Shown piece by piece: positions 1-64,000 of a stretch of 64,000 nucleotides of DNA. Positions within the stretch are counted from its first letter, which is position 1; every line of letters begins with the position of its first letter. The DNA lies in assembly GCA_003600225.1 (NCBI GenBank), contig QZFT01000028.1:1-64000 (forward strand). Direction: 5' to 3'. The stretch is from Pseudonocardiaceae bacterium YIM PH 21723. GTDB taxonomy: Bacteria; Actinomycetota; Actinomycetes; Mycobacteriales; Pseudonocardiaceae. A model generated the notes under the pieces. That model was not told where the DNA came from. It made no database searches and saw only the letters and a program-made list of their open reading frames with translations. Made by a program: the position numbers and the translations under genes.

Positions 1-20
1 TGTTCGACTAAAATGGGGGC

Positions 21-1160
21 ATGGAACAAGTCCTGACCCCCAGATCCGTGGCCGGTAAATACCGGTTCGCGGCGATGGTGATGGCCGACTTCTTCCAGGA
101 CCTGCACGGGCTGCTGTCGACCTCCTCGGACTTCGATTCCGATCGGGAGGAGACCCGGGTCGAGATGGCCGTCAGCACCGCCGAGATCAGCCAGTTCGCC
201 GCGCTCGCCCAAGCACTGCACGAGAAACTGCCCTGCACGCAAGAAGCCCTCGCGGCCGGTGGGATCGACGTCAAAAAAGCCCAGATGCTGCACAGCCTCA
301 CCAAACCCCTCGATGCTGAGTTGGCGGGGTTGGTGGAGGAGAGGGTGCTTCCTACCGCGCATGAACTGTCGAACTCAGAGATGCGTGCACTTGGGGAGCG
401 GTACATCCAGGAACTCGACCCGCACGGCGCACAGGAAAGACATGAGCGTCGCAAGAAGGACCGGTCGTTCACCGTGACCAGCAAACCCGATGGGATGGGT
501 GAGCTCCGGTTGTATTCGACTGCTCCGGAGGTGCAGGCCGCGTATCAGGCGATTGATCAGCAGGTCCGCAATACGCGTGCGAAGGATGATGAGCGCACAC
601 AGGATCAGGCTCGTGCCGATCTGGCCGCCGCTGTGCTCGCCGCCGGTGGAGCGGGGTCTGAGGGTTTCGCGCCGGTGGATCCGAAGATCGTGATCACGAT
701 CCCCAAAGACGTGATCGAGGGCAAACAAGAACACGGCGCCGAGATGCAAGGCCACGGAGCGATCCCCGGGTCGATGGCACGGCAGAAGGCGGCGACCGCG
801 TCGGTGTGGTTGCGCATGATCACCGATCCGATGACCGGTGTGGGGATCGACTTCTCCCGCAAGGGATATCGACTCAGCCAGGCCGAGCGGAACTTCCTGA
901 TCACCCGCCACAAGACATGCCGGTTCCCGAATTGCCAGGCTCCGGCGGTGACCGCGGATCTGGATCATCGGACGCAGTACCAGCACAGCCGGGTCACTCG
1001 GGGCCGGGACATGGCGCCGCTGTGTCGCAGGCACCACATCCTCAAAGACCAGCACCACTGGGGCTACGAGATCCTGCCCAACGGTGACCTGCTGTGGACC
1101 TCCCCGAGGGGAACCAAGATCTTGGTCCGGATGGACCCGGGAGCCGATCCAGATGGTTAG
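21..1160 (+). CDS. DUF222 / HNH endonuclease (13E12-repeat-like family), copy 1
   Basis: A 379-aa protein with an N-terminal helical DUF222-type region (about residues 1-250) and a C-terminal HNH nuclease module: CRFPNC at about 310, then DLDH, then PLCRRHH at about 345, giving the Cys pair and the H-N-H metal/catalytic residues. Families of this architecture are multicopy in mycobacteria and relatives (REP13E12). The ATG at 21 lies behind a purine-rich GGGGGC. A copy with the same length and about 90% identical residues is encoded on the other strand at 34986-36125. The first 20 bases of the window match the bases before the start of that copy with one mismatch. The biological role of these nucleases is not settled; a selfish or mobile element nuclease is an inference from the repeats around it. 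Confidence 0.9.
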   Translation: MEQVLTPRSVAGKYRFAAMVMADFFQDLHGLLSTSSDFDSDREETRVEMAVSTAEISQFAALAQALHEKLPCTQEALAAGGIDVKKAQMLHSLTKPLDAELAGLVEERVLPTAHELSNSEMRALGERYIQELDPHGAQERHERRKKDRSFTVTSKPDGMGELRLYSTAPEVQAAYQAIDQQVRNTRAKDDERTQDQARADLAAAVLAAGGAGSEGFAPVDPKIVITIPKDVIEGKQEHGAEMQGHGAIPGSMARQKAATASVWLRMITDPMTGVGIDFSRKGYRLSQAERNFLITRHKTCRFPNCQAPAVTADLDHRTQYQHSRVTRGRDMAPLCRRHHILKDQHHWGYEILPNGDLLWTSPRGTKILVRMDPGADPDG

Positions 1161-1176
1161 CGGAGCAGGCCCAGTA

Positions 1177-1354
1177 GGGCGGTGGGGCGGGCGCGCCCCC
1201 TAGAGGGCAGGCCCCAGCCTGCCCTTCATCTGCCCGTTTTTGCGCCAGAGGCTCACGGGTCAAGGGTCGCCCGAAGGGCGATCCGGCGAAGCCGGACGCG
1301 AAGCGCCCTTGAGGCGTGAGTGGGCGCAAATAAACTGCGCCCGCCCCACCGCCC
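1177..1354 (+). repeat. 178-bp element with 18-bp terminal inverted repeats (copy 1)
   Basis: It starts with GGGCGGTGGGGCGGGCGC (1177-1194) and ends with the exact reverse complement (1337-1354). Inside are further nested dyads: TTTGCGCC/GGGCGCAAA, CTCACG/CGTGAG and TCAAGGG/CCCTTGA, so the whole element can fold on itself. It begins 16 bp after the stop of the HNH gene. The same element, also 178 bp and in the same orientation and spacing relative to its nuclease gene, lies at 34792-34969. A diverged 184-bp relative is at 36223-36406. The structure is MITE-like. No target-site duplication is visible. Confidence 0.85.
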
Positions 1355-1376
1355 CATATCAGTGGCCGAGTGATGC

Positions 1377-1505
1377 CTACCCCCGAAAAAAGCACCACTC
1401 GGCCACCCGGGTGACCACGGCGATCAGGTGGACGAACGTCATTCGCACCGGTTCCGACCCGAACACCAGCACGGCGACGAGCAGGGCCACGAATAGCGCA
1501 TTCAC
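1377..1505 (-). CDS. Small single-pass membrane protein (42 aa), hypothetical
   Basis: The GTG start at 1505 follows GGGGGA by 3 bases. The product is 42 aa: a hydrophobic run (ALFVALLVAVLVFG) near the N-terminus, then a second amphipathic stretch ending in WCFFRG. The frame stays open further upstream, but the hydrophobic domain and the purine run favour this internal start. It sits between the repeat element and the AfsR-like regulator and is transcribed away from the regulator. I do not recognise the family. It could be a chance ORF. Confidence 0.4.
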   Translation of the reverse strand: MNALFVALLVAVLVFGSEPVRMTFVHLIAVVTRVAEWCFFRG

Positions 1506-1634
1506 TATTCCCCCACATCCGCCACAACGCCCCCGTCGCGGAGCCCCGAGCTCCGCGACGACCACCTGATCCTCCCCCTGCCTGGCCACCATGGCACCAG
1601 TCTGCCGAGGACCGATGAACATTGGGTGCAACAA

Positions 1635-1831
1635 CTGTTGAATCCGCAGGTCAGCGCGTTATTTTCGGTTTACACCATCGCATGGGAAATTCCTATGAAA
1701 TAGGTTTACCAGGCGCTTTCCCCGGCCTGCGGAGAATCGGAGTTTCCCGATTTACAACACGAGGTTGAGCCGATTAGCGGGTAGCCGATACATTGCCCCT
1801 TCCGCATGGGGCTTTACTGGGCGAGGGTCGT
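1635..1831 (+). promoter_or_regulatory. AT-richer intergenic promoter region with several dyads
   Basis: About 200 bp without a gene, clearly richer in A/T than its surroundings. It carries CAAC-aact-GTTG near 1630-1642, CCTAT-gaa-ATAGG at 1692-1704 and AATCGG-agtttc-CCGATT at 1735-1752. These are candidate operators or promoter elements for the AfsR-like gene that starts at 1832 and for the small divergent membrane ORF. Confidence 0.4.
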
Positions 1832-4666
1832 ATGAACGTCACGTTCGCCGTCCTGGGGGACATCGAGATCCGCCACCGCGGCGGATCAACCGACGCCGGG
1901 CACCACCGACAACGGTGTGTGCTCGCCGCGATGCTGGCCGACGTCAACCGGACGGTCTCCACCGAGCAGTTGATCGACCGGGTGTGGGCGGACCGGCCAC
2001 CGCAACGCGCCCGCCGCACGCTCGCCGCCTACGCCTGCCGGCTGCGGCCACTGCTGATCGACACCGGTGCCTCGATCCTCGGCGGGCACCACGGATACCG
2101 CCTGGTCACCGAACCGCTGAGTATCGACGCGCACCTGTTCGCCGACCTGGTCCGGCAGGCCCGCCGGCAGAACCGGGACCGACAGGCCCTGCAGTTGTTC
2201 GACCAGGCCCTGGAACTGTGGCAGGGCGAGCCGTACCAGGGGGCGAACACCCCGTGGTTCAACCCGATCCGCGAGGCGCTGCTGCGCGACCGGGTCCAGG
2301 CGGAGCGGGACCGGACCGACGTGGCCCTGCGGCTGGACCAGCACACCGTCCTGTTACCCGGGCTCGGCGCGGCCGCCGACCGGCATCCGCTGGACGAACG
2401 GCTCGCCGGGCAGCTCATGCTCGCCCTGTACCGCGACGGCAGGCAGGCCGACGCGTTGCAGCACTACGACCGGGTACGGCACCGGCTGTCCGACGAGCTC
2501 GGCACCGACCCGTCGGCCGAACTGCGCACCCTGTTCCAGCGCATGCTGGCCGCCGACCCGGACCTGCTCCCCCGGCTGCCGGTGATCAGCGCGCACGCCG
2601 ACACACCGGTGCCCCGGCAGCTTCCGCCGCCGCCCGCCCACCTGGTCGGCCGGGACCGGGATCTGGCCGAGCTGACCGCGATCGCCGAGCGGGAGACCGG
2701 CAGCGTGCGGATCGCCGCGCTGGGCGGGCCGGGCGGCAGCGGCAAGACCTGGCTGGCGCTGCGCTGGGCGCATGATCACCTGGACAGGTTCCCCGACGGC
2801 CAGCTCTACGTGAACCTGCGTGGCTTCGGGCCGGACAACGACCCGATGACCCCCGATTCGGCGCTGCAGGTCTTCTTCGACGCGCTCGGGGTGCCCACCG
2901 ACCAGATCCCCTGCACCCTCGACGGCCGGTCCGCGCTGGCCCGCAGCCTGCTGGCCGGGCGGCGGATGCTGGTGCTGCTGGACAACGCGGCCGACGCCGC
3001 CCAGGTGCGGCCGCTGTTGCCGTCCACCCCTGGCTGCCTGGTGCTGATCACCAGTCGCAGCGCGATGTCCGGACTGGCCATCGAGGACGGCGCCACCGAG
3101 ATCCGGGTCAGCCTGCTGACCGATGTGCAGTCCAGGGAACTCTTGGAAGGCCGGATCGGCCCGGACCGGCTCGCCGCGGAGCCGGACGCGGTCGGCGAAC
3201 TCATCCGGTACTGCGCCGGGCTGCCGCTGGCCCTCGCGGTGCTCGCCTCCCGGGCCGCCGCACGTCCCGACCACGACCTGCGGGTACTCGCCGACGCGCT
3301 CGCCGACCAGCGACTGCGGCTCAACGTGCTGGACGCGGGTGACCCGGCGACCACCGTGCGGGCCGTGTTCTCCTGGTCCTACCAGGTGCTCCCGCACGAC
3401 GCGGCGCGGCTGTTCCGGCTGCTGGGCCTGCATCCCGGACCGAGCTTCGACCTGTATGCCGCGGCCTCCCTGCTCGCGGGCTCGACCTGCCGCTCGCAGA
3501 CCCTGCTGACCGAGCTGGTGCGCGCTCACCTCGTCGAGGAGCTCGCGCCCGGCGTGTACCGGATGCACGACCTGCTGCGGGCCTACGCCATGGAGCTGGC
3601 CGGCGAGTTCGACGCGACCGAGCACCACACGGCGATCTCCCGGCTGCTGGACCACTACCTGTTCACCGGGCACGCCGCCGACCAGCTGATCTGCCCGATG
3701 TGGGAGGCGATCGGGCTGGCCCTGCCGGAGCCGGGCACCGCGTCCCGCCCGCTCGCCGACTTCGAGGAGGCGATGAGCTGGTTCCTGGAACAGCATTCGA
3801 CCCTGCTGGCGATGGTCCGGCTGGCCGAGGCCGAACGCTTCCACGCCCACGCCTGGCGGCTGCCGTGGATCATGAGCACCTACCTGGGACGCCGGGCGCA
3901 CTGGCATGTGCAGCGGGTCATCCAGCAGATCGCGCTCACGGCGGCCGGCGTCCTCGGCGACACGATGGCGCAGGCCGCCAGCCACTACCAGCTCGGCCAC
4001 ACGTACACGATGCAACGCGCCTACCGCTCCGGTCAGCCGCACCTGAACCGGGCGAACGACCTCTACCACCGGATGGGCGACCTCACCGGTCAGGCCGCGA
4101 CCTGCGTCGCACTGGCGATGTCCGCCTACCGTCAGGGCCACTACGGCCAGGCGGAGAACCTGGCAAACCAGGGCCTGGTGTTGTTCCGCGCGCGGGGCAA
4201 GAACCGGTGGGGCGGGCAGTGCCTGATGCTGCTCGGCTGGATCCACGCCCAGGACGGCCAGCACGAACTGTCCCTGTCCTACAGCGAGAGCGCGTTGAAG
4301 CTCCTGCTGCAACTGCCGCTCTCCGAGGCGCAGGCGCAGACCATGCGGTGCCTGGGTTTCGTGCACGCCAAACAGGGCGATCTGCCGCTGGCGGCCTCCT
4401 ACTACACCCGGGCGGCGCTGGTATTCGAGATGCTCGGCGACTCCTACAACCGCGCATCCGTCCTGCAGGAACTCGGCGACGTACACGCCCAGGACGGCGA
4501 TCAGCAGGCGGCGCACGCAGCGTTCACTGCGTCCGAACAGCTGTTCGCCCGGCTCGCCCGACCGGAATCCGGACAGGTGCGGGAGAAGCTGGCCGTCCTG
4601 GAGAACCACCAGCCACGCCTGGCTGTGCTGCGCCGACTGCCCGATGTGCGGAATCAGCTCGCCTGA
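1832..4666 (+). CDS. AfsR/SARP-type regulator with BTAD, NB-ARC and TPR domains
   Basis: A 944-aa protein. The N-terminal winged helix (about 1-95) and BTAD domain (about 100-245) are typical of SARP activators of antibiotic clusters. A STAND-type NB-ARC ATPase follows (Walker A GGPGGSGKT at about 297, Walker B VLLDNA at about 378, GLPLAL at about 460), with a TPR-rich C-terminus (about 690-930). The ATG at 1832 is chosen because GGGCGAGGG lies just upstream and the conserved winged-helix start (NVTFAVLGDIE) follows. Proteins of this kind sense a signal through the TPR/ATPase part and bind direct repeats in target promoters. It stands alone: no biosynthetic gene cluster is adjacent, so a pleiotropic role is plausible. 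Confidence 0.93.
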   Translation: MNVTFAVLGDIEIRHRGGSTDAGHHRQRCVLAAMLADVNRTVSTEQLIDRVWADRPPQRARRTLAAYACRLRPLLIDTGASILGGHHGYRLVTEPLSIDAHLFADLVRQARRQNRDRQALQLFDQALELWQGEPYQGANTPWFNPIREALLRDRVQAERDRTDVALRLDQHTVLLPGLGAAADRHPLDERLAGQLMLALYRDGRQADALQHYDRVRHRLSDELGTDPSAELRTLFQRMLAADPDLLPRLPVISAHADTPVPRQLPPPPAHLVGRDRDLAELTAIAERETGSVRIAALGGPGGSGKTWLALRWAHDHLDRFPDGQLYVNLRGFGPDNDPMTPDSALQVFFDALGVPTDQIPCTLDGRSALARSLLAGRRMLVLLDNAADAAQVRPLLPSTPGCLVLITSRSAMSGLAIEDGATEIRVSLLTDVQSRELLEGRIGPDRLAAEPDAVGELIRYCAGLPLALAVLASRAAARPDHDLRVLADALADQRLRLNVLDAGDPATTVRAVFSWSYQVLPHDAARLFRLLGLHPGPSFDLYAAASLLAGSTCRSQTLLTELVRAHLVEELAPGVYRMHDLLRAYAMELAGEFDATEHHTAISRLLDHYLFTGHAADQLICPMWEAIGLALPEPGTASRPLADFEEAMSWFLEQHSTLLAMVRLAEAERFHAHAWRLPWIMSTYLGRRAHWHVQRVIQQIALTAAGVLGDTMAQAASHYQLGHTYTMQRAYRSGQPHLNRANDLYHRMGDLTGQAATCVALAMSAYRQGHYGQAENLANQGLVLFRARGKNRWGGQCLMLLGWIHAQDGQHELSLSYSESALKLLLQLPLSEAQAQTMRCLGFVHAKQGDLPLAASYYTRAALVFEMLGDSYNRASVLQELGDVHAQDGDQQAAHAAFTASEQLFARLARPESGQVREKLAVLENHQPRLAVLRRLPDVRNQLA

Positions 4667-4778
4667 ACTCGTCACCACATAACGCACGCGACTCGGCCGA
4701 TCGAGTGGTCACCCCGGCCCGTCGCGGCGGAATTACCGATACGATGGTGAATTCCGGCTCGCCCAGAGGTGATTCTCC

Positions 4779-5171
4779 ATGGCCCAGTCCATGAAAGCCG
4801 AACTCTTCGCCGGGCGTGGCTGCGGATCGCTGTCCATCTCCGCGACCAGCCAGGGTGATTCCGTCGTCGTGCACGCCAGCGGCGAGGTAGACCTGTGCTC
4901 GGTACCGCTGCTGGACTGGTCTCTCCGGGAGGCCAGCACGCTCAGTACCGCACCCGCCCCGATCGTGGTCGACCTGTCCGAGGTCGGCTTCCTGAACAGC
5001 AGCGGGATCAACGTCCTGCTGAAACACGTGGTGCACTGCCGTGAACTCGGAACCCCGCTGCGGGTGGTCGCGGCCAGCCGGGCGGTGCGCAGGCCGATCG
5101 AGCTGCTCGGCCTCGGCATCATGCTGCCGGTGTTCGCCACCGTGCGGGCGGCGGTCCGCCGGGCGGCATAG
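4779..5171 (+). CDS. STAS-domain anti-sigma factor antagonist
   Basis: A 130-aa protein whose residues about 20-125 match the STAS fold of SpoIIAA/RsbV-type antagonists. The phosphorylation loop is FLNSSGIN at about 71-78, where the kinase/anti-sigma partner would modify the serine. HASGEVDL and VVDLSEV are the expected strands. The unphosphorylated form normally binds an anti-sigma factor and frees a sigma factor. No anti-sigma or sigma gene is adjacent. An imperfect dyad, GGAATT-ACC / GGT-g-AATTCC (4729-4755), lies just upstream. Confidence 0.85.
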   Translation: MAQSMKAELFAGRGCGSLSISATSQGDSVVVHASGEVDLCSVPLLDWSLREASTLSTAPAPIVVDLSEVGFLNSSGINVLLKHVVHCRELGTPLRVVAASRAVRRPIELLGLGIMLPVFATVRAAVRRAA

Positions 5172-5199
5172 GGCATGACACCTGGCAGGTCTGCGAATA

Positions 5200-5229
5200 G
5201 GGTCAGGGGGCGAAACAGCCCCCTCACCC
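5200..5229 (+). terminator. Hairpin between STAS gene and carboxypeptidase gene
   Basis: GGGT-c-AGGGGGC, loop gaaaca, GCCCCCT-c-ACCC: a strong GC stem with one C-C mismatch, 28 bp after the STAS stop and 13 bp before the carboxypeptidase start. There is no T-run, so it could be a terminator or a translation-blocking leader stem. Confidence 0.55.
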
Positions 5230-5242
5230 TGCAGAGGTACGT

Positions 5243-6577
5243 ATGTCACTTCGCCGAACGTTGACCCTCCTGAGCGCCACGGTGCTCACCGCGGCCGTCG
5301 GGCTGAGCCTGCCCTCCGCCCAGGCGGACCCGGCGCAGCTGTTCGAGTACGCCGTGGACGCCCCCAGCACCGAGCACCAGCAGCAGTTGTTGCAGAAGTT
5401 CGACGTGCTCGAGGACCGGGACGGCAACACCCTGTACGTGCTGGGCAACCGGTCCACCGCCACCGAACTGGGCCGCGCGGGCTTCACGCCCACCGTGCAC
5501 CGGGAACTCAAGCCGATCACCGGCGCCAAGCCCAGCACCCGGCTGGTCCCGGGTGCCCCGCAGCCCGCCGATCCGATCGACGAGACCTTCTACGGCGGGT
5601 ACCACACCGTCAACGCGCACTACGCGCACCTGGACAAGGTCGCCAAGGAGCACCCGGAGCTGGCCACCCCGGTCGTCTACGGCAAGTCCTACCTGAAGAC
5701 GAAGAACCCGGCCGCCGGCTACGACCTGCGGGCCATCTGCCTGACCAAGAAGCAGACCGGCGACTGCGCGCTGAACCCGAACTCGGCCAAGCCGCGGTTC
5801 GTGATGGACACCCAGATCCACGCGCGCGAGCTGGGCGCGGGGGACATGTCCTGGCGCTACCTGGACCACCTGGTCAACGGCTACGGCAAGGACGCCGCGA
5901 TCACCACACTGCTGGACACCACCGAGGTGTGGCTGATCCCGATCGTCAACCCGGACGGCGTGGACTACGTCCAGCAGGGCGGCGCGAACATGGGCCAGCG
6001 GAAGAACCGGGACGCGGAGAACGGATCCTGCGCCGGAGCGACCGTCGGCATCGACCTGAACCGGAACTGGGGCTTCAAGTGGGGCCAGGGCGGCTCGTCC
6101 TCCAGCCCGTGCAACGACGGCTACATGGGCCCGCGCGCGGACAGCGAGCCGGAGACCCAGGCGATGCAGAAACTGTACACGCAGCTGTTCCCGGTCAAGG
6201 GCAACGACGGCACCGCCGCGGTGGGCGATGTGCGTGGCCTGGCGTTCTCCATCCACTCCACGATGGGCGCGCACATGTTCCCGCCCGGCTGGGACACCAG
6301 CAACGGCCCCGACTTCGGGCCGCTGAACCGGATCGCCGGGAAGATGGCCTCCTACACCGGCTACAAGTACGGCCCGATCGGCAAGACCATCTACGTGGCG
6401 ACCGGGTCCACTTTGGACTGGGCGTACGGCAAGCTGGGCGTGGCCGGTTTCGTGACGGAGCTGAAGAGCTGCGGCTCGTTCAACCCGCCGTACTCCTGCC
6501 AGGCCGGTGACTGGGCTGCCAACCTGCCCACCTTCATGTACCTGGCGAGCGTCGCCGCCCACCCGTATCAGCAGTAG
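5243..6577 (+). CDS. Secreted zinc carboxypeptidase, M14 family
   Basis: A 444-aa precursor. A Sec signal peptide (about 1-28, ending SAQADP) is followed by an N-terminal propeptide-like part and the M14 catalytic domain. The zinc motif is HARE at about 193-196 (HxxE) with the third ligand in SIHST at about 336. Substrate and catalytic positions are seen in DLNRNWGFKW and in VTELK, whose Glu at about 405 is the catalytic base. These enzymes remove C-terminal residues from peptides outside the cell. The ATG at 5243 follows AGAGGT. Its 3' end overlaps the convergent LysR gene by 10 bp. Confidence 0.92.
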   Translation: MSLRRTLTLLSATVLTAAVGLSLPSAQADPAQLFEYAVDAPSTEHQQQLLQKFDVLEDRDGNTLYVLGNRSTATELGRAGFTPTVHRELKPITGAKPSTRLVPGAPQPADPIDETFYGGYHTVNAHYAHLDKVAKEHPELATPVVYGKSYLKTKNPAAGYDLRAICLTKKQTGDCALNPNSAKPRFVMDTQIHARELGAGDMSWRYLDHLVNGYGKDAAITTLLDTTEVWLIPIVNPDGVDYVQQGGANMGQRKNRDAENGSCAGATVGIDLNRNWGFKWGQGGSSSSPCNDGYMGPRADSEPETQAMQKLYTQLFPVKGNDGTAAVGDVRGLAFSIHSTMGAHMFPPGWDTSNGPDFGPLNRIAGKMASYTGYKYGPIGKTIYVATGSTLDWAYGKLGVAGFVTELKSCGSFNPPYSCQAGDWAANLPTFMYLASVAAHPYQQ

Positions 6578-7404
6578 CTGTTGCGGACGGCTTCGGCCAG
6601 CGCGGCCACCGGTCCGGTCGGATCGGGCCGGCGGCTGCGCAGGTCGAAGGTCACCGTGCCCAGCGGCGGCAGCAGGTCGTGCTCGGCGATCCGGGCCAGG
6701 CCGTCGGGCACCACGGATTCGGCGAACACGGCGACGCCGAGCCCGGCCAGTACCGCCGCGCGCAGCCCGTTGAGCCGGTCGCAGACGCAGGCGACGCGCC
6801 ACTGCCTGCCGGCGGCCTGCAACACGCTCAGCGCGCGGGACCGGGTGTGACTCGGTTCCGGGTAGACGACCAGCGGCACCGGCTCGTCCGGCGGTAGCGT
6901 CCAGCGCGGGGCGGCGACCCAGGTCAGCGGGTCGGTCAGTAACCCGGTGCCGCCGAGGGCCTTGTTGAACACGAGGTCCAGCTTCCCGGCTTCGAGCTGC
7001 TCGTCGAGCACAGCGGACAGTTCCACGGTGAGTTCCAGGTCGACCAGCGGGTGCTGTTCGCGGAACAGCCGCAGGATCTCCGGCAGCGCGCCGAGCACCA
7101 GGTCCTCGCTGGCGCCGAGCCGCACCTTGCCGCGCAGTTCCGGGCGGGAGAAGTAGCGCAGCGCGGCCTCCTGCTGGTCCAGGAGGTTGCGGGCGAAGCC
7201 GGTCATCGCCTCGCCGTCCCCGGTGAGCTGCACGCTGTGCGTGTCCCGGGCGAACAGCGTGCGTCCGACGGCGGATTCCAGCCTGCGCACGTGCTGGCTG
7301 ACGGTGGACTGGCCGAGGCCGAGGCGGCGGGCGGCCTCGCTGAACCCGCCGGCCTCGGCCACGGTGAGGAAGGTCTTCAGCAGTACTGGATCAAGCACGA
7401 ACAC
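6568..7404 (-). CDS. LysR-family transcriptional regulator
   Basis: A 278-aa protein. The N-terminal winged helix-turn-helix (FLTVAEAGGFSEAARRLGLG, then STVSQHVRRLE, about residues 9-45) is followed by a periplasmic-binding-protein-like effector domain. The length is slightly below the usual 290-310. The gene lies 5 bp downstream of the cupin gene on the same strand, so the two are probably co-transcribed. That is unusual, because LysR genes are more often divergent from their targets. The ligand is unknown. It may control the cupin operon or an unlinked target. Confidence 0.9.
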   Translation of the reverse strand: MFVLDPVLLKTFLTVAEAGGFSEAARRLGLGQSTVSQHVRRLESAVGRTLFARDTHSVQLTGDGEAMTGFARNLLDQQEAALRYFSRPELRGKVRLGASEDLVLGALPEILRLFREQHPLVDLELTVELSAVLDEQLEAGKLDLVFNKALGGTGLLTDPLTWVAAPRWTLPPDEPVPLVVYPEPSHTRSRALSVLQAAGRQWRVACVCDRLNGLRAAVLAGLGVAVFAESVVPDGLARIAEHDLLPPLGTVTFDLRSRRPDPTGPVAALAEAVRNSYC

Positions 7405-7409
7405 GAAGG

Positions 7410-8039
7410 CTACTTGCGTCGGGTGATGACCACCGGTTTGACGTCCTTCGGGATGGCGGCGAACGCCGATTCGGGCACGCCGAAGGTCGCGGCGAGCACG
7501 TCCCGCGGGATCGAGTTGAGCGTGCCGACGATGCCGATGTCGTCGTTCGGCTCGATGGAACTGGTGTTGAACATGGCCAGGACCTGCAAGGGCTCCGTCT
7601 TGGAGGCGTTCTCGAAGTAGTGGAACTGCCCGGTCGGCGCGAACACCAGGTCACCGGCCTCGGCGATGAACTCGTCCTGCTCGTAGTTGCCGCTGGGGTG
7701 GGTACCCAGCATGGTCCACTTCGCCTGGCCGGAGATGACGAAGTTGAGCTCCCACGCCACCGGATGCCAGTGCGGTTCCCGGATGCCGCCGACCTCCAGG
7801 CGGATCAGGTACACCGAGCCGTTCTGCCCCTCCAGGACGGGGAAGTTCTGGTGGTGCGCGCCGCGCAGGTCACCCCCGTCGAACACGGTCGGCTTCGAGC
7901 TCGTCAGCTTGAACACATGCGAATGCTGCGGTTCGGCTGCCTTCGCCGGTTCCGCCTGGGCGATCTTCCCGTTCACTCCGGCCGCCACCGCGGCCGCAGC
8001 GGCGACCCCCAACGCTCCACGCCTACTGATATCGGTCAT
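7410..8039 (-). CDS. Tat-exported cupin-domain protein (oxalate decarboxylase-like)
   Basis: A 209-aa protein with an N-terminal twin-arginine signal (SRRGALG at about 5-11, then an Ala-rich hydrophobic stretch). A single cupin domain carries the metal site PHWHPVAWE (His90, His92, Glu97) and a later His in GQFHYFEN (about 140). This pattern is typical of Mn-dependent bicupin/oxalate decarboxylase relatives, but only one barrel is present. Likely location: folded in the cytoplasm and exported. The substrate cannot be told. It is first gene of a probable operon with the LysR gene. Confidence 0.82.
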   Translation of the reverse strand: MTDISRRGALGVAAAAAVAAGVNGKIAQAEPAKAAEPQHSHVFKLTSSKPTVFDGGDLRGAHHQNFPVLEGQNGSVYLIRLEVGGIREPHWHPVAWELNFVISGQAKWTMLGTHPSGNYEQDEFIAEAGDLVFAPTGQFHYFENASKTEPLQVLAMFNTSSIEPNDDIGIVGTLNSIPRDVLAATFGVPESAFAAIPKDVKPVVITRRK

Positions 8040-8161
8040 GCCATCAATACTCAGCGCCCCGAGGCACCCCCGGAAAGATCACCACCCCGATCACTGTTAT
8101 CCCCATCCACGATGACCACTTTCCATAGAATGTGCCCCTCAAACCACGACGACGTAGTGAA

Positions 8162-8191
8162 CGGGAGCAGTTTCCATGGAAACTGCTCCCG
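8162..8191. promoter_or_regulatory. Perfect 30-bp palindrome upstream of DUF559 gene
   Basis: The 15-base arm CGGGAGCAGTTTCCA is followed directly by its exact reverse complement. It lies between the divergent cupin (start 8039) and DUF559 (start 8254) genes. A related imperfect site, ACTTTCCATAGAATGT, is at 8118-8133, and a sister palindrome follows the DUF559 gene at 9107-9130. An operator for an autoregulating DNA-binding protein is the most economical reading. Confidence 0.7.
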
Positions 8192-8253
8192 CAGTTATCC
8201 ACAGATCTTGGGAGGTGGTGCTGCGGCACACCAGGAGGCTGCACCCTGGGAGA

Positions 8254-9102
8254 ATGCTGACAACCATTCCCGAGGTGTTCATCGGATCCGAGCTGGTAGA
8301 GGCGGGGCTCCTCGGCCGAGGGCAGCTCCGGAGCTCGGAATTCCGCCGGCTGATCCACGGGGTGTACTGCCGTGCCGACCTGCCCCGCAGCCATGAACTG
8401 AAGTGCCGTGCCATGGCGCTCGTCGCGCCGCCGGAAGCCGTACTCACCGGGAGGTCGGCGGCGACTATCCGCGGAGCGGATCTGGCGAAGGAATCCGACC
8501 GAGTACAAATGATCGTGACGAAACATCGTCCCAGCATCCGCAGGGACAGCGAGGCCTGGTCCGTTCGCATACACGACAGTGAATGCGAACCATGGAATCA
8601 AATTCGAATCGCAACACCGGAACGAACCGCATTCGACCTACTCAGGCGAAAGCCCTTGCGTATGGCCATAGCGGACACCGACGTGCTGGTGCGGACTGGG
8701 GTAACGTCCAAAACCACCATCGAGAGGTATCTACAAGACTGTGAGCACCTCGGTTCCGGACATGCGCGTTACGCACTTGGTCTGGTCGATCCCCGAGCCG
8801 AATCCCGCCCAGAGTCCGAGCTGAGGGTGGTGTTCTGGGTCGCAGGTCTGCGCCCAATACCCCAGTGGAACCTGTGGCACAACGGAGTGTTCGTCGGCCG
8901 GATCGATCTGGCATTCCCGGAAGAGCGACTGGCCGTCGAATACGAGGGAGCCTGGCATGGGGAACCTATGCAGTTCAGATCGGATGAGCGGCGCCGAGAC
9001 GCGATTCGCGCTGCGGGCTGGACCGTGCTGGTGATCACTGCCGAACAGCTATATCAATCCCCGGAAACCATCGTTCCAGTCGTGCAGAGCCTGCTTTCCT
9101 GA
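8254..9102 (+). CDS. AbiEi-like / DUF559 endonuclease-domain protein
   Basis: A 282-aa protein. The N-terminal half resembles the winged-helix/antitoxin region of AbiEi-type proteins (a stretch around FRRLIHGVYCRAD). The C-terminal part is a DUF559/Vsr-like PD-(D/E)XK nuclease fold: ESELR, then FVGRIDLAFPEERLAVEYEG, then RRDAIRAAGWTVLVIT. The ATG at 8254 is preferred over an in-frame ATG at 8176 because the latter overlaps the palindrome; GGGAGA precedes 8254. The base composition is lower in GC than the neighbours, with many A-ending codons, which suggests transfer. No AbiEii toxin partner is adjacent. It could be a solitary regulator, a nuclease or a defence remnant. Confidence 0.8.
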   Translation: MLTTIPEVFIGSELVEAGLLGRGQLRSSEFRRLIHGVYCRADLPRSHELKCRAMALVAPPEAVLTGRSAATIRGADLAKESDRVQMIVTKHRPSIRRDSEAWSVRIHDSECEPWNQIRIATPERTAFDLLRRKPLRMAIADTDVLVRTGVTSKTTIERYLQDCEHLGSGHARYALGLVDPRAESRPESELRVVFWVAGLRPIPQWNLWHNGVFVGRIDLAFPEERLAVEYEGAWHGEPMQFRSDERRRDAIRAAGWTVLVITAEQLYQSPETIVPVVQSLLS

Positions 9103-9106
9103 CCGG

Positions 9107-9130
9107 GAACAGTTTCCATGGAATCTGTTC
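9107..9130. promoter_or_regulatory. Imperfect palindrome GAACAG-TTTCCATGGAA-type downstream of DUF559 gene
   Basis: GAACAGTTTCCA followed by TGGAATCTGTTC: 11 of 12 base pairs match around the same TTTCCATGGAA core as the 8162-8191 palindrome. It lies 4 bp after the DUF559 stop and overlaps the last codons of the convergent LuxR gene. It may act as a bidirectional terminator stem or as a second binding site. Confidence 0.6.
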
Positions 9131-9722
9131 ATCCGGGGGTGGGGGGCCAGGTTTCCGGGTGCAGGACGCCCAGGGTGTAGGCGCGGGCGACGAGGGCGGT
9201 GCGGTTGGGGACGGTGAAGCGGTCGCACAGGCGGGCCAGGTGGTAGTTCACCCCGTCGACGGTGAGGCCGACCTGCCGGGCGACGGTGCTCGTGGTGGCG
9301 CCCGCGGCGACCAGGGCCAGGATCTCCGACTCCCGGGGGGACAGTGCAGGCGGCCGGCGGCGGTCCGGATCCCGGTGCAGGGTGACGAGCAGCGCGCCGT
9401 ACTCGAACTCCGGGTCCTCCACCGGTTCCACGATCGCCTCGCCGGTCCGGGTACCCGCCCAGCTCACCCGCAACCGGTACTGGGAGCGGCGCCGCTTGAG
9501 TAGGTCGAACACCATCCGGTGCGCCGCATCCGGGTCCTCCGGACGCACGAGATCCAGGGCTTTCTGGAACTCCAGTTCACTGGGCCTGCGCCCGAGTTCA
9601 CTGGCAAGCGCCCGGTTGACCAGCAGAATCAGCCCGTGCACGGTCATGATGAGTGTCGGAACCGGTGCCCGGTCCAGCACCGCCAGGAAGCGGTTGCGCC
9701 ACTTGACCTCTTCGGTTGCCAC
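9129..9722 (-). CDS. PAS-LuxR type transcriptional regulator
   Basis: A 197-aa protein. The N-terminal PAS-like sensor (about 5-110; VLDRAPVPTLIMTVHGLILLVN) is fused to a C-terminal LuxR helix-turn-helix (about 130-190; LSPRESEILALVAAGATTSTVARQ split around the recognition helix). This layout is known from PimM-type activators. The GTG at 9722 is chosen because AGGGGGAG sits 4 bases upstream; the frame extends 5 codons further. It is transcribed divergently from the P450-reductase fusion across 114 bp holding a 7-bp inverted repeat, so that fusion is its likely target. Confidence 0.85.
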   Translation of the reverse strand: MATEEVKWRNRFLAVLDRAPVPTLIMTVHGLILLVNRALASELGRRPSELEFQKALDLVRPEDPDAAHRMVFDLLKRRRSQYRLRVSWAGTRTGEAIVEPVEDPEFEYGALLVTLHRDPDRRRPPALSPRESEILALVAAGATTSTVARQVGLTVDGVNYHLARLCDRFTVPNRTALVARAYTLGVLHPETWPPTPG

Positions 9723-9774
9723 GGCTCCCCCTAGCACAACGGCTGATCACGGTTCCGCAGCGAACGACGGACTC

Positions 9775-9794
9775 GACTACACGATTCTGTAGTC
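9775..9794. promoter_or_regulatory. Inverted repeat GACTACA-N6-TGTAGTC in the luxR/P450 intergenic region
   Basis: A perfect 7-bp dyad with a 6-bp spacer between divergent genes, about midway between the two starts (9722 and 9837). It is a candidate binding site for the PAS-LuxR protein. Confidence 0.5.
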
Positions 9795-9836
9795 CATCCG
9801 GCGCTACGTCGAGCCGAGCCGCGTCACGCTGGTGAC

Positions 9837-12770
9837 ATGAGCGCGATCATCACCGAGCGGGCGCCGAGTGTCCTCGACGACCCGGAGCGGTATCTGCCGA
9901 TCATCGATCTCTCGGGACCACCACTCCCGTTCCTGGGGCGACTGGCACTGACCAACGGCACCGAGCCGCTCTACGCGGACCGGTTCCCCGGCTTCTATCA
10001 GCTGCGCACCGGCTCGCACGCCGTGGTCGACGAACTCTGCGACGAGACCCGGTTCACCAAGGCCGTCGGCAAGGGACTGCAGGAGATCCGGCCCCTCGCC
10101 GGCGACGGCCTGTTCACCGCCTTCAACGACGAGCCCAACTGGCAACGCGCGCATGACCTGCTGCTGCCCAGTTTCGCGATGAGCAACATGCGCATGTACC
10201 ACCCGACCATGCTCACCGTCGCGCAGCGGATGATCCGCGCCTGGGACGCCGCCGCCGAGGCGGGCAGGCCGGTCGAGGTGGCCGAGGACGCCACCCGGAT
10301 GACCCTGGACACCATCGGACTGGCCGGCTTCGGCTACGACTTCGGTTCGTTCGACCGGGAGCAGCCCCACCCGTTCGTGGACGCCATGGTCGGCGCGCTG
10401 TCCCACGCGCAGCGCAGGATCATCGCTCCGTCCACTGTGGATGAGGAGCAGTTCCAGCGGGATCTGGCGACCCAGTTCGAGATCGTGGACCAGGTCATCG
10501 CCGAGCGCCTGAACAGCGGCGACACCCGCACCGACGATCTGCTGGGCCTCATGCTGAACGCCCCGCAGGAGCAGCGGCTGTCCCTGGAGAACATCCGCTA
10601 CCAGGTGATCACCTTCCTGATCGCCGGGCACGAGACCACCTCCGGCGCGCTCTCCTTCGCGCTGTACAACCTGGCCCGCAACCCGACCGCGCTGCGCCTG
10701 GCGCAGGCCGAGGTGGACGCGTTGTGGGGCGACGACCCCGATCCGGAACCGTCCTATTCGGACGTCGCCAAGCTGCGCTATGTCCGGCAGTGCCTGGACG
10801 AATCGCTGCGGCTGTGGCCCACCGCGGCCGGCTTCGTCCGGGAGGCCAGGCAGGACACCGTGCTGGCCGGGCGGTATCCGCTGCGCGCCGGGGATCCGGT
10901 GGTGGTGAGTTCCGTGCTGCTGCACCGGGATCCGGTGTGGGGCGACAACGTCGAGGACTTCGACCCGGGCCGCTTCTCCCCCGAGGCCATCGCCGCGCGG
11001 CCCGCCAACGCGTTCAAGCCGTTCGGCACCGGCGAGCGGGCGTGCATCGGCCGCCAGTTCTCCCTCCATGAATCGGTGATGCTGCTCGGCATGCTGATCC
11101 ACCGGTACCGGTTCATCACCGACCCGGCCTACCAGCTGACGATCAAGCAGACGCTGACCATCAAGCCCGAGGGGTTCGAGCTCACGCTCATCCCGCGCAC
11201 CCCGGCCGACCGGGCCGCCAACCGCACGGCGCTGAATGTCCTCCCCCAGCCGCAGGATCAGCAGGGTCCGCAGGTCACGGGCACGGTGGCCACCGGTCTG
11301 ACCATCGCGTACGGCTCCAACCTGGGCAGCTGCGCGGAGTACGCCGCCCAGCTCGCCGAGACCGCCGCCGAACTGGGTGTCGAGGCCCGGCAGGTGACGT
11401 TGAACGAGCTCGCCGGGGACCTGGGCACCGATCCGCTGCTGGTGATCACCGCCTCGTACAACGGCCAGCCCACCGACGATGCCGACGAGTTCGTCCGGTG
11501 GCTGACCGAAGCGTCCGATGCGGACGTTCCCGCGTTCGCCGTGCTGGGCGTCGGCGACCGCGGCTGGGCCGCCACCTACCAGCGGATTCCCACGCTGATC
11601 GATCGGCGGCTGGGCGAACTGGGCGGACGACGGCTGCTGGATCGCGGCGAGGTGGACCAGGCGGCCGATTCGGCCAGTGCGGTGCTGGACTTCGCGACCA
11701 ACTACCGCGCGGTGCTGCTCGCCGAGTTCGGCGAGTCGCGTGCGCCCATCCAGTCACGGGCGGCCACACCGGAGTTCCGGGCGATGACCGTGGTGGAGTC
11801 CTACGACATGGCGCCGAACGGCAGGCCGAAGCGGTTCGTCCGGCTCCAGCTCCCGTCCGATGTGGACTACCAGACGGCCGATCACCTGGTGGTGCTGCCG
11901 GAGAACGACCCGGCGGTCGTCCAGACCACCGCCCGCGCGCTCGGCGTCCCGGCCACGCACCTGAGCACCAGGGAACTGGGGGACCGCCTGACCGGACGGC
12001 AGCTGACCCGGCTGGCCGAGCTGAGCCCGTGCCCGCCGGACCAGCCCCGGATTCTGGCCATCGAACCGGGCACCGTCAACCTGGCCGACCTGGCGGGCCG
12101 GTTCCCGGCGCTGCGCGAGGCCCTGACCTGGCCGGTGCTCCTGGACCTGCTGCCCCCGCTGCGACCCCGCACCTACTCGATCTCCTCATCCCCGCGCCGG
12201 GATCCCCGGCACGTGGACCTGATGGTCTCGCTGCTGCCCGGCGGCACCGGCTCCACCCACCTGAATAGGATCCAGTCCGGTGATGTCGTACTGGCCAGGG
12301 TGGCGCCCTGCCGCAAGGTCTTCCGGATGGACCACACCGTCCCGGTGATCATGGTCAGTGCGGGCACCGGCCTGGCTCCGTTCCGCGGCGCCATCGCCGA
12401 CCGGACCCCGGAGGCGCCGCCCGCGCTGTGCTACTTCGGCTGCGACGGTCCCGAGCTGGACTACCTGCACCGGGCGGAGCTGGAGGCGTCCGACGCGGTG
12501 TCCATGCGCCCGACGTTCAGCGCCGCCCCGGAGAACGGTCACCTGTTCGTGCAGCACCGCATCACCGCCGAGGCCGGCGAGGTGTGGGCGCTGCTGGAGC
12601 AGGGCGCCAAGGTCTACGTCTGCGGCGACGGGGCACGCATGGCGCCCGGCGTGCGCGCCGCGTTCCAGGAGATCTACCAGGGGTTCACCGGGGAGGACGG
12701 CGAGACCTGGCTCAAGCAGCTGATCGCCGACGGCCGGTACGTGGAGGATGTGTATTCGGGACCTCAGTAA
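9837..12770 (+). CDS. Self-sufficient cytochrome P450 / NADPH-P450 reductase fusion (CYP102/BM3-like)
   Basis: A 977-aa fusion. The P450 domain (about 1-450) has the I-helix AGHETTSG and the heme loop FGTGERACIGRQF with its cysteine at about 403. The FMN-binding flavodoxin domain (about 485-640) starts with IAYGSNLGSCAEYAAQ. The FAD/NADPH domain (about 660-977) shows RTYSISSSP, SAGTGLAPFRG and YVCGDGARMAPGV. The enzyme is expected to hydroxylate or epoxidise fatty acids or similar substrates without separate redox partners. It is about 70 aa shorter than P450 BM3. An amino-acid permease gene follows after 65 bp. Confidence 0.95.
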   Translation: MSAIITERAPSVLDDPERYLPIIDLSGPPLPFLGRLALTNGTEPLYADRFPGFYQLRTGSHAVVDELCDETRFTKAVGKGLQEIRPLAGDGLFTAFNDEPNWQRAHDLLLPSFAMSNMRMYHPTMLTVAQRMIRAWDAAAEAGRPVEVAEDATRMTLDTIGLAGFGYDFGSFDREQPHPFVDAMVGALSHAQRRIIAPSTVDEEQFQRDLATQFEIVDQVIAERLNSGDTRTDDLLGLMLNAPQEQRLSLENIRYQVITFLIAGHETTSGALSFALYNLARNPTALRLAQAEVDALWGDDPDPEPSYSDVAKLRYVRQCLDESLRLWPTAAGFVREARQDTVLAGRYPLRAGDPVVVSSVLLHRDPVWGDNVEDFDPGRFSPEAIAARPANAFKPFGTGERACIGRQFSLHESVMLLGMLIHRYRFITDPAYQLTIKQTLTIKPEGFELTLIPRTPADRAANRTALNVLPQPQDQQGPQVTGTVATGLTIAYGSNLGSCAEYAAQLAETAAELGVEARQVTLNELAGDLGTDPLLVITASYNGQPTDDADEFVRWLTEASDADVPAFAVLGVGDRGWAATYQRIPTLIDRRLGELGGRRLLDRGEVDQAADSASAVLDFATNYRAVLLAEFGESRAPIQSRAATPEFRAMTVVESYDMAPNGRPKRFVRLQLPSDVDYQTADHLVVLPENDPAVVQTTARALGVPATHLSTRELGDRLTGRQLTRLAELSPCPPDQPRILAIEPGTVNLADLAGRFPALREALTWPVLLDLLPPLRPRTYSISSSPRRDPRHVDLMVSLLPGGTGSTHLNRIQSGDVVLARVAPCRKVFRMDHTVPVIMVSAGTGLAPFRGAIADRTPEAPPALCYFGCDGPELDYLHRAELEASDAVSMRPTFSAAPENGHLFVQHRITAEAGEVWALLEQGAKVYVCGDGARMAPGVRAAFQEIYQGFTGEDGETWLKQLIADGRYVEDVYSGPQ

Positions 12771-12835
12771 GTTTGCGAACCCATGCTTCCACCCCGTATG
12801 TATGTCTCCGGGGGCACTCAATGACGAGGGGGAAC

Positions 12836-14272
12836 ATGGCTACGAATCTGGGTTCCGGAAGCGGGATCTTCCGGCGTAAACCGGTCGATCAGATCATGAA
12901 GGAGGGGGCACCGAGCGGGCTGGATCGCTCGCTCGGGCTCTGGCAGCTCACCGCGATCGGCGTCGGCGGCATCATCGGCGCGGGTATCTTCACCCTGGCG
13001 GGCAGCGTGGCCCACGGCGACCCCGCTCGCGGGATCCCCGGGGTCGGCCCGGCGGTGCTGATCTCGTTCCTGATCGCCGGCATCGCCAGTGCTGCGGCCG
13101 CGTTCTCCTACGCCGAGTTCGCCGGCCTCATCCCGCGATCCGGCTCCGCCTACACCTACGGCTACGCGGTGCTCGGCGAGATCGTCGGCTGGTTCATCGG
13201 CTGGGACCTGCTGCTGGAGTACACGGCGATCGTGTCCGTGGTGGCGATCGGCATCTCCGGCTACTTCAGCTTCCTGCTCGGTGAGCTGGGCGTGCACCTG
13301 CCCGCCTGGATGCTGGGGGCGCCAGGCACCGGCGACGGACACCGGGTGGACCTGTTCGCCATGCTGCTGTGCCTGTTCATCGCGTTCCTGCTGAACCGGG
13401 GCATGAAGGCCGCGGCCCGCTGGGAGACGGCGATGGTGGCACTGAAGGTGGCCATCGTGCTGGTCGTGGTGGGGGTCGGCGTGTTCTACGTGAACACGGC
13501 CAACTATCACCCGTTCGCGCCCGCCGGATTCTCCGGGGCCCTGACCGGGGCGGCGACGGTGTTCTTCGCGGTGTTCGGCTACGACGCGATGTCCACCGCT
13601 GCCGAGGAGTCGAAGGACGCGCAGCGGCACATGCCCAAGGCGATCATGTACTCGCTCGCCATCTCCATGGTGCTGTACGTGGCGGCCTGCCTGGTGCTGA
13701 CCGGCATGCAGAACTACACCCAGATCGACCCGAAGAGCGGCTTCTCCACGGCGTTCCAGTCGGTGGGCCTGAACGGCCTGGCCACCGTGCTGGCGGCCGG
13801 AGCGATCATCGGCATCCTGACGGTGCTGTTCACCTTCATGATGGGTGCCTCCCGGGTCGGCTTCTCGATGAGCCGGGACGGCCTGCTGCCGCAGTGGTTC
13901 GCCAAGGTGCACCCGGAGCGGCAGGTGCCCACCCGGATGACCTGGGTGCTGGGCATCGCCTCCGCGCTGATCGCCGGGCTGCTGCCGATCAGCGAGGCAG
14001 CCGAGCTGACGAACATCGGCATCCTGCTGGCCTTCGCGGTGGTCTGCGTCGCGGTGATCGTGCTGCGTTACCGGCGGCCCGAACTGCCGCGCACGTTCCG
14101 CACCCCCGGCATGCCGTTCGTGCCGGCCATCGGCGTGATCGCCTCGCTATGGCTGATCACCTACCTGGAATGGGTCACCTGGGTGCGGTTCGCGGTCTGG
14201 TTCCTCATCGGCCTGGTCATCTACCTGGCCTACGGGAAGCGGAAGTCAGCCCTGGCCCAGCCAGGTGCGTAA
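12836..14272 (+). CDS. APC-family (cationic) amino-acid permease
   Basis: A 478-aa membrane protein with about 12 predicted segments. The first, TAIGVGGIIGAGIFTLAG, carries the GxGIxGAGIF signature of APC/CAT transporters, which exchange or import amino acids. The ATG at 12836 is chosen because GAGGGGGA lies 4 bases upstream; an in-frame ATG at 12821 is less well placed. It follows the P450 fusion by 65 bp on the same strand. Its tail overlaps the convergent monooxygenase gene by 27 bp. Confidence 0.92.
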   Translation: MATNLGSGSGIFRRKPVDQIMKEGAPSGLDRSLGLWQLTAIGVGGIIGAGIFTLAGSVAHGDPARGIPGVGPAVLISFLIAGIASAAAAFSYAEFAGLIPRSGSAYTYGYAVLGEIVGWFIGWDLLLEYTAIVSVVAIGISGYFSFLLGELGVHLPAWMLGAPGTGDGHRVDLFAMLLCLFIAFLLNRGMKAAARWETAMVALKVAIVLVVVGVGVFYVNTANYHPFAPAGFSGALTGAATVFFAVFGYDAMSTAAEESKDAQRHMPKAIMYSLAISMVLYVAACLVLTGMQNYTQIDPKSGFSTAFQSVGLNGLATVLAAGAIIGILTVLFTFMMGASRVGFSMSRDGLLPQWFAKVHPERQVPTRMTWVLGIASALIAGLLPISEAAELTNIGILLAFAVVCVAVIVLRYRRPELPRTFRTPGMPFVPAIGVIASLWLITYLEWVTWVRFAVWFLIGLVIYLAYGKRKSALAQPGA

Positions 14273-15751
14273 GGCCGTCGCCAGGCCGTCCTCGCCGACC
14301 CAGGCGAGATAGCCGTCCGGGCGGATGAACGCGAGCAACGGCTGGTCCTCGAACCCGGTCGGCCGCGCGGTCACCACCGTGATCCGGTCCGCCCACGGCT
14401 CGGCGACAGGGGTGTCGCCGAGCAGGACGGCCCGCCCCTCGCGGAAGTGCTCCGCGAGGGTGCTGCCGTCGGTGAGCGGAAGATCCGGAACCCGGTGTCC
14501 GATCAGTGGATGGTCGCCGGGCAACTCGTAGTGCTGCCAGGCGCCACCGATCTTCAACACTACATAGGTCGCGGCGTCCGGCGTGTCGAACACCTCGGTG
14601 AGGATCGCGCGTAGGGCATCCGCCCGGGGGCCACGCGCCGCGCTCAGCTCGGTCTGCGCCAGGCTCCACCGCTGCACCCACTCGCCGATCGGGTGTCGTT
14701 CCGTGGTGTAGCTGTCCAGCAGCGAGTCCGACGCCGATCCGCGCGCCACCGCGGCCAGTTTCCAGCCGAGATTGACCGCGTCGCCGATACCCAGGTTCAG
14801 GCCCTGGCCACCGGCCGGGGAATGGACGTGTGCGGCGTCGCCACACAGCAGCACCCGGCCCCGCCGGTAGGTCGTCGCCTGCCGGGTCGTATCGGTGTAC
14901 CGGCCGGCGACGTGCACGCGGATGACCGTCACATCGGTCCCACTGACACGGCGCAGCCGGGCCTGCACCTCCTCGGCGGTGACCGGCGCGTCGCGGTCCT
15001 CCGGCGTGACGTCGTACTCGACGGTGTGTACCCGAGGCGGCCCGTCACCGTCGGCCCAGCCACCCACGACGTAGCAGCCGTGGGCGCCGTCCTGCCAGCC
15101 ACCGATCACCAGCTTCTCCGGGTCGGCGATGTCCACGACCGCCTGGCAGCCGGTGAACACCGGGTCGACGCCGGCGAATTCGAACCCGGCCAGCCGGCGC
15201 ACGGTGCTCCGTCCGCCATCGGCGCCGACCAGCCAGGCACAGCGGACGGTGTCCTGTCCGATATGGACAGTCACCCCGCTCTCGTCCTCCTCGAAGCCGG
15301 TGACCGCCACCCCACGCCGCACCTCGACACCCAACCCGGCAGCCCGGCGGGCCAGAATCGCCTCCAGGTCGGCCTGCACGACGAGACCCGCGCCGAGGAA
15401 CTCGTCACCGGGCTCCGGGGGCCTCAACCGCGCCGCATCGATCGGGATCCCGGCGAAGTGACCGACGAAGACGGCCGGCTGCTCCTCCCCCGCATCCACC
15501 TGCTCCGGTGGCGGGGTGTTCGCCCCGAACCACCAAATGGCGGCCCGTTCGACCTCGCCCAGCAGCCCACGCAGTCGCAGCGCGTGCGCCGTGGGCTGGT
15601 TGATTCCCCGCGCACCCATGGACCCGTATCGGGATTGCGGGGTCTCCGCCTCCCGTTCCACCACCAGCGTCCGGGCACCGCCCAGCCCGAGTTCACCGGC
15701 CAGCATCAGCCCCGCCGGACCTGCTCCCGCCACCACCACGTCGTAGTCCAT
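14246..15751 (-). CDS. FAD-dependent aromatic monooxygenase (rifampicin/polyketide hydroxylase type)
   Basis: A 501-aa class A flavoprotein monooxygenase. Features are GAGPAGLMLAGELG near the N-terminus (FAD Rossmann), DGGRSTVRRLAG (NADPH/FAD DG region, about 180), GRVLLCGDAAHVHSPAGG at about 295 (GD motif) and a C-terminal thioredoxin-like domain (about 400-501). Relatives hydroxylate aromatic polyketides or inactivate rifamycins and tetracyclines. The ATG at 15751 follows GGGGGCGAT. The divergent TetR gene 90 bp away is the probable repressor. Detoxification of an aromatic drug is the best inference. Confidence 0.9.
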   Translation of the reverse strand: MDYDVVVAGAGPAGLMLAGELGLGGARTLVVEREAETPQSRYGSMGARGINQPTAHALRLRGLLGEVERAAIWWFGANTPPPEQVDAGEEQPAVFVGHFAGIPIDAARLRPPEPGDEFLGAGLVVQADLEAILARRAAGLGVEVRRGVAVTGFEEDESGVTVHIGQDTVRCAWLVGADGGRSTVRRLAGFEFAGVDPVFTGCQAVVDIADPEKLVIGGWQDGAHGCYVVGGWADGDGPPRVHTVEYDVTPEDRDAPVTAEEVQARLRRVSGTDVTVIRVHVAGRYTDTTRQATTYRRGRVLLCGDAAHVHSPAGGQGLNLGIGDAVNLGWKLAAVARGSASDSLLDSYTTERHPIGEWVQRWSLAQTELSAARGPRADALRAILTEVFDTPDAATYVVLKIGGAWQHYELPGDHPLIGHRVPDLPLTDGSTLAEHFREGRAVLLGDTPVAEPWADRITVVTARPTGFEDQPLLAFIRPDGYLAWVGEDGLATALRTWLGQG

Positions 15752-15796
15752 ATCGCCCCCAACGAAACCCGGAACAATGTTCTCAGTAACTGCACG

Positions 15797-15812
15797 GTAG
15801 CCAACTGGGTAC
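15797..15812. promoter_or_regulatory. Candidate TetR operator GTAnCCAnnTGGnTAC
   Basis: An imperfect 16-bp dyad in the 90-bp gap between the divergent monooxygenase and TetR genes: the outer GTA/TAC and inner CCA/TGG match. It is positioned where a repressor could cover both promoters. Confidence 0.45.
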
Positions 15813-15840
15813 AGTGTTCGCAATATCCTGAGGAGGATCG

Positions 15841-16557
15841 TTGGACCCGGTGATCTGGATGCGTCCCGAACAGGGAACGCGGGGCCCGAAAGCGAGCTAC
15901 AGCCGGCGGGATGTCGCCGTCGCCGGGGTGCGCATCGCCGACGCCGAGGGTCTGGCGGCGGTGACCATGCGGCGGATCGCCGCCGAACTCGGCTCCGGGA
16001 CCACCTCACTGTACCGGTACGTGTCCAAGAAGGACGATGTACTGGAGCTGATGGTCGACGAGGTCATGGGCGAACTGCGCGGCACCACGCTGTCCGGTGC
16101 CTGGCGGGCCGACCTGGACATGATCGCCCGCGCGCTGCGCGACCTCGCACTGCGGCATCCCTGGCTGCCCACGCTGTCCTCTGGCAGGCAGAACCACGGC
16201 CCGAACAGTCTGTGGTGGCTGGAACTGACGTTCGCGGTTTTCGACGGGATGGACCTGGAAACCGACGAGATGCTGGCCGGCCTCGGCACGCTGTCCTCGT
16301 TCGTACTCGGCCACGTGCTGGGCGAACTCGGCGATCAGGAGGCCGCCCGCCGATCCGGACTGACCCACGATCAGTGGATGGAGCAACAGGGCGAGTACGG
16401 ACCCACGGTCATCGCCAGCGGCCTGTATCCCCGGTTCACCAGGGTGATCATCGAGGCGGAGACCCCACACGCCGCCGATCGCCAGGAACGTGGCTTCGAG
16501 GCAGGGCTGAACAGGGTGCTGGACGGTCTCGCCGCCCACCTCCCACAGCAGGGGTGA
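15841..16557 (+). CDS. TetR-family transcriptional regulator
   Basis: A 238-aa protein. The helix-turn-helix is at about residues 22-65 (VAVAGVRIADAEGLAAVTMR, then LGSGTTSLYRYVSKKDDVLELM), with a TetR-type C-terminal ligand domain. The start is ambiguous: TTG at 15841 has AGGAGG 4 bases upstream, while in-frame GTG 15850 and ATG 15859 are further away. TTG is kept. It is divergent from the flavin monooxygenase gene, the usual arrangement of a drug-responsive repressor and its detoxifying enzyme. Confidence 0.9.
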   Translation: MDPVIWMRPEQGTRGPKASYSRRDVAVAGVRIADAEGLAAVTMRRIAAELGSGTTSLYRYVSKKDDVLELMVDEVMGELRGTTLSGAWRADLDMIARALRDLALRHPWLPTLSSGRQNHGPNSLWWLELTFAVFDGMDLETDEMLAGLGTLSSFVLGHVLGELGDQEAARRSGLTHDQWMEQQGEYGPTVIASGLYPRFTRVIIEAETPHAADRQERGFEAGLNRVLDGLAAHLPQQG

Positions 16558-16596
16558 CCCGGCCTACCGGGAACGGAGGCCGGGTCACCGCGGCCA

Positions 16597-17094
16597 CTAG
16601 CACATCGCGGGTCGCATGATGTTGTCCTTGCTACCCCAGCTGGCACAGGTACCGGACGAGTGGGCGTACCAGTCGTGGCCGAACTCGTGCGCGGCCAGCA
16701 GTGCCACGTCCCGAACCTGGCTGGGCGCCAGGAGGATCTTCTGTCCGTTGCTCCAGTTGCAGCCCACCGCTTGCACGCCGCCGCAGTCGAACTGCTGGCT
16801 CTGGCAGGAGACCGGGGTACCGCCGCCCTCGGTCATGCCTTCCCAGGTCGCGGCACCCTGACGGATCTGGTTCGCATACGACGCGCAGGACGCGGTGATC
16901 GTGTAGCTCCGCTTGCTCGGCACCGGGTAGGCGTTCGCGCCCCGCACACCCAGCGGGGTGTCACCCTTGCCCTGGAGCACAGTGGTGGCGTGTGCGCCGC
17001 CATGCCCGTGGTCGTGGTCGTGCTCCTCTCCGGCGACGGGCGCGGCTCCGGTGGTCAGGGCCAGGACAGCGGCCAGCACAAGGATCTTCATCAT
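16597..17094 (-). CDS. Secreted snapalysin-like small zinc metalloprotease
   Basis: A 165-aa precursor. The signal peptide (about 1-21) is followed by a His-rich segment (EEHDHDHGHGGAH), then a small domain with four to six cysteines. HEFGHDWYAHSSGTC at about 135-150 holds the HExxH zinc motif. The sequence after it (SGTC, then DNIMRPAMC) resembles M7 snapalysins, but the third ligand, Asp in snapalysin, appears to be a His here, and two residues are missing. It probably cleaves peptides outside the cell. The His-rich leader may bind metal. The ATG at 17094 follows AGAGGTG. Confidence 0.75.
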   Translation of the reverse strand: MMKILVLAAVLALTTGAAPVAGEEHDHDHGHGGAHATTVLQGKGDTPLGVRGANAYPVPSKRSYTITASCASYANQIRQGAATWEGMTEGGGTPVSCQSQQFDCGGVQAVGCNWSNGQKILLAPSQVRDVALLAAHEFGHDWYAHSSGTCASWGSKDNIMRPAMC

Positions 17095-17218
17095 CGAATG
17101 TCACCTCTCTGAGCAGGGGCGACCCACACCGCTGGACAGGGATGGTGGCGAGGCCTCGTCCGCAGGCGACTGACGCGGACGATTCGCGGATTCAAGCACG
17201 CTTCACCTGGATTTCACC

Positions 17219-17467
17219 TCACGATGTTTCCGCTGAGCGGAGTACCGCGCGCTTCCGGCCCTGATCGAGAATCCCCAGGATCACCACCGCGATCAGCGTG
17301 GCGCCGGCTGCGACGACGTAGCACCACGGCGCGGACAGATAGTTGGCCGCGGTGAGCCAGTGCGGCTCCTTGTGCAGCCACACCCGGTGGAACACCGCCA
17401 CCGGACCCTCATAGACCCCCGCGCAGCCCACCAGTGACATGATCAACCGGTAGTAACCTTCGTCCAC
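17219..17467 (-). CDS. Small two-pass membrane protein, hypothetical
   Basis: An 82-aa protein starting at GTG 17467 with AGGGGGAT upstream. There is one hydrophobic segment near the N-terminus (LIMSLVGCAGVY) and a clear one near the C-terminus (YVVAAGATLIAVVILGIL), then a basic tail. The family is not recognised. It is divergent from the zinc-finger TetR gene across about 100 bp with two strong dyads, so it may be the regulator's target. Confidence 0.65.
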   Translation of the reverse strand: MDEGYYRLIMSLVGCAGVYEGPVAVFHRVWLHKEPHWLTAANYLSAPWCYVVAAGATLIAVVILGILDQGRKRAVLRSAETS

Positions 17468-17484
17468 GACATCCCCCTGTTACG

Positions 17485-17521
17485 ACACGTTCTGTGATAC
17501 GAACGTATCAACGCAACGTGT
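17485..17521. promoter_or_regulatory. Nested dyad ACACGTT...GATACG-aa-CGTATC...AACGTGT
   Basis: Outer arms ACACGTT (17485-17491) and AACGTGT (17515-17521) surround inner arms GATACG/CGTATC (17496-17509). Both dyads share nearly the same centre (17503 and 17502.5). They lie between divergent genes 17467 and 17571, the expected place for a TetR operator. Confidence 0.6.
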
Positions 17522-17526
17522 CCACC

Positions 17527-17549
17527 TGGAGTTTCATCACGAAACTCCA
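17527..17549. promoter_or_regulatory. Inverted repeat TGGAGTTTC-atcac-GAAACTCCA
   Basis: Perfect 9-bp arms with a 5-base loop, 21 bp before the TetR start at 17571. It could be a second operator or an RNA stem in the regulator's 5' leader. Confidence 0.55.
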
Positions 17550-17570
17550 CGCGCAGAGAGGGATTGGAAC

Positions 17571-18266
17571 GTGACGAAATGTCAGGTCTGCGGGGCGAGC
17601 CTGACCACACGACCCCAAGGCAGGCCGCAGACATATTGCTCCCGCGCCTGCCAGGCCAAGGCCTACCGGGCCCGTCGCAGGCCGATGCTGCCGCTACCCA
17701 ACCGGAAACGCGAGCTGGCCGAGGCGGTGTGGCGCATCGCGGCCACCCACGGGCTGGAGTCGGTGACCATGCGCGAGGTCGCGGCGGAGGCCCACGTCTC
17801 GCTGCGGGTGGTGCAGTACAACTTTCCCGGCAAGCACGACCTGCTGGTCTACGCGTTGCGCGAGCTGCACCGGGACAACGAGACCCGCAGCCGCCAGCGC
17901 GGCGAACAGCTCCCCGACCCCACGGACATGCGTGCCGTGCTGGCGTTGGTGCTGAACGAGTTCCTGCCCCTGGACGCGCACCGCCGGATGTCGCTGACCG
18001 TGTACGCCGCCTACTTCGCGCGCAGCCTCACCGATCCGGAGATCCGCACGGTGTTCCTGGGCGACGACAAGTCCTTGGAGAACCTGGTCGCCATGCTCAT
18101 CGGGAAGCTCAACCCGGCGGTCGACGCGGAACGGGAGGCGGACCTGCTGGTCTCCGGGATCACCGGGCTGGGCCTGGACATCCTGCACCGCAGGCGCACC
18201 GTGGCCGAGGTGCAGTCCACAGTGGACTATCACCTCGACCGGCTGTCCGGGATCACACGGCGGTGA
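17571..18266 (+). CDS. TetR regulator with N-terminal zinc-finger-like CxxC/CxxxC module
   Basis: A 231-aa protein. Residues 4-7 (CQVC) and 23-27 (CSRAC) form a probable treble-clef or ribbon zinc site, followed by a basic linker (KAYRARRR). The TetR helix-turn-helix is at about 45-90 (ESVTMREVAAEAHVSLRVVQ then YNFPGKHDLL) and an effector domain follows. The GTG at 17571 puts the cysteine module in frame, so the fusion is genuine. It probably represses the divergent small membrane protein. The 3' end overlaps mtnC by 14 bp tail to tail. Confidence 0.88.
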   Translation: MTKCQVCGASLTTRPQGRPQTYCSRACQAKAYRARRRPMLPLPNRKRELAEAVWRIAATHGLESVTMREVAAEAHVSLRVVQYNFPGKHDLLVYALRELHRDNETRSRQRGEQLPDPTDMRAVLALVLNEFLPLDAHRRMSLTVYAAYFARSLTDPEIRTVFLGDDKSLENLVAMLIGKLNPAVDAEREADLLVSGITGLGLDILHRRRTVAEVQSTVDYHLDRLSGITRR

Positions 18267-18894
18267 AGTCGACCACCCAGCGGTGCGGCGGCAGCGGGGC
18301 GTTGGGCTCACCGGGACGGTGGATGCCGCACACCTGCCAGCCGGCCGCGGCGGCCGCGTCCAGTTCGGCGGCCAGGTCCGAGATGAACAGGATCTCCTTG
18401 GCGGGCACGCCGATCCGGCCGGCGATGTCCACATAGGAGGCAGCGTCCCGCTTCCCGCCGACACTCAGGTCGAAGTAGTCGGTGATCAGCTCGTCCAGGC
18501 GGCCGGAGGAGGCATAGCGGAACCAGTCCCGCTGATTCTGTTCCGATCCCGAGGAGTAGACGTACAGCGCCTTGCCCGCCGCCTTCCAGGAACGCAGCGC
18601 GGGCGGCACATCGGGGAAGAACAACCCGTGCAGCTCACCCCGCAGGAAGCCCTCATGGCAGATCGCGCCCTGCGCCACCTTCAGCGCCGGGTCCTTCACA
18701 TCGTTATCGATGTAGCTGCGCAGGTACATCGTGGCGCGCTCGGGATCGCGATCGGTGGCGGCCAGGACCTCCGCCGCGGCCTCGGTTCGCATGAACGCGG
18801 GCAGATTGGCCCGGGTATACGAGTAGAGCGTCTCCTTGACCGACGCGGTGGGGCTGGTGGTGCCTTCGATGTCCAGTACTACGGCAGTGATCAC
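18253..18894 (-). CDS. mtnC: Enolase-phosphatase E1 (acireductone synthase)
   Basis: A 213-aa HAD-family enzyme: DIEGTTSP near the N-terminus (DxEGT, nucleophile Asp), YVYSSGSEQNQ (motif II) and FISDLAAELDAA (motif IV). It enolises and dephosphorylates 2,3-diketo-5-methylthiopentyl-1-phosphate to acireductone in methionine salvage. It is the last gene of the mtnAB-mtnD-mtnC operon and overlaps the mtnD stop by 4 bp. Confidence 0.95.
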   Translation of the reverse strand: MITAVVLDIEGTTSPTASVKETLYSYTRANLPAFMRTEAAAEVLAATDRDPERATMYLRSYIDNDVKDPALKVAQGAICHEGFLRGELHGLFFPDVPPALRSWKAAGKALYVYSSGSEQNQRDWFRYASSGRLDELITDYFDLSVGGKRDAASYVDIAGRIGVPAKEILFISDLAAELDAAAAAGWQVCGIHRPGEPNAPLPPHRWVVDFTAV

Positions 18895-19453
18895 GCGAGC
18901 AACTCGTCCAATGTTGGGAAGGATGAGGCGATGGGTGCGCCGGTGAAGTCACCGACCCAGCCGTCAGCCTCCTGGAACCAGCGGATCGCCACGAAGTCGG
19001 GCTGCTCCCCCATGTCGAACCAGTGCGTCGTGCCTGCGGGTACCGAGATCAGGTCCCCCGCCTCGCACACTACAGCCATTACCTTGCCGTCGACGTGCAG
19101 GTAGAAGCAGCCACGACCGGCCGCGAAGAACCGCACCTCGTCCTCGGCGTGCCGGTGCTCCGACAGGAACGACCCGCGCGCCTTGACCGACTTCTCCCGG
19201 TACTCCTCGGTGTCGGCGGGGCGCAGGCCCACCGCGTCGACGACCGTGTAACCGCCCTCGGCGGACAACGCGTCCACCTGTTCCTGATAGGCGGCCAGGA
19301 AATCCGCGGGGGTGGCGCCCGCGGGCAGGTCCTGCAGTTCCCAGTGGAAGTAGTCGACGCCGATCGGCCGCAGGGCGTCCGCGATGACCTGCTCGTCGCG
19401 GGTCCGCAGCTCCACCACCTCGGGCCGATCCTCGGGCATCACCTGCAACAACG

Positions 19454-19457
<4 letters not shown>
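18891..19457 (-). CDS. mtnD: Acireductone dioxygenase (ARD/cupin)
   Basis: A 188-aa cupin with the metal site EHRHAEDEVRFF (two His and Glu, about 97-108) and GTTHWFDMG for the last His. With Fe it gives the methionine precursor ketomethylthiobutyrate and formate. The ATG at 19457 overlaps the TGA of the preceding fused gene (ATGA), so translation is coupled. A frame extension upstream lies inside that gene and is not used. Confidence 0.95.
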
Positions 19458-21076
<1,619 letters not shown>

Positions 21077-21096
21077 GATGTCCTGTTCGGGCGATG

Positions 21097-21141
21097 GAAC
21101 CGGCGGGTCACCCATCCTGACAGCGGGTGACCTGCCGGTTC
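21097..21141 (-). promoter_or_regulatory. 17-bp hairpin in the 5' leader of the mtn operon
   Basis: Arms 21097-21113 and 21125-21141 (GAACCGGC then GGTCACCC and complement) pair with a single mismatch around an 11-base loop. The hairpin lies 20 bp upstream of the mtnAB start and about 70 bp after the MFS stop on the same strand. It is either a terminator for the MFS gene or a leader structure controlling the salvage operon. It does not match a SAM riboswitch that I can recall. Confidence 0.6.
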
Positions 21142-21210
21142 TACTCGAATCGGGCGCCAATATCCAATGCACTGTGGAGTTACTGCTCACAGACGATGCG
21201 CCGGGTGGAG

Positions 21211-22428
21211 TCAGCGGGTCAGCGCATCAGCCCCATCGCAGATCGGGGTGAACACGCACACACCGGCCAGTACCAGGAACGACAGGCCCACGACCAGTAA
21301 CGGCCCCCGCACACCGTGTTCCTTCACAGCTCCGGTGAGCACGGCGGCGCCGATAGGCCCCAACGCGCTGTGCACCGTCCAGTACGCGGACGTCACCCGG
21401 CCCAGCATCGGCTCCGGGGTGATCTCCTGACGGAGGGTCAGCGAGCAGATCCCGGTGACCGCGATGGCGAATCCCACCAGGGCCACCGCGGCGCACAGCA
21501 CACCGAAGTCCTCGGTCAGCGAGACCACGAGGACCCCGGCGCCGAGCACCGCCCAGCCCCCCAGCATGCACGCGCCGAAGCCGAGCGTGGAGCGCAGCCG
21601 GGAGGTCAGGCAGGCGCCGAGCATCATCCCCACGCTGGACGCGCCGAGCACCACGCCGACCCCCTGGTCGCCGCGTTGCATGACGTCCCGGACCAGGAAG
21701 ATGAACACGTCTACCAGGCCCAGTTCCAGGAAGATCACCACGGTCAGCGCCAGGGTCATCGAACGCATCACCGGGATACGCCAGATGAACCGCAGGCCGT
21801 CCAGCATGTCCCGCCGCCAGTGCGTGGCGTGCCGTCCAGGGCTGGAGCGCAGCGTGATCAGCTGCATGCCCATGGCGGCCAGGCCGAAGGTCAGCGCGTC
21901 CACCCACATCGCGGACACCGCCCCGGCGGAGGCGGCGAGGGCGCCCGCCACCACCGGCCCGAGCACGAGCACCAGGTGGTAGGAGGTGGACAACCGGCCG
22001 TTCGCGGAGGCCAGCTGTCCCCGGTCGACGAGGCCGGCCACGGCCGCGACCGAGGCCACCCGCATCACCATGGCGATCGCCGAGCTGGCCGTCATCACCA
22101 CGTAGAGCAGCCAGATCTGTGGCCCGAACAGCCACGATGTCGGAATGGACGCCAGCAGCACCATCAACGCCACGTTGCTGCCGACCAGCAGCCGGTGCCG
22201 GTCGACCCGGTCCACCAGGATCCCGGCGAGGGGGCCGACCAGCAGTCCGGCCACCGCGCCGCACGCGGTGAGCAGGCCCATCTGCGCCACGGAGCCGGTG
22301 GCCTGCAGCACGAGCAACGGCACGGCGACCTTGGAGAAGCCGTCGCCGAAGGCGGACAGCGTCTGGATCGCCCAGAAGACAGAGAACTCCCGGTTCGCCC
22401 ACAGGGTGCGGGTAGCGGCCATCGTCAT
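21211..22428 (-). CDS. MFS transporter (DHA3/EntS-like efflux)
   Basis: A 405-aa protein with about 12 membrane segments. The loop GILVDRVDRHRLLVGSN at about 75-90 is the MFS motif A type. The relatives I recognise are exporters of siderophores or macrolides. The ATG at 22428 follows AGGTGG. It lies 59 bp downstream of the LysE gene and 135 bp upstream of mtnAB on the same strand. Confidence 0.88.
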   Translation of the reverse strand: MTMAATRTLWANREFSVFWAIQTLSAFGDGFSKVAVPLLVLQATGSVAQMGLLTACGAVAGLLVGPLAGILVDRVDRHRLLVGSNVALMVLLASIPTSWLFGPQIWLLYVVMTASSAIAMVMRVASVAAVAGLVDRGQLASANGRLSTSYHLVLVLGPVVAGALAASAGAVSAMWVDALTFGLAAMGMQLITLRSSPGRHATHWRRDMLDGLRFIWRIPVMRSMTLALTVVIFLELGLVDVFIFLVRDVMQRGDQGVGVVLGASSVGMMLGACLTSRLRSTLGFGACMLGGWAVLGAGVLVVSLTEDFGVLCAAVALVGFAIAVTGICSLTLRQEITPEPMLGRVTSAYWTVHSALGPIGAAVLTGAVKEHGVRGPLLVVGLSFLVLAGVCVFTPICDGADALTR

Positions 22429-22487
22429 GTCGCCACCTGCGTTGTCGATGTGAGCGGCCGGTCCCCAGTGTCGGCCACGGCCCGCTG

Positions 22488-23108
22488 CTACCGCAGGAGC
22501 AGGGACGCGGCCAGCCCGAGGAAGATCGAGCCGGAGACCTTGGGCAACGCCCTGGCCCATCTCCGGTTGCGCCGCAGCAGGTTGGCCGCCCGGTCACCGG
22601 CGAAGGTGATGAGGATCAGCAGCGGGGTACCGACGATGAGGAACAGCACGGCGAACACCGCGATCTGCTGCCACTGCGGTCCGGCCTCGGGCCGCACGAA
22701 CTGCGGCAGGAAGGTCAGGAAGAACAGGATGATCTTCGGGTTCAGCACGTTGGTGACGAACCCCCGGACGAACAGCGAGCCGGTCCGCGAACCGGCCTCG
22801 GTGAAGTCCAGGTCACCGGACTGCCGCAGGGTACGGATGCCGATCCACACCAGGTAGACGGCGCCGGCGTAGGTCAGCACGGTCAGCATTCTCGGATCGG
22901 CCGCGATCAACGCCGAGACGCCGATCGTGGCCAGCGTGGCGTGCACCAGCAGGCCGGCGCTGATGCCCAGCAACGCGGCCCTGCCCGCCCGGCCGCCACG
23001 GCTGAGCGTCTGGCCGAGCACGAACATCATGTCCACGCCCGGCGTGATGGCGACAACCAGGCTGACCAGCAAGAACGGAAGCACAACGGAAACATGTGGC
23101 ACGAACAT
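22488..23108 (-). CDS. LysE-family amino-acid exporter
   Basis: A 206-aa, roughly six-segment membrane protein. ITPGVDMMFVLGQTLSRGGRAG near the N-terminus is the LysE/RhtB signature (TPGPD-like), and NVLNPKIILFFLTFLPQF in the middle is also typical. It probably exports amino acids. The ATG at 23108 follows GGAGG by about 10 bases. The neighbouring MFS exporter and the methionine-salvage operon hint at handling of sulfur amino acids or their toxic analogues, which is inference only. Confidence 0.9.
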   Translation of the reverse strand: MFVPHVSVVLPFLLVSLVVAITPGVDMMFVLGQTLSRGGRAGRAALLGISAGLLVHATLATIGVSALIAADPRMLTVLTYAGAVYLVWIGIRTLRQSGDLDFTEAGSRTGSLFVRGFVTNVLNPKIILFFLTFLPQFVRPEAGPQWQQIAVFAVLFLIVGTPLLILITFAGDRAANLLRRNRRWARALPKVSGSIFLGLAASLLLR

Positions 23109-23248
23109 CCCCAGACCACCTCCGTCACCACGGTATCCGGCGAAGGTCAGCTTGGGCAGCGTTTCGGCAAGATCGTGTTGGAAGTGTGTTGGTACACGCA
23201 ACATCGATCGGACTAAGCGCTATACGGCTCAGCGGGTGGTGGTTCGGC

Positions 23249-23358
23249 GCTTCTGGCGTTTGACGAAAGAGGGCTTTGGAGGGGAGATGGGTGGGGGCCT
23301 GGGTCTTTCCTGCCGGCATGTCGGGTGGGTGCACGCCGGTCTGGGTCGTCGGGGCCGC
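23249..23358 (+). repeat. Left arm of ~110-bp imperfect inverted repeat
   Basis: This stretch (with GGGCTTTGGAGGGG near 23271 and GGGTGGGTGCACGCC near 23323) reads as an imperfect reverse complement of 23603-23716, with visible small gaps. No coding potential is seen. It bounds a non-coding block containing two further palindromic arrays. Confidence 0.65.
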
Positions 23359-23377
23359 TGCGCGGGCTATTCGCTGA

Positions 23378-23438
23378 CTTGTCGCGTCTTTTATCCACGA
23401 CAAGTGGCACTTGTCGTGACTAATAACCACGACAAGTG
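23378..23438. repeat. Array of four alternating ACTTGTCG motifs
   Basis: ACTTGTCG (23378), CACGACAAGTG (23396-23406), CACTTGTCGTG (23408-23418) and CACGACAAGTG (23428-23438) alternate in orientation. Copies 2 and 3 form a perfect dyad with 11-bp arms and a 1-bp centre; copies 3 and 4 form another with a 9-bp spacer. It could be a multi-site operator or a REP-like unit. Confidence 0.7.
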
Positions 23439-23513
23439 GGGCGACACGGTGCAGAAACGGCGCGACACGCCGTGGTTCCCATGATGTGGGCGTCCACAGT
23501 GGACGGTGAGTAC

Positions 23514-23560
23514 TTGAAGGCGTCCTTCATTTACCGCAAGTAAACAAAGGACGCCTTCAA
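23514..23560. repeat. Hairpin TTGAAGGCGTCCTT...AAGGACGCCTTCAA plus a third half-copy
   Basis: 14-bp perfect arms at 23514-23527 and 23547-23560; the loop itself holds TTTAC/GTAAA. A third copy (AAGTAAAC, then GGCGTCCTTCA) follows at 23568-23589. It is non-coding and looks like a dispersed intergenic palindrome. Confidence 0.65.
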
Positions 23561-23602
23561 CGCGCTCAAGTAAACGATGGCGTCCTTCAGGTCCTCCGCG
23601 GA

Positions 23603-23716
23603 AGCGGCCCATCCCCACCAGACAGGCGTGCCCCCACCCAACACGCAGGCAGAAAAGACCGGCGCCAAAGCCCGACTCCCCCTCCAAAGCCGTCCTTCGA
23701 CGACAACCAGACGCGC
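23603..23716 (-). repeat. Right arm of ~110-bp imperfect inverted repeat
   Basis: Reverse-complement partner of 23249-23358. Together they enclose about 245 bp with the two palindromic arrays. The DUF2199 gene ends 15 bp further on. Confidence 0.65.
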
Positions 23717-23731
23717 CGGCCAGCGCCCAGG

Positions 23732-24250
23732 TCAGACGGTGTGCTGCCGGACGCAGTCGTCGACGTACCCGGGCCAGGCCTCGACCACCGGTTCCACCGG
23801 CACCCGCTCCTGCAGCAGATGGTCCAGGAACGGATCCGAGCTGCCGGTGATGTACGGGATCTGGTTGACGTCGCGCACCGAGGCGGTGAGTGGAATGCCC
23901 AGCAGTCCCCACGGATCGATCCGGTTGGCCAGCCAGCCGTTGACGGCGAAGTCGGCGTACTCCCGGGTCGGCCAGATCGCGAAGGCCCGCTCCAGCTCCA
24001 GCGGCCGGACACCGATCCAGGTGCCGAAGGTGACCTCGAACCCGCCCGTCAGCCGGACGGGCAGCAGTACCCGCATGAAGGCGCCGATGCCGTCCACGGT
24101 CATCATGTCGTCGGTCTGCCAGGTGTGTTCGGCGCGAAGATTCTCCGGCACCTCCAGCACGGGATCGGGCAGGCCGAAACGGATATCCCGGGCGTGATCG
24201 TCCAAGGCTCGTCCACAGGTCGTGCACTCCGATGCACTCACGTGAGCCAT
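23732..24250 (-). CDS. DUF2199-like protein
   Basis: A 172-aa cytoplasmic protein. The N-terminal CTTCG suggests half of a zinc site. VTFGTWIGVRPLELERAFAIW and ANRIDPWGLLGIPL resemble DUF2199 proteins, whose function is unknown. The ATG is at 24250. It lies between the inverted-repeat block and a GNAT gene on the same strand (34 bp gap). Confidence 0.6.
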   Translation of the reverse strand: MAHVSASECTTCGRALDDHARDIRFGLPDPVLEVPENLRAEHTWQTDDMMTVDGIGAFMRVLLPVRLTGGFEVTFGTWIGVRPLELERAFAIWPTREYADFAVNGWLANRIDPWGLLGIPLTASVRDVNQIPYITGSSDPFLDHLLQERVPVEPVVEAWPGYVDDCVRQHTV

Positions 24251-24284
24251 CGTCGCACAGAAACCGGGTTCCCACGCTGGGAAG

Positions 24285-24749
24285 TCAGGCGAGCTTCTCC
24301 CAGTGCACCAGGGTCACCTCGGGTGAGAGCGGGTGCGAATGTGCCTGTTCATAGCCGTGCCGCTTGTACAGCGAGAGGTTGGACTCGCTCCGGTTTCCGG
24401 TGAACAGGGTGAATCGGTCCACGCTTCCGGACGCGGTCAGCTCGACCGCCGTCAGCAGCCGGCCGCCGATTCCGCGCCGGTGCATGTCCGGGGCGACGAC
24501 CAGCCGGCCGACGTGGCACATCCGGCCGTCGGTGATCCCCCGCACCGCGCCGACGATACGAGTGCCCTGCCTGGCGACCAGGACGATGTCCTGCTCGATG
24601 GCCCGGGCCACGTCCCCCACGTTCTCGGTCAGCGCGGACAGCATCGGGTTGTTGTACAGCTGCGCCTCCGACACGTACGCCGCTCGCTGGACGGTCAGGA
24701 TCTCCCCTGCGTCCTGCGCTCTCGCACGAGTGATGCGAATATCGTCCAC
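24285..24749 (-). CDS. GNAT-family N-acetyltransferase
   Basis: A 154-aa protein with the GNAT acetyl-CoA loop VGRLVVAPDMHRRGIGGRLL (motif A, about 85-104) and SESNLSLYKRHGYEQ (motif B). The GTG at 24749 is chosen because GGGGGAACGC precedes it; a TTG at 24788 would extend the frame. The substrate is unknown. Confidence 0.82.
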   Translation of the reverse strand: MDDIRITRARAQDAGEILTVQRAAYVSEAQLYNNPMLSALTENVGDVARAIEQDIVLVARQGTRIVGAVRGITDGRMCHVGRLVVAPDMHRRGIGGRLLTAVELTASGSVDRFTLFTGNRSESNLSLYKRHGYEQAHSHPLSPEVTLVHWEKLA

Positions 24750-24982
24750 GCGTTCCCCCACATGAGCACCAATCCGTGCACTGTACAACGAGGAGAACGG
24801 ACGTCAGGGCCGCATCATCCTGCACGAAGCCGGTCGGCGGGCGTTGTCTCATCCTTTGGATCAGCTGACCACCCACGTTGGGCTGGTCGCGGTGGCGCCG
24901 CCCAGCGGGCGCTCGTAGCGTGCGATGGCGTTTCGATGGACGTCAGCCCATCCAGATGATCATCACTGAGTCAGGGGTACTC

Positions 24983-25546
24983 ATGTTCCATGCTCGTCTC
25001 GGCCGTGTGATCGTTCTCGCCGCCGTCGCCGCTGTGGCTCTGCTCGTCCCCACGCCGCAACCAGCCGGCGCGGCCACCAATCCGATCGTCGACCAGTTCC
25101 AGTCCTTGACCGCGAACGCCGCCAAGCTGCTGCCGATCGTGGAGAAGATCGAGGAAACCAGTCCGGCGACCCCGAATCTGGCGCAGAAGGTGCTCTTTGG
25201 CCTGAATGACATGGCCGCCACCGCCCAGAACTATGTCGGTTTCCTACAAGGCCGTCCCCCCGTCACCGATCCGGCTGAGGCGAAAGCGATCGCCGCAGCA
25301 CACAACGAATACGTGCTCGGCATGCGGAAGCTGCTGACCGCGCTGAGCGGCAAGGTGCCGGCCTTGCAGCCGCACAACCTCGTTGTGCCCGTGTCCGCCG
25401 TACTGCGGAACCTCGAAGCGGCCACGGACAGCCATGAGTTCACGGTCCTGGACATCGTCCAGGACCCGGCCGCGCACGCCGGGTTCCGGCAGGACAACGC
25501 CACGCTGAAGGCGGCCATCGAGACGGCCATCCAGGCCTACAGCTGA
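24983..25546 (+). CDS. Secreted hypothetical protein, mostly helical
   Basis: A 187-aa precursor. The signal peptide (about 1-33, ending PAGAATN) is followed by a helix-rich domain without cysteines. The family is not recognised. The ATG at 24983 follows AGGGG. A perfect 14-bp hairpin 13 bp after the stop closes the transcription unit. Confidence 0.7.
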   Translation: MFHARLGRVIVLAAVAAVALLVPTPQPAGAATNPIVDQFQSLTANAAKLLPIVEKIEETSPATPNLAQKVLFGLNDMAATAQNYVGFLQGRPPVTDPAEAKAIAAAHNEYVLGMRKLLTALSGKVPALQPHNLVVPVSAVLRNLEAATDSHEFTVLDIVQDPAAHAGFRQDNATLKAAIETAIQAYS

Positions 25547-25559
25547 CCGGTACTGGTAT

Positions 25560-25593
25560 CGAGAGGTGGCCACGGCATCGTGGCCACCTCTCG
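25560..25593 (+). terminator. Perfect 14-bp hairpin terminator
   Basis: CGAGAGGTGGCCAC, loop ggcatc, exact complement. It lies just downstream of the secreted protein gene and before the biotin transporter operon. There is no T-run, as is common in high-GC actinomycetes. Confidence 0.7.
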
Positions 25594-25679
25594 GCATGTC
25601 AGGCGAGATCACGTCCGTCACCGAGTGACATCAGGGGGAAACACAGCAACAATCAGGGCCGGTACAACAAGGGGGACGG

Positions 25680-26282
25680 TTGCTGGGGCTGCATCATCCG
25701 GGGCACAGCCCGCTGCACCGGTCACCGGCCGGTGTCAAGCTGCTGACGCTGCTCGCCGTGAGCACCGTGGTGTTCTTCCTGGAAGACCTGCGGATCCTGG
25801 CCGGCGGGCTGTTGCTGGCCGGATCGCTGTACGCGGTCGCCGGGATTCCGTGGCGCACGGCCGTGCGGCAGTCGACGGCCGTCGTGCCGGTGACGTTGCT
25901 GTTCATGGCGGCGCAGTGGGTGCTGGTGTCCTGGCACGCGGCGGCAGCGATCGGCCTGCGCATCGCGGTCGTGGTGCTGCTGGCGAACCTGGTCACGCTG
26001 ACCACGCCGACCTCGGACATGATCACCGCGGTGGAACGCGCGCTGGGGCCGTTGCGCCGGTTCGGGCTGCGCCCGGAACGGGTCGGGCTGGCGATCGCGC
26101 TGACCATCAGGTTCGTGCCGGTGATCGCCGAACAGGCGCGGCTGGTACGGCAGGCGCAACGGGCCAGGGGCGTCCGGTTCAGCCTGGCGTTCCTGACGCC
26201 GTTGCTGGTCAGGACCCTGCGGATGGCCGACGGACTGGGTGAGGCCCTGGATGCCAGAGGATGGGAGAGCAGTGCGCAGTAA
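25680..26282 (+). CDS. bioN: Biotin ECF transporter transmembrane subunit (EcfT-like)
   Basis: A 200-aa protein with about five membrane segments and two Ala-Arg-Gly coupling motifs in its C-terminal cytoplasmic helices (QRARGV at about 163 and LDARGW at about 192), which contact the ATPase. The TTG at 25680 follows AGGGGGACGG. It overlaps bioY by 11 bp. With bioY and bioM it forms a complete biotin importer. Confidence 0.92.
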   Translation: MLGLHHPGHSPLHRSPAGVKLLTLLAVSTVVFFLEDLRILAGGLLLAGSLYAVAGIPWRTAVRQSTAVVPVTLLFMAAQWVLVSWHAAAAIGLRIAVVVLLANLVTLTTPTSDMITAVERALGPLRRFGLRPERVGLAIALTIRFVPVIAEQARLVRQAQRARGVRFSLAFLTPLLVRTLRMADGLGEALDARGWESSAQ

Positions 26283-26817
26283 GGACTTGGCGCAGATCGC
26301 GTTGTTCGCGGCGCTGATGGTGGTACTGGGGTTCATTCCGGCGGTGGAGCTGCCGCTGGCGCCCGCGCCGCTCACCTCGCAGACGGTGGGGGTGCTGCTG
26401 GCGGGGTCGATCCTGGGCGCGCGGCGCGGCGGGCTGGCGCTCCTGCTGTTCGACCTGCTGGTCGTGGTCGGACTGCCGGTGCTGCCGGGCGGCCGGGGCG
26501 GGCTCGGCGTCATCCTCGGGCCGACCGGCGGGTTCATCCTGGCGTGGCCGGTCGCCGCATTCGTGGTCGGGCTGCTCACCGAGCGGCTGTGGCACCGGTA
26601 CAACCTCGGTACCGCGCTCGCCTGCAACGCGGTGGGCACGCTGACCATCTACGCCATCGGTATCCCGTGGTCCGCCGTGGTGGCCCACCTGCCGGCCTGG
26701 CGGGCGATCGAGGTGTCCGCGGTGTACGTACCCGGCGACATCATCAAGCTGATCATCTGCTCCGTGGTGGCGGTCCGGGTACGGCGGGCCTACCCGCTGA
26801 TCGAGGCCCGCACATGA
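26272..26817 (+). CDS. bioY: Biotin transporter S component
   Basis: A 181-aa, six-segment membrane protein. PAPLTSQTVGVLLAGSILG and GPTGGFILAWPVAAFVVG are BioY signatures forming the biotin pocket. The GTG at 26272 is chosen because GGGAGA lies upstream and the start overlaps the bioN end, indicating coupling. It shares ATGA with bioM. Confidence 0.93.
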   Translation: MRSKDLAQIALFAALMVVLGFIPAVELPLAPAPLTSQTVGVLLAGSILGARRGGLALLLFDLLVVVGLPVLPGGRGGLGVILGPTGGFILAWPVAAFVVGLLTERLWHRYNLGTALACNAVGTLTIYAIGIPWSAVVAHLPAWRAIEVSAVYVPGDIIKLIICSVVAVRVRRAYPLIEART

Positions 26818-27488
26818 TCGAACTGTCCGGGGTGCGGCACCGCTACCAGGACCGGGAGGTGCTGGGCGGCATCGACCTGCGGCTCACCGAGCGGCGGATC
26901 GGCGTGGTCGGGCTGAACGGCTCCGGCAAGAGCACCTTCGCCCGGCTGCTCAACGGCCTGCTGATCCCGTCCGCGGGCACCGTCACCGTCGACGGCCTGG
27001 ACACCCGCCGGGACGGTCCGAAGGTGCGCCGCCGGGTGGGTTTCGTGTTCCAGGATCCCGATGTGCAGATCGTCATGCCCACCGTCGCGGAGGACGTGGC
27101 GTTCGGCCTGCGGGGCCTGCCGAAACCCGAGGTGAACGCCAAGGTAAAGGCGGCGCTGGCCGAATACGGCCTCAGCGGCTACGAGGATCACGCCGCGCAC
27201 CTGTTGAGCGGCGGCCAGAAGCAGATGCTCGCGATGGCCTCGATCACGGTCCTGAACCCGTCCACCATCGTCTTCGACGAGCCCACCACCCTCCTGGACC
27301 TGAGAAACCGCCAAAGAATCGCCGACCGCATCAAGACGATGCCCCAGGACGCCATCGTCATCTCCCACGACCTCGACCTCCTGGCAGATTTCGACCGAGT
27401 CCTGGTCATCCACGAAGGCAAGATCGTCGCCGACTGCCTACCAGAAGCCGCCATCGAGAAGTACGTAGCAATAGCCGAAACCACCTGA
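26814..27488 (+). CDS. bioM: Biotin ECF transporter ATPase
   Basis: A 224-aa ABC ATPase: Walker A GLNGSGKST (about 33), Q-loop FVFQDPDVQ, signature LLSGGQKQM (about 127), Walker B IVFDEPT and switch ISHD. The ATG at 26814 overlaps the bioY stop. Codon use changes within the gene: after about 27260 C-ending codons and AGA dominate where the first part uses CTG/GTG. The stop codon lies inside a 21-bp tandem duplication. Confidence 0.93.
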   Translation: MIELSGVRHRYQDREVLGGIDLRLTERRIGVVGLNGSGKSTFARLLNGLLIPSAGTVTVDGLDTRRDGPKVRRRVGFVFQDPDVQIVMPTVAEDVAFGLRGLPKPEVNAKVKAALAEYGLSGYEDHAAHLLSGGQKQMLAMASITVLNPSTIVFDEPTTLLDLRNRQRIADRIKTMPQDAIVISHDLDLLADFDRVLVIHEGKIVADCLPEAAIEKYVAIAETT

Positions 27489-27518
27489 ATCACCCCAAAA
27501 ACCACCTGAATCACCCCA
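27479..27518 (+). repeat. Two tandem 19-bp direct repeats over the bioM stop codon
   Basis: AACCACCTGAATCACCCCA occurs at 27479-27497 and again at 27500-27518 (21-bp period). The first copy includes the bioM TGA; the second is downstream. It is a recent tandem duplication. Confidence 0.8.
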
Positions 27519-27529
27519 GACAAGATGGC

Positions 27530-27763
27530 GTCGGGGGTCCAGGGGGCCGAAGGCCCTCCTGGCCTGGGGTCTGGGGCGAGAGCCCCAGAAAACACAAGGA
27601 CCACGGGAAGGCGGCGCAGCCGCCGAACATAAGGGGCACCGCGCTCAACCAGCCTGGGGGTTACCGGGAGCGCGGCGCCGCCGCAAATAATACTCCTCGG
27701 GGTAGCCAAATCTCAACAAGTCAGACCATCGTTTCGGCCCTGCCCAGATGTTTCAATGATCGG
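27530..27763 (+). other. Non-coding 3' region of bioM with GC-rich stems
   Basis: About 230 bp without a gene. It holds GGCC-gaa-GGCC at 27545-27555 and the perfect stem TCTGGGGC-gaga-GCCCCAGA at 27570-27589. Such stacked stems resemble dispersed GC repeats seen at gene ends in actinomycetes and could terminate bioM. No RNA gene is recognised. The promoter of the following P450 gene should lie after about 27690, where the sequence becomes richer in A/T. Confidence 0.45.
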
Positions 27764-28948
27764 GTGAGTAACCGCGCCGAACTGCTGGGCCCCGGCCAGG
27801 AACACGACCCCTATCCGGCGTACGCGGAGCTTCGCTCGACCGGACCCGTAGTCCACCTCACCCTGCCGGACGGACTGCGCTGCTGGCTGGTGACCCGCTA
27901 CACCGACGCCCGCGAAGCGCTCACCGACAAACGGCTCAGCCGCGATCCCCGGGTCGCGGGCCCGCAGTGGCGGCAGTCGCATCGCGGCCGCAGGCTGGAG
28001 GACGAGTCCGATCTCGGCGCGCACCTGCTGACCAGGGAGGCGCCCGACCACACCCGGCTGCGCAAGCTGATCATGTCCGCGTTCACCGTCCGCCGGGCGG
28101 AGCAGTTACGGGACCGGATCCAGCAGATCGCCGACGAGCTGATCGACACCTTCGCCGCCGACGGCAAGGCCGAACTGGTCGGCGACTACGCGTATCCCCT
28201 GGCCATCACGGTGATCAGCGAGATCCTCGACCTGCCCGAGGCGGATCGGCCCACCTTCCGGGAGTGGACCTCCAACGGGATACCCGGCACGACCCAGCCG
28301 CCCTCCCCCGGCGTCTACTTCGCCGACCTCGTGGAGCGGCGGCGGCAGGCTCCGGGCGACGACCTGATGAGCGAGCTGATCGCGGCGGCGGACGCCGACC
28401 GGCTCAGCCCGCAGGAACTGCTGTCCATGCTGTTCCTGCTGCTCATCGCCGGCCACGAGGGAACCGTCGGGCTCGTCGGCCAGGCCGTGCTCACCCTGCT
28501 CGGCCACCCCGAACAGCTGGAACTGCTGCACCGGGAACCGGATCGCTGGGACGCGGCCATCGAGGAGGTGCTGCGCTTCGACGGTCCGATGGAACTGGCG
28601 GCCTGGCGGTTCACCACCACCGAGGTGACCATCGGCGATCAGCTGATCCCGGCGGGCGAACCGGTGCTCGTCGGACTGGCCGCGGCGCACCGCGACCCGG
28701 CCCGGTTCCAGAGCCCGGACCTGTTCGACATCGCCCGCCCCGATCTGACCCACCTGGGTTTCGGGCACGGGCCGCACTACTGCACCGGGGCACCCCTGGG
28801 CCGGGTCGAGGGCGTGGTCGCGGTCCGCACGTTGTTCCAGCGGCTGCCGGATCTGCGGCTGTCCGTGGCCCCGCACCAGCTGATCCGCCAGCCCAGCCTG
28901 GTGATCCGCGGCATGCACGAACTGCCGGTGACCTTCACTCCGCAGTGA
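27764..28948 (+). CDS. Cytochrome P450 (class I, actinobacterial type)
   Basis: A 394-aa soluble P450: I-helix LLLIAGHEGTVG (about 230), ExxR in EEVLRF, then a heme loop FGHGPHYCTGAPLGRVE with Cys at about 346. The usual acid-Thr pair is present as E-G-T. The GTG at 27764 starts the gene. No ferredoxin or reductase gene is adjacent, so redox partners come from elsewhere. It stands alone apart from an overlapping convergent methyltransferase gene, so the substrate cannot be inferred. Confidence 0.92.
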   Translation: MSNRAELLGPGQEHDPYPAYAELRSTGPVVHLTLPDGLRCWLVTRYTDAREALTDKRLSRDPRVAGPQWRQSHRGRRLEDESDLGAHLLTREAPDHTRLRKLIMSAFTVRRAEQLRDRIQQIADELIDTFAADGKAELVGDYAYPLAITVISEILDLPEADRPTFREWTSNGIPGTTQPPSPGVYFADLVERRRQAPGDDLMSELIAAADADRLSPQELLSMLFLLLIAGHEGTVGLVGQAVLTLLGHPEQLELLHREPDRWDAAIEEVLRFDGPMELAAWRFTTTEVTIGDQLIPAGEPVLVGLAAAHRDPARFQSPDLFDIARPDLTHLGFGHGPHYCTGAPLGRVEGVVAVRTLFQRLPDLRLSVAPHQLIRQPSLVIRGMHELPVTFTPQ

Positions 28949-29615
28949 AGAGCGCGACCGCCCGGGTCCCGACCTTCAGCGACTCGCGGGCCCGGCGCCG
29001 GGCGGGCACCTTGCGACCCCGGGCGACCACGGCGACCACCGCACGGGGAGCGGAGGCGAACACCGCGTCCAGCAGGGCGTCCACATCGGATTGTCCCCGC
29101 CAGTGCACCTGTTCGCCGTAGGGCAGATCGGTGAGCACGATGTCCGCGTCCCCGGAGAGCCCGGTAAAGGCGTCCCGTATTTCCACAGTGGACGGAATGT
29201 CGGCGGGCAGCGAGGTGAGCAGCCGGTCGGCGGCGGCGACGGCGAGCCGATGGGACTCCTTGCCGAACCGGCCGGCCAATTCCACCAGCTCGGCGCGGCG
29301 GGCGAGCAACCCGTCCCGGCTCAGCAGGGCCAGGTTCTGCCGGGCGACGGCCACCGCGTCGGCCTCGACGTCGGCGGCCAGCACGGCGGCGATGCGTTCC
29401 GGGTGCAGCAGGCCGAGCGCGGTCAGCAGGTAACCGCTGCCGCAGAGCGGATCGGCCAGCACCACGCGGTCCAGGCCGCGGAGCGCGAGGGCCCGCTGGA
29501 ACACCTCGGTGGCCAGCCGGACCGGGAAGGCCGGCAGACCGGGTGCCGAGCGAAGCACCGATCCGCTGGCGAGATCCTCGTGATTCTCCCGCTCCACCGC
29601 GAACCGATACGCCAC
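28935..29615 (-). CDS. AviRa-like 23S rRNA methyltransferase
   Basis: A 226-aa SAM-dependent methyltransferase. The N-terminus (ASGSVLRSAPGLPAFPVRLA), DPLCGSGYLLTALGLLHPER, VLTDLPYGEQVHW and the C-terminal LKVGTRAV stretch correspond closely to AviRa of Streptomyces viridochromogenes as I recall it. AviRa methylates a 23S rRNA guanine and gives avilamycin resistance. DLPYGE replaces the NPPY catalytic-type motif. It overlaps the P450 gene by 14 bp, tail to tail. Whether it confers resistance here is inference. Confidence 0.82.
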   Translation of the reverse strand: MAYRFAVERENHEDLASGSVLRSAPGLPAFPVRLATEVFQRALALRGLDRVVLADPLCGSGYLLTALGLLHPERIAAVLAADVEADAVAVARQNLALLSRDGLLARRAELVELAGRFGKESHRLAVAAADRLLTSLPADIPSTVEIRDAFTGLSGDADIVLTDLPYGEQVHWRGQSDVDALLDAVFASAPRAVVAVVARGRKVPARRRARESLKVGTRAVALFTAE

Positions 29616-29637
29616 CCGGCGACCCTACCGCCGGGTG

Positions 29638-29799
29638 CTACCAGCGGTACCAGCGACTGCCCGCGGTGCTGCCCCGGAAGACGAATCCGAGCAGCCAGAT
29701 GACGAGCACGGCGATGGCGATGTACCAGAACACGGACTGTGCGAAACCCAGTCCGCCGAACAGCAGTGCCAGTAACAGCACGGCGATGATGATCGGCAT
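29638..29799 (-). CDS. Small hydrophobic protein (53 aa, Lmo0937-like)
   Basis: Two hydrophobic segments (IIIAVLLLALLFGGLGFA and WYIAIAVLVIWLLGFVF) followed by a short basic, aromatic tail. ATG 29799 is preceded by GAGGAGG at ideal spacing. This matches a small membrane protein family common in Gram-positives, often stress-linked, with unknown function. It is immediately upstream of the AviRa-like gene on the same strand (22 bp). Confidence 0.8.
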   Translation of the reverse strand: MPIIIAVLLLALLFGGLGFAQSVFWYIAIAVLVIWLLGFVFRGSTAGSRWYRW

Positions 29800-29986
29800 G
29801 TGGTGCCTCCTCACTAGGCGTCCACACCGGATACCCGGCGATCCCGGACCGGGCTAGGCCGGCCGGAGGCATTGGCACACTCAGGCCGATCGGACGAACC
29901 CGCCGGAAACTGCCGGGCCGAGGCGGGTTTGACCGGCCACCAATGGGTATTCGGAATGAGTCGTCCCCGCGTTGGTAGGAGCGCGC

Positions 29987-30268
29987 ATGCTGAGCCAATA
30001 CGAACGCCGCCAGTTACAGGACATCGAGCAGCACCTGACGGAAGAGGCCCCGAAGCTGGCCGCCGCCCTCGCCAGCGGCCGGATCACCCACCTCCGATGG
30101 TGGTGGGCGCTGCTGTGCGGACTGGGTCTGCTGATGTTCCTCACCGGCCTGGTCACCGCGAGTGCCCTGCTCGCCTTCGGTGGGCTGGGCACCTGTCTCG
30201 TCGCGCTGCTGGCGCTGTGGACGACGCACACGCCGGGAGCGCGGACACGGAAGGACACCCATGAGTAA
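29987..30268 (+). CDS. DUF3040 membrane protein
   Basis: A 93-aa protein with N-terminal LSQYERRQLQDIEQHLTEE, then a segment LAAAL with two transmembrane helices (about 38-80). This is the DUF3040 pattern of actinomycetes, function unknown. The ATG at 29987 follows TAGGAG. Its stop overlaps the next gene by 8 bp, so the two are co-translated. Confidence 0.85.
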   Translation: MLSQYERRQLQDIEQHLTEEAPKLAAALASGRITHLRWWWALLCGLGLLMFLTGLVTASALLAFGGLGTCLVALLALWTTHTPGARTRKDTHE

Positions 30269-30500
30269 GAACGACGAACTGAGCAGACAGGCCGAGATGC
30301 AGATGGCCGCGCTGCGCAAGGACCTGGACGCGGTGAGCGAGAAGGTGCAGCGGCTGAGCAAGGACGTCAAGTACGGCGGCCGGGGTAACCGGCGCCGGGA
30401 GCAGGGCCGCAAGGTGGTCACCGCCGGAGCGGCGCTGCTCGGCATGCTCGGCGCCGGTGCGTTGGCCCTTCGTTCGCGGCGCACCGGAGATCACAGTTGA
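30261..30500 (+). CDS. Small coiled-coil membrane protein, hypothetical
   Basis: A 79-aa protein. The N-terminal charged heptad-like region (about 5-40) is a probable coiled coil, followed by a Gly/Arg linker and one C-terminal membrane segment (about 52-70). The family is not identified. It overlaps the DUF3040 gene, suggesting a small envelope complex. Confidence 0.7.
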   Translation: MSKNDELSRQAEMQMAALRKDLDAVSEKVQRLSKDVKYGGRGNRRREQGRKVVTAGAALLGMLGAGALALRSRRTGDHS

Positions 30501-30530
30501 CCATTGCGGCAGGCGGGATAGGGTCGGACC

Positions 30531-30896
30531 GTGGTCGGTAGCAACGATGAATCCATTGCCCTACTCGCTGAGATGATCGGACATGACGCCGTCGTGCGGG
30601 TGTCCGGTGAGATCGACCTGGCCACCGTGGAACCACTGCGGGACTACCTGAACGCCGCGATCGACGTGGTGGTCCCGCCCGGCCGGGTGATCGTGGACCT
30701 GAACGGGGTCGAGTTCTTCAGCTCGGCCGGAATCGGTGAACTGGTCACCGCGCGCAACGCCTGCATCGAGCAGGCGACGCCGCTCATCCTGGTCGCCGAA
30801 CAACCGGTGGTGCTCCGCCCGATGGAAACCACCGGCCTCGCCCGGATGTTCGACATCCGTTCGAGTGGTGGAGCTATACCAGAACAGGCCCTCTGA
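30531..30896 (+). CDS. STAS-domain anti-sigma factor antagonist
   Basis: A 121-aa STAS protein: VRVSGEIDLATVE, VIVDLNGVEFFSSAGIGEL with the phosphorylatable Ser at about 64-65. The GTG at 30531 starts the gene. It is a second antagonist in the window, not closely similar to the one at 4779. No cognate anti-sigma gene is adjacent. Confidence 0.87.
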   Translation: MVGSNDESIALLAEMIGHDAVVRVSGEIDLATVEPLRDYLNAAIDVVVPPGRVIVDLNGVEFFSSAGIGELVTARNACIEQATPLILVAEQPVVLRPMETTGLARMFDIRSSGGAIPEQAL

Positions 30897-30930
30897 TTGA
30901 CGTAGCGACACGCCGGGTATTCCATGAAGT

Positions 30931-31725
30931 ATGAGCCCGATCTGGCGAGGCGCGATTTCGTTCGGTTTGGTCAACATCGCGGTGCGCTTGCACACCGCGA
31001 CCGAAGAGCACGACTTCCACTTTCACCAGATACACCGGGATGACAACGGTCGTATCCGTTACAAACGTGTGTGCGAAGAATGCGGCAAGACCGTGCAGCA
31101 GGCCGATATCGTCAAGGGCTATCCCCTCGACGACGGCTCCATGATCACGCTGGAGCCGACGGACTTCGAGGAGCTGCCGGTCAGCACGGACAAGTCCATC
31201 GAGGTGCTGGAGTTCGTCCCGGTCGCCGAGGTGGATCCCATCTATTTCCAGCGCACTTACTATCTGGAGCCGGACAAGGCGGCGATTCGCCCATACGTGT
31301 TGCTGCGCGAAACGCTGCGGAATTCCGACCGGCTCGGCGTCGTGCGCATCACCATCCGCCAGCGCGAGCAGCTGGCCGTCCTGCGGGTGCGGGACGAGGT
31401 CATCGCACTGCACACGATGCTGTGGCCGGACGAGATCCGCACGGCCCGGTTCGACGTGCTGCGGGACGCCGAGGATCCGCGCAAGAACGAGCTGACGATG
31501 GCGGGCACGCTGGTCGAGAACATGGCCGGCGAGTTCCATCCGGATGAGCACACCGACGAGTACCGCGAGGCCCTGGGCAGGCTGATCGAGGCCAAGGCGG
31601 CAGGCAAGAAGGCCCCGGCCAGGACACCCCGGCGCAAACCCGCCGAACCCGCCGACCTGGCCGACGCGTTGCAACGCAGCGTGGAGGCGACGAAGAAGCC
31701 GGGCCGACGGAAGAAGACCGCCTGA
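30931..31725 (+). CDS. ku: Non-homologous end-joining protein Ku
   Basis: A 264-aa bacterial Ku: MSPIWRGAISFGLVNIAV at the N-terminus, a core beta-barrel with a CEEC-type cysteine pair (VCEECGK), and a Lys-rich C-terminal tail (KKAPARTPRRK). It forms a homodimeric ring on DNA ends and recruits LigD. Its last base overlaps the start of the LigD-polymerase gene (TGATG), so the two are translationally coupled. Confidence 0.96.
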   Translation: MSPIWRGAISFGLVNIAVRLHTATEEHDFHFHQIHRDDNGRIRYKRVCEECGKTVQQADIVKGYPLDDGSMITLEPTDFEELPVSTDKSIEVLEFVPVAEVDPIYFQRTYYLEPDKAAIRPYVLLRETLRNSDRLGVVRITIRQREQLAVLRVRDEVIALHTMLWPDEIRTARFDVLRDAEDPRKNELTMAGTLVENMAGEFHPDEHTDEYREALGRLIEAKAAGKKAPARTPRRKPAEPADLADALQRSVEATKKPGRRKKTA

Positions 31726-32630
31726 TGCGTACCAGGATCGACCTGGACGGCCGGATAGTGCGGCTGTCCAACCAGGACAAGGAGCTGTACCCCGGCTTCA
31801 CCAAGGGTCAGGTGGTCGACTACTACGTCGAACTGGCCCCGGTGCTGTTGCCGCACCTGGCGAACCGTCCGGTCACCCTGCGCAGGTGGCCGGACGGCGT
31901 CAGCGGCCCCTCCTTCTTCGAGAAGAACCTCTCCCGGTCCGCCCCGGACTGGGTGGAGTCGGTGCGGATCGCGACCCCGGGCAGCACCAAGGACCGGGAG
32001 TACGCCGACTTCCTGCTGATCTCCGACGCGGCGACGCTGGCCTGGGCGGCGAACCTGGCAGCCCTGGAACTGCACATTCCGCAGTGGACGGTCGGCGCTC
32101 GGGGCGCCCGCAAACTGCCGGACCTGCTCGTGTTCGACCTCGATCCGGGACCGGGAACCTCCATTGTGGAGTGTTGCCGGGTGGCGGAGCTGATCGGCGA
32201 GCACCTCGGGGAACACGGACTCACCGGTTACCCGAAGACCAGTGGCAGCAAGGGAATGCAGCTGTACGTGCCGATCCGGGTGTCCACCTGGGAACGACCC
32301 GCGGACTACGCGAAACGGCTGGCCGAGCGGCTCACCGCGGAGCATCCCCGGTCGATCACCGCGACCATGTCCCGCAGTGCGCGCGACGGCAAGGTGTTCA
32401 TCGACTGGAGCCAGAACAACGGCAAGAAGACCACCATCGCGCCGTACTCACTGCGCGGGCGGGAACAGCCCAGCGCCTCCACCCCGATCACCTGGGACGA
32501 GGTCCGCGCCTGCGCTGCACCAGAGGATCTGGTGTTCGGGCCGGAGGACGTACTGAAGCGGGTCTCCGCCGACGGTGACCTGCTGGCCGACCTGCACGAC
32601 CACCCGGAGACGCTCCCCCGGTCGGCCTGA
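31725..32630 (+). CDS. ligD: LigD-type primase-polymerase domain protein (NHEJ)
   Basis: A 301-aa stand-alone PolDom of the archaeo-eukaryotic primase superfamily. VFDLDPGPG supplies the catalytic Asp pair at about 137-139, and GKVFIDWSQN, TTIAPYSLRG and TSGSKGMQLYVP are conserved. In the last of these, Gln stands where I recall a His in the Mycobacterium enzyme. No ligase or phosphoesterase domain is attached, so a separate ATP-dependent ligase must exist elsewhere. It adds nucleotides at breaks together with Ku. Confidence 0.93.
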   Translation: MRTRIDLDGRIVRLSNQDKELYPGFTKGQVVDYYVELAPVLLPHLANRPVTLRRWPDGVSGPSFFEKNLSRSAPDWVESVRIATPGSTKDREYADFLLISDAATLAWAANLAALELHIPQWTVGARGARKLPDLLVFDLDPGPGTSIVECCRVAELIGEHLGEHGLTGYPKTSGSKGMQLYVPIRVSTWERPADYAKRLAERLTAEHPRSITATMSRSARDGKVFIDWSQNNGKKTTIAPYSLRGREQPSASTPITWDEVRACAAPEDLVFGPEDVLKRVSADGDLLADLHDHPETLPRSA

Positions 32631-32691
32631 CGGGCGTACCGCCCACGATGCCGTTATTTTTGCCGCAGGCATCGGACTGGAGGGAGCCACG

Positions 32692-33141
32692 ATGGGCGCA
32701 TCGGGCTGGGATTACTACGTCGACTACACCCCCGATCCCCGGGAAGCTCTGCTCATCGCGCAACTGCGGGAACTGGCCGGGGGCACGTTCTACTGGCCTG
32801 GCCCGGGGTTGCCGCGGCCGACCAACCTGGCGGAGTTGCGCGCCTACTACCAGGACGAGTCCAACGAGTGGCTGATGGAGGGAACGCACTCCATCCTGGA
32901 CATCTTCATGGTCATGCCCGCCGGATCACCGGACGACTTCGGCACGATCCTGCCGTTGCCCGCAGATCGGGTTCGGGCGGTGTTCGGGACGGACACGCCC
33001 ACCCGGGAACAGTTCGAAGCCGCCCATCAGGGTGGCGCGCATGATCTCGACGAGTTCCCTCGGTGGAGTGGGCGGTTCACCACCCTCTACGAGAACGGGG
33101 TTCCGGCCGAGATCGCCATCTGGGGTATCTCCGGCGACTGA
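32692..33141 (+). CDS. Conserved actinobacterial hypothetical protein
   Basis: A 149-aa soluble protein beginning GASGWDYYVDYTPDPREALL. I recognise the Trp-Gly/Tyr-Tyr-Val opening as common to a family of actinobacterial proteins of unknown function that occur singly in many genomes. The ATG at 32692 follows GGAGGGAG. No catalytic motif is seen. Confidence 0.72.
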   Translation: MGASGWDYYVDYTPDPREALLIAQLRELAGGTFYWPGPGLPRPTNLAELRAYYQDESNEWLMEGTHSILDIFMVMPAGSPDDFGTILPLPADRVRAVFGTDTPTREQFEAAHQGGAHDLDEFPRWSGRFTTLYENGVPAEIAIWGISGD

Positions 33142-33229
33142 TCAGCCGGTCCGCTGCGACCGGACGAACAGGAACACCGGTTTCATGTTCAGTACCTCGA
33201 ACATCCGTGGGCCGGCGTCGGTGCCTCCA
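33142..33229 (-). pseudogene. Possible C-terminal gene remnant
   Basis: On the minus strand the last 21 codons before a stop at 33142 read like a protein C-terminus (MFEVLNMKPVFLFVRSQR), while the same frame upstream runs antisense through the EspG gene without credible coding. This could be a remnant of a degraded gene or chance. Confidence 0.2.
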
Positions 33230-33925
33230 TTACCTGATGTTGGCGAGTTCCATGATCTTCGCGGCCAGCAGCTGCGGGGTGGCGGGCGCGGCGATGATCC
33301 AGTTGTCCACGTTGCGGTAGTGCAGCCAGCGGCCCTCGGTGGAGTCCAGGTAGTCCAGGCCGAACGGGGCGATGCGTCTGCGGCCGGCCGAGTCCCGGAT
33401 CGCCGCGTGCAGTTCACCGCCACCGGACCGGGGCAGGCCGAGGATCCGGTTCAGCTCTTTGAGCTGGAGCTTTCCGGTGTCCTGCTGGTCGTGGGCGGAC
33501 AGCGTGACGCTGGGTCCGTGCGCCGGGTGCAGTTCCGGCAGCTGCGCGATGAGCGTGTCCACCAGGTTGTCCGCGCTGGCCGGGCCGAGGAACACCCGGT
33601 CGCCGTCACGCAGCAGCAGCGCGCCCACCCGGTTGCGGCTGGCGGTGAGCACCGCGTACCCGCCGCGCGCGGTGGTGATCCGGCCGTAGTACTCCCGGTC
33701 GGCGGCGGAGATGATGTGCAGCGCGTGCAGCAGGTCCGGGTCCGGTTCACCGTCCGGCAACAGGCCGAAGTTGCCCAGTTCGCCATAGGCCAGCTGGCGG
33801 GCATCCTGCTCGTTCTCGTCCGGGGACAGCAGGTCCTCGAGCACCGGGTGCGGCTCCCCGAGTCCGAACGCCCGGATGAGGGTGAGCACAGTGGACAGTG
33901 ACAGGTTGACCTGCGCACGCAGCAT
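33230..33925 (-). CDS. EspG-family ESX secretion-associated protein
   Basis: A 231-aa protein. The opening strand-helix (LSLSTVLTLIRAFGLGEPHPVL), the central YGRITTARGGYAVLTASRNRVGALLLRDGD and the C-terminal RWLHYRNVDNWIIAAPATP fit EspG-type chaperones, which in mycobacteria bind PE-PPE substrates of type VII secretion. The ATG at 33925 follows GGGAGG. No ESX core gene is near; orphan EspG paralogues are common in Pseudonocardiales. Confidence 0.75.
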   Translation of the reverse strand: MLRAQVNLSLSTVLTLIRAFGLGEPHPVLEDLLSPDENEQDARQLAYGELGNFGLLPDGEPDPDLLHALHIISAADREYYGRITTARGGYAVLTASRNRVGALLLRDGDRVFLGPASADNLVDTLIAQLPELHPAHGPSVTLSAHDQQDTGKLQLKELNRILGLPRSGGGELHAAIRDSAGRRRIAPFGLDYLDSTEGRWLHYRNVDNWIIAAPATPQLLAAKIMELANIR

Positions 33926-33967
33926 TCCAGAGCCTCCCACGGGGAAAAACGTAACGTAGCAGTCCGG

Positions 33968-34756
33968 TCACCCCATGTGCCGGGATATCTCGGTGATCAT
34001 TGCCGCCGAACGGGCGGTATCCAGCGACAGTCGGGCGAGCGCGGTGAACCCCTGGCGGCAGTCCGCCGGGTGGCCCATGTCCGGCAGGCAGGGCGCGTCC
34101 ACCCGGGTCGGCGTACCCAGTGGGCCGTCGAGCAGGCTGAACGGTCCGTGCATCGCGGGGTGGCCGCCGGTTTCCAGGGGCAGCACCCTGATCGAGATAC
34201 CCGGTTCACCGCCCCGGCGGAGCAACGCCGCCAGCTGGTCGCGCATCACCGCCGCGCCACCGGTCCTGACCCGCAGTACCGGCTCCCAGATCACCACGTC
34301 CAGCGACAGCCCCGGCAGCCGTCGTTGCCGGGCCCGATGCAGGTCCGGATCCCACCGCTCCCCCAGCAGGGCCTGCGCGTAGGCCTCCGTCCGCAGCAGG
34401 CCGGGGATCAGCGTCGGTGCCCAGATCCGGGCCCGCCGGGCCTCCGATTCGGCCTCCAGGTACCTGGCCAGCTCCGGCTCGTACCGCTCGTACCACCCGG
34501 TCTCCCCCGCGGTCGCGGCCAGCCGGAGCACCTCCGTCCGCCGGGCACCGCCATCCTCGCCGTACAGCCCCAGCAGGAACTCCAGCTCAGCCTGGCGGGG
34601 TGTGCCCTCCCCGGACTCGATCCTTGCGACCTTCCGCCGCTCGAACCCCAGTCTGCGGCCCGCTTCACGCTGGCTCAGTCCGGCTTTGACGCGTAGGGCC
34701 CGTAGCTCGGATCCGAGCCTGCGGCGGCGGGAGTTGGGTGGGCGTTCCGGGTTCAT
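33968..34756 (-). CDS. XRE-family regulator with DUF5753 domain
   Basis: A 262-aa protein. The N-terminal helix-turn-helix (LRVKAGLSQREAGRRLGFER, about 20-45) is followed by DUF5753 (about 85-255), with typical WAPTLIPGLLRTEAYAQALL. Such regulators often pair with DUF397 proteins in Streptomyces and relatives. No DUF397 gene is adjacent here. It lies between EspG and the second nuclease/element unit. Confidence 0.9.
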   Translation of the reverse strand: MNPERPPNSRRRRLGSELRALRVKAGLSQREAGRRLGFERRKVARIESGEGTPRQAELEFLLGLYGEDGGARRTEVLRLAATAGETGWYERYEPELARYLEAESEARRARIWAPTLIPGLLRTEAYAQALLGERWDPDLHRARQRRLPGLSLDVVIWEPVLRVRTGGAAVMRDQLAALLRRGGEPGISIRVLPLETGGHPAMHGPFSLLDGPLGTPTRVDAPCLPDMGHPADCRQGFTALARLSLDTARSAAMITEISRHMG

Positions 34757-34791
34757 CGCGGGCTTCCTTTGTTAATGGAGAGTGGGTCTCG

Positions 34792-34969
34792 GGGCGGTGG
34801 GGCGGGCGCATGATATTTGCGCCCACTCACGCCTCAAGGGCGCCTGCGGCGTCCGCTTCGCGGATCGCCCTTCGGGCGACCCTTGACCCGTGAGCCTCTG
34901 GCGCAAAAACGGGCAGATGAAGGGCAGGCTGGGGCCTGCCCTCTAGGGGGCGCGCCCGCCCCACCGCCC
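34792..34969 (-). repeat. 178-bp terminal-inverted-repeat element (copy 2)
   Basis: Exactly the same length as copy 1, with 18-bp perfect terminal inverted repeats (34792-34809 and 34952-34969). It is in the same orientation relative to the DUF222-HNH gene and the same 16-bp distance from its stop. The interior is slightly diverged, for example around the tip of the inner stem. Homology to copy 1 stops at the terminal repeat. Confidence 0.85.
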
Positions 34970-34985
34970 CACCCGGCGCACTCCG

Positions 34986-36125
34986 CTAACCATCCGGATC
35001 AGCCCCCGGATCCATCCGCACCAGGAACCTCGCCCCACTCGGGCTTGTCCACGCAAGATCACCATTCGGCAGGATCTCGTAGCCCCACCCATGTTCCTCT
35101 TTGAGGATGTGGTGCCTGCGACACAGCGGTGCCATGTCCCAGCCTCGGGTGACCTTGCAATGTCGGTACTGCTCCCGATGATCCAGATCCGCGGTCACCG
35201 CCGGAGCCTGGCAATTCGGGAAGCGGCACGTTTTGTGGCGGGTGATCAAGAAGTTCCGCTCCGCCTGACTGAGCCGATATCCCTTGCGGGAGAAATCGAT
35301 CCCCACACCGGTGATCGGATCGGTGATCATCCGCAACCACACCGACGCGGTGGCCGCCTTTTGCCGGGCCATCGATCCCAGGATGGCGCCGTATCCCTGC
35401 ATCTCGGCGCCGTGTTCTTGCTTGCCCTCGATCACATCCTTCGGGATGGTGATCACGATCTTCGGATCCACCGGCGTAAACCCCTCAGATCCCGCACCAC
35501 CGGCCGCGAGCACGGCAGCCGCGAGGTCAGCGCGAGCCTGATCCTGCGTTCGCTCATCATCTTTCGCACGCGTATTGCGGACCTGCTGATCGATCGCCTG
35601 ATACGCCGCCTGAACCTCGGGTGCGGTGGAGTACAGGCGCAGCTCACCCATGCCGTCGGGTTTACTGGTCACGGTGAACGAGCGGTCCTTCTTGCGACGC
35701 TCGTGTCGCTGTTGCGCGCCGTGTGGATCAAGCTCTTGGATGTACCGCTCCCCAAGAGCACGCATCTCCGAATTCGAGAGTTCATGCGCGGTGGGCAGAA
35801 CCTTCTCCTCCACCAACCCCGCCAACTCAGCATCAAGGGGTTTGGTGAGGGAGTGCAGCATCTGCGCTTTCGCGAGATCGATCCCACCCGAGGCAAGGGC
35901 CTCCTGCGTGCACGGCAACTTCACGTGCAGCGCCTCGGCCAGCGCGATGAAATGGCGGATCTGAGCCGAACTGACCGTCATCTCGACCCGGGTCTCTTCC
36001 CGATCCGAATCACAGTCCAACGAGGTCGACAGCAACCCGTGCAGGTCCTGGAAGAAGTCGGCCATCGCCATGGCCGCGTACCGGTATTTACCGGCCACGG
36101 ATTTGGGGGTCAGGACTTGTTCCAT
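34986..36125 (-). CDS. DUF222 / HNH endonuclease, copy 2
   Basis: A 379-aa paralogue of the protein at 21-1160, with about 90% identical residues and no length change. Differences cluster near the N-terminus and around the HNH tip (GWDMAPLCRRHHILKEEHG). CRFPNC, DLDH and CRRHH are intact, so both copies should be active. It is flanked by copy 2 of the element downstream and, 97 bp before its start, by the oppositely oriented copy 3, a composite-like arrangement. Confidence 0.9.
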   Translation of the reverse strand: MEQVLTPKSVAGKYRYAAMAMADFFQDLHGLLSTSLDCDSDREETRVEMTVSSAQIRHFIALAEALHVKLPCTQEALASGGIDLAKAQMLHSLTKPLDAELAGLVEEKVLPTAHELSNSEMRALGERYIQELDPHGAQQRHERRKKDRSFTVTSKPDGMGELRLYSTAPEVQAAYQAIDQQVRNTRAKDDERTQDQARADLAAAVLAAGGAGSEGFTPVDPKIVITIPKDVIEGKQEHGAEMQGYGAILGSMARQKAATASVWLRMITDPITGVGIDFSRKGYRLSQAERNFLITRHKTCRFPNCQAPAVTADLDHREQYRHCKVTRGWDMAPLCRRHHILKEEHGWGYEILPNGDLAWTSPSGARFLVRMDPGADPDG

Positions 36126-36222
36126 GCCTCCATTTTAGTCGAACACCAAAGCGATTTCGAATCACTATCAGGTGATTAATACAAGATCAACTCGCGCCGT
36201 AGGTTACCCATTAGCTAAAAGA

Positions 36223-36406
36223 GCGGGGTGGCGGCGGGCGCGCCGAGAGGGGCAGGCCGCGCAGCGCCTGCCCCTTAAGGCGTGCCTTTTCGCGCCAGAG
36301 GCTCACGGGTCAAGGGTCAGCCGAAGGCTGATCCGGCGAAGCCGGACGCGAAGCGCCCTTGAGGCGTGAGAGGGCGCGAAACACAATGCGTCCGCCGCCA
36401 CCCCGC
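36223..36406 (+). repeat. 184-bp terminal-inverted-repeat element (copy 3, diverged)
   Basis: 19-bp terminal repeats GCGGGGTGGCGGCGGGCGC (36223-36241) and complement with one mismatch (36388-36406). The core from GCGCCAGAGGCTCACGGG through CGCCCTTGAGGCGTGAG is nearly identical to copies 1 and 2. It has no nuclease gene of its own in cis orientation. It lies 6 bp from the stop of the esterase gene. Confidence 0.8.
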
Positions 36407-36412
36407 ACAGTC

Positions 36413-37690
36413 TTACCGAACCAACCCCAACTGCCCGGCCAACGCCCCCACCCCGGACATCACCCCCGGCGAGAACACCTGCATCGAATGCCCACCGACC
36501 GGCGTGAACAACTCCGTCCTCATCCCCGCCGCCACAGCGGCCGCGCGAGTCCGGTCCGCATACCGCCGAAACTCCTTGTCCCCCGCCCCGACGACCCACA
36601 CACCGGTCGAATCAGGAAAGCGCCGCGCGGCCATGATGTCCAGCGGGTTGTACTGCCTGAACCGCTTCTCGTCCCCGCCGAACCCCTTGTCCACTGTGGA
36701 CTTGCGGTCGCCGAGGGTCGGCTCCTCCTGACCGGAGACGGTGATGAAGTTCGGGTATACCTCGGGCTTGCGGGTGCCCAGCTGGAGCGCGCAGGTACCG
36801 CCGTGTGAGTAGCCGGCGATGGCCCAGTGCCGTGGATCCTCGTCCACCTGGAGGTTCTCCTTGACCCAGGCGGGCACGTCGGTGGCCAGGTAGGTCTCCA
36901 CATTGCCCAGCGGCCCGTCGACGCACAGCGGATTGGCGATCGTCGAACCCAGGTCGTCCGGGATGATCACCACCGGCGCGAGGCCCTGGTGCTTGGCGGC
37001 GAAGTCGTTCATCCGGCTCGCCAGCCTGCCGCCGTCCAGCCACTGCCTCGGCTCCCCCGGCTGCCCGTTGAGCAGCACCAGCACCGGCAGCCGGGGCTTC
37101 GGATCGACCAGGTAGGCCGGCGGAACGTAGACGTAGCCGGGGCGAGCGCGGAAACCGGAGTGGGTACCCGGGATCTCCACCTTGGCGACGGCGCCGTTGG
37201 CGGGCAGGTTCGCAGGCGGTTTCCAGTTGTCGGTCAACGCCGTGCGCTTGGCGATCGTCTCGAACAGTTCCTCACCGGGATCGGGCAGGCCGAGCACATT
37301 GCGCACCGTGGCCATGCTCTGGAACACCACGTTGATCTTGATGCCCACGGTGGCCAGCACCAGGGCCACCGCCAGCACGGCCAGCACCCGGCGGGACCAC
37401 GGTCCGGTGATCAGCGCGGCCACGGTGAGCCCGACGGCGAACACCCCTACCGCCGACCAGAAGGTGACCCGGTCCGGCACCGGCTCCGGCCACGGCCGCC
37501 ACCAGTGATCGGTGATCCAGACCGCCGCCAGGGTGCCGAGCGCGGCGACCAGGAAGGCGGGCAACACGGCCCGGATCCACCAGGCACGACCGGGCCTGAT
37601 CAGCAGGTACAACCCGCCGAGCAGTCCCAGCCAGCTGATCGTCGTGGGGAACACGCCTGCGACGATGCTCCAGTCCAGCGGATTCCCCAC
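36413..37690 (-). CDS. Membrane-anchored esterase (alpha/beta hydrolase, mycolyltransferase-like fold)
   Basis: A 425-aa protein. Four N-terminal membrane segments (about 10-125) are followed by an extracytoplasmic esterase domain: YVYVPPAYL, oxyanion region LNGQPGEPRQW, nucleophile elbow GYSHGGTCAL at about 297 and the final His in GGHSMQVF at about 407. Homologues belong to the esterase D/antigen 85-like group. The GTG at 37690 follows GGGGGACGC. The substrate is unknown, possibly cell-envelope lipids. Confidence 0.85.
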   Translation of the reverse strand: MGNPLDWSIVAGVFPTTISWLGLLGGLYLLIRPGRAWWIRAVLPAFLVAALGTLAAVWITDHWWRPWPEPVPDRVTFWSAVGVFAVGLTVAALITGPWSRRVLAVLAVALVLATVGIKINVVFQSMATVRNVLGLPDPGEELFETIAKRTALTDNWKPPANLPANGAVAKVEIPGTHSGFRARPGYVYVPPAYLVDPKPRLPVLVLLNGQPGEPRQWLDGGRLASRMNDFAAKHQGLAPVVIIPDDLGSTIANPLCVDGPLGNVETYLATDVPAWVKENLQVDEDPRHWAIAGYSHGGTCALQLGTRKPEVYPNFITVSGQEEPTLGDRKSTVDKGFGGDEKRFRQYNPLDIMAARRFPDSTGVWVVGAGDKEFRRYADRTRAAAVAAGMRTELFTPVGGHSMQVFSPGVMSGVGALAGQLGLVR

Positions 37691-37746
37691 GCGTCCCCCT
37701 CCTCAATGTTCTGGTCACCGTAAGCGAATTCCGGTGAATCCGCCGT

Positions 37747-38532
37747 TCAGGCGTCCCGTCGGTGAAGCGCGTAGCCGGCGACCACCAGGCCACCGATCAC
37801 CCAGGCCAGCAGCACCGCCAGCTGGCCCCACACGTGCGGGGTGAGCTTCACCGCGCTGAGCAGCTGACCGGAGGCGTAGTTGGGCAGGCTGTGCCCGATC
37901 TTGCGGCCGATGTCGTTGCGCAGCACCAGTCCGATGAGGCTGCCGAGCGCCAGCTGCTCGACCAGCACCAGCGAGATGGCGCCCGCAGCCGACCGGAGCA
38001 GGGTGCCCAGGGCCATCGCCCACACGGCCAGCAACGCCACGACGACCGGAGCGACCAGCATCGGGAACAGCACTCCGCTGTCGCCCAGGGCCCCGCCGAC
38101 GTGCTTGGCCCCCACCAGGGTCACCGCGAAGCCGAGCCCGGTGGCCACCACCGCGGTCAGGAAGGCGGCCAGTCCGACCGAGAGCGCCTTCGCGCCCAGC
38201 AACCGGTTCCGGCGCGGGGTGCCCAGCAGCGTGTTGTGCACCGCCCGCGAGCTGTACTCGGCGGTCACGCTGATCACCGCGAACACCATGATCGGGATCG
38301 CCACCAGGCCCGCGGTGCCGGCGACCTCGGCCGCGATGGTCGCGTAGGTGGCCTCTCCCTCGCGGAAGAACACGTTCAGCAGTGCGACGCCGATACCGGC
38401 CAGCACGCCCAGCGAGAGCGTGATCCAGCTGGACCGGACGCTCCAGAGCTTGCCCCACTCGGCGCGCAGCGCTGCGGTGAAGCCGGCCGAGCGCACCGAC
38501 TGGGCCTGCGAAACATAGGTCATCGTGGTCAT
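37747..38532 (-). CDS. ABC-2 type transporter permease
   Basis: A 261-aa protein with six predicted membrane segments. The first cytoplasmic stretch FTAALRAEWGKLWSVRSSW is typical of actinobacterial ABC-2 permeases. It overlaps the ATPase stop by 4 bp and forms an exporter with it. The divergent two-component system is the likely controller. Confidence 0.9.
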   Translation of the reverse strand: MTTMTYVSQAQSVRSAGFTAALRAEWGKLWSVRSSWITLSLGVLAGIGVALLNVFFREGEATYATIAAEVAGTAGLVAIPIMVFAVISVTAEYSSRAVHNTLLGTPRRNRLLGAKALSVGLAAFLTAVVATGLGFAVTLVGAKHVGGALGDSGVLFPMLVAPVVVALLAVWAMALGTLLRSAAGAISLVLVEQLALGSLIGLVLRNDIGRKIGHSLPNYASGQLLSAVKLTPHVWGQLAVLLAWVIGGLVVAGYALHRRDA

Positions 38533-39437
38533 GCCGCGTTCCCCTGATACTCGACGCTGTCCTTGGTCAGTTCCATGTAGGCCTGTTCCAGCGAAACCGC
38601 GCTGGTGCTCAGCTCGAACAGGGTGATCCGGGCCTCGGCGGCCATCCGCCCGATGCGTTCCATCGCGACCCCGCGCACCGACAGCGCACCGTCGGGCAGC
38701 GCGGTGACCTGGGCGCCGTCCGCGTCCAGCAGCTCGCGCAGCAACACGGCCTGCGGCGAGCGCACCCGCACCGCCTCACCGGTGGAGCGGCCGAGGAACT
38801 CGTGCAGCGACTGGTCGGCGATCAGCTTGCCCCGGCCGATGACCACCAGGTGGTCGGCGGTGTTCTGCATCTCGCTCATCAGGTGGCTGGACACCAGCAC
38901 CGCGCGGCCCTCGGCGGCCAGTTCGCGGATCAGCGTGCGGATCCAGTGGATGCCCTCCGGATCGAGGCCGTTGACCGGCTCGTCGAACATCAGCACGCCG
39001 GGGTCGCCGAGCAGCGCGCTCGCGATGCCGAGGCGCTGGCCCATGCCCAGGGAGAACTTGCCGGTCTTGCGTCCGGCCACCTCGTGCAGGCCGACCAGTC
39101 CGATGACCTCGTCCACTCGGGACAGTGCCAGTCCGTTAGCCCTGGCCAGTGCGACGAGATGGTCACGCGCCGACCGTCCAGGATGGACGGCCTTGGCGTC
39201 CAGCAGCGCCCCCACCTCGCGCAGCGGCGCCTTCAGGTCGCGGTAGCGGCGGCCGTTGATGGTCGCGCCGCCCGCGGTGGGCCGGTCCAGGCCGAGGATC
39301 ATCCGCATGGTGGTGGATTTGCCCGCCCCGTTCGGACCGAGGAAGCCGGTCACCACACCGGGGCGGACGGTGAAGCTGAGGTCCTCGACGGCGGTCTTCC
39401 CGCCGTAACGCTTGGTGAGGCCGTGTGCCTCGATCAT
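38529..39437 (-). CDS. ABC transporter ATP-binding protein (drug/lantibiotic exporter type)
   Basis: A 302-aa ATPase: Walker A GPNGAGKST, signature FSLGMGQRLGIA (the LGMGQR variant typical of the lantibiotic immunity/DrrA group), Walker B VLMFDEPVNGLDPEG, and a C-terminal extension. It pairs with the permease and likely exports a membrane-active compound. It is divergent from the histidine kinase gene across 170 bp. Confidence 0.93.
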   Translation of the reverse strand: MIEAHGLTKRYGGKTAVEDLSFTVRPGVVTGFLGPNGAGKSTTMRMILGLDRPTAGGATINGRRYRDLKAPLREVGALLDAKAVHPGRSARDHLVALARANGLALSRVDEVIGLVGLHEVAGRKTGKFSLGMGQRLGIASALLGDPGVLMFDEPVNGLDPEGIHWIRTLIRELAAEGRAVLVSSHLMSEMQNTADHLVVIGRGKLIADQSLHEFLGRSTGEAVRVRSPQAVLLRELLDADGAQVTALPDGALSVRGVAMERIGRMAAEARITLFELSTSAVSLEQAYMELTKDSVEYQGNAA

Positions 39438-39607
39438 GAATGCCTCCCCGTTTCAGGTGCTACCAGCCTGGGTGGCCGGGATGGCCGGGCGCTGCCCGCC
39501 TTCGCCATCGGTTCCCGTTGACGAAAGTGAACGCGAAGAGGTGACGAACTCCGACTGCGGTCGTACGCCCATCGTCGGCGATGATGACTCCGGACAAGGG
39601 GGTAACG

Positions 39608-40948
39608 GTGGATCGCAGGCGGATCGTCGAGTTCTATCTGGGGCCGGACCAGCCACGACGTACTCTGCGCGGGGCGCTGGTGCTGGACGGGGTGGTCGCG
39701 GTGAGCTCCGCGCTCCTGCTGCTGCTGGACCTGACGGACGGCGAGGGACCGATCTGGTACGCGGTGGCCGGGCTGACCCTGATGATCCCCTGCGCCTTCA
39801 CACACCGGCGCTGGCCGTTGCTGACCTTGCTGATCAGCAGCGCGGCGGGCGTACCCGCCGGGCCGGCGTACGCGTACTCGGCCGGAACCCGGTTCCGGGC
39901 CTGGCAGCCGACGATCCCGGCGCTGGTGGGCAGCGTGCTGCTGGGCACCCCCTCGCTGCTGGTCGACCCCACGCAGTGGCCGGGCAAGAAGCTGGACCTG
40001 GGCGCGTTGTTGTTCGCGCTGCTGATCGTCTTCGCGGTCATCGTGATCCCCTACCTGCTGGGCATGAACATGGGGCAGCGCCGCGAGCTGCTCGGAGCGC
40101 TGCGGGAACGCACCCGTCAGCTGGAGCAGGAGCGGCTGCTGCTGATCCGCGAGGCCCGCACCAGGGAACGCGGCCGCATCGCCCGCGACATGCACGACAG
40201 CCTGGGCCACCACCTGTCCCTGCTGGCGCTGCACATCGGTGGGCTGCAGGTGAATCCGCGGCTCGGCGAGCCGGAACGGGTCGTCGCCGAACGGCTGCAC
40301 GGCATGGTGCACACCTCGATGGAGGAGCTGCGGGACATCATCAGCGTGCTGCGCCAGGACGACGAGGAGACGGCGGTGAACCGGCGGCTCACCGCCGAGC
40401 AGCTGACCGCGATGGTGGCGGATGCCCGGCAGGCCGGTCAGCAGACGACCCTGGCCGTGCACGGCGAGCCCCGGGAACTGCCGATGCTCGGCGAGCAGGC
40501 GGTGTTCCGGCTGGTTCAGGAAGGCCTGACCAACGCCCGCAAGCACGCGCCCGGCACGGTGGCCGCGCTCGAGCTGCGGTACGAAGAGGACATGCTGCAC
40601 GCGAAGATCAGCAACGGCGCACCGGGCAGCACACCCCGGCTGCCCAGCGGCGGGCGTGGCCTGGCCGGGCTGTCCGAGCGGGTCCGGCACGCGGGCGGCA
40701 CGATGAACGCGTACCGGCCGGCCCACGGCGGGTTCGTGTTGTCCGCGATGCTGCCCTACGACCGGCCCGCCGGGGAGCCGGTGCGTGCGGCCACCACCGA
40801 GGTGGATGAGATGCTGGCGAAGATCGGCGCGAACACCGAGTGGGTCGAACCCCGGCCCCGGACCGCGCTGTGGCTGGTCGGCCTGCTGTTCGTACTGACC
40901 ACGGTGGCCCTCATCGTGATCATGATCCTGATTGGTCCAGTGGAATGA
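39608..40948 (+). CDS. NarL-type sensor histidine kinase with C-terminal membrane segment
   Basis: A 446-aa protein. N-terminal membrane segments (about 25-160) lead to a coiled linker, the HisKA_3 box ERGRIARDMHDSLGHHLSLL (phospho-His at about 198) and a HATPase domain (QEGLTNARKH N-box at about 300, GRGLAGLSERV). After the ATPase comes a 70-aa tail ending in a hydrophobic helix (LWLVGLLFVLTTVALIVIM), which is unusual. The GTG at 39608 is preferred over ATGs at 39581/39584 because GGGGG precedes it. ATGA overlap with the regulator gene. Confidence 0.9.
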   Translation: MDRRRIVEFYLGPDQPRRTLRGALVLDGVVAVSSALLLLLDLTDGEGPIWYAVAGLTLMIPCAFTHRRWPLLTLLISSAAGVPAGPAYAYSAGTRFRAWQPTIPALVGSVLLGTPSLLVDPTQWPGKKLDLGALLFALLIVFAVIVIPYLLGMNMGQRRELLGALRERTRQLEQERLLLIREARTRERGRIARDMHDSLGHHLSLLALHIGGLQVNPRLGEPERVVAERLHGMVHTSMEELRDIISVLRQDDEETAVNRRLTAEQLTAMVADARQAGQQTTLAVHGEPRELPMLGEQAVFRLVQEGLTNARKHAPGTVAALELRYEEDMLHAKISNGAPGSTPRLPSGGRGLAGLSERVRHAGGTMNAYRPAHGGFVLSAMLPYDRPAGEPVRAATTEVDEMLAKIGANTEWVEPRPRTALWLVGLLFVLTTVALIVIMILIGPVE

Positions 40949-41589
40949 TCCGGGTACTCATCGCCGACGACGACGCGCTGGTGCGCTCGGGTATCAGGAC
41001 GATCCTGTCCTCCGCCGAGGACATCGAGGTGATCGCGGAGGCGGGCAACGGCCGCGAGGCCGTGCAGGCGGCGCTGACCCACCAGGTGGATGTCGCCCTG
41101 CTGGACATCCGGATGCCGGAAATGGACGGGCTGGCCGCGGCGACGGAGATCGCCAGGCAGGCACCCGGCGTGCGCATCGCGATGCTGACCACCTTCGGCG
41201 AGGAGGAGAACATCACCCGGGCCCTCGCCGACGGCGCCAGTGGCTTCCTGCTGAAGGACTCGGCCGTCACCGAGCTCATCCACGCCGTGCGGGTGGTGGC
41301 CTCCGGCGAGGCCTACCTCTCCCCCGCGGTCACCCGGCGGGTGATCACCCGGTTCCAGCAGCACGACGCGCAGCGGGAGCACCAGGCCCGGTCCAAGGTG
41401 GACACGCTCTCCGACCGGGAGCGGGATGTGTTGCGGCTGCTGGCCGGCGGACTGTCCAATGCGGAGATCGGCGCCGAGCTGCACATGACCGAGGGCAGCA
41501 TCAAGACATACGTCTCCCGGATTCTGACCAAATTGGACTGTTCCAATCGCGTGCAGGCGACACTCACCGCGCTGGCCGCCGGCCTTTAG
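40945..41589 (+). CDS. NarL/FixJ-family response regulator
   Basis: A 214-aa protein. The receiver domain has DDD at about 8-10, phospho-acceptor Asp in LLDIRMPEMDG (about 53) and Lys in LLKDS, plus a C-terminal LuxR helix-turn-helix (LSDRERDVLRLLAGG, then SNAEIGAEL). It is coupled to the kinase by a 4-bp overlap. The likely target is the divergent ABC exporter operon. Confidence 0.95.
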   Translation: MIRVLIADDDALVRSGIRTILSSAEDIEVIAEAGNGREAVQAALTHQVDVALLDIRMPEMDGLAAATEIARQAPGVRIAMLTTFGEEENITRALADGASGFLLKDSAVTELIHAVRVVASGEAYLSPAVTRRVITRFQQHDAQREHQARSKVDTLSDRERDVLRLLAGGLSNAEIGAELHMTEGSIKTYVSRILTKLDCSNRVQATLTALAAGL

Positions 41590-41665
41590 AAAACACCCGG
41601 ACGGGGAACCGCAGGTCAGGGTAGGGTCATTAGTGGTATGACTTCATTGCTCTGGGGGTAGGTCA

Positions 41666-42424
41666 ATGCCGGTACCTGTGGATATTTCACTGCTGGGTTC
41701 ATTGCTGGTGCACCGGGACGACCGTTCTGTCCGCATTCCAGAAGGCAAACAGCGGATAATTCTGGCCACGCTGGCGCTCAATGCCGGCCACCCGGTCAGC
41801 GTGGACACGCTCATCGACCATCTGTGGGGGAATCGTCCGCCCACGGCCGCGCGAACGACCGTACGAGGTCACGTCAAACGACTACGGAAATGGCTGGACG
41901 GCGATCAGGACAGCTCCCTCATCACGTCCGGGCGGCTGACCTACACGCTGGCGGTGGAACCCGGGCAGGTGGATTTCTGGCGTTTCCGCAGGCTGCTGGA
42001 CCTGGCCACCGTCCACCGGGGAGGCCCTGAGGAGCACCGTCTGCTCTGTCAGGCGATCGAGCTGTGGCGAGGCGGGCCGCTGTCCGACGTGCACAGTGAT
42101 TCACTGCGCGCCCAGACCGTGGAATCCGCTTGGGAGGACTATCTTTTCGCGCTGCACCGCCGCATCGAGTTGGAACTTCACCATGGCGCGGCCGACAGAG
42201 TGGTCGCCGAACTGATGCGACTGGTCACCGAACACCCGCTGCGGGAACCATTCTGGCTGCAATTGCTGACCGCGCTGCGGGAGAGTTGCCGAGTCGCGGA
42301 GGCACTCGCCGCTTATGAGCGTTGCCGGAGGATTCTGGCCGACGAACTCGGGGCCATTCCCGGCGCCGCACTGCTGAATTTCCACCGTGAACTGCTGAGT
42401 GCCACACCAGTGCCACAGTGCTGA
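41666..42424 (+). CDS. SARP-type transcriptional activator
   Basis: A 252-aa protein. The winged helix (about 5-95; RIILATLALNAGHPVSVDTLIDHLW split by its turn) and BTAD domain (about 100-245) are those of DnrI/RedD-like activators, without ATPase or TPR parts. The ATG at 41666 follows GGGGGTAGG. Base composition is noticeably lower in GC than the preceding genes, in common with the small gene that follows. It may control that DUF6355 gene or an unlinked natural-product cluster. Confidence 0.9.
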   Translation: MPVPVDISLLGSLLVHRDDRSVRIPEGKQRIILATLALNAGHPVSVDTLIDHLWGNRPPTAARTTVRGHVKRLRKWLDGDQDSSLITSGRLTYTLAVEPGQVDFWRFRRLLDLATVHRGGPEEHRLLCQAIELWRGGPLSDVHSDSLRAQTVESAWEDYLFALHRRIELELHHGAADRVVAELMRLVTEHPLREPFWLQLLTALRESCRVAEALAAYERCRRILADELGAIPGAALLNFHRELLSATPVPQC

Positions 42425-42487
42425 CACACCAGGAACATAACCTTGCCCCAGCAATCAGAAATTGCTCCTGGGGAAGGAAATTGTGCG

Positions 42488-42811
42488 ATGAATTCACTGA
42501 AGAAGGCACTGGTGGCCGGCAGCGTCGCGCTGATGGTCGCGGCGACGATGGTCCTCGGTGGGACCGCGGCCACGGCCGAGCCGGTGACCGCCGGCCTGAC
42601 CAGTCAGCAGCAGGCGGCACCGGAACAATGTGGCTACTACACCCTCGGGCCGGTTACCGCGAGGTTCTCCTTCTACGACCACTGCGGCGACGGCAGGGTG
42701 ATCATCAAAATCGTCTACTACATCGGCTCTGACGAGGAGCGGTGTGTCGGGCCCGGTACCAGCAACCTGGGACTCGGCGTCTCGAACGCGTACTACGACC
42801 GACCGTGCTGA
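42488..42811 (+). CDS. Small secreted protein, DUF6355-like
   Basis: A 107-aa precursor. The signal peptide (about 1-30, ending ATAEP) is followed by a short Cys-containing domain (QCGYYTLGP, YDHCGDG, RCVGPGTSNLG and a terminal Cys), four cysteines that could make two disulfides. The layout fits the DUF6355 family linked with natural-product loci. The ATG at 42488 has GGGGAAGG some 12 bases upstream. It follows the SARP gene by 63 bp and may be its target. Confidence 0.7.
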   Translation: MNSLKKALVAGSVALMVAATMVLGGTAATAEPVTAGLTSQQQAAPEQCGYYTLGPVTARFSFYDHCGDGRVIIKIVYYIGSDEERCVGPGTSNLGLGVSNAYYDRPC

Positions 42812-42896
42812 CCGATACCCGGTTTGGCTATCCGCTGCCGACCACTTAAAATCCGCTTGTCGGCGCGCGTCCGTCTGCGCGCCCTGGGGGATAATC

Positions 42897-44168
42897 GTGG
42901 AACAGCAGTACCCGGCCATGCCGGCGGAACCTTCCGGCTGGTCAGCTCCGGCACCCGACCACCGGCGTGGCCTGATCGTGCTGGCCATCCTGATGTGCAC
43001 CACCCTGGCCCTGAGCGCGGGCATCGCCATCGCGGCCGCCACGCGGATCGACTTCGGCCAGGACGAGGCGGCGGCCGCACCGGTCGGTCCGAAGCATCCC
43101 GACCAGCCGGTGCGGAACGTGCTGCGCCAGCGAACGCAGCCCGGCCCGGCCCGTATCGGTGGCACCCCGGTGGCCGACCCGTGCACGCTGCTGCCGCTGG
43201 ATCTGGTCACGAAGACCGGATTCGTGACCGATGGGGAGCGGCCCGTCTCCGAGACGGCGCTGACCGCGGACACCCCGGCCGTCGACTCACTGCAGGAGCT
43301 GGGGTGCACGTACTCGCTCATCCCCGGTGACGGTGGACAGGTCCGGCTGGAGGTGTTCCGGCGGGACCTGCAGAGTCGCTACTCGCTCGACAGCCACCGC
43401 AACCGGCCGGAGGGGCTGGGTGGCACGGTGCTGGACTCCACCCAGGCCTCCGGTATGTCCATCACCTACAGCCGGCACGCGTCGATCACCGTGATCGACC
43501 AGTACGACATCTACATGGCGAGCATCGCGAACGACGCCCTGGTGGCCGAACTGAGCGTTCGGGACCGGCCCTCCCCCGTGCTGGAACAGCGGTTGCGGAC
43601 ACTGGCCCCGCAGGTCGCCGCGGCCATCGCCGCGCCGGCCACCCGCAACGAGTTCGGGTTCACCGAGCCGTTCACCGCACTGCCCGATCCGTGTGCCGTG
43701 CTGACGCCCGAGGACTTCCAGACCGTGTCGGGCGCCGCGGCGGGTCCGGTGGTCACCCGGGAGTACCAGCCGCACAACCAACAGCGGACCGACAAGGGCG
43801 AGACCCTGTATCTGGACTCCGTCACGGCGAGATGCGAGCGGCGCGCGCTGTTGCCCTGGCAGTCGAAGGATCCGGCCCGCGACTTCGAGCTGTCCGCCGA
43901 GGTGACCGGTTTCGCCACCGAGGAGATGGCCGCGCGCGCCTTCACCGACCGGCTCACCGACCGCAACATCACCGTCGTGGGCAAGGCGGGCGGCAGCGAG
44001 GTCTTCGGCGAGCTGACCATGCTGCCGAAGACGGTGTTCCGGGTGAAGAACCTGATCGTGGGCATCCGGTTCACCCGGAGCGTGGGCGACCGGACCGATG
44101 GGGCGACGGCGGCCAAGGCCAACCTCGCGTTGGCCCAGCAGATGGCCACCCGGCTCGGCGGACGCTGA
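42897..44168 (+). CDS. Membrane-anchored protein with two DUF3558-like domains
   Basis: A 423-aa protein. After a short Pro-rich cytoplasmic tail, one membrane segment (about 25-50) is followed by two related extracytoplasmic domains, each opening with a DPC motif (VADPCTLLPLDLVTKTG at about 96 and LPDPCAVLTPEDFQTVSG at about 262). Each has a second conserved Cys (GCTYSL, RCERRAL). DUF3558 proteins are usually single-domain lipoproteins. The GTG at 42897 follows TGGGGGAT. Function unknown, envelope. Confidence 0.75.
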   Translation: MEQQYPAMPAEPSGWSAPAPDHRRGLIVLAILMCTTLALSAGIAIAAATRIDFGQDEAAAAPVGPKHPDQPVRNVLRQRTQPGPARIGGTPVADPCTLLPLDLVTKTGFVTDGERPVSETALTADTPAVDSLQELGCTYSLIPGDGGQVRLEVFRRDLQSRYSLDSHRNRPEGLGGTVLDSTQASGMSITYSRHASITVIDQYDIYMASIANDALVAELSVRDRPSPVLEQRLRTLAPQVAAAIAAPATRNEFGFTEPFTALPDPCAVLTPEDFQTVSGAAAGPVVTREYQPHNQQRTDKGETLYLDSVTARCERRALLPWQSKDPARDFELSAEVTGFATEEMAARAFTDRLTDRNITVVGKAGGSEVFGELTMLPKTVFRVKNLIVGIRFTRSVGDRTDGATAAKANLALAQQMATRLGGR

Positions 44169-44171
44169 CCG

Positions 44172-44714
44172 TCAGGCCAGTCCGAGCCCCTCGACGACCT
44201 GGGCGCCGGGCAGCTTCGCCAGCACCGAGCCGGGCAGGATGACCTTGCCGCGCCTGCGGCCGCTGCCGATGAGCACCTGCGGCAGGTCGGCGACCGCCCG
44301 GTCGATCAGGATCGGCCAGCCGTCGGGCAACCCGATCGGCATGATGCCGCCGTACTCCATGCCGGTCGCCTCGACGGCGAAGTCCATGGCGGCGAACGAG
44401 GCCTTGCGGGCGCCCAGGAGCTTGCGCACCGTCTTGTTCACGTCGGCCTTCTCGGTGGCGAGCACCAGGCACGCGGCGTGGGTGACCTCTTCACCGCGCT
44501 TGGCGGTGACGATCACGCAGTTCGCGGTCTGCCCGGCGGGCACCTGGTAGTGCGCGCAGAAGACCGCGGTGTCCGCCTTGTCCGGGTCGGTGTCCACCAC
44601 CAGCACATCGGGCAGCTGCAGCGCCCGCAGCGCGTCGGCCACCGGCTCGGCGATCAGGTCGGTGCGGTCCAGTGCGGGCCAGGCATCCTCGAAGGATCCG
44701 AAGGGAACGGTCAC
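44172..44714 (-). CDS. YbaK/ProX-type aminoacyl-tRNA deacylase domain protein
   Basis: A 180-aa protein. HYQVPAGQTANCVIV, AACLVLATEKADVNKTVRKLLGARKASFA split across its lysine region, and ATGMEYGGIMPIGLP match the YbaK fold, which hydrolyses mischarged tRNA such as Cys-tRNA(Pro). The ATG at 44714 starts the gene. It is stand-alone and convergent with the DUF3558-like gene (3 bp apart). Confidence 0.85.
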   Translation of the reverse strand: MTVPFGSFEDAWPALDRTDLIAEPVADALRALQLPDVLVVDTDPDKADTAVFCAHYQVPAGQTANCVIVTAKRGEEVTHAACLVLATEKADVNKTVRKLLGARKASFAAMDFAVEATGMEYGGIMPIGLPDGWPILIDRAVADLPQVLIGSGRRRGKVILPGSVLAKLPGAQVVEGLGLA

Positions 44715-44780
44715 CGCTTCACCCTACCGACGCCGAACGCCACACCGGCTGCCCGGTGTGGCGCCCGTTCGTCGGGAGGA

Positions 44781-45008
44781 TCAGGAGTTGGCGGCCGCGC
44801 GCCAGATGCCCTCGGTCGTCGTGTCGAACGCCGGGGACACGCCCTTGCCTTCCACGACGTCGAAGGTCACGCCACGGGCGTCACCGACCCACCGGCCCTG
44901 GTCGTCCTTCGCGAAGTCGGTCAGCCAAGAGCCGCCCTGTTCGCCGGTGGCCATGGTCCGATCGAGTGCTCCACACCAGAGAATCCATCCGCCCCAGCGC
45001 GCCTCCAT
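44781..45008 (-). CDS. Small protein carrying the Trp-rich module (intact copy)
   Basis: A 75-aa protein starting at ATG 45008; a shorter start at ATG 44954 would give 57 aa. The first 18 residues (pattern WGGWI-W-GAL-TMA) correspond codon for codon to the two short truncated ORFs upstream of the trypsin-like genes. The rest is acidic and soluble (SWLTDFAKDDQGRWVGDARG, then TFDVVEGKG). Family not recognised. Whether the longer start is used is uncertain because no good ribosome site is visible. Confidence 0.5.
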   Translation of the reverse strand: MEARWGGWILWCGALDRTMATGEQGGSWLTDFAKDDQGRWVGDARGVTFDVVEGKGVSPAFDTTTEGIWRAAANS

Positions 45009-45058
45009 CAAGTGGTGCAACCAGCGAAAAATCAATTCCAGACACGGGAATGACGAAA

Positions 45059-45086
45059 GCCGGTCCGCAACGGAGTGCGGACCGGC
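45059..45086 (-). terminator. Terminator hairpin after trypsin-like gene
   Basis: GCCGGTCCGCA, six-base loop, exact complement (11-bp perfect stem), followed on the minus strand by TTTCG. It lies 33 bp after the stop of the gene ending at 45120. Confidence 0.8.
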
Positions 45087-45119
45087 CTTCAACTCAGAAC
45101 ATCAGTTACCGATCAATGC

Positions 45120-45908
45120 TCAACGGCGGCAGCGGAGATCACCCGGGGACACCAGGCAGTACTCGGCGATCCGGACCGCCTCGTCGAAGGCACCGTCCAG
45201 TGCATAACCGGAGGCCGCACCAGCGGGATCGCTGGCGCTGGTGCTGAGACCGACCAGCTGTCCTCCCGGGAACCCGGCACCGGGCAACTGGGAGAACCAG
45301 CCGCCACCGTCGTTCTCCGCGGGAACCGAGGCGGGAACGTTGGAGCTGAGCCGGCCTTGCGAACCCAGCGAGATGCTGAACGGACGAATCTGCTGGCTTC
45401 CGTTCTTGCGGTCCACCAGGTTCCCGCTGGTGGCGGTCTGACCGGGCGCCCAGCCGGCCGCACCGATCAACCGGCCCACGGGCAGGTTGTTGACCGGCGC
45501 GGTACCGAACACCGCCAGGTCATGCGGGGCGTCCTTGACCCCGTTCCAGCCGGTGGCCGCGTAGACGAACCCAACGCCGGCCGCGACGGTGGTCCCATCG
45601 TTCGCGGTGAACCGTCCCCAGTTGGGCTGCTCACCATTGCTCCGAATCCCACAGTGTGCCGCCGTGGCGACCAGACGACCGCGGAGATTCTGCGTGTACG
45701 AGTCGATCACCACGCCGACACACTTGCTCGGGGTCCCGCCACTCGCATAGCGGAATTCAACCGTCCCGACGTGGTTCACGGCCGCCGCCTCCGCGGGAGC
45801 AGCCAACCCCGGAGCGGTCGCCCCGGGAGCGGCCACCGCGACGCCGGAACCCAGCATCGCGCCGGCCACGGCAACCAGCACCGCCGCTTTCAATCCATTT
45901 TTGAACAT
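45120..45908 (-). CDS. Secreted trypsin-fold protein lacking the catalytic serine (pseudoprotease A)
   Basis: A 262-aa precursor with signal peptide (about 1-28). The S1 fold is marked by the His motif VATAAHC at about 80-86 and the Asp region APHDLAVFG at about 128-136. The serine loop, normally GDSGGP, reads AENDGGGWFS, so Gly stands where Ser195 should be. A single base change (GGT for AGT) would restore Ser. It has paired Cys residues. It is probably a binding protein rather than a protease. The leader before the start closely resembles that of the gene at 46911-47690. Confidence 0.82.
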   Translation of the reverse strand: MFKNGLKAAVLVAVAGAMLGSGVAVAAPGATAPGLAAPAEAAAVNHVGTVEFRYASGGTPSKCVGVVIDSYTQNLRGRLVATAAHCGIRSNGEQPNWGRFTANDGTTVAAGVGFVYAATGWNGVKDAPHDLAVFGTAPVNNLPVGRLIGAAGWAPGQTATSGNLVDRKNGSQQIRPFSISLGSQGRLSSNVPASVPAENDGGGWFSQLPGAGFPGGQLVGLSTSASDPAGAASGYALDGAFDEAVRIAEYCLVSPGDLRCRR

Positions 45909-46033
45909 AGCAATCCCCCCCGCTAGTCACTGCCATTTTCAAATACAACATCAGGGCATCAGCGAATACCGGAATCGAATAATGGAAATCCCCCGAGCCC
46001 CCAGACCGCCCCGTTCGGCGGCCTATTCGTAGA

Positions 46034-46114
46034 CTATTTGCGATCCCACATACTGGCCATGGTCCATTCGAGTGCTCCATTCCAGGGAATCCACTCGCCC
46101 CATAGCGACCCCAC
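46034..46114 (-). pseudogene. Truncated 26-codon Trp-rich ORF upstream of pseudoprotease A
   Basis: GTG 46114 to TAG 46034. The predicted peptide shares WGxWI, GAL, TM and MWDR with the ORF at 47813-47896, and its first part matches the protein starting at 45008. Third codon positions vary while residues hold (GGC/GGT, GAA/GAT), which argues for a coding past or present. It lies 125 bp upstream of the trypsin-like gene. It may be a leader peptide or a remnant. Confidence 0.4.
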
Positions 46115-46327
46115 CAGACGGCGCAAGCAAGGGAAATCTGGGGTTACCGAACAGGGAAATTCGACGGTTCCGCGCAATACCGGCATCGCACTGTCATCAA
46201 TCCCGAACACGGGAATCCCAAAAGCACAAAGAATCGCCTGCCAATGGCAGTCATTGGAGACTGTGAAATTACGGTCTATTGAACAGAAGCAACCAGCCAG
46301 GTCGCCCGGGAATCCCGGAGACAAGGA

Positions 46328-46359
46328 TGGCCGGCCCGCAGAAGCCTGCGGACCGGCCA
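46328..46359 (-). terminator. Terminator hairpin after the lectin gene
   Basis: 14-bp arms TGGCCGGcCCGCAG and complement with one mismatch, 4-base loop, 42 bp after the stop at 46402. It is similar in sequence to the terminator at 45059-45086. Confidence 0.75.
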
Positions 46360-46401
46360 CGAATCACCGACTCCAGATCGACTATCCACCGTCGTTCAGC
46401 G

Positions 46402-46860
46402 CTACCACTGCCACTGCTGACCCAAATCGCCACGAGCGCCGTCAGTGATAACCGGCCACCCGACACCCTGGCTGGTCAGATACCGCAGGTTGGCCCCGTT
46501 CTGCAACGTGGAGCCGACTATCCCGGGCCCGACACCCCAACGCTGACCGGGAAGGCTCACATCGCATCCGATAACTCGCGCAACGGGCTCATAGCCATCC
46601 AGGCAACCCAAGGTAACCGCGTTCTGGAAGGCTTTCTCCTTGTCGGGCCCAGTCACATACCAGAGCTGATAACGACTATCCGTACAGGTCTGGACGGTCG
46701 GCGGAATGGTGCCCCCGTCCAAACAGTTGCGGTAACCATCCTGAACCTGCCTCGCCTCGGCAACGCCCTGCTCACTCGCGTAGGCCGGCGCGACCAGCGT
46801 GAGCCCGAGCAGCCCCGCGCCGATCACGGCGGCGGCCTTGGCCCTGGTTGATGTACGCAT
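46402..46860 (-). CDS. Secreted ricin-type beta-trefoil (QxW) lectin-like protein
   Basis: A 152-aa precursor. The signal peptide (about 1-27, ending APAYAS) is followed by three repeats, each closing in a QxW motif: NCLDGG to QLW, GCLDGYE to QRW, and RYLTSQG to QQWQW. The CLDG starts and the paired Cys residues fit a ricin B-type trefoil, a carbohydrate-binding fold. The ATG at 46860 follows GGGGGAGGA. It lies 50 bp downstream of the second trypsin-like gene on the same strand, so probably in one transcript. Confidence 0.72.
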   Translation of the reverse strand: MRTSTRAKAAAVIGAGLLGLTLVAPAYASEQGVAEARQVQDGYRNCLDGGTIPPTVQTCTDSRYQLWYVTGPDKEKAFQNAVTLGCLDGYEPVARVIGCDVSLPGQRWGVGPGIVGSTLQNGANLRYLTSQGVGWPVITDGARGDLGQQWQW

Positions 46861-46910
46861 CACACATTCCTCCCCCTGGAATTCGTGCACTACATGAACA
46901 GATCAGCGCA

Positions 46911-47690
46911 TCAGGCCTGCCGATCGGCCTCGTCCACGATCTGGGCGAATCCGCCGTCCAGCCGGTAGGCACCCATGGTTCCCGCGGTGGTCGGACCGAC
47001 GGTGATCCCCAGAACCGTGCCCCCGTAGAAGTCCGGCTGCGCCTGCTTCCGGTAATCGGCGAAGAACGGGCCACCGTCCATCCCCTTGGATGCCGCGTAG
47101 CTGCAGCTTGGATTCTGGGCACCGTAGAACCGGTACTCCGGGGGCACGATCAGGAAGACGTTCGACTGGCAGGCCTGCTGCACCGGAGCGTCATTTCGGT
47201 AGTCCAGCAGCGTTCCGGCGAAGTTGCCACCGTTGATCGCCCAGGCCGCCGCACCGCCGGTGCCGCCCAGGTTGCCCCCGCCCGGCTCGGTCACCGCGAA
47301 CGTCGCGACATCCCCGAGGATGCTCGACCCGTTCCAGCCGGGATGCGCCTTCACGTCGCCGAGCTTGGTCCATACCTTGAATCGCTGCTCGAAGTTCGTC
47401 ATGCCGAAGCCCGGCCGGAAGACCACACTCGCAGGCTGCTCCGCCCGCCCCCTCGGCAACACGCAGTGGGCCGCCGTCGCGACAACCCCTTTACGCCTGG
47501 TCGAGCTCACCGCCACGGCCGCACACACGCGGTCCTGGGTTTCGCCGGCCATCCGCACGTAGACCTTGCCCGTCGTGCTCGACGGTAAGGGATTGGGTGC
47601 GGCGACCGGGGCCGCGGCAGCGACCCCGGAGGCCAGCAGCGAACCGGCGAGCACGGTCAATACGATCGCTTTGGTTCTGAATTTGAACAT
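46911..47690 (-). CDS. Secreted trypsin-fold protein lacking the catalytic serine (pseudoprotease B)
   Basis: A 259-aa precursor with signal peptide (about 1-27). The His motif VATAAHC (about 72-78) and the Asp in LGDVATFAV (about 125) are present. The serine loop reads KGMDGGPFF where active relatives have GMSGGPFF or GDSGGP, so Asp replaces Ser195. The ATG at 47690 follows GGGGG. The first residues and the upstream 200 bp resemble those of the gene at 45120-45908, so the two are duplicates with retained promoters but diverged bodies. It is followed by the lectin gene. Confidence 0.82.
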   Translation of the reverse strand: MFKFRTKAIVLTVLAGSLLASGVAAAAPVAAPNPLPSSTTGKVYVRMAGETQDRVCAAVAVSSTRRKGVVATAAHCVLPRGRAEQPASVVFRPGFGMTNFEQRFKVWTKLGDVKAHPGWNGSSILGDVATFAVTEPGGGNLGGTGGAAAWAINGGNFAGTLLDYRNDAPVQQACQSNVFLIVPPEYRFYGAQNPSCSYAASKGMDGGPFFADYRKQAQPDFYGGTVLGITVGPTTAGTMGAYRLDGGFAQIVDEADRQA

Positions 47691-47812
47691 AGCAATACCC
47701 CCACTAATTACTGCCATTTTCAAACACAACTCAGGGCTTCAGCGAACCCCAGAAACAAATAACGAAAATCCCCCAAGCCCCCAGATCACCGGACCGGCGA
47801 CCTAAAACCAGG

Positions 47813-47896
47813 TTATGGACGATCCCACATACTGACCATGGTCCGTTCGAGTGGACTAACCCGTGTAATCCATCCACCCCACAGTGAGACCGCCAT
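47813..47896 (-). pseudogene. Truncated 27-codon Trp-rich ORF upstream of pseudoprotease B
   Basis: ATG 47896 to TAA 47813. The peptide pattern (SLWGGWI, PLERTM, SMWDRP) matches the ORF at 46034-46114 almost position by position. It lies 122 bp before the trypsin-like start, the same place as in the sister gene. It may be a leader peptide or a remnant of the gene family at 44781-45008. Confidence 0.4.
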
Positions 47897-48008
47897 TCAG
47901 CCCATACCAACGAATTTCGAACTTACATATATGCAAAAAACACCGATTCCACGCGATACCGGCATTGCACCGTGATCAATTCACCACACGGGAATCCCGA
48001 AATGACAA

Positions 48009-48036
48009 AACCGGCCTGTCGCTGGACAGGCCGGTT
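48009..48036 (-). terminator. Terminator of the scoA-scoB operon
   Basis: AACCGGCCTGTC, loop gctg, GACAGGCCGGTT: 12-bp perfect stem, followed on the minus strand by TTTTGTC. It lies 21 bp after the scoB stop. Confidence 0.85.
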
Positions 48037-48056
48037 TGTCGTGAAAATACCGTGAA

Positions 48057-48701
48057 TCAGCCGATGCCGGCAGCGACCACGAGCTCCGGTTCGGTGGCCT
48101 CGCGGACCTGGTCCACGGTCACACCGGGCGCCAGCTCCTGCAGTACCAGGCCGTTCTCGGTCACATCCAGCACGCACAGGTCAGTGATGATCTTCTGCAC
48201 CACCCGGCGGCCGGTGTACGGCAGCGTGCACTCCTTGAGGATCTTCGGCGATCCGTCCTTGGCCACGTGCTCCATGATCACGATGACCTTGCGGGCGCCG
48301 TGCACCAGGTCCATGGCGCCACCCATGCCCTTGATCAGCTTGCCCGGGATCGCCCAGTTGGACAGGTCGCCGGACGCGGAGACCTGCATGGCGCCCAGGA
48401 TCGCGGTGTCGATGTGCCCACCGCGGATCATGCCGAAGGACAGCGCGGAGTCGAAGAACGAGGCACCGGGCAGCACGGTGACCGTCTCCTTGCCCGCGTT
48501 GATCAGGTCCGCGTCCACCTCGTCCTCGGCCGGATACGGACCGGTGCCCAGGATGCCGTTCTCGCTGTGCAGCACCACGTGCACCCCGGCGGGCAGGTAG
48601 TTCGGCACCAGTGTCGGCAGGCCGATGCCCAGGTTCACGTACTCGCCGTCGGACAGCTCCAGCGCCGCGCGGGCGGCGATCTCGTTACGCGACCACGCCA
48701 T
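48057..48701 (-). CDS. scoB: 3-oxoacid CoA-transferase subunit B
   Basis: A 214-aa beta subunit with the catalytic Glu in [11 protein letters not shown] (about 49) and GxGGAMDLV. With subunit A it moves CoA between succinyl-CoA and acetoacetate (ketone-body use) or a similar 3-oxoacid. Its ATG overlaps the TAA of scoA by one base (TAATG), so translation is coupled. Confidence 0.93.
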
Positions 48702-49468
48702 TACTGGGCCTCTCCCTGAGTCTGCACCCGGACGGTGCGCCGCTCGATGCGCTTCTCCATGTCGTCGGTCTGCACGACGCGCTGCACGAACACCCCCGGC
48801 AGGTGCACCTCCTGCGGGTCGAGCTCGCCGGGTTCGACGAGCTGCTCGACCTCGGCGATGGTGATCTTCCCGGCCATGGCGCACAGCGGGTTGAAGTTCA
48901 TCGTGGTCTTGTCGAAGATCAGGTTCCCGTGCCGGTCGCCCTTGGTCGCCCGGACCAGCGCGAAGTCGGTGACGATCGCCTCTTCGAGCACGAACTCCCG
49001 GTCGCCGAAGACTCGGGTCTCCTTGGCCGGCGAGGCCAGCAGGACATTGCCCGCCTCGTCGTAGCGCCACGGCAGACCGCCCTCGGCGATCCAGGTGCCG
49101 CCACCCGCCGGGGTGTAGAAGGCGGGGATGCCACAGCCACCGGCGCGCAGCCGCTCGGCCAGGGTGCCCTGCGGGGTGAGCTCCACCTCCAGCTCGCCGG
49201 ACAGGTACTGCCGGGCGAACTCCTTGTTCTCCCCCACGTACGAGCTGGTCGTACGGGAGATCCGCCGGTCGCGCAGCAGGACGCCCAGGCCCCACTCGTC
49301 CACACCGCAGTTGTTGGAGACCACCTTCAGGTCGTCGATCCCCTTGGCGTGGATGGCGTTGATCAGCCCACTGGGGATACCGCACAACCCGAACCCGCCG
49401 ACGGCGATGCTCGCCCCCGACGGAATGTCGCCGACGGCATCGGCGATCGAGGGTTGAAACTTGTCCAT
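48701..49468 (-). CDS. scoA: 3-oxoacid CoA-transferase subunit A
   Basis: A 255-aa alpha subunit: [16 protein letters not shown] near the N-terminus (the GGFG.CG.P motif of the oxyanion and CoA site), and [13 protein letters not shown]. The ATG at 49468 has GAGGAAGAGG upstream. It heads the scoA-scoB operon. A 49-bp palindrome lies 85 bp before the start and may be the operator. Confidence 0.93.
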
Positions 49469-49552
49469 GGTCCTCTTCCTCACCTCGCGGCTCTGTCCGG
49501 CGGGCGGCATGGATCCACGAGGGAGCCACGCCGCGCCCTGAGCACGACCCTA

Positions 49553-49601
49553 AGCAATTTCTGCAGAAAATGCGCCCTTTGCATTTTCTGCAGAAATTGC
49601 T
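49553..49601. promoter_or_regulatory. Perfect 21-bp-arm palindrome with two nested TTTCTGCAGAAA sites
   Basis: Arms 49553-49573 and 49581-49601 pair perfectly around a 7-base spacer. Each arm contains its own 12-bp palindrome TTTCTGCAGAAA. It is strikingly A/T-rich for this genome. It sits upstream of scoA and 38 bp after the flavodoxin-like gene on the same strand. It looks like a tandem operator; a terminator is less likely because no T-run follows. Confidence 0.7.
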
Positions 49602-49638
49602 CACAACTGCCGCAAGCGGAAGTCCGGACGGACCTCGG

Positions 49639-50202
49639 TCAGCCCGCGAAGAAGGTCTTGGCGGCCGCCAGCCCGTCGGTGTCCCGCTCGATGTCGCCCA
49701 CCCGGTCTCCGAGGCCGACCAGGGTGCCCGCGTACCGCATCCACATGTACTCGGCGGTGAACCGCAGGGCGTCCTCCCAGGGCCGGATGTGGTCCGGGTG
49801 CTCCCCCTCGAACACGGTGACGCCCCACAGCGTCTTCCCGGTCAGCCGCTGCCTGCGCCCCTCGGTGGTGTCCAGGAACCAGCTGTTCCAGCTCTCCAGG
49901 TACAGCTTCACCGCGGCCGGCAACGAGTACCAGTACAGCGGCGCGGCGATCACCACGTCGGTCGCCCAGGTCGTGGCCTCGCGCAGCGCCTCGGAGTGCT
50001 CGGTGACCGCCGGATAGGTCTCCGGCCCGTAGCGGCCGTCCACGAAGACCGGCAGCGGATGGTCGGCCAGCCGGATCCATCGCTGCTCGGCGCCGGCGGG
50101 CAGCTGGGCGGCCGCGGTCCGGGCCAGGTACTCGGTGTTGCCGTCGGCCCGGGCGCTGCCCAGCAGGAACAGGAAGCGGCGCGGTTCGCCAGAAGTCGTC
50201 AT
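49639..50202 (-). CDS. Flavodoxin-like NAD(P)H-dependent FMN oxidoreductase
   Basis: A 187-aa protein. [17 protein letters not shown] (phosphate loop of the FMN site, about 12-28) and [21 protein letters not shown] (about 85-105) are typical of NAD(P)H oxidoreductases/quinone or azo reductases. The ATG at 50202 lacks a strong ribosome site. It is divergent from the ATPase gene. Confidence 0.85.
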
Positions 50203-50338
50203 GAGTTCAGTCTGTGAACCGGCTCGCCGACGTGCTGGCGATTTTCTGCCATGATCCACCTGTTCAGGCGCAGCGGTCACCCTTGTGGACCAGGCATGGT
50301 GGTCCGACCTGATCTGAAAACCGGAGGTCGATCGGCGC

Positions 50339-51907
50339 ATGGAACTCACCCGCGAGCGGCACATCAACCAGGCGCTGCTTCGCATCCCCCGGCGCGCGGA
50401 GAGCGTGGACCGGCACACCCTCGCCACGACGTTCGTCTCCTCGGGTTCGCTGTCGGCGATGCTGCACTCCACCGACCACCAGATCCTGTACGGCCGCCGG
50501 GGAACCGGGAAGACCCACGCCCTGTTGCACCTGTCCGACCAGATCGAGCAGATGGGCGATGTCCCGGTCTACCTGGACCTGCGCACCATCGGATCCGCGG
50601 GCGGGCTGTACGCGGACAACTCGCTGAGCCGCGCGCACCGGGGCACCCAGTTGCTGGTGGACACCCTGGAGGCGATCCACGAGGAATTGCTGTCCACCGC
50701 GATCAACAAGGAAGTGTCCGATCAGGACGGTCTGCTGCGCGGACTGGACTCCCTGGCCACGGCGTCCACCGGCGTCGAGGTGATCGGCGCGGTGGAACAC
50801 GAGTCCACGGTGGCCGCGGAGCTGGAGAACACCAACTACCAGGAGAACAGCGCGGAGATCGGCGGCTTCTTCGGCCCCGGAGCGGGCGTCACCGCGGGCA
50901 GCGAGCAGAAGGTCACACAGGCGGCCGAGGGCCGGGTACGGCGGATCGGCGTGGAGCGGCACCACGTGGTCTTCGGCCCGCTGTCCCGGTCGCTCCGGCA
51001 GATCACCGGCGCACTCGGCAGATCCCGGGTGTGGCTGCTGCTGGACGAGTGGAGCTCGATTCCCCTTGACCTGCAACCGTTTCTGGCCGATCTGATCCGG
51101 CGCAGCGTGCTGCCCACGGCGGGGATGACGGTGAAGATCGCGGCCATCGAGCGCCGGTCCAAGTTCCTGCAGCCGTGCGACAACGGCGACTACCTGGGCA
51201 TCGAGGTGGGCGCGGACGCAGCCTCCGCGATGAGCCTGGACGACCTGATGATCTTCGACCACTCCCGCAACCGGTCGGTGGACTTCTTCGAGCGGCTGTT
51301 CCACAACCACGCCAGCTCGGTACTGCCCACCGACCTGCACTTCGACGAGCCGAAGCAGTTCATCACCAGCGCCTTCAAGCGGCAGGCCTTCGCCGAACTG
51401 GTGCGCGCCGCCGAGGGTGTCCCCCGCGACGCGATCAACATCGCCGCGCTGGCCGCGCAGCAGGCGCACGAGGGCCCGATCTCCATCCTGGACGTGCGCA
51501 CCGCCGCCCGGGACTGGTACCTGCGAGACAAGCAGGGGGCGATCTCGGCGAACAAGCCGGCCCGCAAGCTGCTCCGGCTGCTGGTGGACGAGGTCGTCGG
51601 GCACCGCAAGGCCCGCACCTTCCTGATCGAGCAGGGCACCAGCGTGGACAACGAGCTGGTGCAGGAGCTGTACGACGCCCGGCTGCTGCACGTGTTGCGC
51701 CGGGGCATCGTGGATCACCGGAACCCCGGCACCTACTACGACGGCCTGGCGATCGACTACGGCTGCTACGTGGCCTTGCTGATCGACGGCAACGTGAAGA
51801 TCTCCCAGTTGGGCAAGGACCTGTGGCTCAACGCCGCCCGGGGCGTCCCGCTGGAGGACTTCGACCTGCAACGCCCCGCCATCGACATCGGCACCCTGCG
51901 CGGCTAA
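50339..51907 (+). CDS. Stand-alone ORC/CDC6-like P-loop ATPase
   Basis: A 522-aa protein. Walker A is YGRRGTGKTH at about 52-61 and Walker B VWLLLDEWSSIP at about 229-240. A Gly-rich variable insert (SAEIGGFFGPGAG) lies between them, and the C-terminal helical part ends in a winged-helix-like region. The N-terminus ERHINQALLRIPRRAESVDRH precedes the ATPase. The pattern resembles ORC-CDC6 family AAA/STAND ATPases that are scattered in actinomycetes and sometimes annotated in defence contexts. No nuclease, helicase or toxin partner lies beside it. Function unknown. Confidence 0.75.
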   Translation: MELTRERHINQALLRIPRRAESVDRHTLATTFVSSGSLSAMLHSTDHQILYGRRGTGKTHALLHLSDQIEQMGDVPVYLDLRTIGSAGGLYADNSLSRAHRGTQLLVDTLEAIHEELLSTAINKEVSDQDGLLRGLDSLATASTGVEVIGAVEHESTVAAELENTNYQENSAEIGGFFGPGAGVTAGSEQKVTQAAEGRVRRIGVERHHVVFGPLSRSLRQITGALGRSRVWLLLDEWSSIPLDLQPFLADLIRRSVLPTAGMTVKIAAIERRSKFLQPCDNGDYLGIEVGADAASAMSLDDLMIFDHSRNRSVDFFERLFHNHASSVLPTDLHFDEPKQFITSAFKRQAFAELVRAAEGVPRDAINIAALAAQQAHEGPISILDVRTAARDWYLRDKQGAISANKPARKLLRLLVDEVVGHRKARTFLIEQGTSVDNELVQELYDARLLHVLRRGIVDHRNPGTYYDGLAIDYGCYVALLIDGNVKISQLGKDLWLNAARGVPLEDFDLQRPAIDIGTLRG

Positions 51908-52359
51908 CCCAGCGGGAAGAGCATGCAGGTCGAGGTGGCCTGCGCGACCAGCTTGCCCTCGGCGCTGGTGATCCGTCCCTCGCCGATCGCGGTCTTGCGG
52001 CCGACGTGGATGGTGGTCGCCTCGCAGCGCAACGCGTCGTCGTCGAGGCCGACCGGGCGGACGAAGTTGACCTTCACGTCCAGGCCGGTGAACCCGGTGC
52101 CGTCCGGCAGCTGGGTGAACACCGCCGCGGAGATCGCGGTGTCCAGCAGCGTGGTGAGCACGCCGCCGTGCACCACGAACATGGCGTTGGCCGTGCTGTG
52201 GCTGGGCCGCAGCGTGAAGACCGACCGGCCGTCCGACAGCTCGGCCAGTTCGATGCCGAGGGCGTGCATGACGCCGACGCCCTCGGCGAAGCCGCGGTCG
52301 ATGACGGCCCGCAACTCGGTGATCCGCCGTGTCGTGGTGTCGCTGGTGGTGTCAGGCAC
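51904..52359 (-). CDS. PaaI-type hotdog thioesterase
   Basis: A 151-aa hotdog protein: ANAMFVVHGGVLTTLLDTA (HGG active-site region, about 58-76) and LDVKVNFVRPV. It hydrolyses acyl- or aryl-CoA thioesters. GTG 52359 follows AAGGAG. Its stop codon overlaps that of the convergent ATPase gene. Confidence 0.9.
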   Translation of the reverse strand: MPDTTSDTTTRRITELRAVIDRGFAEGVGVMHALGIELAELSDGRSVFTLRPSHSTANAMFVVHGGVLTTLLDTAISAAVFTQLPDGTGFTGLDVKVNFVRPVGLDDDALRCEATTIHVGRKTAIGEGRITSAEGKLVAQATSTCMLFPLG

Positions 52360-52626
52360 TGCGTGCTCCTTCGATGACGTCGACGTACACCGTTCGTTTG
52401 AGAGGCACTGCGTGGTTCACCCACCGGGCCCGGAGTAGACCGGGACTGACCTGCTTAAACCTAACTCCGCCCGGTTGCCGCAGGATTTCGGGGTCGCCCT
52501 GACGCCCAGGGCGGACATTCACTGGACCCGGTAGTGCACTGGTATCGATCGGGCAGCAGGACCCCGGCACCCACCGCCGTTCGCAGTAAGATCGCTGGAT
52601 CGCCGTGAGGAACTCAAGGAGCCGAC

Positions 52627-53391
52627 GTGAGCCAACACCATCACGACGGTCCCATCCGGCATCCGGCCCCCGAGCCGTCGCAGATCTGGGTGCCCGCGCC
52701 ACGGGGGCACAAGCAGTCGATCCTGCCGCTGCACGAACCGGGCACGCAGCCTCCTGAGCCGGTCAACTCCCCGCTGACCACGGTGCTGCTGCTGAGCACC
52801 GGGGTGTTCGTGGTGGTGCTGCTGGTGCTGACGATCGGTGAGATGACCGGCGTGTTCAGCATCGGCGGGCTGAAGGAGACCCCACCGACCGCGATGAGCA
52901 TGCCGTCCGAGCGGAGCACGGTCTCCGCGGCGGTGCCCCCGGTGGCCAACGGTCAGCAGGCGCCGTCCGGCCACAAGCTGGTGGACGCCCCCGGCAGGCT
53001 GCGCATCGCGGTGCCCCAGTCCTGGGAGGTGCACCCCGGTCCGGTCGAGGCGAACCTGCAGGCGGACGAGCCGGGCGGGCCGGGCGGCAGGCTGCTGTTC
53101 GGCGGCAACCCGCAGAGCCCCCGGAAGCTGATCGAGGTGGTGTCCGACTTCGAGAAGGGCACCAAGGACTACCACCGGATCCTGTTGAGCGAAACGGGAT
53201 TCGGCGCCGCCGAGCAGGCCGTGGACTGGGAGTACACCTTCACCAAGGACGGCGCCGCGCAGCACGCGCAGGGCCGCTACTGGCGGATGAACGGCACCGA
53301 CTACGTGGTGTACCTGGCGTGCCCGGAGAGCAGGTGGCCCCAGCTGGGTCCCACCCTGCGGACCGCCGTGGAGAACGCACACCCCAAGTAG
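52627..53391 (+). CDS. Single-pass membrane protein with Pro-rich cytoplasmic tail, hypothetical
   Basis: A 254-aa protein. The His/Pro-rich N-terminus (about 1-48) is followed by one membrane segment (TTVLLLSTGVFVVVLLVLTIG, ~50-70) and an extracytoplasmic domain with a LIEVVSDFEKG stretch and a late single Cys. Many actinobacterial proteins share this layout (possible sensor or serine/threonine-kinase-like ectodomain), but no family is recognised. GTG 52627 follows AAGGAG. Its stop abuts the convergent MBL stop (TAG next to CTA). Confidence 0.65.
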   Translation: MSQHHHDGPIRHPAPEPSQIWVPAPRGHKQSILPLHEPGTQPPEPVNSPLTTVLLLSTGVFVVVLLVLTIGEMTGVFSIGGLKETPPTAMSMPSERSTVSAAVPPVANGQQAPSGHKLVDAPGRLRIAVPQSWEVHPGPVEANLQADEPGGPGGRLLFGGNPQSPRKLIEVVSDFEKGTKDYHRILLSETGFGAAEQAVDWEYTFTKDGAAQHAQGRYWRMNGTDYVVYLACPESRWPQLGPTLRTAVENAHPK

Positions 53392-54216
53392 CTACGTCAG
53401 CTCGTCGAACTCCCCGCTGCTCCACCGGATGTGCGCCTCGGCGCTGCGCCGCACCATCGCCTCGGCGCCGGGGCCGATCACGTCGCCGTTCAACAACATC
53501 AACCGGTCGTACCGATAACCGTCCAATGTGGTCACCAGGCGCCGGACCACGTTGGCGGACAACGGGATCTGCTTGACCCAGCTTCGGCGGAAGGACACCC
53601 AGCCCGGTTCGAGCGAGCCGGTGATGGTGTCCCCGCACAGCAGATCGCCCTCGGGTGTACGGGCCACGCCGCTGCCCAGCATGTGCCCACCCAGCTGGAT
53701 CAGCTCGATCCCGGGGATCGGTTCGGCGTGGTCCCGCCAGTACTCGACGACCGGATCGGTCCGCGGCAGCCATTCCCGGTTGTGCTCGTTGACCAGCACC
53801 GGAATCCCGCCGAACCGGTGACTCCAGCTGATCTGGGCACCGAACATGTGCGCATGGCTCGCCGTGATCGCGTGCACCCCGCCGAGGTCGCGCACCAGGC
53901 CGGCCGCGTGGTCGTCGACCGTGGGTTGCGGGTCCCACATCAGGTTGCCGTGTGGCGTCCGCACCACGTATGTCCACTGCCCGATGGCGATCCCAGGATC
54001 CCGCCGGAAGGAGTACACCCCGCGTCCGTGGTCCCGGTACTGGAGGATGTGCGGCACAGCGGCCAGTTCCTCAGGCGTGGCCCAGCTCGTCGAGTGCGGG
54101 CCCAGGTCACCGCGTTCCTCGAAGCCGACCTCACCCCGGTCCAGCACGCAGCGCTCGGGCGGCCGCGGTGAATCGGCGTGTTCGAGACCGCATCGCCCGC
54201 AAATCCAGAGAGTCAT
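53392..54216 (-). CDS. Metallo-beta-lactamase-fold hydrolase with N-terminal zinc-ribbon-like segment
   Basis: A 274-aa protein. An N-terminal CGRCG with a later Cys (about 6-23) looks like a rubredoxin-type or zinc knuckle. The MBL core has ASHAHMFGAQ (HxH, about 120), a His in GGHMLGSG (about 175) and LLCGDTI (Asp, about 192). The motif is abbreviated relative to the canonical HxHxDH: Met-Phe-Gly replaces x-Asp-His, so metal binding may be partial. The substrate is unknown. Confidence 0.8.
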   Translation of the reverse strand: MTLWICGRCGLEHADSPRPPERCVLDRGEVGFEERGDLGPHSTSWATPEELAAVPHILQYRDHGRGVYSFRRDPGIAIGQWTYVVRTPHGNLMWDPQPTVDDHAAGLVRDLGGVHAITASHAHMFGAQISWSHRFGGIPVLVNEHNREWLPRTDPVVEYWRDHAEPIPGIELIQLGGHMLGSGVARTPEGDLLCGDTITGSLEPGWVSFRRSWVKQIPLSANVVRRLVTTLDGYRYDRLMLLNGDVIGPGAEAMVRRSAEAHIRWSSGEFDELT

Positions 54217-54249
54217 ACGACCATCGTGGGCCCTCCAGCGCGCTGGAGG

Positions 54250-54831
54250 TCAACTCGGCCAGGCGAGCAACGCCTGACCGGCGATCTTGTGCAGCTGCTC
54301 CTCGGTCGCGCCGTCCCTGGCGTGCTGCGACATGCCCTGCACCACCGCGCCGACGAACAGGGCCAGCTGCTCGGGGTCCACGGTGGACGGAAGTTCGCCG
54401 CTGTCCACATCGGCCTGGATCTTCTGGATCAACAGGTCCCGGTTGCTCAGCCTGCCTTGCCGCAGGATCGCGTCGATCCCGTCCCGGTCCGGCGAACCGG
54501 CGATCACCATGCAGCCCTTCGGATGCTCATGGCTCACGTACTCGGTGGCCAGGGTGCGCAGCAGCCGGCTCACCGCGGAGAAGGAGGTCGGCTCCTCCTT
54601 CAACGACTCGGCGGTGATCACCGAGTAGCGCTCGGTGTAGTGCCGGACCACCTCGCCGAACAGGCTCGCCTTGTCACCGAAGGCCGCGTAGAGGCTCGGC
54701 GGGTTCACCCCGGTGATCTTGGTGATCTCGGCCATGGACGTCGCCTCGTACCCGTTGGCCCAGAAGGCACGGGTGATGGCGTCGAGCACCTCGGCCCGAT
54801 CAAAAGACGGTGGACGTCCTCGCGGTGACAT
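54250..54831 (-). CDS. TetR-family transcriptional regulator
   Basis: A 193-aa TetR protein: helix-turn-helix at about 14-55 (ATSMAEITKITGVNPPSLYAAFG in two parts) and a C-terminal domain of the TetR_C_16/AefR-like kind. It is divergent from four tandem SDR genes across 83 bp that contain TACAAAA/TTTTGTA arms. It probably represses the SDR operon and its own gene and is relieved by an SDR substrate such as a reactive carbonyl. Confidence 0.92.
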   Translation of the reverse strand: MSPRGRPPSFDRAEVLDAITRAFWANGYEATSMAEITKITGVNPPSLYAAFGDKASLFGEVVRHYTERYSVITAESLKEEPTSFSAVSRLLRTLATEYVSHEHPKGCMVIAGSPDRDGIDAILRQGRLSNRDLLIQKIQADVDSGELPSTVDPEQLALFVGAVVQGMSQHARDGATEEQLHKIAGQALLAWPS

Positions 54832-54853
54832 AGCAACATTCTATAACGCCCCC

Positions 54854-54897
54854 TACAAAACCTGTGCTACGTTAATTTTGTAGTGTTCATTACGTAA
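54854..54897. promoter_or_regulatory. Candidate TetR operator in the tetR-SDR intergenic region
   Basis: TACAAAA (54854-54860) and TTTTGTA (54876-54882) form perfect 7-bp arms with a 15-bp spacer; TTACGTAA (54890-54897) is a second palindrome. Both are A/T-rich and lie between the divergent starts. Confidence 0.6.
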
Positions 54898-54914
54898 TCC
54901 ATTCGGGGGCACAC

Positions 54915-55661
54915 ATGGGGCAACTGACCGGCAGGATCGCGCTGGTCACCGGGGGTAGCCGCGGTATCGGCAGGGGGATCGCCGAGCGCCTGGCCAGGGA
55001 CGGCGCCCAGGTCATCGTGCACTACGGCAGCAACGAGGCCGCCGCCAAGGAGACCGTCGCCGCCATCGATGCCGGAGGCGGCACAGCCTTCGCTCTACGG
55101 GCCGAGCTGGGCGTTCCCGGCGACGCGGACACCGTCCTCGACGGACTGCGCGAGCACGGCGTGGACCGGCTGGATGTCCTGGTGAACAACGCGGGCATCC
55201 TCATCCCCGGTGAATTCGCCGAGACCACTGCGGCGGACTTCGACCGGCAGATCGCGATCAATGTGAAGGCGCCGTTCTTCCTGATCCAGCGGTTGCTGCC
55301 GCTGATTCCGGACGGCGGGCGGATCATCAACATCTCCAGCGTGCTGACCAGGATCGCGGGCTCCTCGCTGACCTACGCGCTGTCCAAGGGGGCGGTCGAC
55401 GTGTTGAGTCATACCCTGGCCAAACATCTCGGACCCCGCGGAATCACGGTCAACACGGTGCATCCTGGCATCGTGCCCACCGATATCAACGCGGATCTGC
55501 TGGCGGACGAGAACTACGCCGCGCAGGCCAGGCAGCGGGTGGCTCTCGGCCGGTTCGGGGAGCCGGCCGACATCGCCGACGCGGTCGCCTTCCTCGCTTC
55601 GCACGACTCCCGCTGGATCACCGGAAGCAAGATCGACACCACTGGAGGAACCGCACTGTGA
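54915..55661 (+). CDS. SDR-family oxidoreductase, tandem copy 1
   Basis: A 248-aa classical SDR: TGGSRGIGRGI cofactor loop (about 12), NNAG at about 92, Ser in NISS and catalytic YALSK at about 157-161. Gene 1 of four. It starts with ATG 54915 behind GGGGGC and overlaps copy 2 by 4 bp (GTGA). It differs from the others most in the middle (SSVLTRIAGSSL) and in the C-terminal part. The likely cofactor is NADP(H). The substrate is unknown, possibly a ketone or aldehyde. Confidence 0.92.
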   Translation: MGQLTGRIALVTGGSRGIGRGIAERLARDGAQVIVHYGSNEAAAKETVAAIDAGGGTAFALRAELGVPGDADTVLDGLREHGVDRLDVLVNNAGILIPGEFAETTAADFDRQIAINVKAPFFLIQRLLPLIPDGGRIINISSVLTRIAGSSLTYALSKGAVDVLSHTLAKHLGPRGITVNTVHPGIVPTDINADLLADENYAAQARQRVALGRFGEPADIADAVAFLASHDSRWITGSKIDTTGGTAL

Positions 55662-56407
55662 GCACCCTGAACGGCAAGATCGCCCTGGTCACCGGCAGCA
55701 GCCGAGGCATCGGCCGAGCCATCGCGGAGCGGCTGGCCCGCGACGGCGCCCAGGTCGTCGTGCACTACGGCAGCAACGAGACCGCGGCGAAGGAGACCGT
55801 CGCCGCCATCGAGGCCGCAGGCGGCAAGGCCTTCGCCATCGGCGCCGAACTCGGCGTGCCCGGCGATGTGGACACCGTCCTCAAGGGACTGGACGACCAC
55901 GGCGTGGACCGGCTGGACATCCTGGTGAACAACGCGGGTGGCGGCTCGCAGCAGACCATCGAGGAGGCCACCCCCGAGGAATTCGACCGGACCTTCGCGC
56001 TCAACGTGAAGGCGCCGTTCTTCCTCACCCAGCGGCTGCTCCCCCGGCTGAACGACGGCGGGCACATCATCAACATCTCCTCCGGCGCCGCCCGGTTCGC
56101 CATGCCCCAGATCATCGCGTACTCGGCGTCCAAGGGCGCGCTGGACGTCTTCGGCCATACCCTGGCCAAGCACCTCGGACCCCGCAGGATCACCGTCAAC
56201 ACCGTGCATCCCGGGTTCATCAGCACCGACATGAACGCCGAACTCCTGGACGACCCCCAGTTCGGCGACATGGCCCGAGCGCTCACCGCATTCGGCGAGA
56301 TCGGCAAGCCGGCCGATGTGGCCGACGCCGTCGCCTTCCTGGCCTCCGATGACTCCCGCTGGGTCACCGGATCGATCATCGATGTGTCCGGAGGCATCGC
56401 GCTGTGA
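55658..56407 (+). CDS. SDR-family oxidoreductase, tandem copy 2
   Basis: A 249-aa paralogue of copies 1, 3 and 4 with long stretches of near-identical DNA. TGSSRGIGRAI, NNAGGG and YSASK are intact, so it should be active. GTG 55658 overlaps the previous stop; its own end overlaps copy 3 by 4 bp. Confidence 0.92.
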   Translation: MSTLNGKIALVTGSSRGIGRAIAERLARDGAQVVVHYGSNETAAKETVAAIEAAGGKAFAIGAELGVPGDVDTVLKGLDDHGVDRLDILVNNAGGGSQQTIEEATPEEFDRTFALNVKAPFFLTQRLLPRLNDGGHIINISSGAARFAMPQIIAYSASKGALDVFGHTLAKHLGPRRITVNTVHPGFISTDMNAELLDDPQFGDMARALTAFGEIGKPADVADAVAFLASDDSRWVTGSIIDVSGGIAL

Positions 56408-57153
56408 GCACACTCGACGGCAAGATCGCTTTGGTCACCGGCGGCAGCAGGGGAATCGGCCGGGCCATCGCCGAACGCCTGGCCCACGACGGTGCCCAGG
56501 TGGTCGTGCACTACGGCAGCAACGAGACCGCCGCCAAGGAGACCGTCGCCGCCATCGAGGCCGTAGGCGGGAAAGCCTTCGCGCTGCGAGCGGAACTGGG
56601 CGTTCCCGGCGACGTGGACACCGTCCTCAATGGACTGCGCGAGCACGGCGTGGACCGGCTGGACATCCTGGTGAACAACGCCGCGGTCAACTCCTACCGG
56701 ACGATCGAGGAGCTCACTCCGGCGGAGTTCGACACCGACTTCGCGGTGAACGTGAAGGCACCGTTCTTCCTTACCCAGCAACTACTTCCACGGCTCAACG
56801 ACGGCGGCCGGATCATCAACATCTCCTCCGGCGTCGCCCGGATCGCGCTGCCCACGGTCATCAGTTACTCGGCGACCAAGGGCGCACTCGAGGTGTTCAG
56901 TCACACCCTGGCCAAGCACCTCGGACCGCGCGGCATCACGGTCAACGTCGTGCGCCCCGGCTACATCGCCACCGAGATGAACGCCGAGGAGCTCTCCGAC
57001 CCGGCTACCCGGGAGCGGGCGCGTTCGCTGTCCGCCTTCGGCGAGATCGGCCGGCCGGCGCACGTGGCCGACGCGGTGGCCTTCCTCGCTTCCGACGACT
57101 CCCGCTGGGTCACCGGAACCATCATCGACGCCACTGGAGGATCAGCGCTGTGA
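56404..57153 (+). CDS. SDR-family oxidoreductase, tandem copy 3
   Basis: A 249-aa SDR: TGGSRGIGRAI, NNAA (Ala in place of the usual Gly after Asn-Asn-Ala) and catalytic YSATK. The first 75 residues differ from copy 4 at only a few sites. GTG 56404 and GTGA overlaps at both ends show translational coupling along the array. Confidence 0.92.
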   Translation: MSTLDGKIALVTGGSRGIGRAIAERLAHDGAQVVVHYGSNETAAKETVAAIEAVGGKAFALRAELGVPGDVDTVLNGLREHGVDRLDILVNNAAVNSYRTIEELTPAEFDTDFAVNVKAPFFLTQQLLPRLNDGGRIINISSGVARIALPTVISYSATKGALEVFSHTLAKHLGPRGITVNVVRPGYIATEMNAEELSDPATRERARSLSAFGEIGRPAHVADAVAFLASDDSRWVTGTIIDATGGSAL

Positions 57154-57899
57154 GCGCACTCAACGGCAAGATCGCCCTGGTCACCGGCGGCAGCAGGGGA
57201 ATCGGCCGGGCCATCGCCGAGCGGCTGGCCCACGACGGCGCCCAGGTCGTCGTGCACTACGGCAGCAACGAGACCGCCGCCAAGGAGACCGTCGCCGCCA
57301 TCGAGGCCGCAGGCGGCAAGGCCGTCGCCGTGCGGGCCGAACTGGGCGTGCCCGGCGACGTGGACACCCTCCTCAGTGGACTGCGCGAGCATGTGTCCGA
57401 AGTGGACATCCTGGTGAACAACGCGGCCATCGCCCGGGGCTACAGCATCGAGACGGCCACGGAGGAGGAGTTCGACGCGCACTTCGCGATCAATGTGAAG
57501 GCGCCGTTCTTCCTGACCCAGCAACTGCTTCCGCTGCTGCGGGACGGCGGGCGGATCATCAACATCTCCTCCGGCGTCACCAGGGTCGCGTTCCCGGAGA
57601 ACATCGTCTACGCGGTGTCCAAGGGTGCCCTCGACGTCTTCGGCCACACCCTGGCCAAGCACCTCGGACCGCGCGGCATCACCGTCAACACCGTGCACCC
57701 CGGGTTCACCGAGACCGACATGGCGGCGAAGTTCCTGAACTCCACCCCGGAGATCCGGGCCGAGGCAGAAGCGGTGACCGCCCTCGGCCGGCTCGGCAAG
57801 CCCGAGGACATCGCCGACGCGGTCGCCTTCCTGGCCTCGGATGACGCCCGGTGGGTAACCGGTACTACGGTCGACGTCAGCGGAGGTATCGCACTGTAG
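57150..57899 (+). CDS. SDR-family oxidoreductase, tandem copy 4
   Basis: A 249-aa SDR: TGGSRGIGRAI, NNAA and catalytic YAVSK. Start GTG 57150 overlaps the copy 3 stop. The substrate loop after GFTETDM and the middle segment differ from the sisters, whereas the cofactor half is almost identical. It is the last gene of the array. No other enzyme follows within 150 bp. Confidence 0.92.
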   Translation: MSALNGKIALVTGGSRGIGRAIAERLAHDGAQVVVHYGSNETAAKETVAAIEAAGGKAVAVRAELGVPGDVDTLLSGLREHVSEVDILVNNAAIARGYSIETATEEEFDAHFAINVKAPFFLTQQLLPLLRDGGRIINISSGVTRVAFPENIVYAVSKGALDVFGHTLAKHLGPRGITVNTVHPGFTETDMAAKFLNSTPEIRAEAEAVTALGRLGKPEDIADAVAFLASDDARWVTGTTVDVSGGIAL

Positions 57900-58058
57900 G
57901 AGCGAAGCGGGCGGACATTGAGCGCTCAGAGTGAGTAGGCGATCTACACCCGGAGCTACCTGCTGTTTCCTGGCTAGGCATCATGTGATCGAGTAGGCAT
58001 GGTCACGGACGCGTATCGCTGCTACGAAGGAACCACCGTCAGCGACAGAAAGGGAGCC

Positions 58059-59111
58059 ATGGACAGCCTGGGTGCTCTGTCCGCCCGCTTTCGGGAGTTC
58101 GCCGAACGGGAATGTCACGGCGCGTCTCCGCTGTACGAGGCCCTGTGCCTGGGGCTGGCGGAGGACGCTGAGCTGCTGGAATTCATGCTGGATGCACCCG
58201 AGACGCAACGCAGGCCCAACCTGATCCTGGCCGTGCTGCACGACCTCACCCTCACCGGCGCGCCCGAACTTGCGCCGTACATCATCGGCGGCACCTCACC
58301 GGAGGACCGCGATCCGGTTCCGGGTATGCGCGAACTGATGATGCGCAACCGATCCCGGATCCGCGCGGCGTTGAACACCCACATCACCCAGACCAACGAA
58401 CCGGGCCGCAGCGCGGCGCTCATCCCGGCGCTGAACACGGTCGCCAAGCAGCACGGTTCGCTGGCACTGCTGGAAGTCGGCGCCAGCGCGGGGCTGAACC
58501 TGTTGTACGACAGGTACACCTACTACTACGCCGACACGAAACTCGGCGCCGACAGCGGCTGCGTGGTGCCCGTGGAACAACTCGGCGCGATGCCACCGGT
58601 CCACGAGTTCCCCGACGTGCCCTGGCGGGTCGGCCTGGACACCGCGCCCATCGACCTGCGGCAGCCGGAACAGGCCCGCTGGCTGCTGGCATGCGTGTGG
58701 CCAGACCACGTCGAGCGGCTGCACCGGTTGCGGGCCGCGATCAGCATCGCCGCCACCGATCCCGCTCCCCCGGTGCTGCGGCACGGCGGCGCGATCGAGT
58801 CGGTGCTGCGGTTCGGCCAGGACGCCCCCGAGGATCTGCACCTCTGCGTGTGGCACAGCTGGGCCGCCTGTTATCTGGACGAGGACGATCAGCGCCTGTT
58901 CACCGAGCAACTCCTGGAGCTGTCCCGCATCCGCCCGATCACCTGGCTGACCATGGAACGCGCGCCGGAGGTACCCGCCCTGCCCCTGCCGCCGGGACCG
59001 ACCACGGACAGCACCGTCGCCATGATCGAACTGGCCGGAGGTGAGGTCGTTGTGAGCAGATTGCTGGCCGACGCGCACTCCCACCTGCAGTGGCTGGACT
59101 GGAAGGCTTGA
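58059..59111 (+). CDS. DUF2332 protein
   Basis: A 350-aa soluble protein. The opening LSARFREFAERECHGASPLYEALC, LALLEVGASAGLNLLYDRY in the middle and LCVWHSWAACYL are those of DUF2332, whose central stretch resembles a SAM-binding methyltransferase loop (EVGASAGLN). Function unknown. ATG 58059 follows AAGGGAG. A hairpin terminator starts 2 bp after the stop. Confidence 0.85.
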   Translation: MDSLGALSARFREFAERECHGASPLYEALCLGLAEDAELLEFMLDAPETQRRPNLILAVLHDLTLTGAPELAPYIIGGTSPEDRDPVPGMRELMMRNRSRIRAALNTHITQTNEPGRSAALIPALNTVAKQHGSLALLEVGASAGLNLLYDRYTYYYADTKLGADSGCVVPVEQLGAMPPVHEFPDVPWRVGLDTAPIDLRQPEQARWLLACVWPDHVERLHRLRAAISIAATDPAPPVLRHGGAIESVLRFGQDAPEDLHLCVWHSWAACYLDEDDQRLFTEQLLELSRIRPITWLTMERAPEVPALPLPPGPTTDSTVAMIELAGGEVVVSRLLADAHSHLQWLDWKA

Positions 59112-59113
59112 GC

Positions 59114-59135
59114 CCGGTCACAGCACCTTGACCGG
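59114..59135 (+). terminator. Hairpin terminator after the DUF2332 gene
   Basis: CCGGTCA, 8-base loop, TGACCGG, immediately after the stop at 59111. A short perfect stem without a T-run. Confidence 0.55.
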
Positions 59136-59202
59136 CCTTGGAACCCGGGCGCATAGTCTCCGGGGTTTCCTTCCCGAGGGCGCGAAAGGGGGTGGCGGGT
59201 GT

Positions 59203-59280
59203 ATGAGTCCCGACGGTAGTAGTCCGACGCGGAGCCGGCCTCCGCATCTCGCCGCGACCCCCGTTCCACCGTCCGCCTGA
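59203..59280 (+). CDS. Proline-rich upstream ORF (25 aa) in the leader of the Nramp-type gene
   Basis: ATG 59203 to TGA 59280, behind AAAGGGGGTGG. It has seven prolines among 25 residues, including two Pro-Pro pairs, and an Asp near the start. It lies inside a structured 250-nt leader with GCGGAG-ccggc-CTCCGC at 59229-59245 within the ORF and GTCCG-gtcg-CGGAC (59291-59304) followed by a pyrimidine run after it. Pro-rich leader peptides (MgtL of Salmonella) control Mg2+ transporters in enterobacteria. A similar role here is inference. Confidence 0.4.
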   Translation: MSPDGSSPTRSRPPHLAATPVPPSA

Positions 59281-59369
59281 GTACCCGGCGGTCCGGTCGC
59301 GGACGTCCTTCTCTTTCATTCCACTGTGGACCTTTGCTGTCCGCAGAATGACTTCCTTGGGGGAATGTC

Positions 59370-61061
59370 ATGTCTCCACGTCCAGATTCGGCGCGCCTCG
59401 ACAGCGCGCACCAGGGCGACATCGTCGGCGCCCTGGGCACCATCTCCGCACGGGACACCGGTTCCCGCGGCACCCTGCGGCAGCGGTTGCGCACGCTGCT
59501 GGTGATCATGGGTCCCGGCCTGATCGTGATGGTCGGCGACAACGACGCGGGTGGCGTGGCCACCTACGCCCAGGCGGGCCAGGACTACGGCATGGGTCTG
59601 TTGTGGACACTCGCCCTGCTGGTCCCGGTGCTGTACGTCAACCAGGAGATGGTCGTCCGGCTCGGCGCGGTGGCCGGGGTCGGCCACGCCCGGCTCATCT
59701 TCAGCCGGTTCGGCCGGTTCTGGGGCTCGTTCAGCGTGATCGACCTGTTCGTGGTCAACGCGTTGACCCTGGTCACCGAGTTCATCGGCGTCTCGCAGGC
59801 GCTGGGCTACTTCGGCATGCCCCAGTGGCTGGCGGTGCCGCTCACCGCGGTGCTGCTGTTCGTCATCGTGGCCGGCGGATCGTTCCGCAGCTGGGAACGG
59901 TTCCTCTTCGTGCTGATCGCGTTGAACGTGCTGATCGTGCCGATGGCGTTGCTGGTCAAGCCGAATCCCGAGGTCGTCGCGAGTGGACTGATCCCCGGAT
60001 TCCCCGGCGGGCTCACCTCGGATCTGCTGCTGCTCGTCGTGGCGATCGTCGGCACCACCGTGGCGCCGTGGCAGCTGTTCTTCCAGCAGTCCAATGTGGT
60101 CGATAAGCGGATCACCCCGCGGTGGATCCGGTACGAGCGGGCCGACCTGTGGATCGGCATCGTCGTGGTGATGCTCGGCGCGACGGCCCTGATGGCGGTC
60201 ACCGCCTTCGGGCTGCACGGCGTGGCGGGCGAGTTCACCGACACCGGGGCGGTCGCCGAGGGCCTGCGGCGGCACTCGGGCCACACGGTGGGCGCGTTGT
60301 TCGCGATCCTGCTGCTGAACGCCTCCCTGGTCGGGGCCAACGCGGTCGGTCTGGCCACCACGTACACGCTGGGCGACGTGCTCGGGAAGCGGCACTCGCT
60401 GCACTGGAAGCCGTCCCAGGCGCCGTTGTTCTACCTGGCCTACGCCGGACTGCTGGCCATGGCGGCGGCCGTGGTGCTGATCCCCGGATCACCGCTCGGC
60501 CTGATCACCCAGGGCGTGCAGGCGCTCGCCGGGGTGCTGCTGCCCTCGGCGACGGTGTTCCTGGTGCTGCTGTGCAATGACCGCGCGGTGCTCGGCCCGT
60601 GGGTGAACACGGTGCGGCAGAACATCATGGCGGCGGTCATCGTGTGGGCGCTGGTGCTGCTGTCCCTGGCACTGACCGCCGCGACGATCTTCCCGGAACT
60701 CCAGGCCCACACGCTGAAACTGGGCTTCGCGGCGGGCGGCCTGATCGGCCTGCTCGGTGGGCTGCTGATCTGGGTGGCGAGCCGGGTCGCCGCCCGCCGC
60801 CGGGCGGTGATCACTGCCCGGCAGCTCGGCGGCCTGGATCCGGCGGAGGTCGAGGACCTGGCGGAGGCCGTGTCCGGCAAGGAGCGGCGAGCGCTCAGCG
60901 AGGCCGACCGCATGTCCTGGCAGACTCCGGCGCTGGACAGCCTGCCCAGGCCGGAGTTCTCCCCGCTGCGCAAAGCGGGCCTGCTCACCCTGCGCGGCTA
61001 TCTGGTCATCGCGGTCACCCTGGTGGTCATCAAGATCACCGAGCTGGCCCTCGGTTACTGA
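59370..61061 (+). CDS. Nramp-related divalent metal transporter
   Basis: A 563-aa protein with about 11 membrane segments and a charged C-terminal cytoplasmic part (about 475-530). Segment 1 carries GDNDAGGVATYAQAG where canonical Nramp has DPGN. Segment 6 reads TTVAPWQLFFQQS, lacking the metal-binding Met of the usual MPH motif. Loss of the Met is expected to favour hard ions such as Mg2+ over Mn2+/Fe2+, as in the Nramp-related Mg transporters. The ATG at 59370 follows GGGGGA. The 234-bp leader is structured. Confidence 0.85.
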   Translation: MSPRPDSARLDSAHQGDIVGALGTISARDTGSRGTLRQRLRTLLVIMGPGLIVMVGDNDAGGVATYAQAGQDYGMGLLWTLALLVPVLYVNQEMVVRLGAVAGVGHARLIFSRFGRFWGSFSVIDLFVVNALTLVTEFIGVSQALGYFGMPQWLAVPLTAVLLFVIVAGGSFRSWERFLFVLIALNVLIVPMALLVKPNPEVVASGLIPGFPGGLTSDLLLLVVAIVGTTVAPWQLFFQQSNVVDKRITPRWIRYERADLWIGIVVVMLGATALMAVTAFGLHGVAGEFTDTGAVAEGLRRHSGHTVGALFAILLLNASLVGANAVGLATTYTLGDVLGKRHSLHWKPSQAPLFYLAYAGLLAMAAAVVLIPGSPLGLITQGVQALAGVLLPSATVFLVLLCNDRAVLGPWVNTVRQNIMAAVIVWALVLLSLALTAATIFPELQAHTLKLGFAAGGLIGLLGGLLIWVASRVAARRRAVITARQLGGLDPAEVEDLAEAVSGKERRALSEADRMSWQTPALDSLPRPEFSPLRKAGLLTLRGYLVIAVTLVVIKITELALGY

Positions 61062-61069
61062 GGTAATGG

Positions 61070-61540
61070 CTAGGTGGCGGTGGCCACCGGCTCGTGGTGG
61101 ATGGGAAAGTTGATCGAGCGGGCGATGAAGCAGTATTTGTGCACCTCGGCGTGCAACGAGTTCGCCTGCTCGATCCGGGCGGGGTCGGTGATGACCGCCC
61201 TCGGCCGCAGGGTGATCTCGGTGAACTGACCGCCGCCCTTGCCGTCCTCCTCCATGGTGCCGGTGGCCTCGTCCACATACTCGGTGACGATGATGCCCGC
61301 GCGCTGCGCCAGCCACAGAAAGGTCAGCATGTGGCACTGGGACACCGAGATGACCAGCAGTTCCTCCGGGTTCCACCGGGACGCGTCCCCGAAGAACGCC
61401 GGGTCGGCGGATCCCTGCAGCAACGGCTTTCCGTCGGCCCGCACGTCGTGGGCGCGGGTGTAGTCCTTGTAGCCGCTGGTGCCGGTGCCCTGGTTGCCGG
61501 TCCACTCCACGGTCAGCGTGTAGCCGTGTTTTCTCCCCAT
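61070..61540 (-). CDS. OsmC-family protein
   Basis: A 156-aa OsmC/Ohr-type protein. NPEELLVISVSQCHMLTFLWLAQRAG holds the single reactive Cys in the helix (about 78-82) and a Glu; a second Cys appears in EVHKYCFIARSINFP. These enzymes reduce organic hydroperoxides. ATG 61540 is preferred because AGGG lies 8 bases upstream; in-frame starts at 61546 and 61549 are too close to it. Confidence 0.88.
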   Translation of the reverse strand: MGRKHGYTLTVEWTGNQGTGTSGYKDYTRAHDVRADGKPLLQGSADPAFFGDASRWNPEELLVISVSQCHMLTFLWLAQRAGIIVTEYVDEATGTMEEDGKGGGQFTEITLRPRAVITDPARIEQANSLHAEVHKYCFIARSINFPIHHEPVATAT

Positions 61541-61598
61541 GACCATCACCCTAGAGCTTGATCACGCAACCTGTTGGCCCCCGGTACGTCACATGAAC

Positions 61599-62522
61599 AT
61601 GACTGGGGAGTCTCCGCCACGGGCGAGAGTGGCAACGTCGATGGTCCAGGTCGTGGGCGCCGGGCTGATCTGCGGGGTGGCGGTGATCGCCACCCTGACG
61701 CTGGCTGTGACCCACGATGAGCCGCTGATCGTGCCGGTCGGCGCGCTGCTGCTGGTCGTGCTGCTGTACGGGCTGGCCACCCTCACCCACGAGGCCTCCG
61801 TGCTCACCTGGACACCTGTTCGCCGGGTGCTGTGGGCGGTGCTCACGGTCGCACTCGGCATCGGCCTGGCCCTGGTGATCCTGGAGGGGACCCGGGAAGC
61901 GGAGCGGATCAGCGCGAGCGTGCACCAGCGATCCGAGTCTCCGCTGGGGCTCACGGCGATCGTGGTGCCGTTCGTGCTGGCCGCCGGTCTCCTGCTCCGT
62001 TCCTGGTACCTCCGGCTGATGTTCGTCGCCGCCGGAGTGGTCCTGCCGCTGGTGCTCTGGATCGCGATCCTGCCGGATCCCAGGGCGGCCGAGGTGCGGC
62101 TGGCGCACGCGAAGCTGGATCGCTCGACCCTGTTCTCCCTCGATCTTCCGGGCTACGCCGCGTACCCGGACCAGCCTTTCGGTGCTCCCCGGGTACATCC
62201 GGAGTCCAGCACCGATCCGGCTCGCGACATCGCCGTGACGCTGGAGTCCGGTGCCATCTGCCCGACGCCGGCCTGGGTGGTCTGCGAGCCCGAGGGGCAC
62301 ACACTGACCTACCGCAGGATGAGCAACGGCGAATCCGAGTACATGGCCGTCCGCGGCGAGCGGGTCCGGGTGAAGGTGCACGGCGGTGCGGCCGTGGATC
62401 GGGAGACCCTGCGGGCCGCGATCCAGGGCATCCGACAGGTATCCGACGAGCAGGTCCGCAAGGCGCTGCCGCCCGCGTCCGGCGTCACCGTGTTCGCCGT
62501 GCTGAAGGGCGTGTTCTCCTAG
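61599..62522 (+). CDS. Multi-pass membrane protein with soluble C-terminal domain (paralogue of 63092)
   Basis: A 307-aa protein with four to five membrane segments in the first half (about 15-175) and an extracytoplasmic domain with a Cys pair (AICPTPAWVVCEPE, about 225-240). The family is unknown to me. The gene starting at 63092 has the same layout and similar C-terminal pattern. The first four codons (MTGE) and bases around the ATG are shared with the two following genes. ATG 61599 is selected on this similarity. Confidence 0.7.
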   Translation: MTGESPPRARVATSMVQVVGAGLICGVAVIATLTLAVTHDEPLIVPVGALLLVVLLYGLATLTHEASVLTWTPVRRVLWAVLTVALGIGLALVILEGTREAERISASVHQRSESPLGLTAIVVPFVLAAGLLLRSWYLRLMFVAAGVVLPLVLWIAILPDPRAAEVRLAHAKLDRSTLFSLDLPGYAAYPDQPFGAPRVHPESSTDPARDIAVTLESGAICPTPAWVVCEPEGHTLTYRRMSNGESEYMAVRGERVRVKVHGGAAVDRETLRAAIQGIRQVSDEQVRKALPPASGVTVFAVLKGVFS

Positions 62523-62531
62523 ACTGGTCGC

Positions 62532-63089
62532 ATGACTGGGGAATTCACCATCCGTCCTGGCGGGCCGGATGACCTTGAGACGTTGCTGACCATGTTCGAC
62601 GACGCGGTGGCCTGGTTGGTCGCCCAGGGCAGGACCGGGCAGTGGGGCACGGAGCCCTTCTCCACGATCCCCCGCCGCCGGGACAGCGCGCAGGACCTGG
62701 CGACCAGTGGCGGACTGCACCTCGCGGAGATCGACGGCCGGCCCGCGGGCGCCCTGGTGGTGACGGAGCAGCCTTTCGAGCACATCCCGGCGGTCGACGA
62801 GCGGGAACTGTACGTCCGGCTGCTGCTCACCGCGCGCGAGTTCACCGGGCACCGCGTCGGCGGCCGGCTGCTGGATCACGCGCGCGCCATCGCCGGGGAA
62901 CGGGGTATCGGCCTGTTGCGCGTCGACTGCTGGGCGGGCGGCGACGGCCGGCTCGTCGCCTACTACACCGGGCAGGGCTTCACGCCGACCGAGCAGTTCA
63001 CCGTGCGCGACTGGACCGGGCAGGTACTCGCCCAGCGACTGGAGCACCCAGGCAACCACCGGGATGCGGTCACGTCCCATAATTCGTGA
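62532..63089 (+). CDS. GNAT-family N-acetyltransferase
   Basis: A 185-aa GNAT: YVRLLLTAREFTGHRVGGRLL (motif A, with GHRVGG as the acetyl-CoA loop) and GDGRLVAYYTGQGFTP (motif B). ATG 62532, only 9 bp after the membrane protein gene; the next gene begins 2 bp after its stop, so the three are one operon. Confidence 0.85.
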   Translation: MTGEFTIRPGGPDDLETLLTMFDDAVAWLVAQGRTGQWGTEPFSTIPRRRDSAQDLATSGGLHLAEIDGRPAGALVVTEQPFEHIPAVDERELYVRLLLTAREFTGHRVGGRLLDHARAIAGERGIGLLRVDCWAGGDGRLVAYYTGQGFTPTEQFTVRDWTGQVLAQRLEHPGNHRDAVTSHNS

Positions 63090-63091
63090 GT

Positions 63092-64000
63092 ATGACTGGG
63101 GAATCATCGTCCCGTGCCCGGCTGCTGGCCTCGTCCGGCGCCCAGGTGCTGCTGGTCGGAGTGCTGGCCGGCATCCTGCTGCCGACCGTCGTGCTGATGA
63201 CCGTGTTCCTGCTGGACGAGCACATCGCCGTCCGCGGCCAGCTGCTGCGGGGCGCACTGCTGGTCGGTGCGGAGATCGCCCTGGTCCTGGGCGTGTTGTT
63301 CGGCATCGGCACGATCACCGCGCCGGCTTCCCGGTGGACCGGCGGCCGCGCGGGGCGGGTGTTGTGGGCGCAGGTGATCCTGGTGCTGGGCACGGTTCTG
63401 CTGATCGGCGGCCAGGCGGTCAACGAGGCGGGCAGGCTGCGGCTGGAGGATCAGCTCCCGTTCGGCGTGCTGTTCGGCGTGCCCTATGCCCTGGTGGCCG
63501 CGATGCTGCTGCGGCACCGCTGGACGGCCCTCGGGGCGGTGGTGGTCACCGCCGCGCTGATCGTGTCCGGGGTGATCGCCACACTGCCGCCGCAGAGCCT
63601 GAACGGCAGGCTGGCGGAGACCGGCACCAGCCGCTCGGCGATGCTGTCCACCTCGGTTACCGGGTATGAGACGGACACCGCGGCCAATTGGACGGAGCTA
63701 CGGCTGCGCCCGGTGGGCGGAGCGGGCTCCTACCACCACGTGGAGCTGATCGGCTGCGAGGTCACCGAGACCGGGGAGTGCTACTGGGTCAACCCCGGGT
63801 ACCGGCTGGACAAGTTCACGTCCACTGTGGACTCCCCCGGGCTCACCTATTACCGGGGGACGAGCAAGCACGGCTACGTCCGCGTCCTGTCGGGCAATCG
63901 GCAGCTGCAGGTGTACGGATCCCTGGAGGAGAGCCAGGAACTGCTGCGCACGGTGGCGTTGACCGCGCGGGAGGCGACCGAGCAGGAGCGGAGCCGGTTC
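63092..64000 (+). CDS. Multi-pass membrane protein, 3' end outside the window (paralogue of 61599)
   Basis: Starts at ATG 63092 and stays open to the end of the window (303 codons seen). Four to five membrane segments (about 15-170) precede an extracytoplasmic domain with a Cys pair (LIGCEVTETGECYWVN, about 223-235). The order of parts matches the gene at 61599-62522, showing a duplication around the GNAT gene. Start region: ATGACTGGGGAA as in the neighbours. Confidence 0.7.
   Translation, partial: MTGESSSRARLLASSGAQVLLVGVLAGILLPTVVLMTVFLLDEHIAVRGQLLRGALLVGAEIALVLGVLFGIGTITAPASRWTGGRAGRVLWAQVILVLGTVLLIGGQAVNEAGRLRLEDQLPFGVLFGVPYALVAAMLLRHRWTALGAVVVTAALIVSGVIATLPPQSLNGRLAETGTSRSAMLSTSVTGYETDTAANWTELRLRPVGGAGSYHHVELIGCEVTETGECYWVNPGYRLDKFTSTVDSPGLTYYRGTSKHGYVRVLSGNRQLQVYGSLEESQELLRTVALTAREATEQERSRF

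Follow-up and report, generated by a model that had tools for sequence, protein, structure and literature searches.

The genome of Pseudonocardiaceae bacterium YIM PH 21723 carries a family of 14 units in which a DUF222-HNH nuclease gene lies between two inverted, branched hairpins (both sides are assembled in 13 of them). We read the unit as a structured repeat that is mobile and has an HNH nuclease of its own; by analogy it would work like the REP/RAYT system with an unrelated enzyme. The explanation that we favour, with reserve, is that the nuclease recognises and cuts the folded element and in this way copies units and solo elements to other places.

Architecture of the units

Two of the units lie in the window, the stretch of 64,000 nucleotides at the start of contig QZFT01000028.1 that was analysed here. 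Their main features are:

1..20, + strand: end of the unit 1 leader, last 20 bp (window starts at contig base 1; leader kept in the 13 other copies)
21..1160, + strand: DUF222-HNH nuclease gene of unit 1, 379 aa (ORF list, homology, Pfam DUF222)
1177..1355, + strand: structured element on the 3' side of unit 1 (z -7.8 for the fold of 1177-1356; covariance model, 198.7 bits)
34791..34969, - strand: 3' structured element of unit 2 (homology, covariance model)
34986..36125, - strand: DUF222-HNH nuclease gene of unit 2, 379 aa (ORF list, homology, Pfam DUF222)
36126..36223, - strand: unit 2 leader, from the gene to the 5' element (kept in 13 copies)
36224..36406, + strand: structured element on the 5' side of unit 2, in the opposite orientation to its 3' element (covariance model, 148.8 bits)

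The preliminary description had reported two collinear units, and both are present, with 379-residue reading frames, a gap of 16 bp after each stop codon and elements at matching places. Their inverted orientation is likewise confirmed, the arms 1-1285 and 34861-36145 being 87% complementary, and the two proteins are 91% identical where approximately 90% had been given. The unit limit previously set 20 bp before the start codon does not stand, because the contig begins there; the remaining leader of unit 1 and any 5' element fall beyond the contig start. In the 13 other copies homology continues through a leader of approximately 95 bp into a second, inverted element, and each of the 13 units with both sides assembled has its gene flanked by an inverted pair of elements of approximately 180 bp. 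The earlier picture of a single element on the 3' side was correct for the 3' elements but missed the 5' element of unit 2, which over the matched stretch is 82% identical to the element of unit 1.

The window units represent two of 14 family genes, and the covariance model gives 32 element matches in the genome, of which two are weak (E 0.06 and 0.14) but lie where elements are expected. A family gene is flanked by 27 of the 32. The 16-bp spacing after the stop codon holds for nine of the 14 copies but not for the other five (0 bp in two; 17, 43 and 69 bp in three). None of 16 other DUF222-HNH genes tested in the same genome has an inverted element pair. One other DUF222 family of this genome has its own 3' hairpin. 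An apparent older element start together with a repeated gene end is seen at one unit, and in several units an insertion beside the stop codon was noted by eye, the count based on ORFs being too rough to use.

The nuclease and the dispersal of its copies

Both window proteins match DUF222 in Pfam, which gives no separate HNH match for either. Their HNH residues were assigned by eye and from relatives, and by eye they are present in all 14 of the intact 379-residue genes of the family, the window pair included; two relatives match HNH PHROGs. The genome contains 44 matches related to the nuclease in total, and no gene of its family was found at E 1e-60 in 59 other genomes, none of which is listed as the same genus. 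A single-protein scan of named genomes for relatives was negative. At least 13, and subsequently at least 40, homologues were recovered from the protein database among the best approximately 8000 candidates by shared words, and the names of those listed give no function beyond HNH or DUF222. Defence-system models yielded one weak match only, to a type II methyltransferase (E 0.044), and NCBIfam none. The structure model of the nuclease (pLDDT 78.6, pTM 0.55) matched no PDB fold at E 0.001. PDB sequence matches to 'Bagel' and cell-surface chains (residues 345-376, E 3.9e-8 and weaker) and to the McrA entry 5zmm (residues 279-350, E 0.34) were given no weight.

The nuclease appears to be maintained, as had been proposed: all 14 genes are intact and under purifying selection, with a median dN/dS of 0.09 (range 0.05-0.14 over 91 pairs). 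The copies are old (median dS 0.64) and recombine with one another, 13 copy pairs lying above the 95% threshold and four-gamete conflicts amounting to 47% within 50 bp and 73% beyond 300 bp. Such a strong recombination signal between dispersed copies, together with the strong purifying selection, is consistent with homing or gene drive, in which the enzyme would cleave alleles or paralogues that are missing its gene or carry a different version of it, repair would copy the gene into them by conversion, and the hairpins would be only regulatory or protective ends. A parallel is offered by the REP13E12 loci of M. tuberculosis, which are described as gene-conversion hotspots (PMC13061034, in the part available) and are annotated with HNH/DUF222 (PMC10589994, likewise in part).

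In a comparison of 12 units, however, the flanks proved unrelated apart from six matches of approximately 50 bp, which allelic homing leaves unexplained, as it does the solo elements and the occurrence of one element type beside distant HNH groups (see below). We consider homing an unlikely account of the units. The description of nuclease and palindromic element as one unit with defined ends applies to 14 copies, 12 of which were compared and have unrelated flanks. Mobility of the unit gains indirect support from these flanks and from sites in sister species that have neither unit nor element, as judged from sequence comparison. These are not clean empty sites, the difference never being exactly one unit; in one comparison (genome G030) the compared stretch was longer, not shorter. 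No target-site duplication was detected in 12 units, the longest shared word averaging 4.25 nt in true pairs and 3.95 nt in mismatched ones. The proposed inversion of the 33 kb between the window units would, with 14 copies, be one of many possible exchanges.

The element in other genomes

Among 100 genomes from the family the covariance model detects the element in 23, ours being one of them; counts per genome are lower bounds, as the best 26 or best 17 first-look candidates were scored. In three other genera the element lies upstream of DUF222-HNH genes and on the opposite strand at all 26 loci measured, so that with our own units its side and orientation are constant in four genera. A mirror copy downstream was observed outside our own genome at one of these 26 loci. 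In genome G007, 25 of 26 matches adjoin a DUF222 gene, whole or as a fragment at a contig end; as no more than 26 candidates were scored, this number of elements is a lower bound. The corresponding figures are 11 of 12 for G029 (ten upstream, one downstream) and three of nine for G079, where contig ends cut off the gene side of the other six. Within G007, elements that are 95% identical (six by three loci) serve two HNH groups that are only 28% identical. Not all of the 42 DUF222 matches of G007 have the element, and the covariance model found none at nine chosen DUF222-HNH loci of G007, G079, G116 and G002.

Elements apart from an HNH gene had been named beforehand as evidence against a joint unit. 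In our own genome, solo elements inside contigs are limited to one complete and one deleted copy, but of 12 genomes with the element that were searched, five lack DUF222 genes altogether (G089, G025, G117, G009 and G017). A pattern search returned 22 further stretches (14 from Actinophytocola xinjiangensis, six from Nocardia and two from Kineosporia babensis), none with a DUF222 ORF, the element being near the edge of the stretch in some. Full-length elements also occur on three plasmids, two of Nocardia and one of Mycobacterium, with partial matches on three others, and the four plasmid regions inspected contain no annotated DUF222 gene.

The multiple copies in genomes without DUF222, the plasmid copies and the exchangeability of element and HNH family in G007 would all suit an independent repeat, autonomous or MITE-like and moved by another enzyme, for which DUF222-HNH genes are merely a tolerated neighbourhood. 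Against this stands the constant side and orientation at HNH genes described above. A Y1 transposase (PF01797) was also not found in the nine element-bearing genomes searched, while five of 14 control genomes gave a match, and no common partner gene was seen at the solo elements examined, by rough ORF calls and for G089 at part of the loci. We would give an independent repeat as little credence as homing.

Fold of the element

The element is about 130-200 bp in size and branched, with an outer stem, a side hairpin, a long stem and three small apical hairpins. The following parts are distinguished in the 3' element of unit 1:

1203..1226, + strand: side hairpin, P2 (predicted fold)
1260..1266, + strand: long-stem core TCAAGGG/CCCTTGA, 5' half (invariant in 25 own copies; little variation across genera)
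1306..1312, + strand: long-stem core, 3' half, first C nearly invariant (own copies and cross-genus alignment)
1329..1336, + strand: A-rich segment next to the outer stem, predicted to be partly unpaired (fold and alignments)

In several other genomes the A-rich segment is ACAAT-like and unpaired. Structure is conserved more than sequence: 49 of 55 pairs vary on both sides among 57 matches from other genomes (56 distinct, four weak with E 0.027-0.57), and 93.1% of cells are paired, against 64.3% in shuffled and at most 41.5% in slid controls. The alignment used had been fitted to the model and is biased towards it. The triloops read C-GNA-G in 107 of 130 cases (six shuffles give 1-3 of 44-56) and in all 49 of our own genome. 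Loops of this three-base type are typical of stable DNA hairpins, and because of them we infer that the folded form is single-stranded DNA.

The compensatory changes, and a location just upstream of the HNH gene, would also suit a structured non-coding RNA acting together with the HNH protein, for instance as a scaffold or guide, in the manner of IscB omega RNA. Pairs of the G-U type are more frequent on the complementary strand (318 of 5085) than on the element strand (170 of 4934), and for upstream elements the complementary strand is the gene strand; as a test of RNA versus DNA the asymmetry leans away from RNA for the element strand only. RNA folding energy prefers neither strand, the element strand being lower in 42 of 78 cases, and the loops are better suited to DNA. 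Rfam release 15 has no match in nine own loci (E up to 1) or in seven loci of other genomes (gathering threshold), and for the protein Pfam gives DUF222 only and a related solved fold was not found. An RNA role is rated as quite improbable. Most improbable of all is that a host gene with terminator-like hairpins was duplicated vertically long ago, its copies being homogenised by recombination and immobile, for although the copies are old and all intact and target-site duplications were not found, the family gene was not found at E 1e-60 in the 59 other genomes, the flanks are unrelated, solo and internally deleted elements exist, and one unit shows the apparent older element start and repeated gene end.

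Proposed action of the nuclease

In the favoured explanation, movement of the element by the nuclease, the element would fold as single-stranded DNA, the DUF222-HNH nuclease would bind or cut this form, and cutting followed by repair or strand transfer would move or convert copies. Elements in genomes free of DUF222 may be remnants after nuclease loss or may be served by another enzyme, and it is chiefly their occurrence that weakens the explanation. Also counted against it are the many DUF222-HNH genes without the element, the rarity of the downstream mirror copy outside our own genome, the lack of target-site duplication, the inexact site comparisons and the age of the copies, as well as the G-U excess on the opposite strand, which a DNA reading does not predict, and the lack of a Pfam HNH match or similar solved fold for the window proteins.

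A bolder and rather doubtful proposal is that these units belong to a new class of mobile DNA, with branched single-stranded hairpins that resemble telomere or parvovirus ends, bear C-GNA-G loops and would be mobilised by HNH (DUF222) nucleases both in cis and in trans. This class would extend over the actinomycetes, stand beside the HUH-based REP/RAYT and IS200/IS605 systems as their HNH counterpart, and provide a function for the 13E12 repeat family. Many of these genomes have several copies of DUF222 genes, and a conserved element on their constant side is a concrete candidate substrate. If the nuclease acts on it, folded DNA would be moved without an HUH enzyme; even otherwise, an element in 23 of 100 sampled family genomes, with no match in Rfam release 15 at the 16 loci searched, deserves annotation. 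No description of it was recognised in the available text of the open-licence literature searched.

Comparison with known systems

Like the MITEs of DDE insertion sequences, the element is short, non-coding, multi-copy and ended by inverted repeats; it differs in lacking a target-site duplication and in conserving structure over sequence. Free-standing HNH homing endonuclease genes would share a selfish cut-and-repair spread that fits the recombination signal, whereas the present units are dispersed to unrelated sites and have a dedicated flanking element. An HNH nuclease adjoining a conserved folded element is also reminiscent of IscB, an HNH nuclease with a RuvC-like domain and an omega RNA (HEARO). 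The ends of IS200/IS605 elements are recognised through the secondary structure that they form when single-stranded (PMC6006769, available in part). The units differ from both in that no Rfam match was found at 16 loci, in a Pfam assignment to DUF222 only and in that nine genomes searched gave no Y1 transposase.

With the REP13E12 (13E12) repeats of mycobacteria the units share a multi-copy DUF222 protein with an HNH motif. The accessible portions of the sources describe REP13E12 as multi-copy loci subject to gene conversion that serve as a prophage attachment site (PMC13061034) and carry HNH/DUF222 (PMC10589994). In the present family a structured element stands on either side of the gene, the two being inverted, and this may be a difference from REP13E12.

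In organisation the units also resemble REP/REPIN-RAYT, described in the part of PMC3116915 available as palindromic repeats in extragenic DNA, next to a gene whose nuclease is presumed to mobilise them, with solo copies elsewhere in the genome. RAYTs are single-copy by that account, unlike the DUF222-HNH partner with its 14 copies; REPs measure 20-40 bp (PMC3733652, in part), unlike the larger branched element; and the RAYT is a Y1 HUH transposase, a type not found in the nine element-bearing genomes searched. As in REP/REPIN-RAYT, palindromic repeats here flank a nuclease gene and are found as solo copies too.

Organization of the nuclease units

Each unit with two assembled sides consists of a gene for a 379-residue DUF222-HNH protein lying between two inverted copies of a branched hairpin element of about 180 bp. 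The features of the window are:

21–1160, + strand, DUF222-HNH gene of unit 1
1177–1355, + strand, 3′ element of unit 1
34986–36125, − strand, DUF222-HNH gene of unit 2
36224–36406, second (5′) element of unit 2, found by DNA and covariance-model searches

The two HNH genes, each with its 16-bp gap and 3′ element, lie where the preliminary description had placed them. The limit of homology that it set 20 bp before the gene is an assembly end, since base 1 of the window is also base 1 of contig C29 (the assembly comprises 7.61 Mb in 111 contigs). In the 13 other gene copies the similarity extends through a leader of about 95 bp and then a second inverted element.

A protein search of the genome gave 14 genes of 379 residues with 87–100% identity; the next matches are relatives at 50% and 59% (the latter partial), followed by 28 more distant proteins, 44 in total. 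The element is matched 34 times by DNA search and 32 times by the covariance model, copy numbers that are underestimates because the element repeats break assemblies. The model matches flank one of the 14 genes in 27 of 32 cases, the others being one complete solo copy inside contig C96 and four copies at contig ends (C30, C42, C98 and C82); copies are often found at contig ends in genomes G007 and G079 also. All 13 units with two assembled sides have both elements; two of the 5′ copies carry large internal deletions, and a contig end cuts one 3′ copy. A deleted solo copy is present on C41. The complete solo copy (locus L028:1499–1681) is directly downstream of what we take to be an SRP RNA.

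For 12 of the 14 units the flanking sequences, about 5 kb per side, have only six matches of about 50 bp in common, and no target-site duplication was seen at them. These dispersed repeats lie beside the units C1b, C18, C26, C46a, C46b and C59. In unit C1:46421–47557 the gene end is repeated between an apparent older element start and the present element, and in units C59 and C13 an older arm is found 5′ of the 5′ element. These remnants are read as signs that unit ends have been replaced in the course of time.

Fold of the element

Window 1177–1356 folds with a z score of −7.8, and the C96 solo copy, at 74% identity over the matched stretch, takes the same general shape (z −6.8). Among 25 copies from the genome, changes on both sides that preserve pairing occur at 17 of 55 pairs, and the covariance model was built from these copies. 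Across 57 matches found in other genomes pairing holds in 93.1% of cells; in the controls it falls to 64.3% on shuffling and to at most 41.5% on sliding. Both sides have changed at 49 of 55 pairs. These results are somewhat favoured by an alignment that had been fitted to the model. Sixteen elements from 14 genomes, folded singly, gave z scores of about −3.7 to −9.7 and a common plan of an outer stem and a long inner stem, the latter tipped in most elements with small hairpins. The side hairpin is variable: the four short elements (G029, G025, G068 and G008) lack it or have a different one, and in G007 and G060 it takes another fold. The paired core TCAAGG/CCTTGA shows little variation. Support is good for both the unit architecture and the conserved structure.

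Three-base loops in 78 elements have the form C-GNA-G in 107 of 130 cases (49/49 in the genome itself, 5/13 in G089), against 1–3 of 44–56 loops in six shuffles. GNA loops form very stable DNA minihairpins (Hirao 1994; Yoshizawa 1997; PMC6479982), and the excess is taken as a hint that the element may fold as single-stranded DNA. Rfam gave no matches across the 16 loci searched. The element could still be an RNA, since G-U pairs are more frequent on the strand opposite to the element (318/5085) than on the element strand (170/4934).

Nuclease genes and other repeats

None of the 14 reading frames is interrupted, and inspection by eye shows the HNH residues in every copy. Pfam found only DUF222 in the window proteins, two relatives match HNH PHROGs, and at E 0.001 no solved fold matched an AlphaFold model of the protein (26 sequences, pLDDT 78.6). 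Over 91 gene pairs dN/dS ranges from 0.05 to 0.14 with a median of 0.092, and the median dS is 0.64. Copies L040 and L044 are identical at 113 consecutive polymorphic sites and differ at 115 others, the tract scoring 12995 against a highest value of 4396 in 200 permutations. Together with 13 copy pairs above the 95% threshold, and a rise in incompatible site pairs from 47% at ≤50 bp to 73% at >300 bp, this demonstrates that the gene copies recombine.

The genome also holds a second multi-copy DUF222-HNH family of about 403 residues (L051, L053–L055, L057 and L059), with a 3′ hairpin of its own that does not resemble the present element. The GTCAA/TTGAC arms of this other hairpin carry matching changes, and downstream folds at the six loci have z scores of −2.8 to −9.4. 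A third DUF222 family, of about 394 residues, has six copies. An upstream sequence of about 35–58 bp is common to members of these two families (L047 with L054, L055 and L058; L056 with L055 and L058). Elsewhere in the window, tandem repeats at 54803–57897 recur about every 746 bp, in step with consecutive ORFs of about 249 residues, and on this sequence pattern are read as a tandem gene family. A 31-bp operator-like sequence with a palindromic centre occurs at 8158–8188 and 9100–9130, 942 bp apart, and 33-bp copies, 88% alike, lie at 45917–45949 and 47698–47730 (spacing 1781 bp).

Distribution and pairing in other genomes

Within the family, 23 of 100 genomes (17 of 46 genera) have covariance-model matches, and within the order 13 of 150 do, four other families being represented among these 13; both counts include the genome itself. 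An exact pattern search of named genomes gave 22 stretches, 14 in Actinophytocola xinjiangensis, six in Nocardia and two in Kineosporia babensis, a member of another order. Full-length copies are carried by two Nocardia plasmids and one Mycobacterium plasmid, with partial matches on three others. On the Nocardia plasmids (L312:2994–3177 and L313:2994–3174) the element is at the same place, adjoining a PP2C-domain protein gene. A linear Streptomyces plasmid carries the inner core about 600 bp from its end, in a palindrome-rich stretch (L315:596–656).

In G007, 25 of the best 26 element matches adjoin a DUF222-HNH gene or the fragment of one left at a contig end, no such gene being found beside the match on its contig C19. 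Pairing is seen for 11 of 12 matches in G029 and three of nine in G079, the remaining six being truncated by contig ends on the gene side. At all 26 loci measured in other genera, gene and upstream element occupy opposite strands; a downstream mirror copy is present at one of these loci, in G029. The first possible start codon follows the upstream element by 52–79 bp in G007 and is ambiguous in G029. Two HNH groups in G007 are 28% identical and their elements 95% identical, so the element has probably been exchanged between nuclease families. Nine DUF222-HNH genes chosen from protein hits (six in G007, one each in G079, G116 and G002) have no model match.

Action of the HNH nuclease on the element is the best single explanation, and a tentative one. 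The strongest evidence against such action is the presence of elements in genomes that contain no DUF222 gene, five of the 12 searched (G089, G025, G117, G009 and G017). No DUF222 ORF was found at seven loci of other families and one of the same family (1.8–3.2 kb each, some limited by contig ends), nor in the 22 pattern-found stretches.

In the congener G017 about 50 bp separate the two convergent genes that flank unit L198 of G079; the extra 3.4 kb in G079 includes further ORFs, and its left limit coincides with a gene end. One solo copy of G089 is contained in an interval of about 760 bp. The corresponding interval measures about 60 bp in G117, a congener, and in G030 it is longer, about 1.2 kb, and unrelated in sequence. 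The preliminary description had proposed looking for empty sites in sister strains; both comparisons suggest gain or loss, and neither gives a clean empty site.

Comparison with known systems

Membership of REP/REPIN-RAYT is ruled out for the unit because PF01797, detectable in 5 of 14 control genomes, gave no match in the nine element-bearing genomes searched. By analogy, this is the nearest system in logic: there, palindromic repeats adjoin a nuclease gene and solo copies occur elsewhere (PMC3116915), and here too palindromic repeats lie beside a nuclease gene and solo copies are found. The likeness to REP13E12 is in the shared protein family and in gene-conversion behaviour (PMC13061034, PMC10589994).
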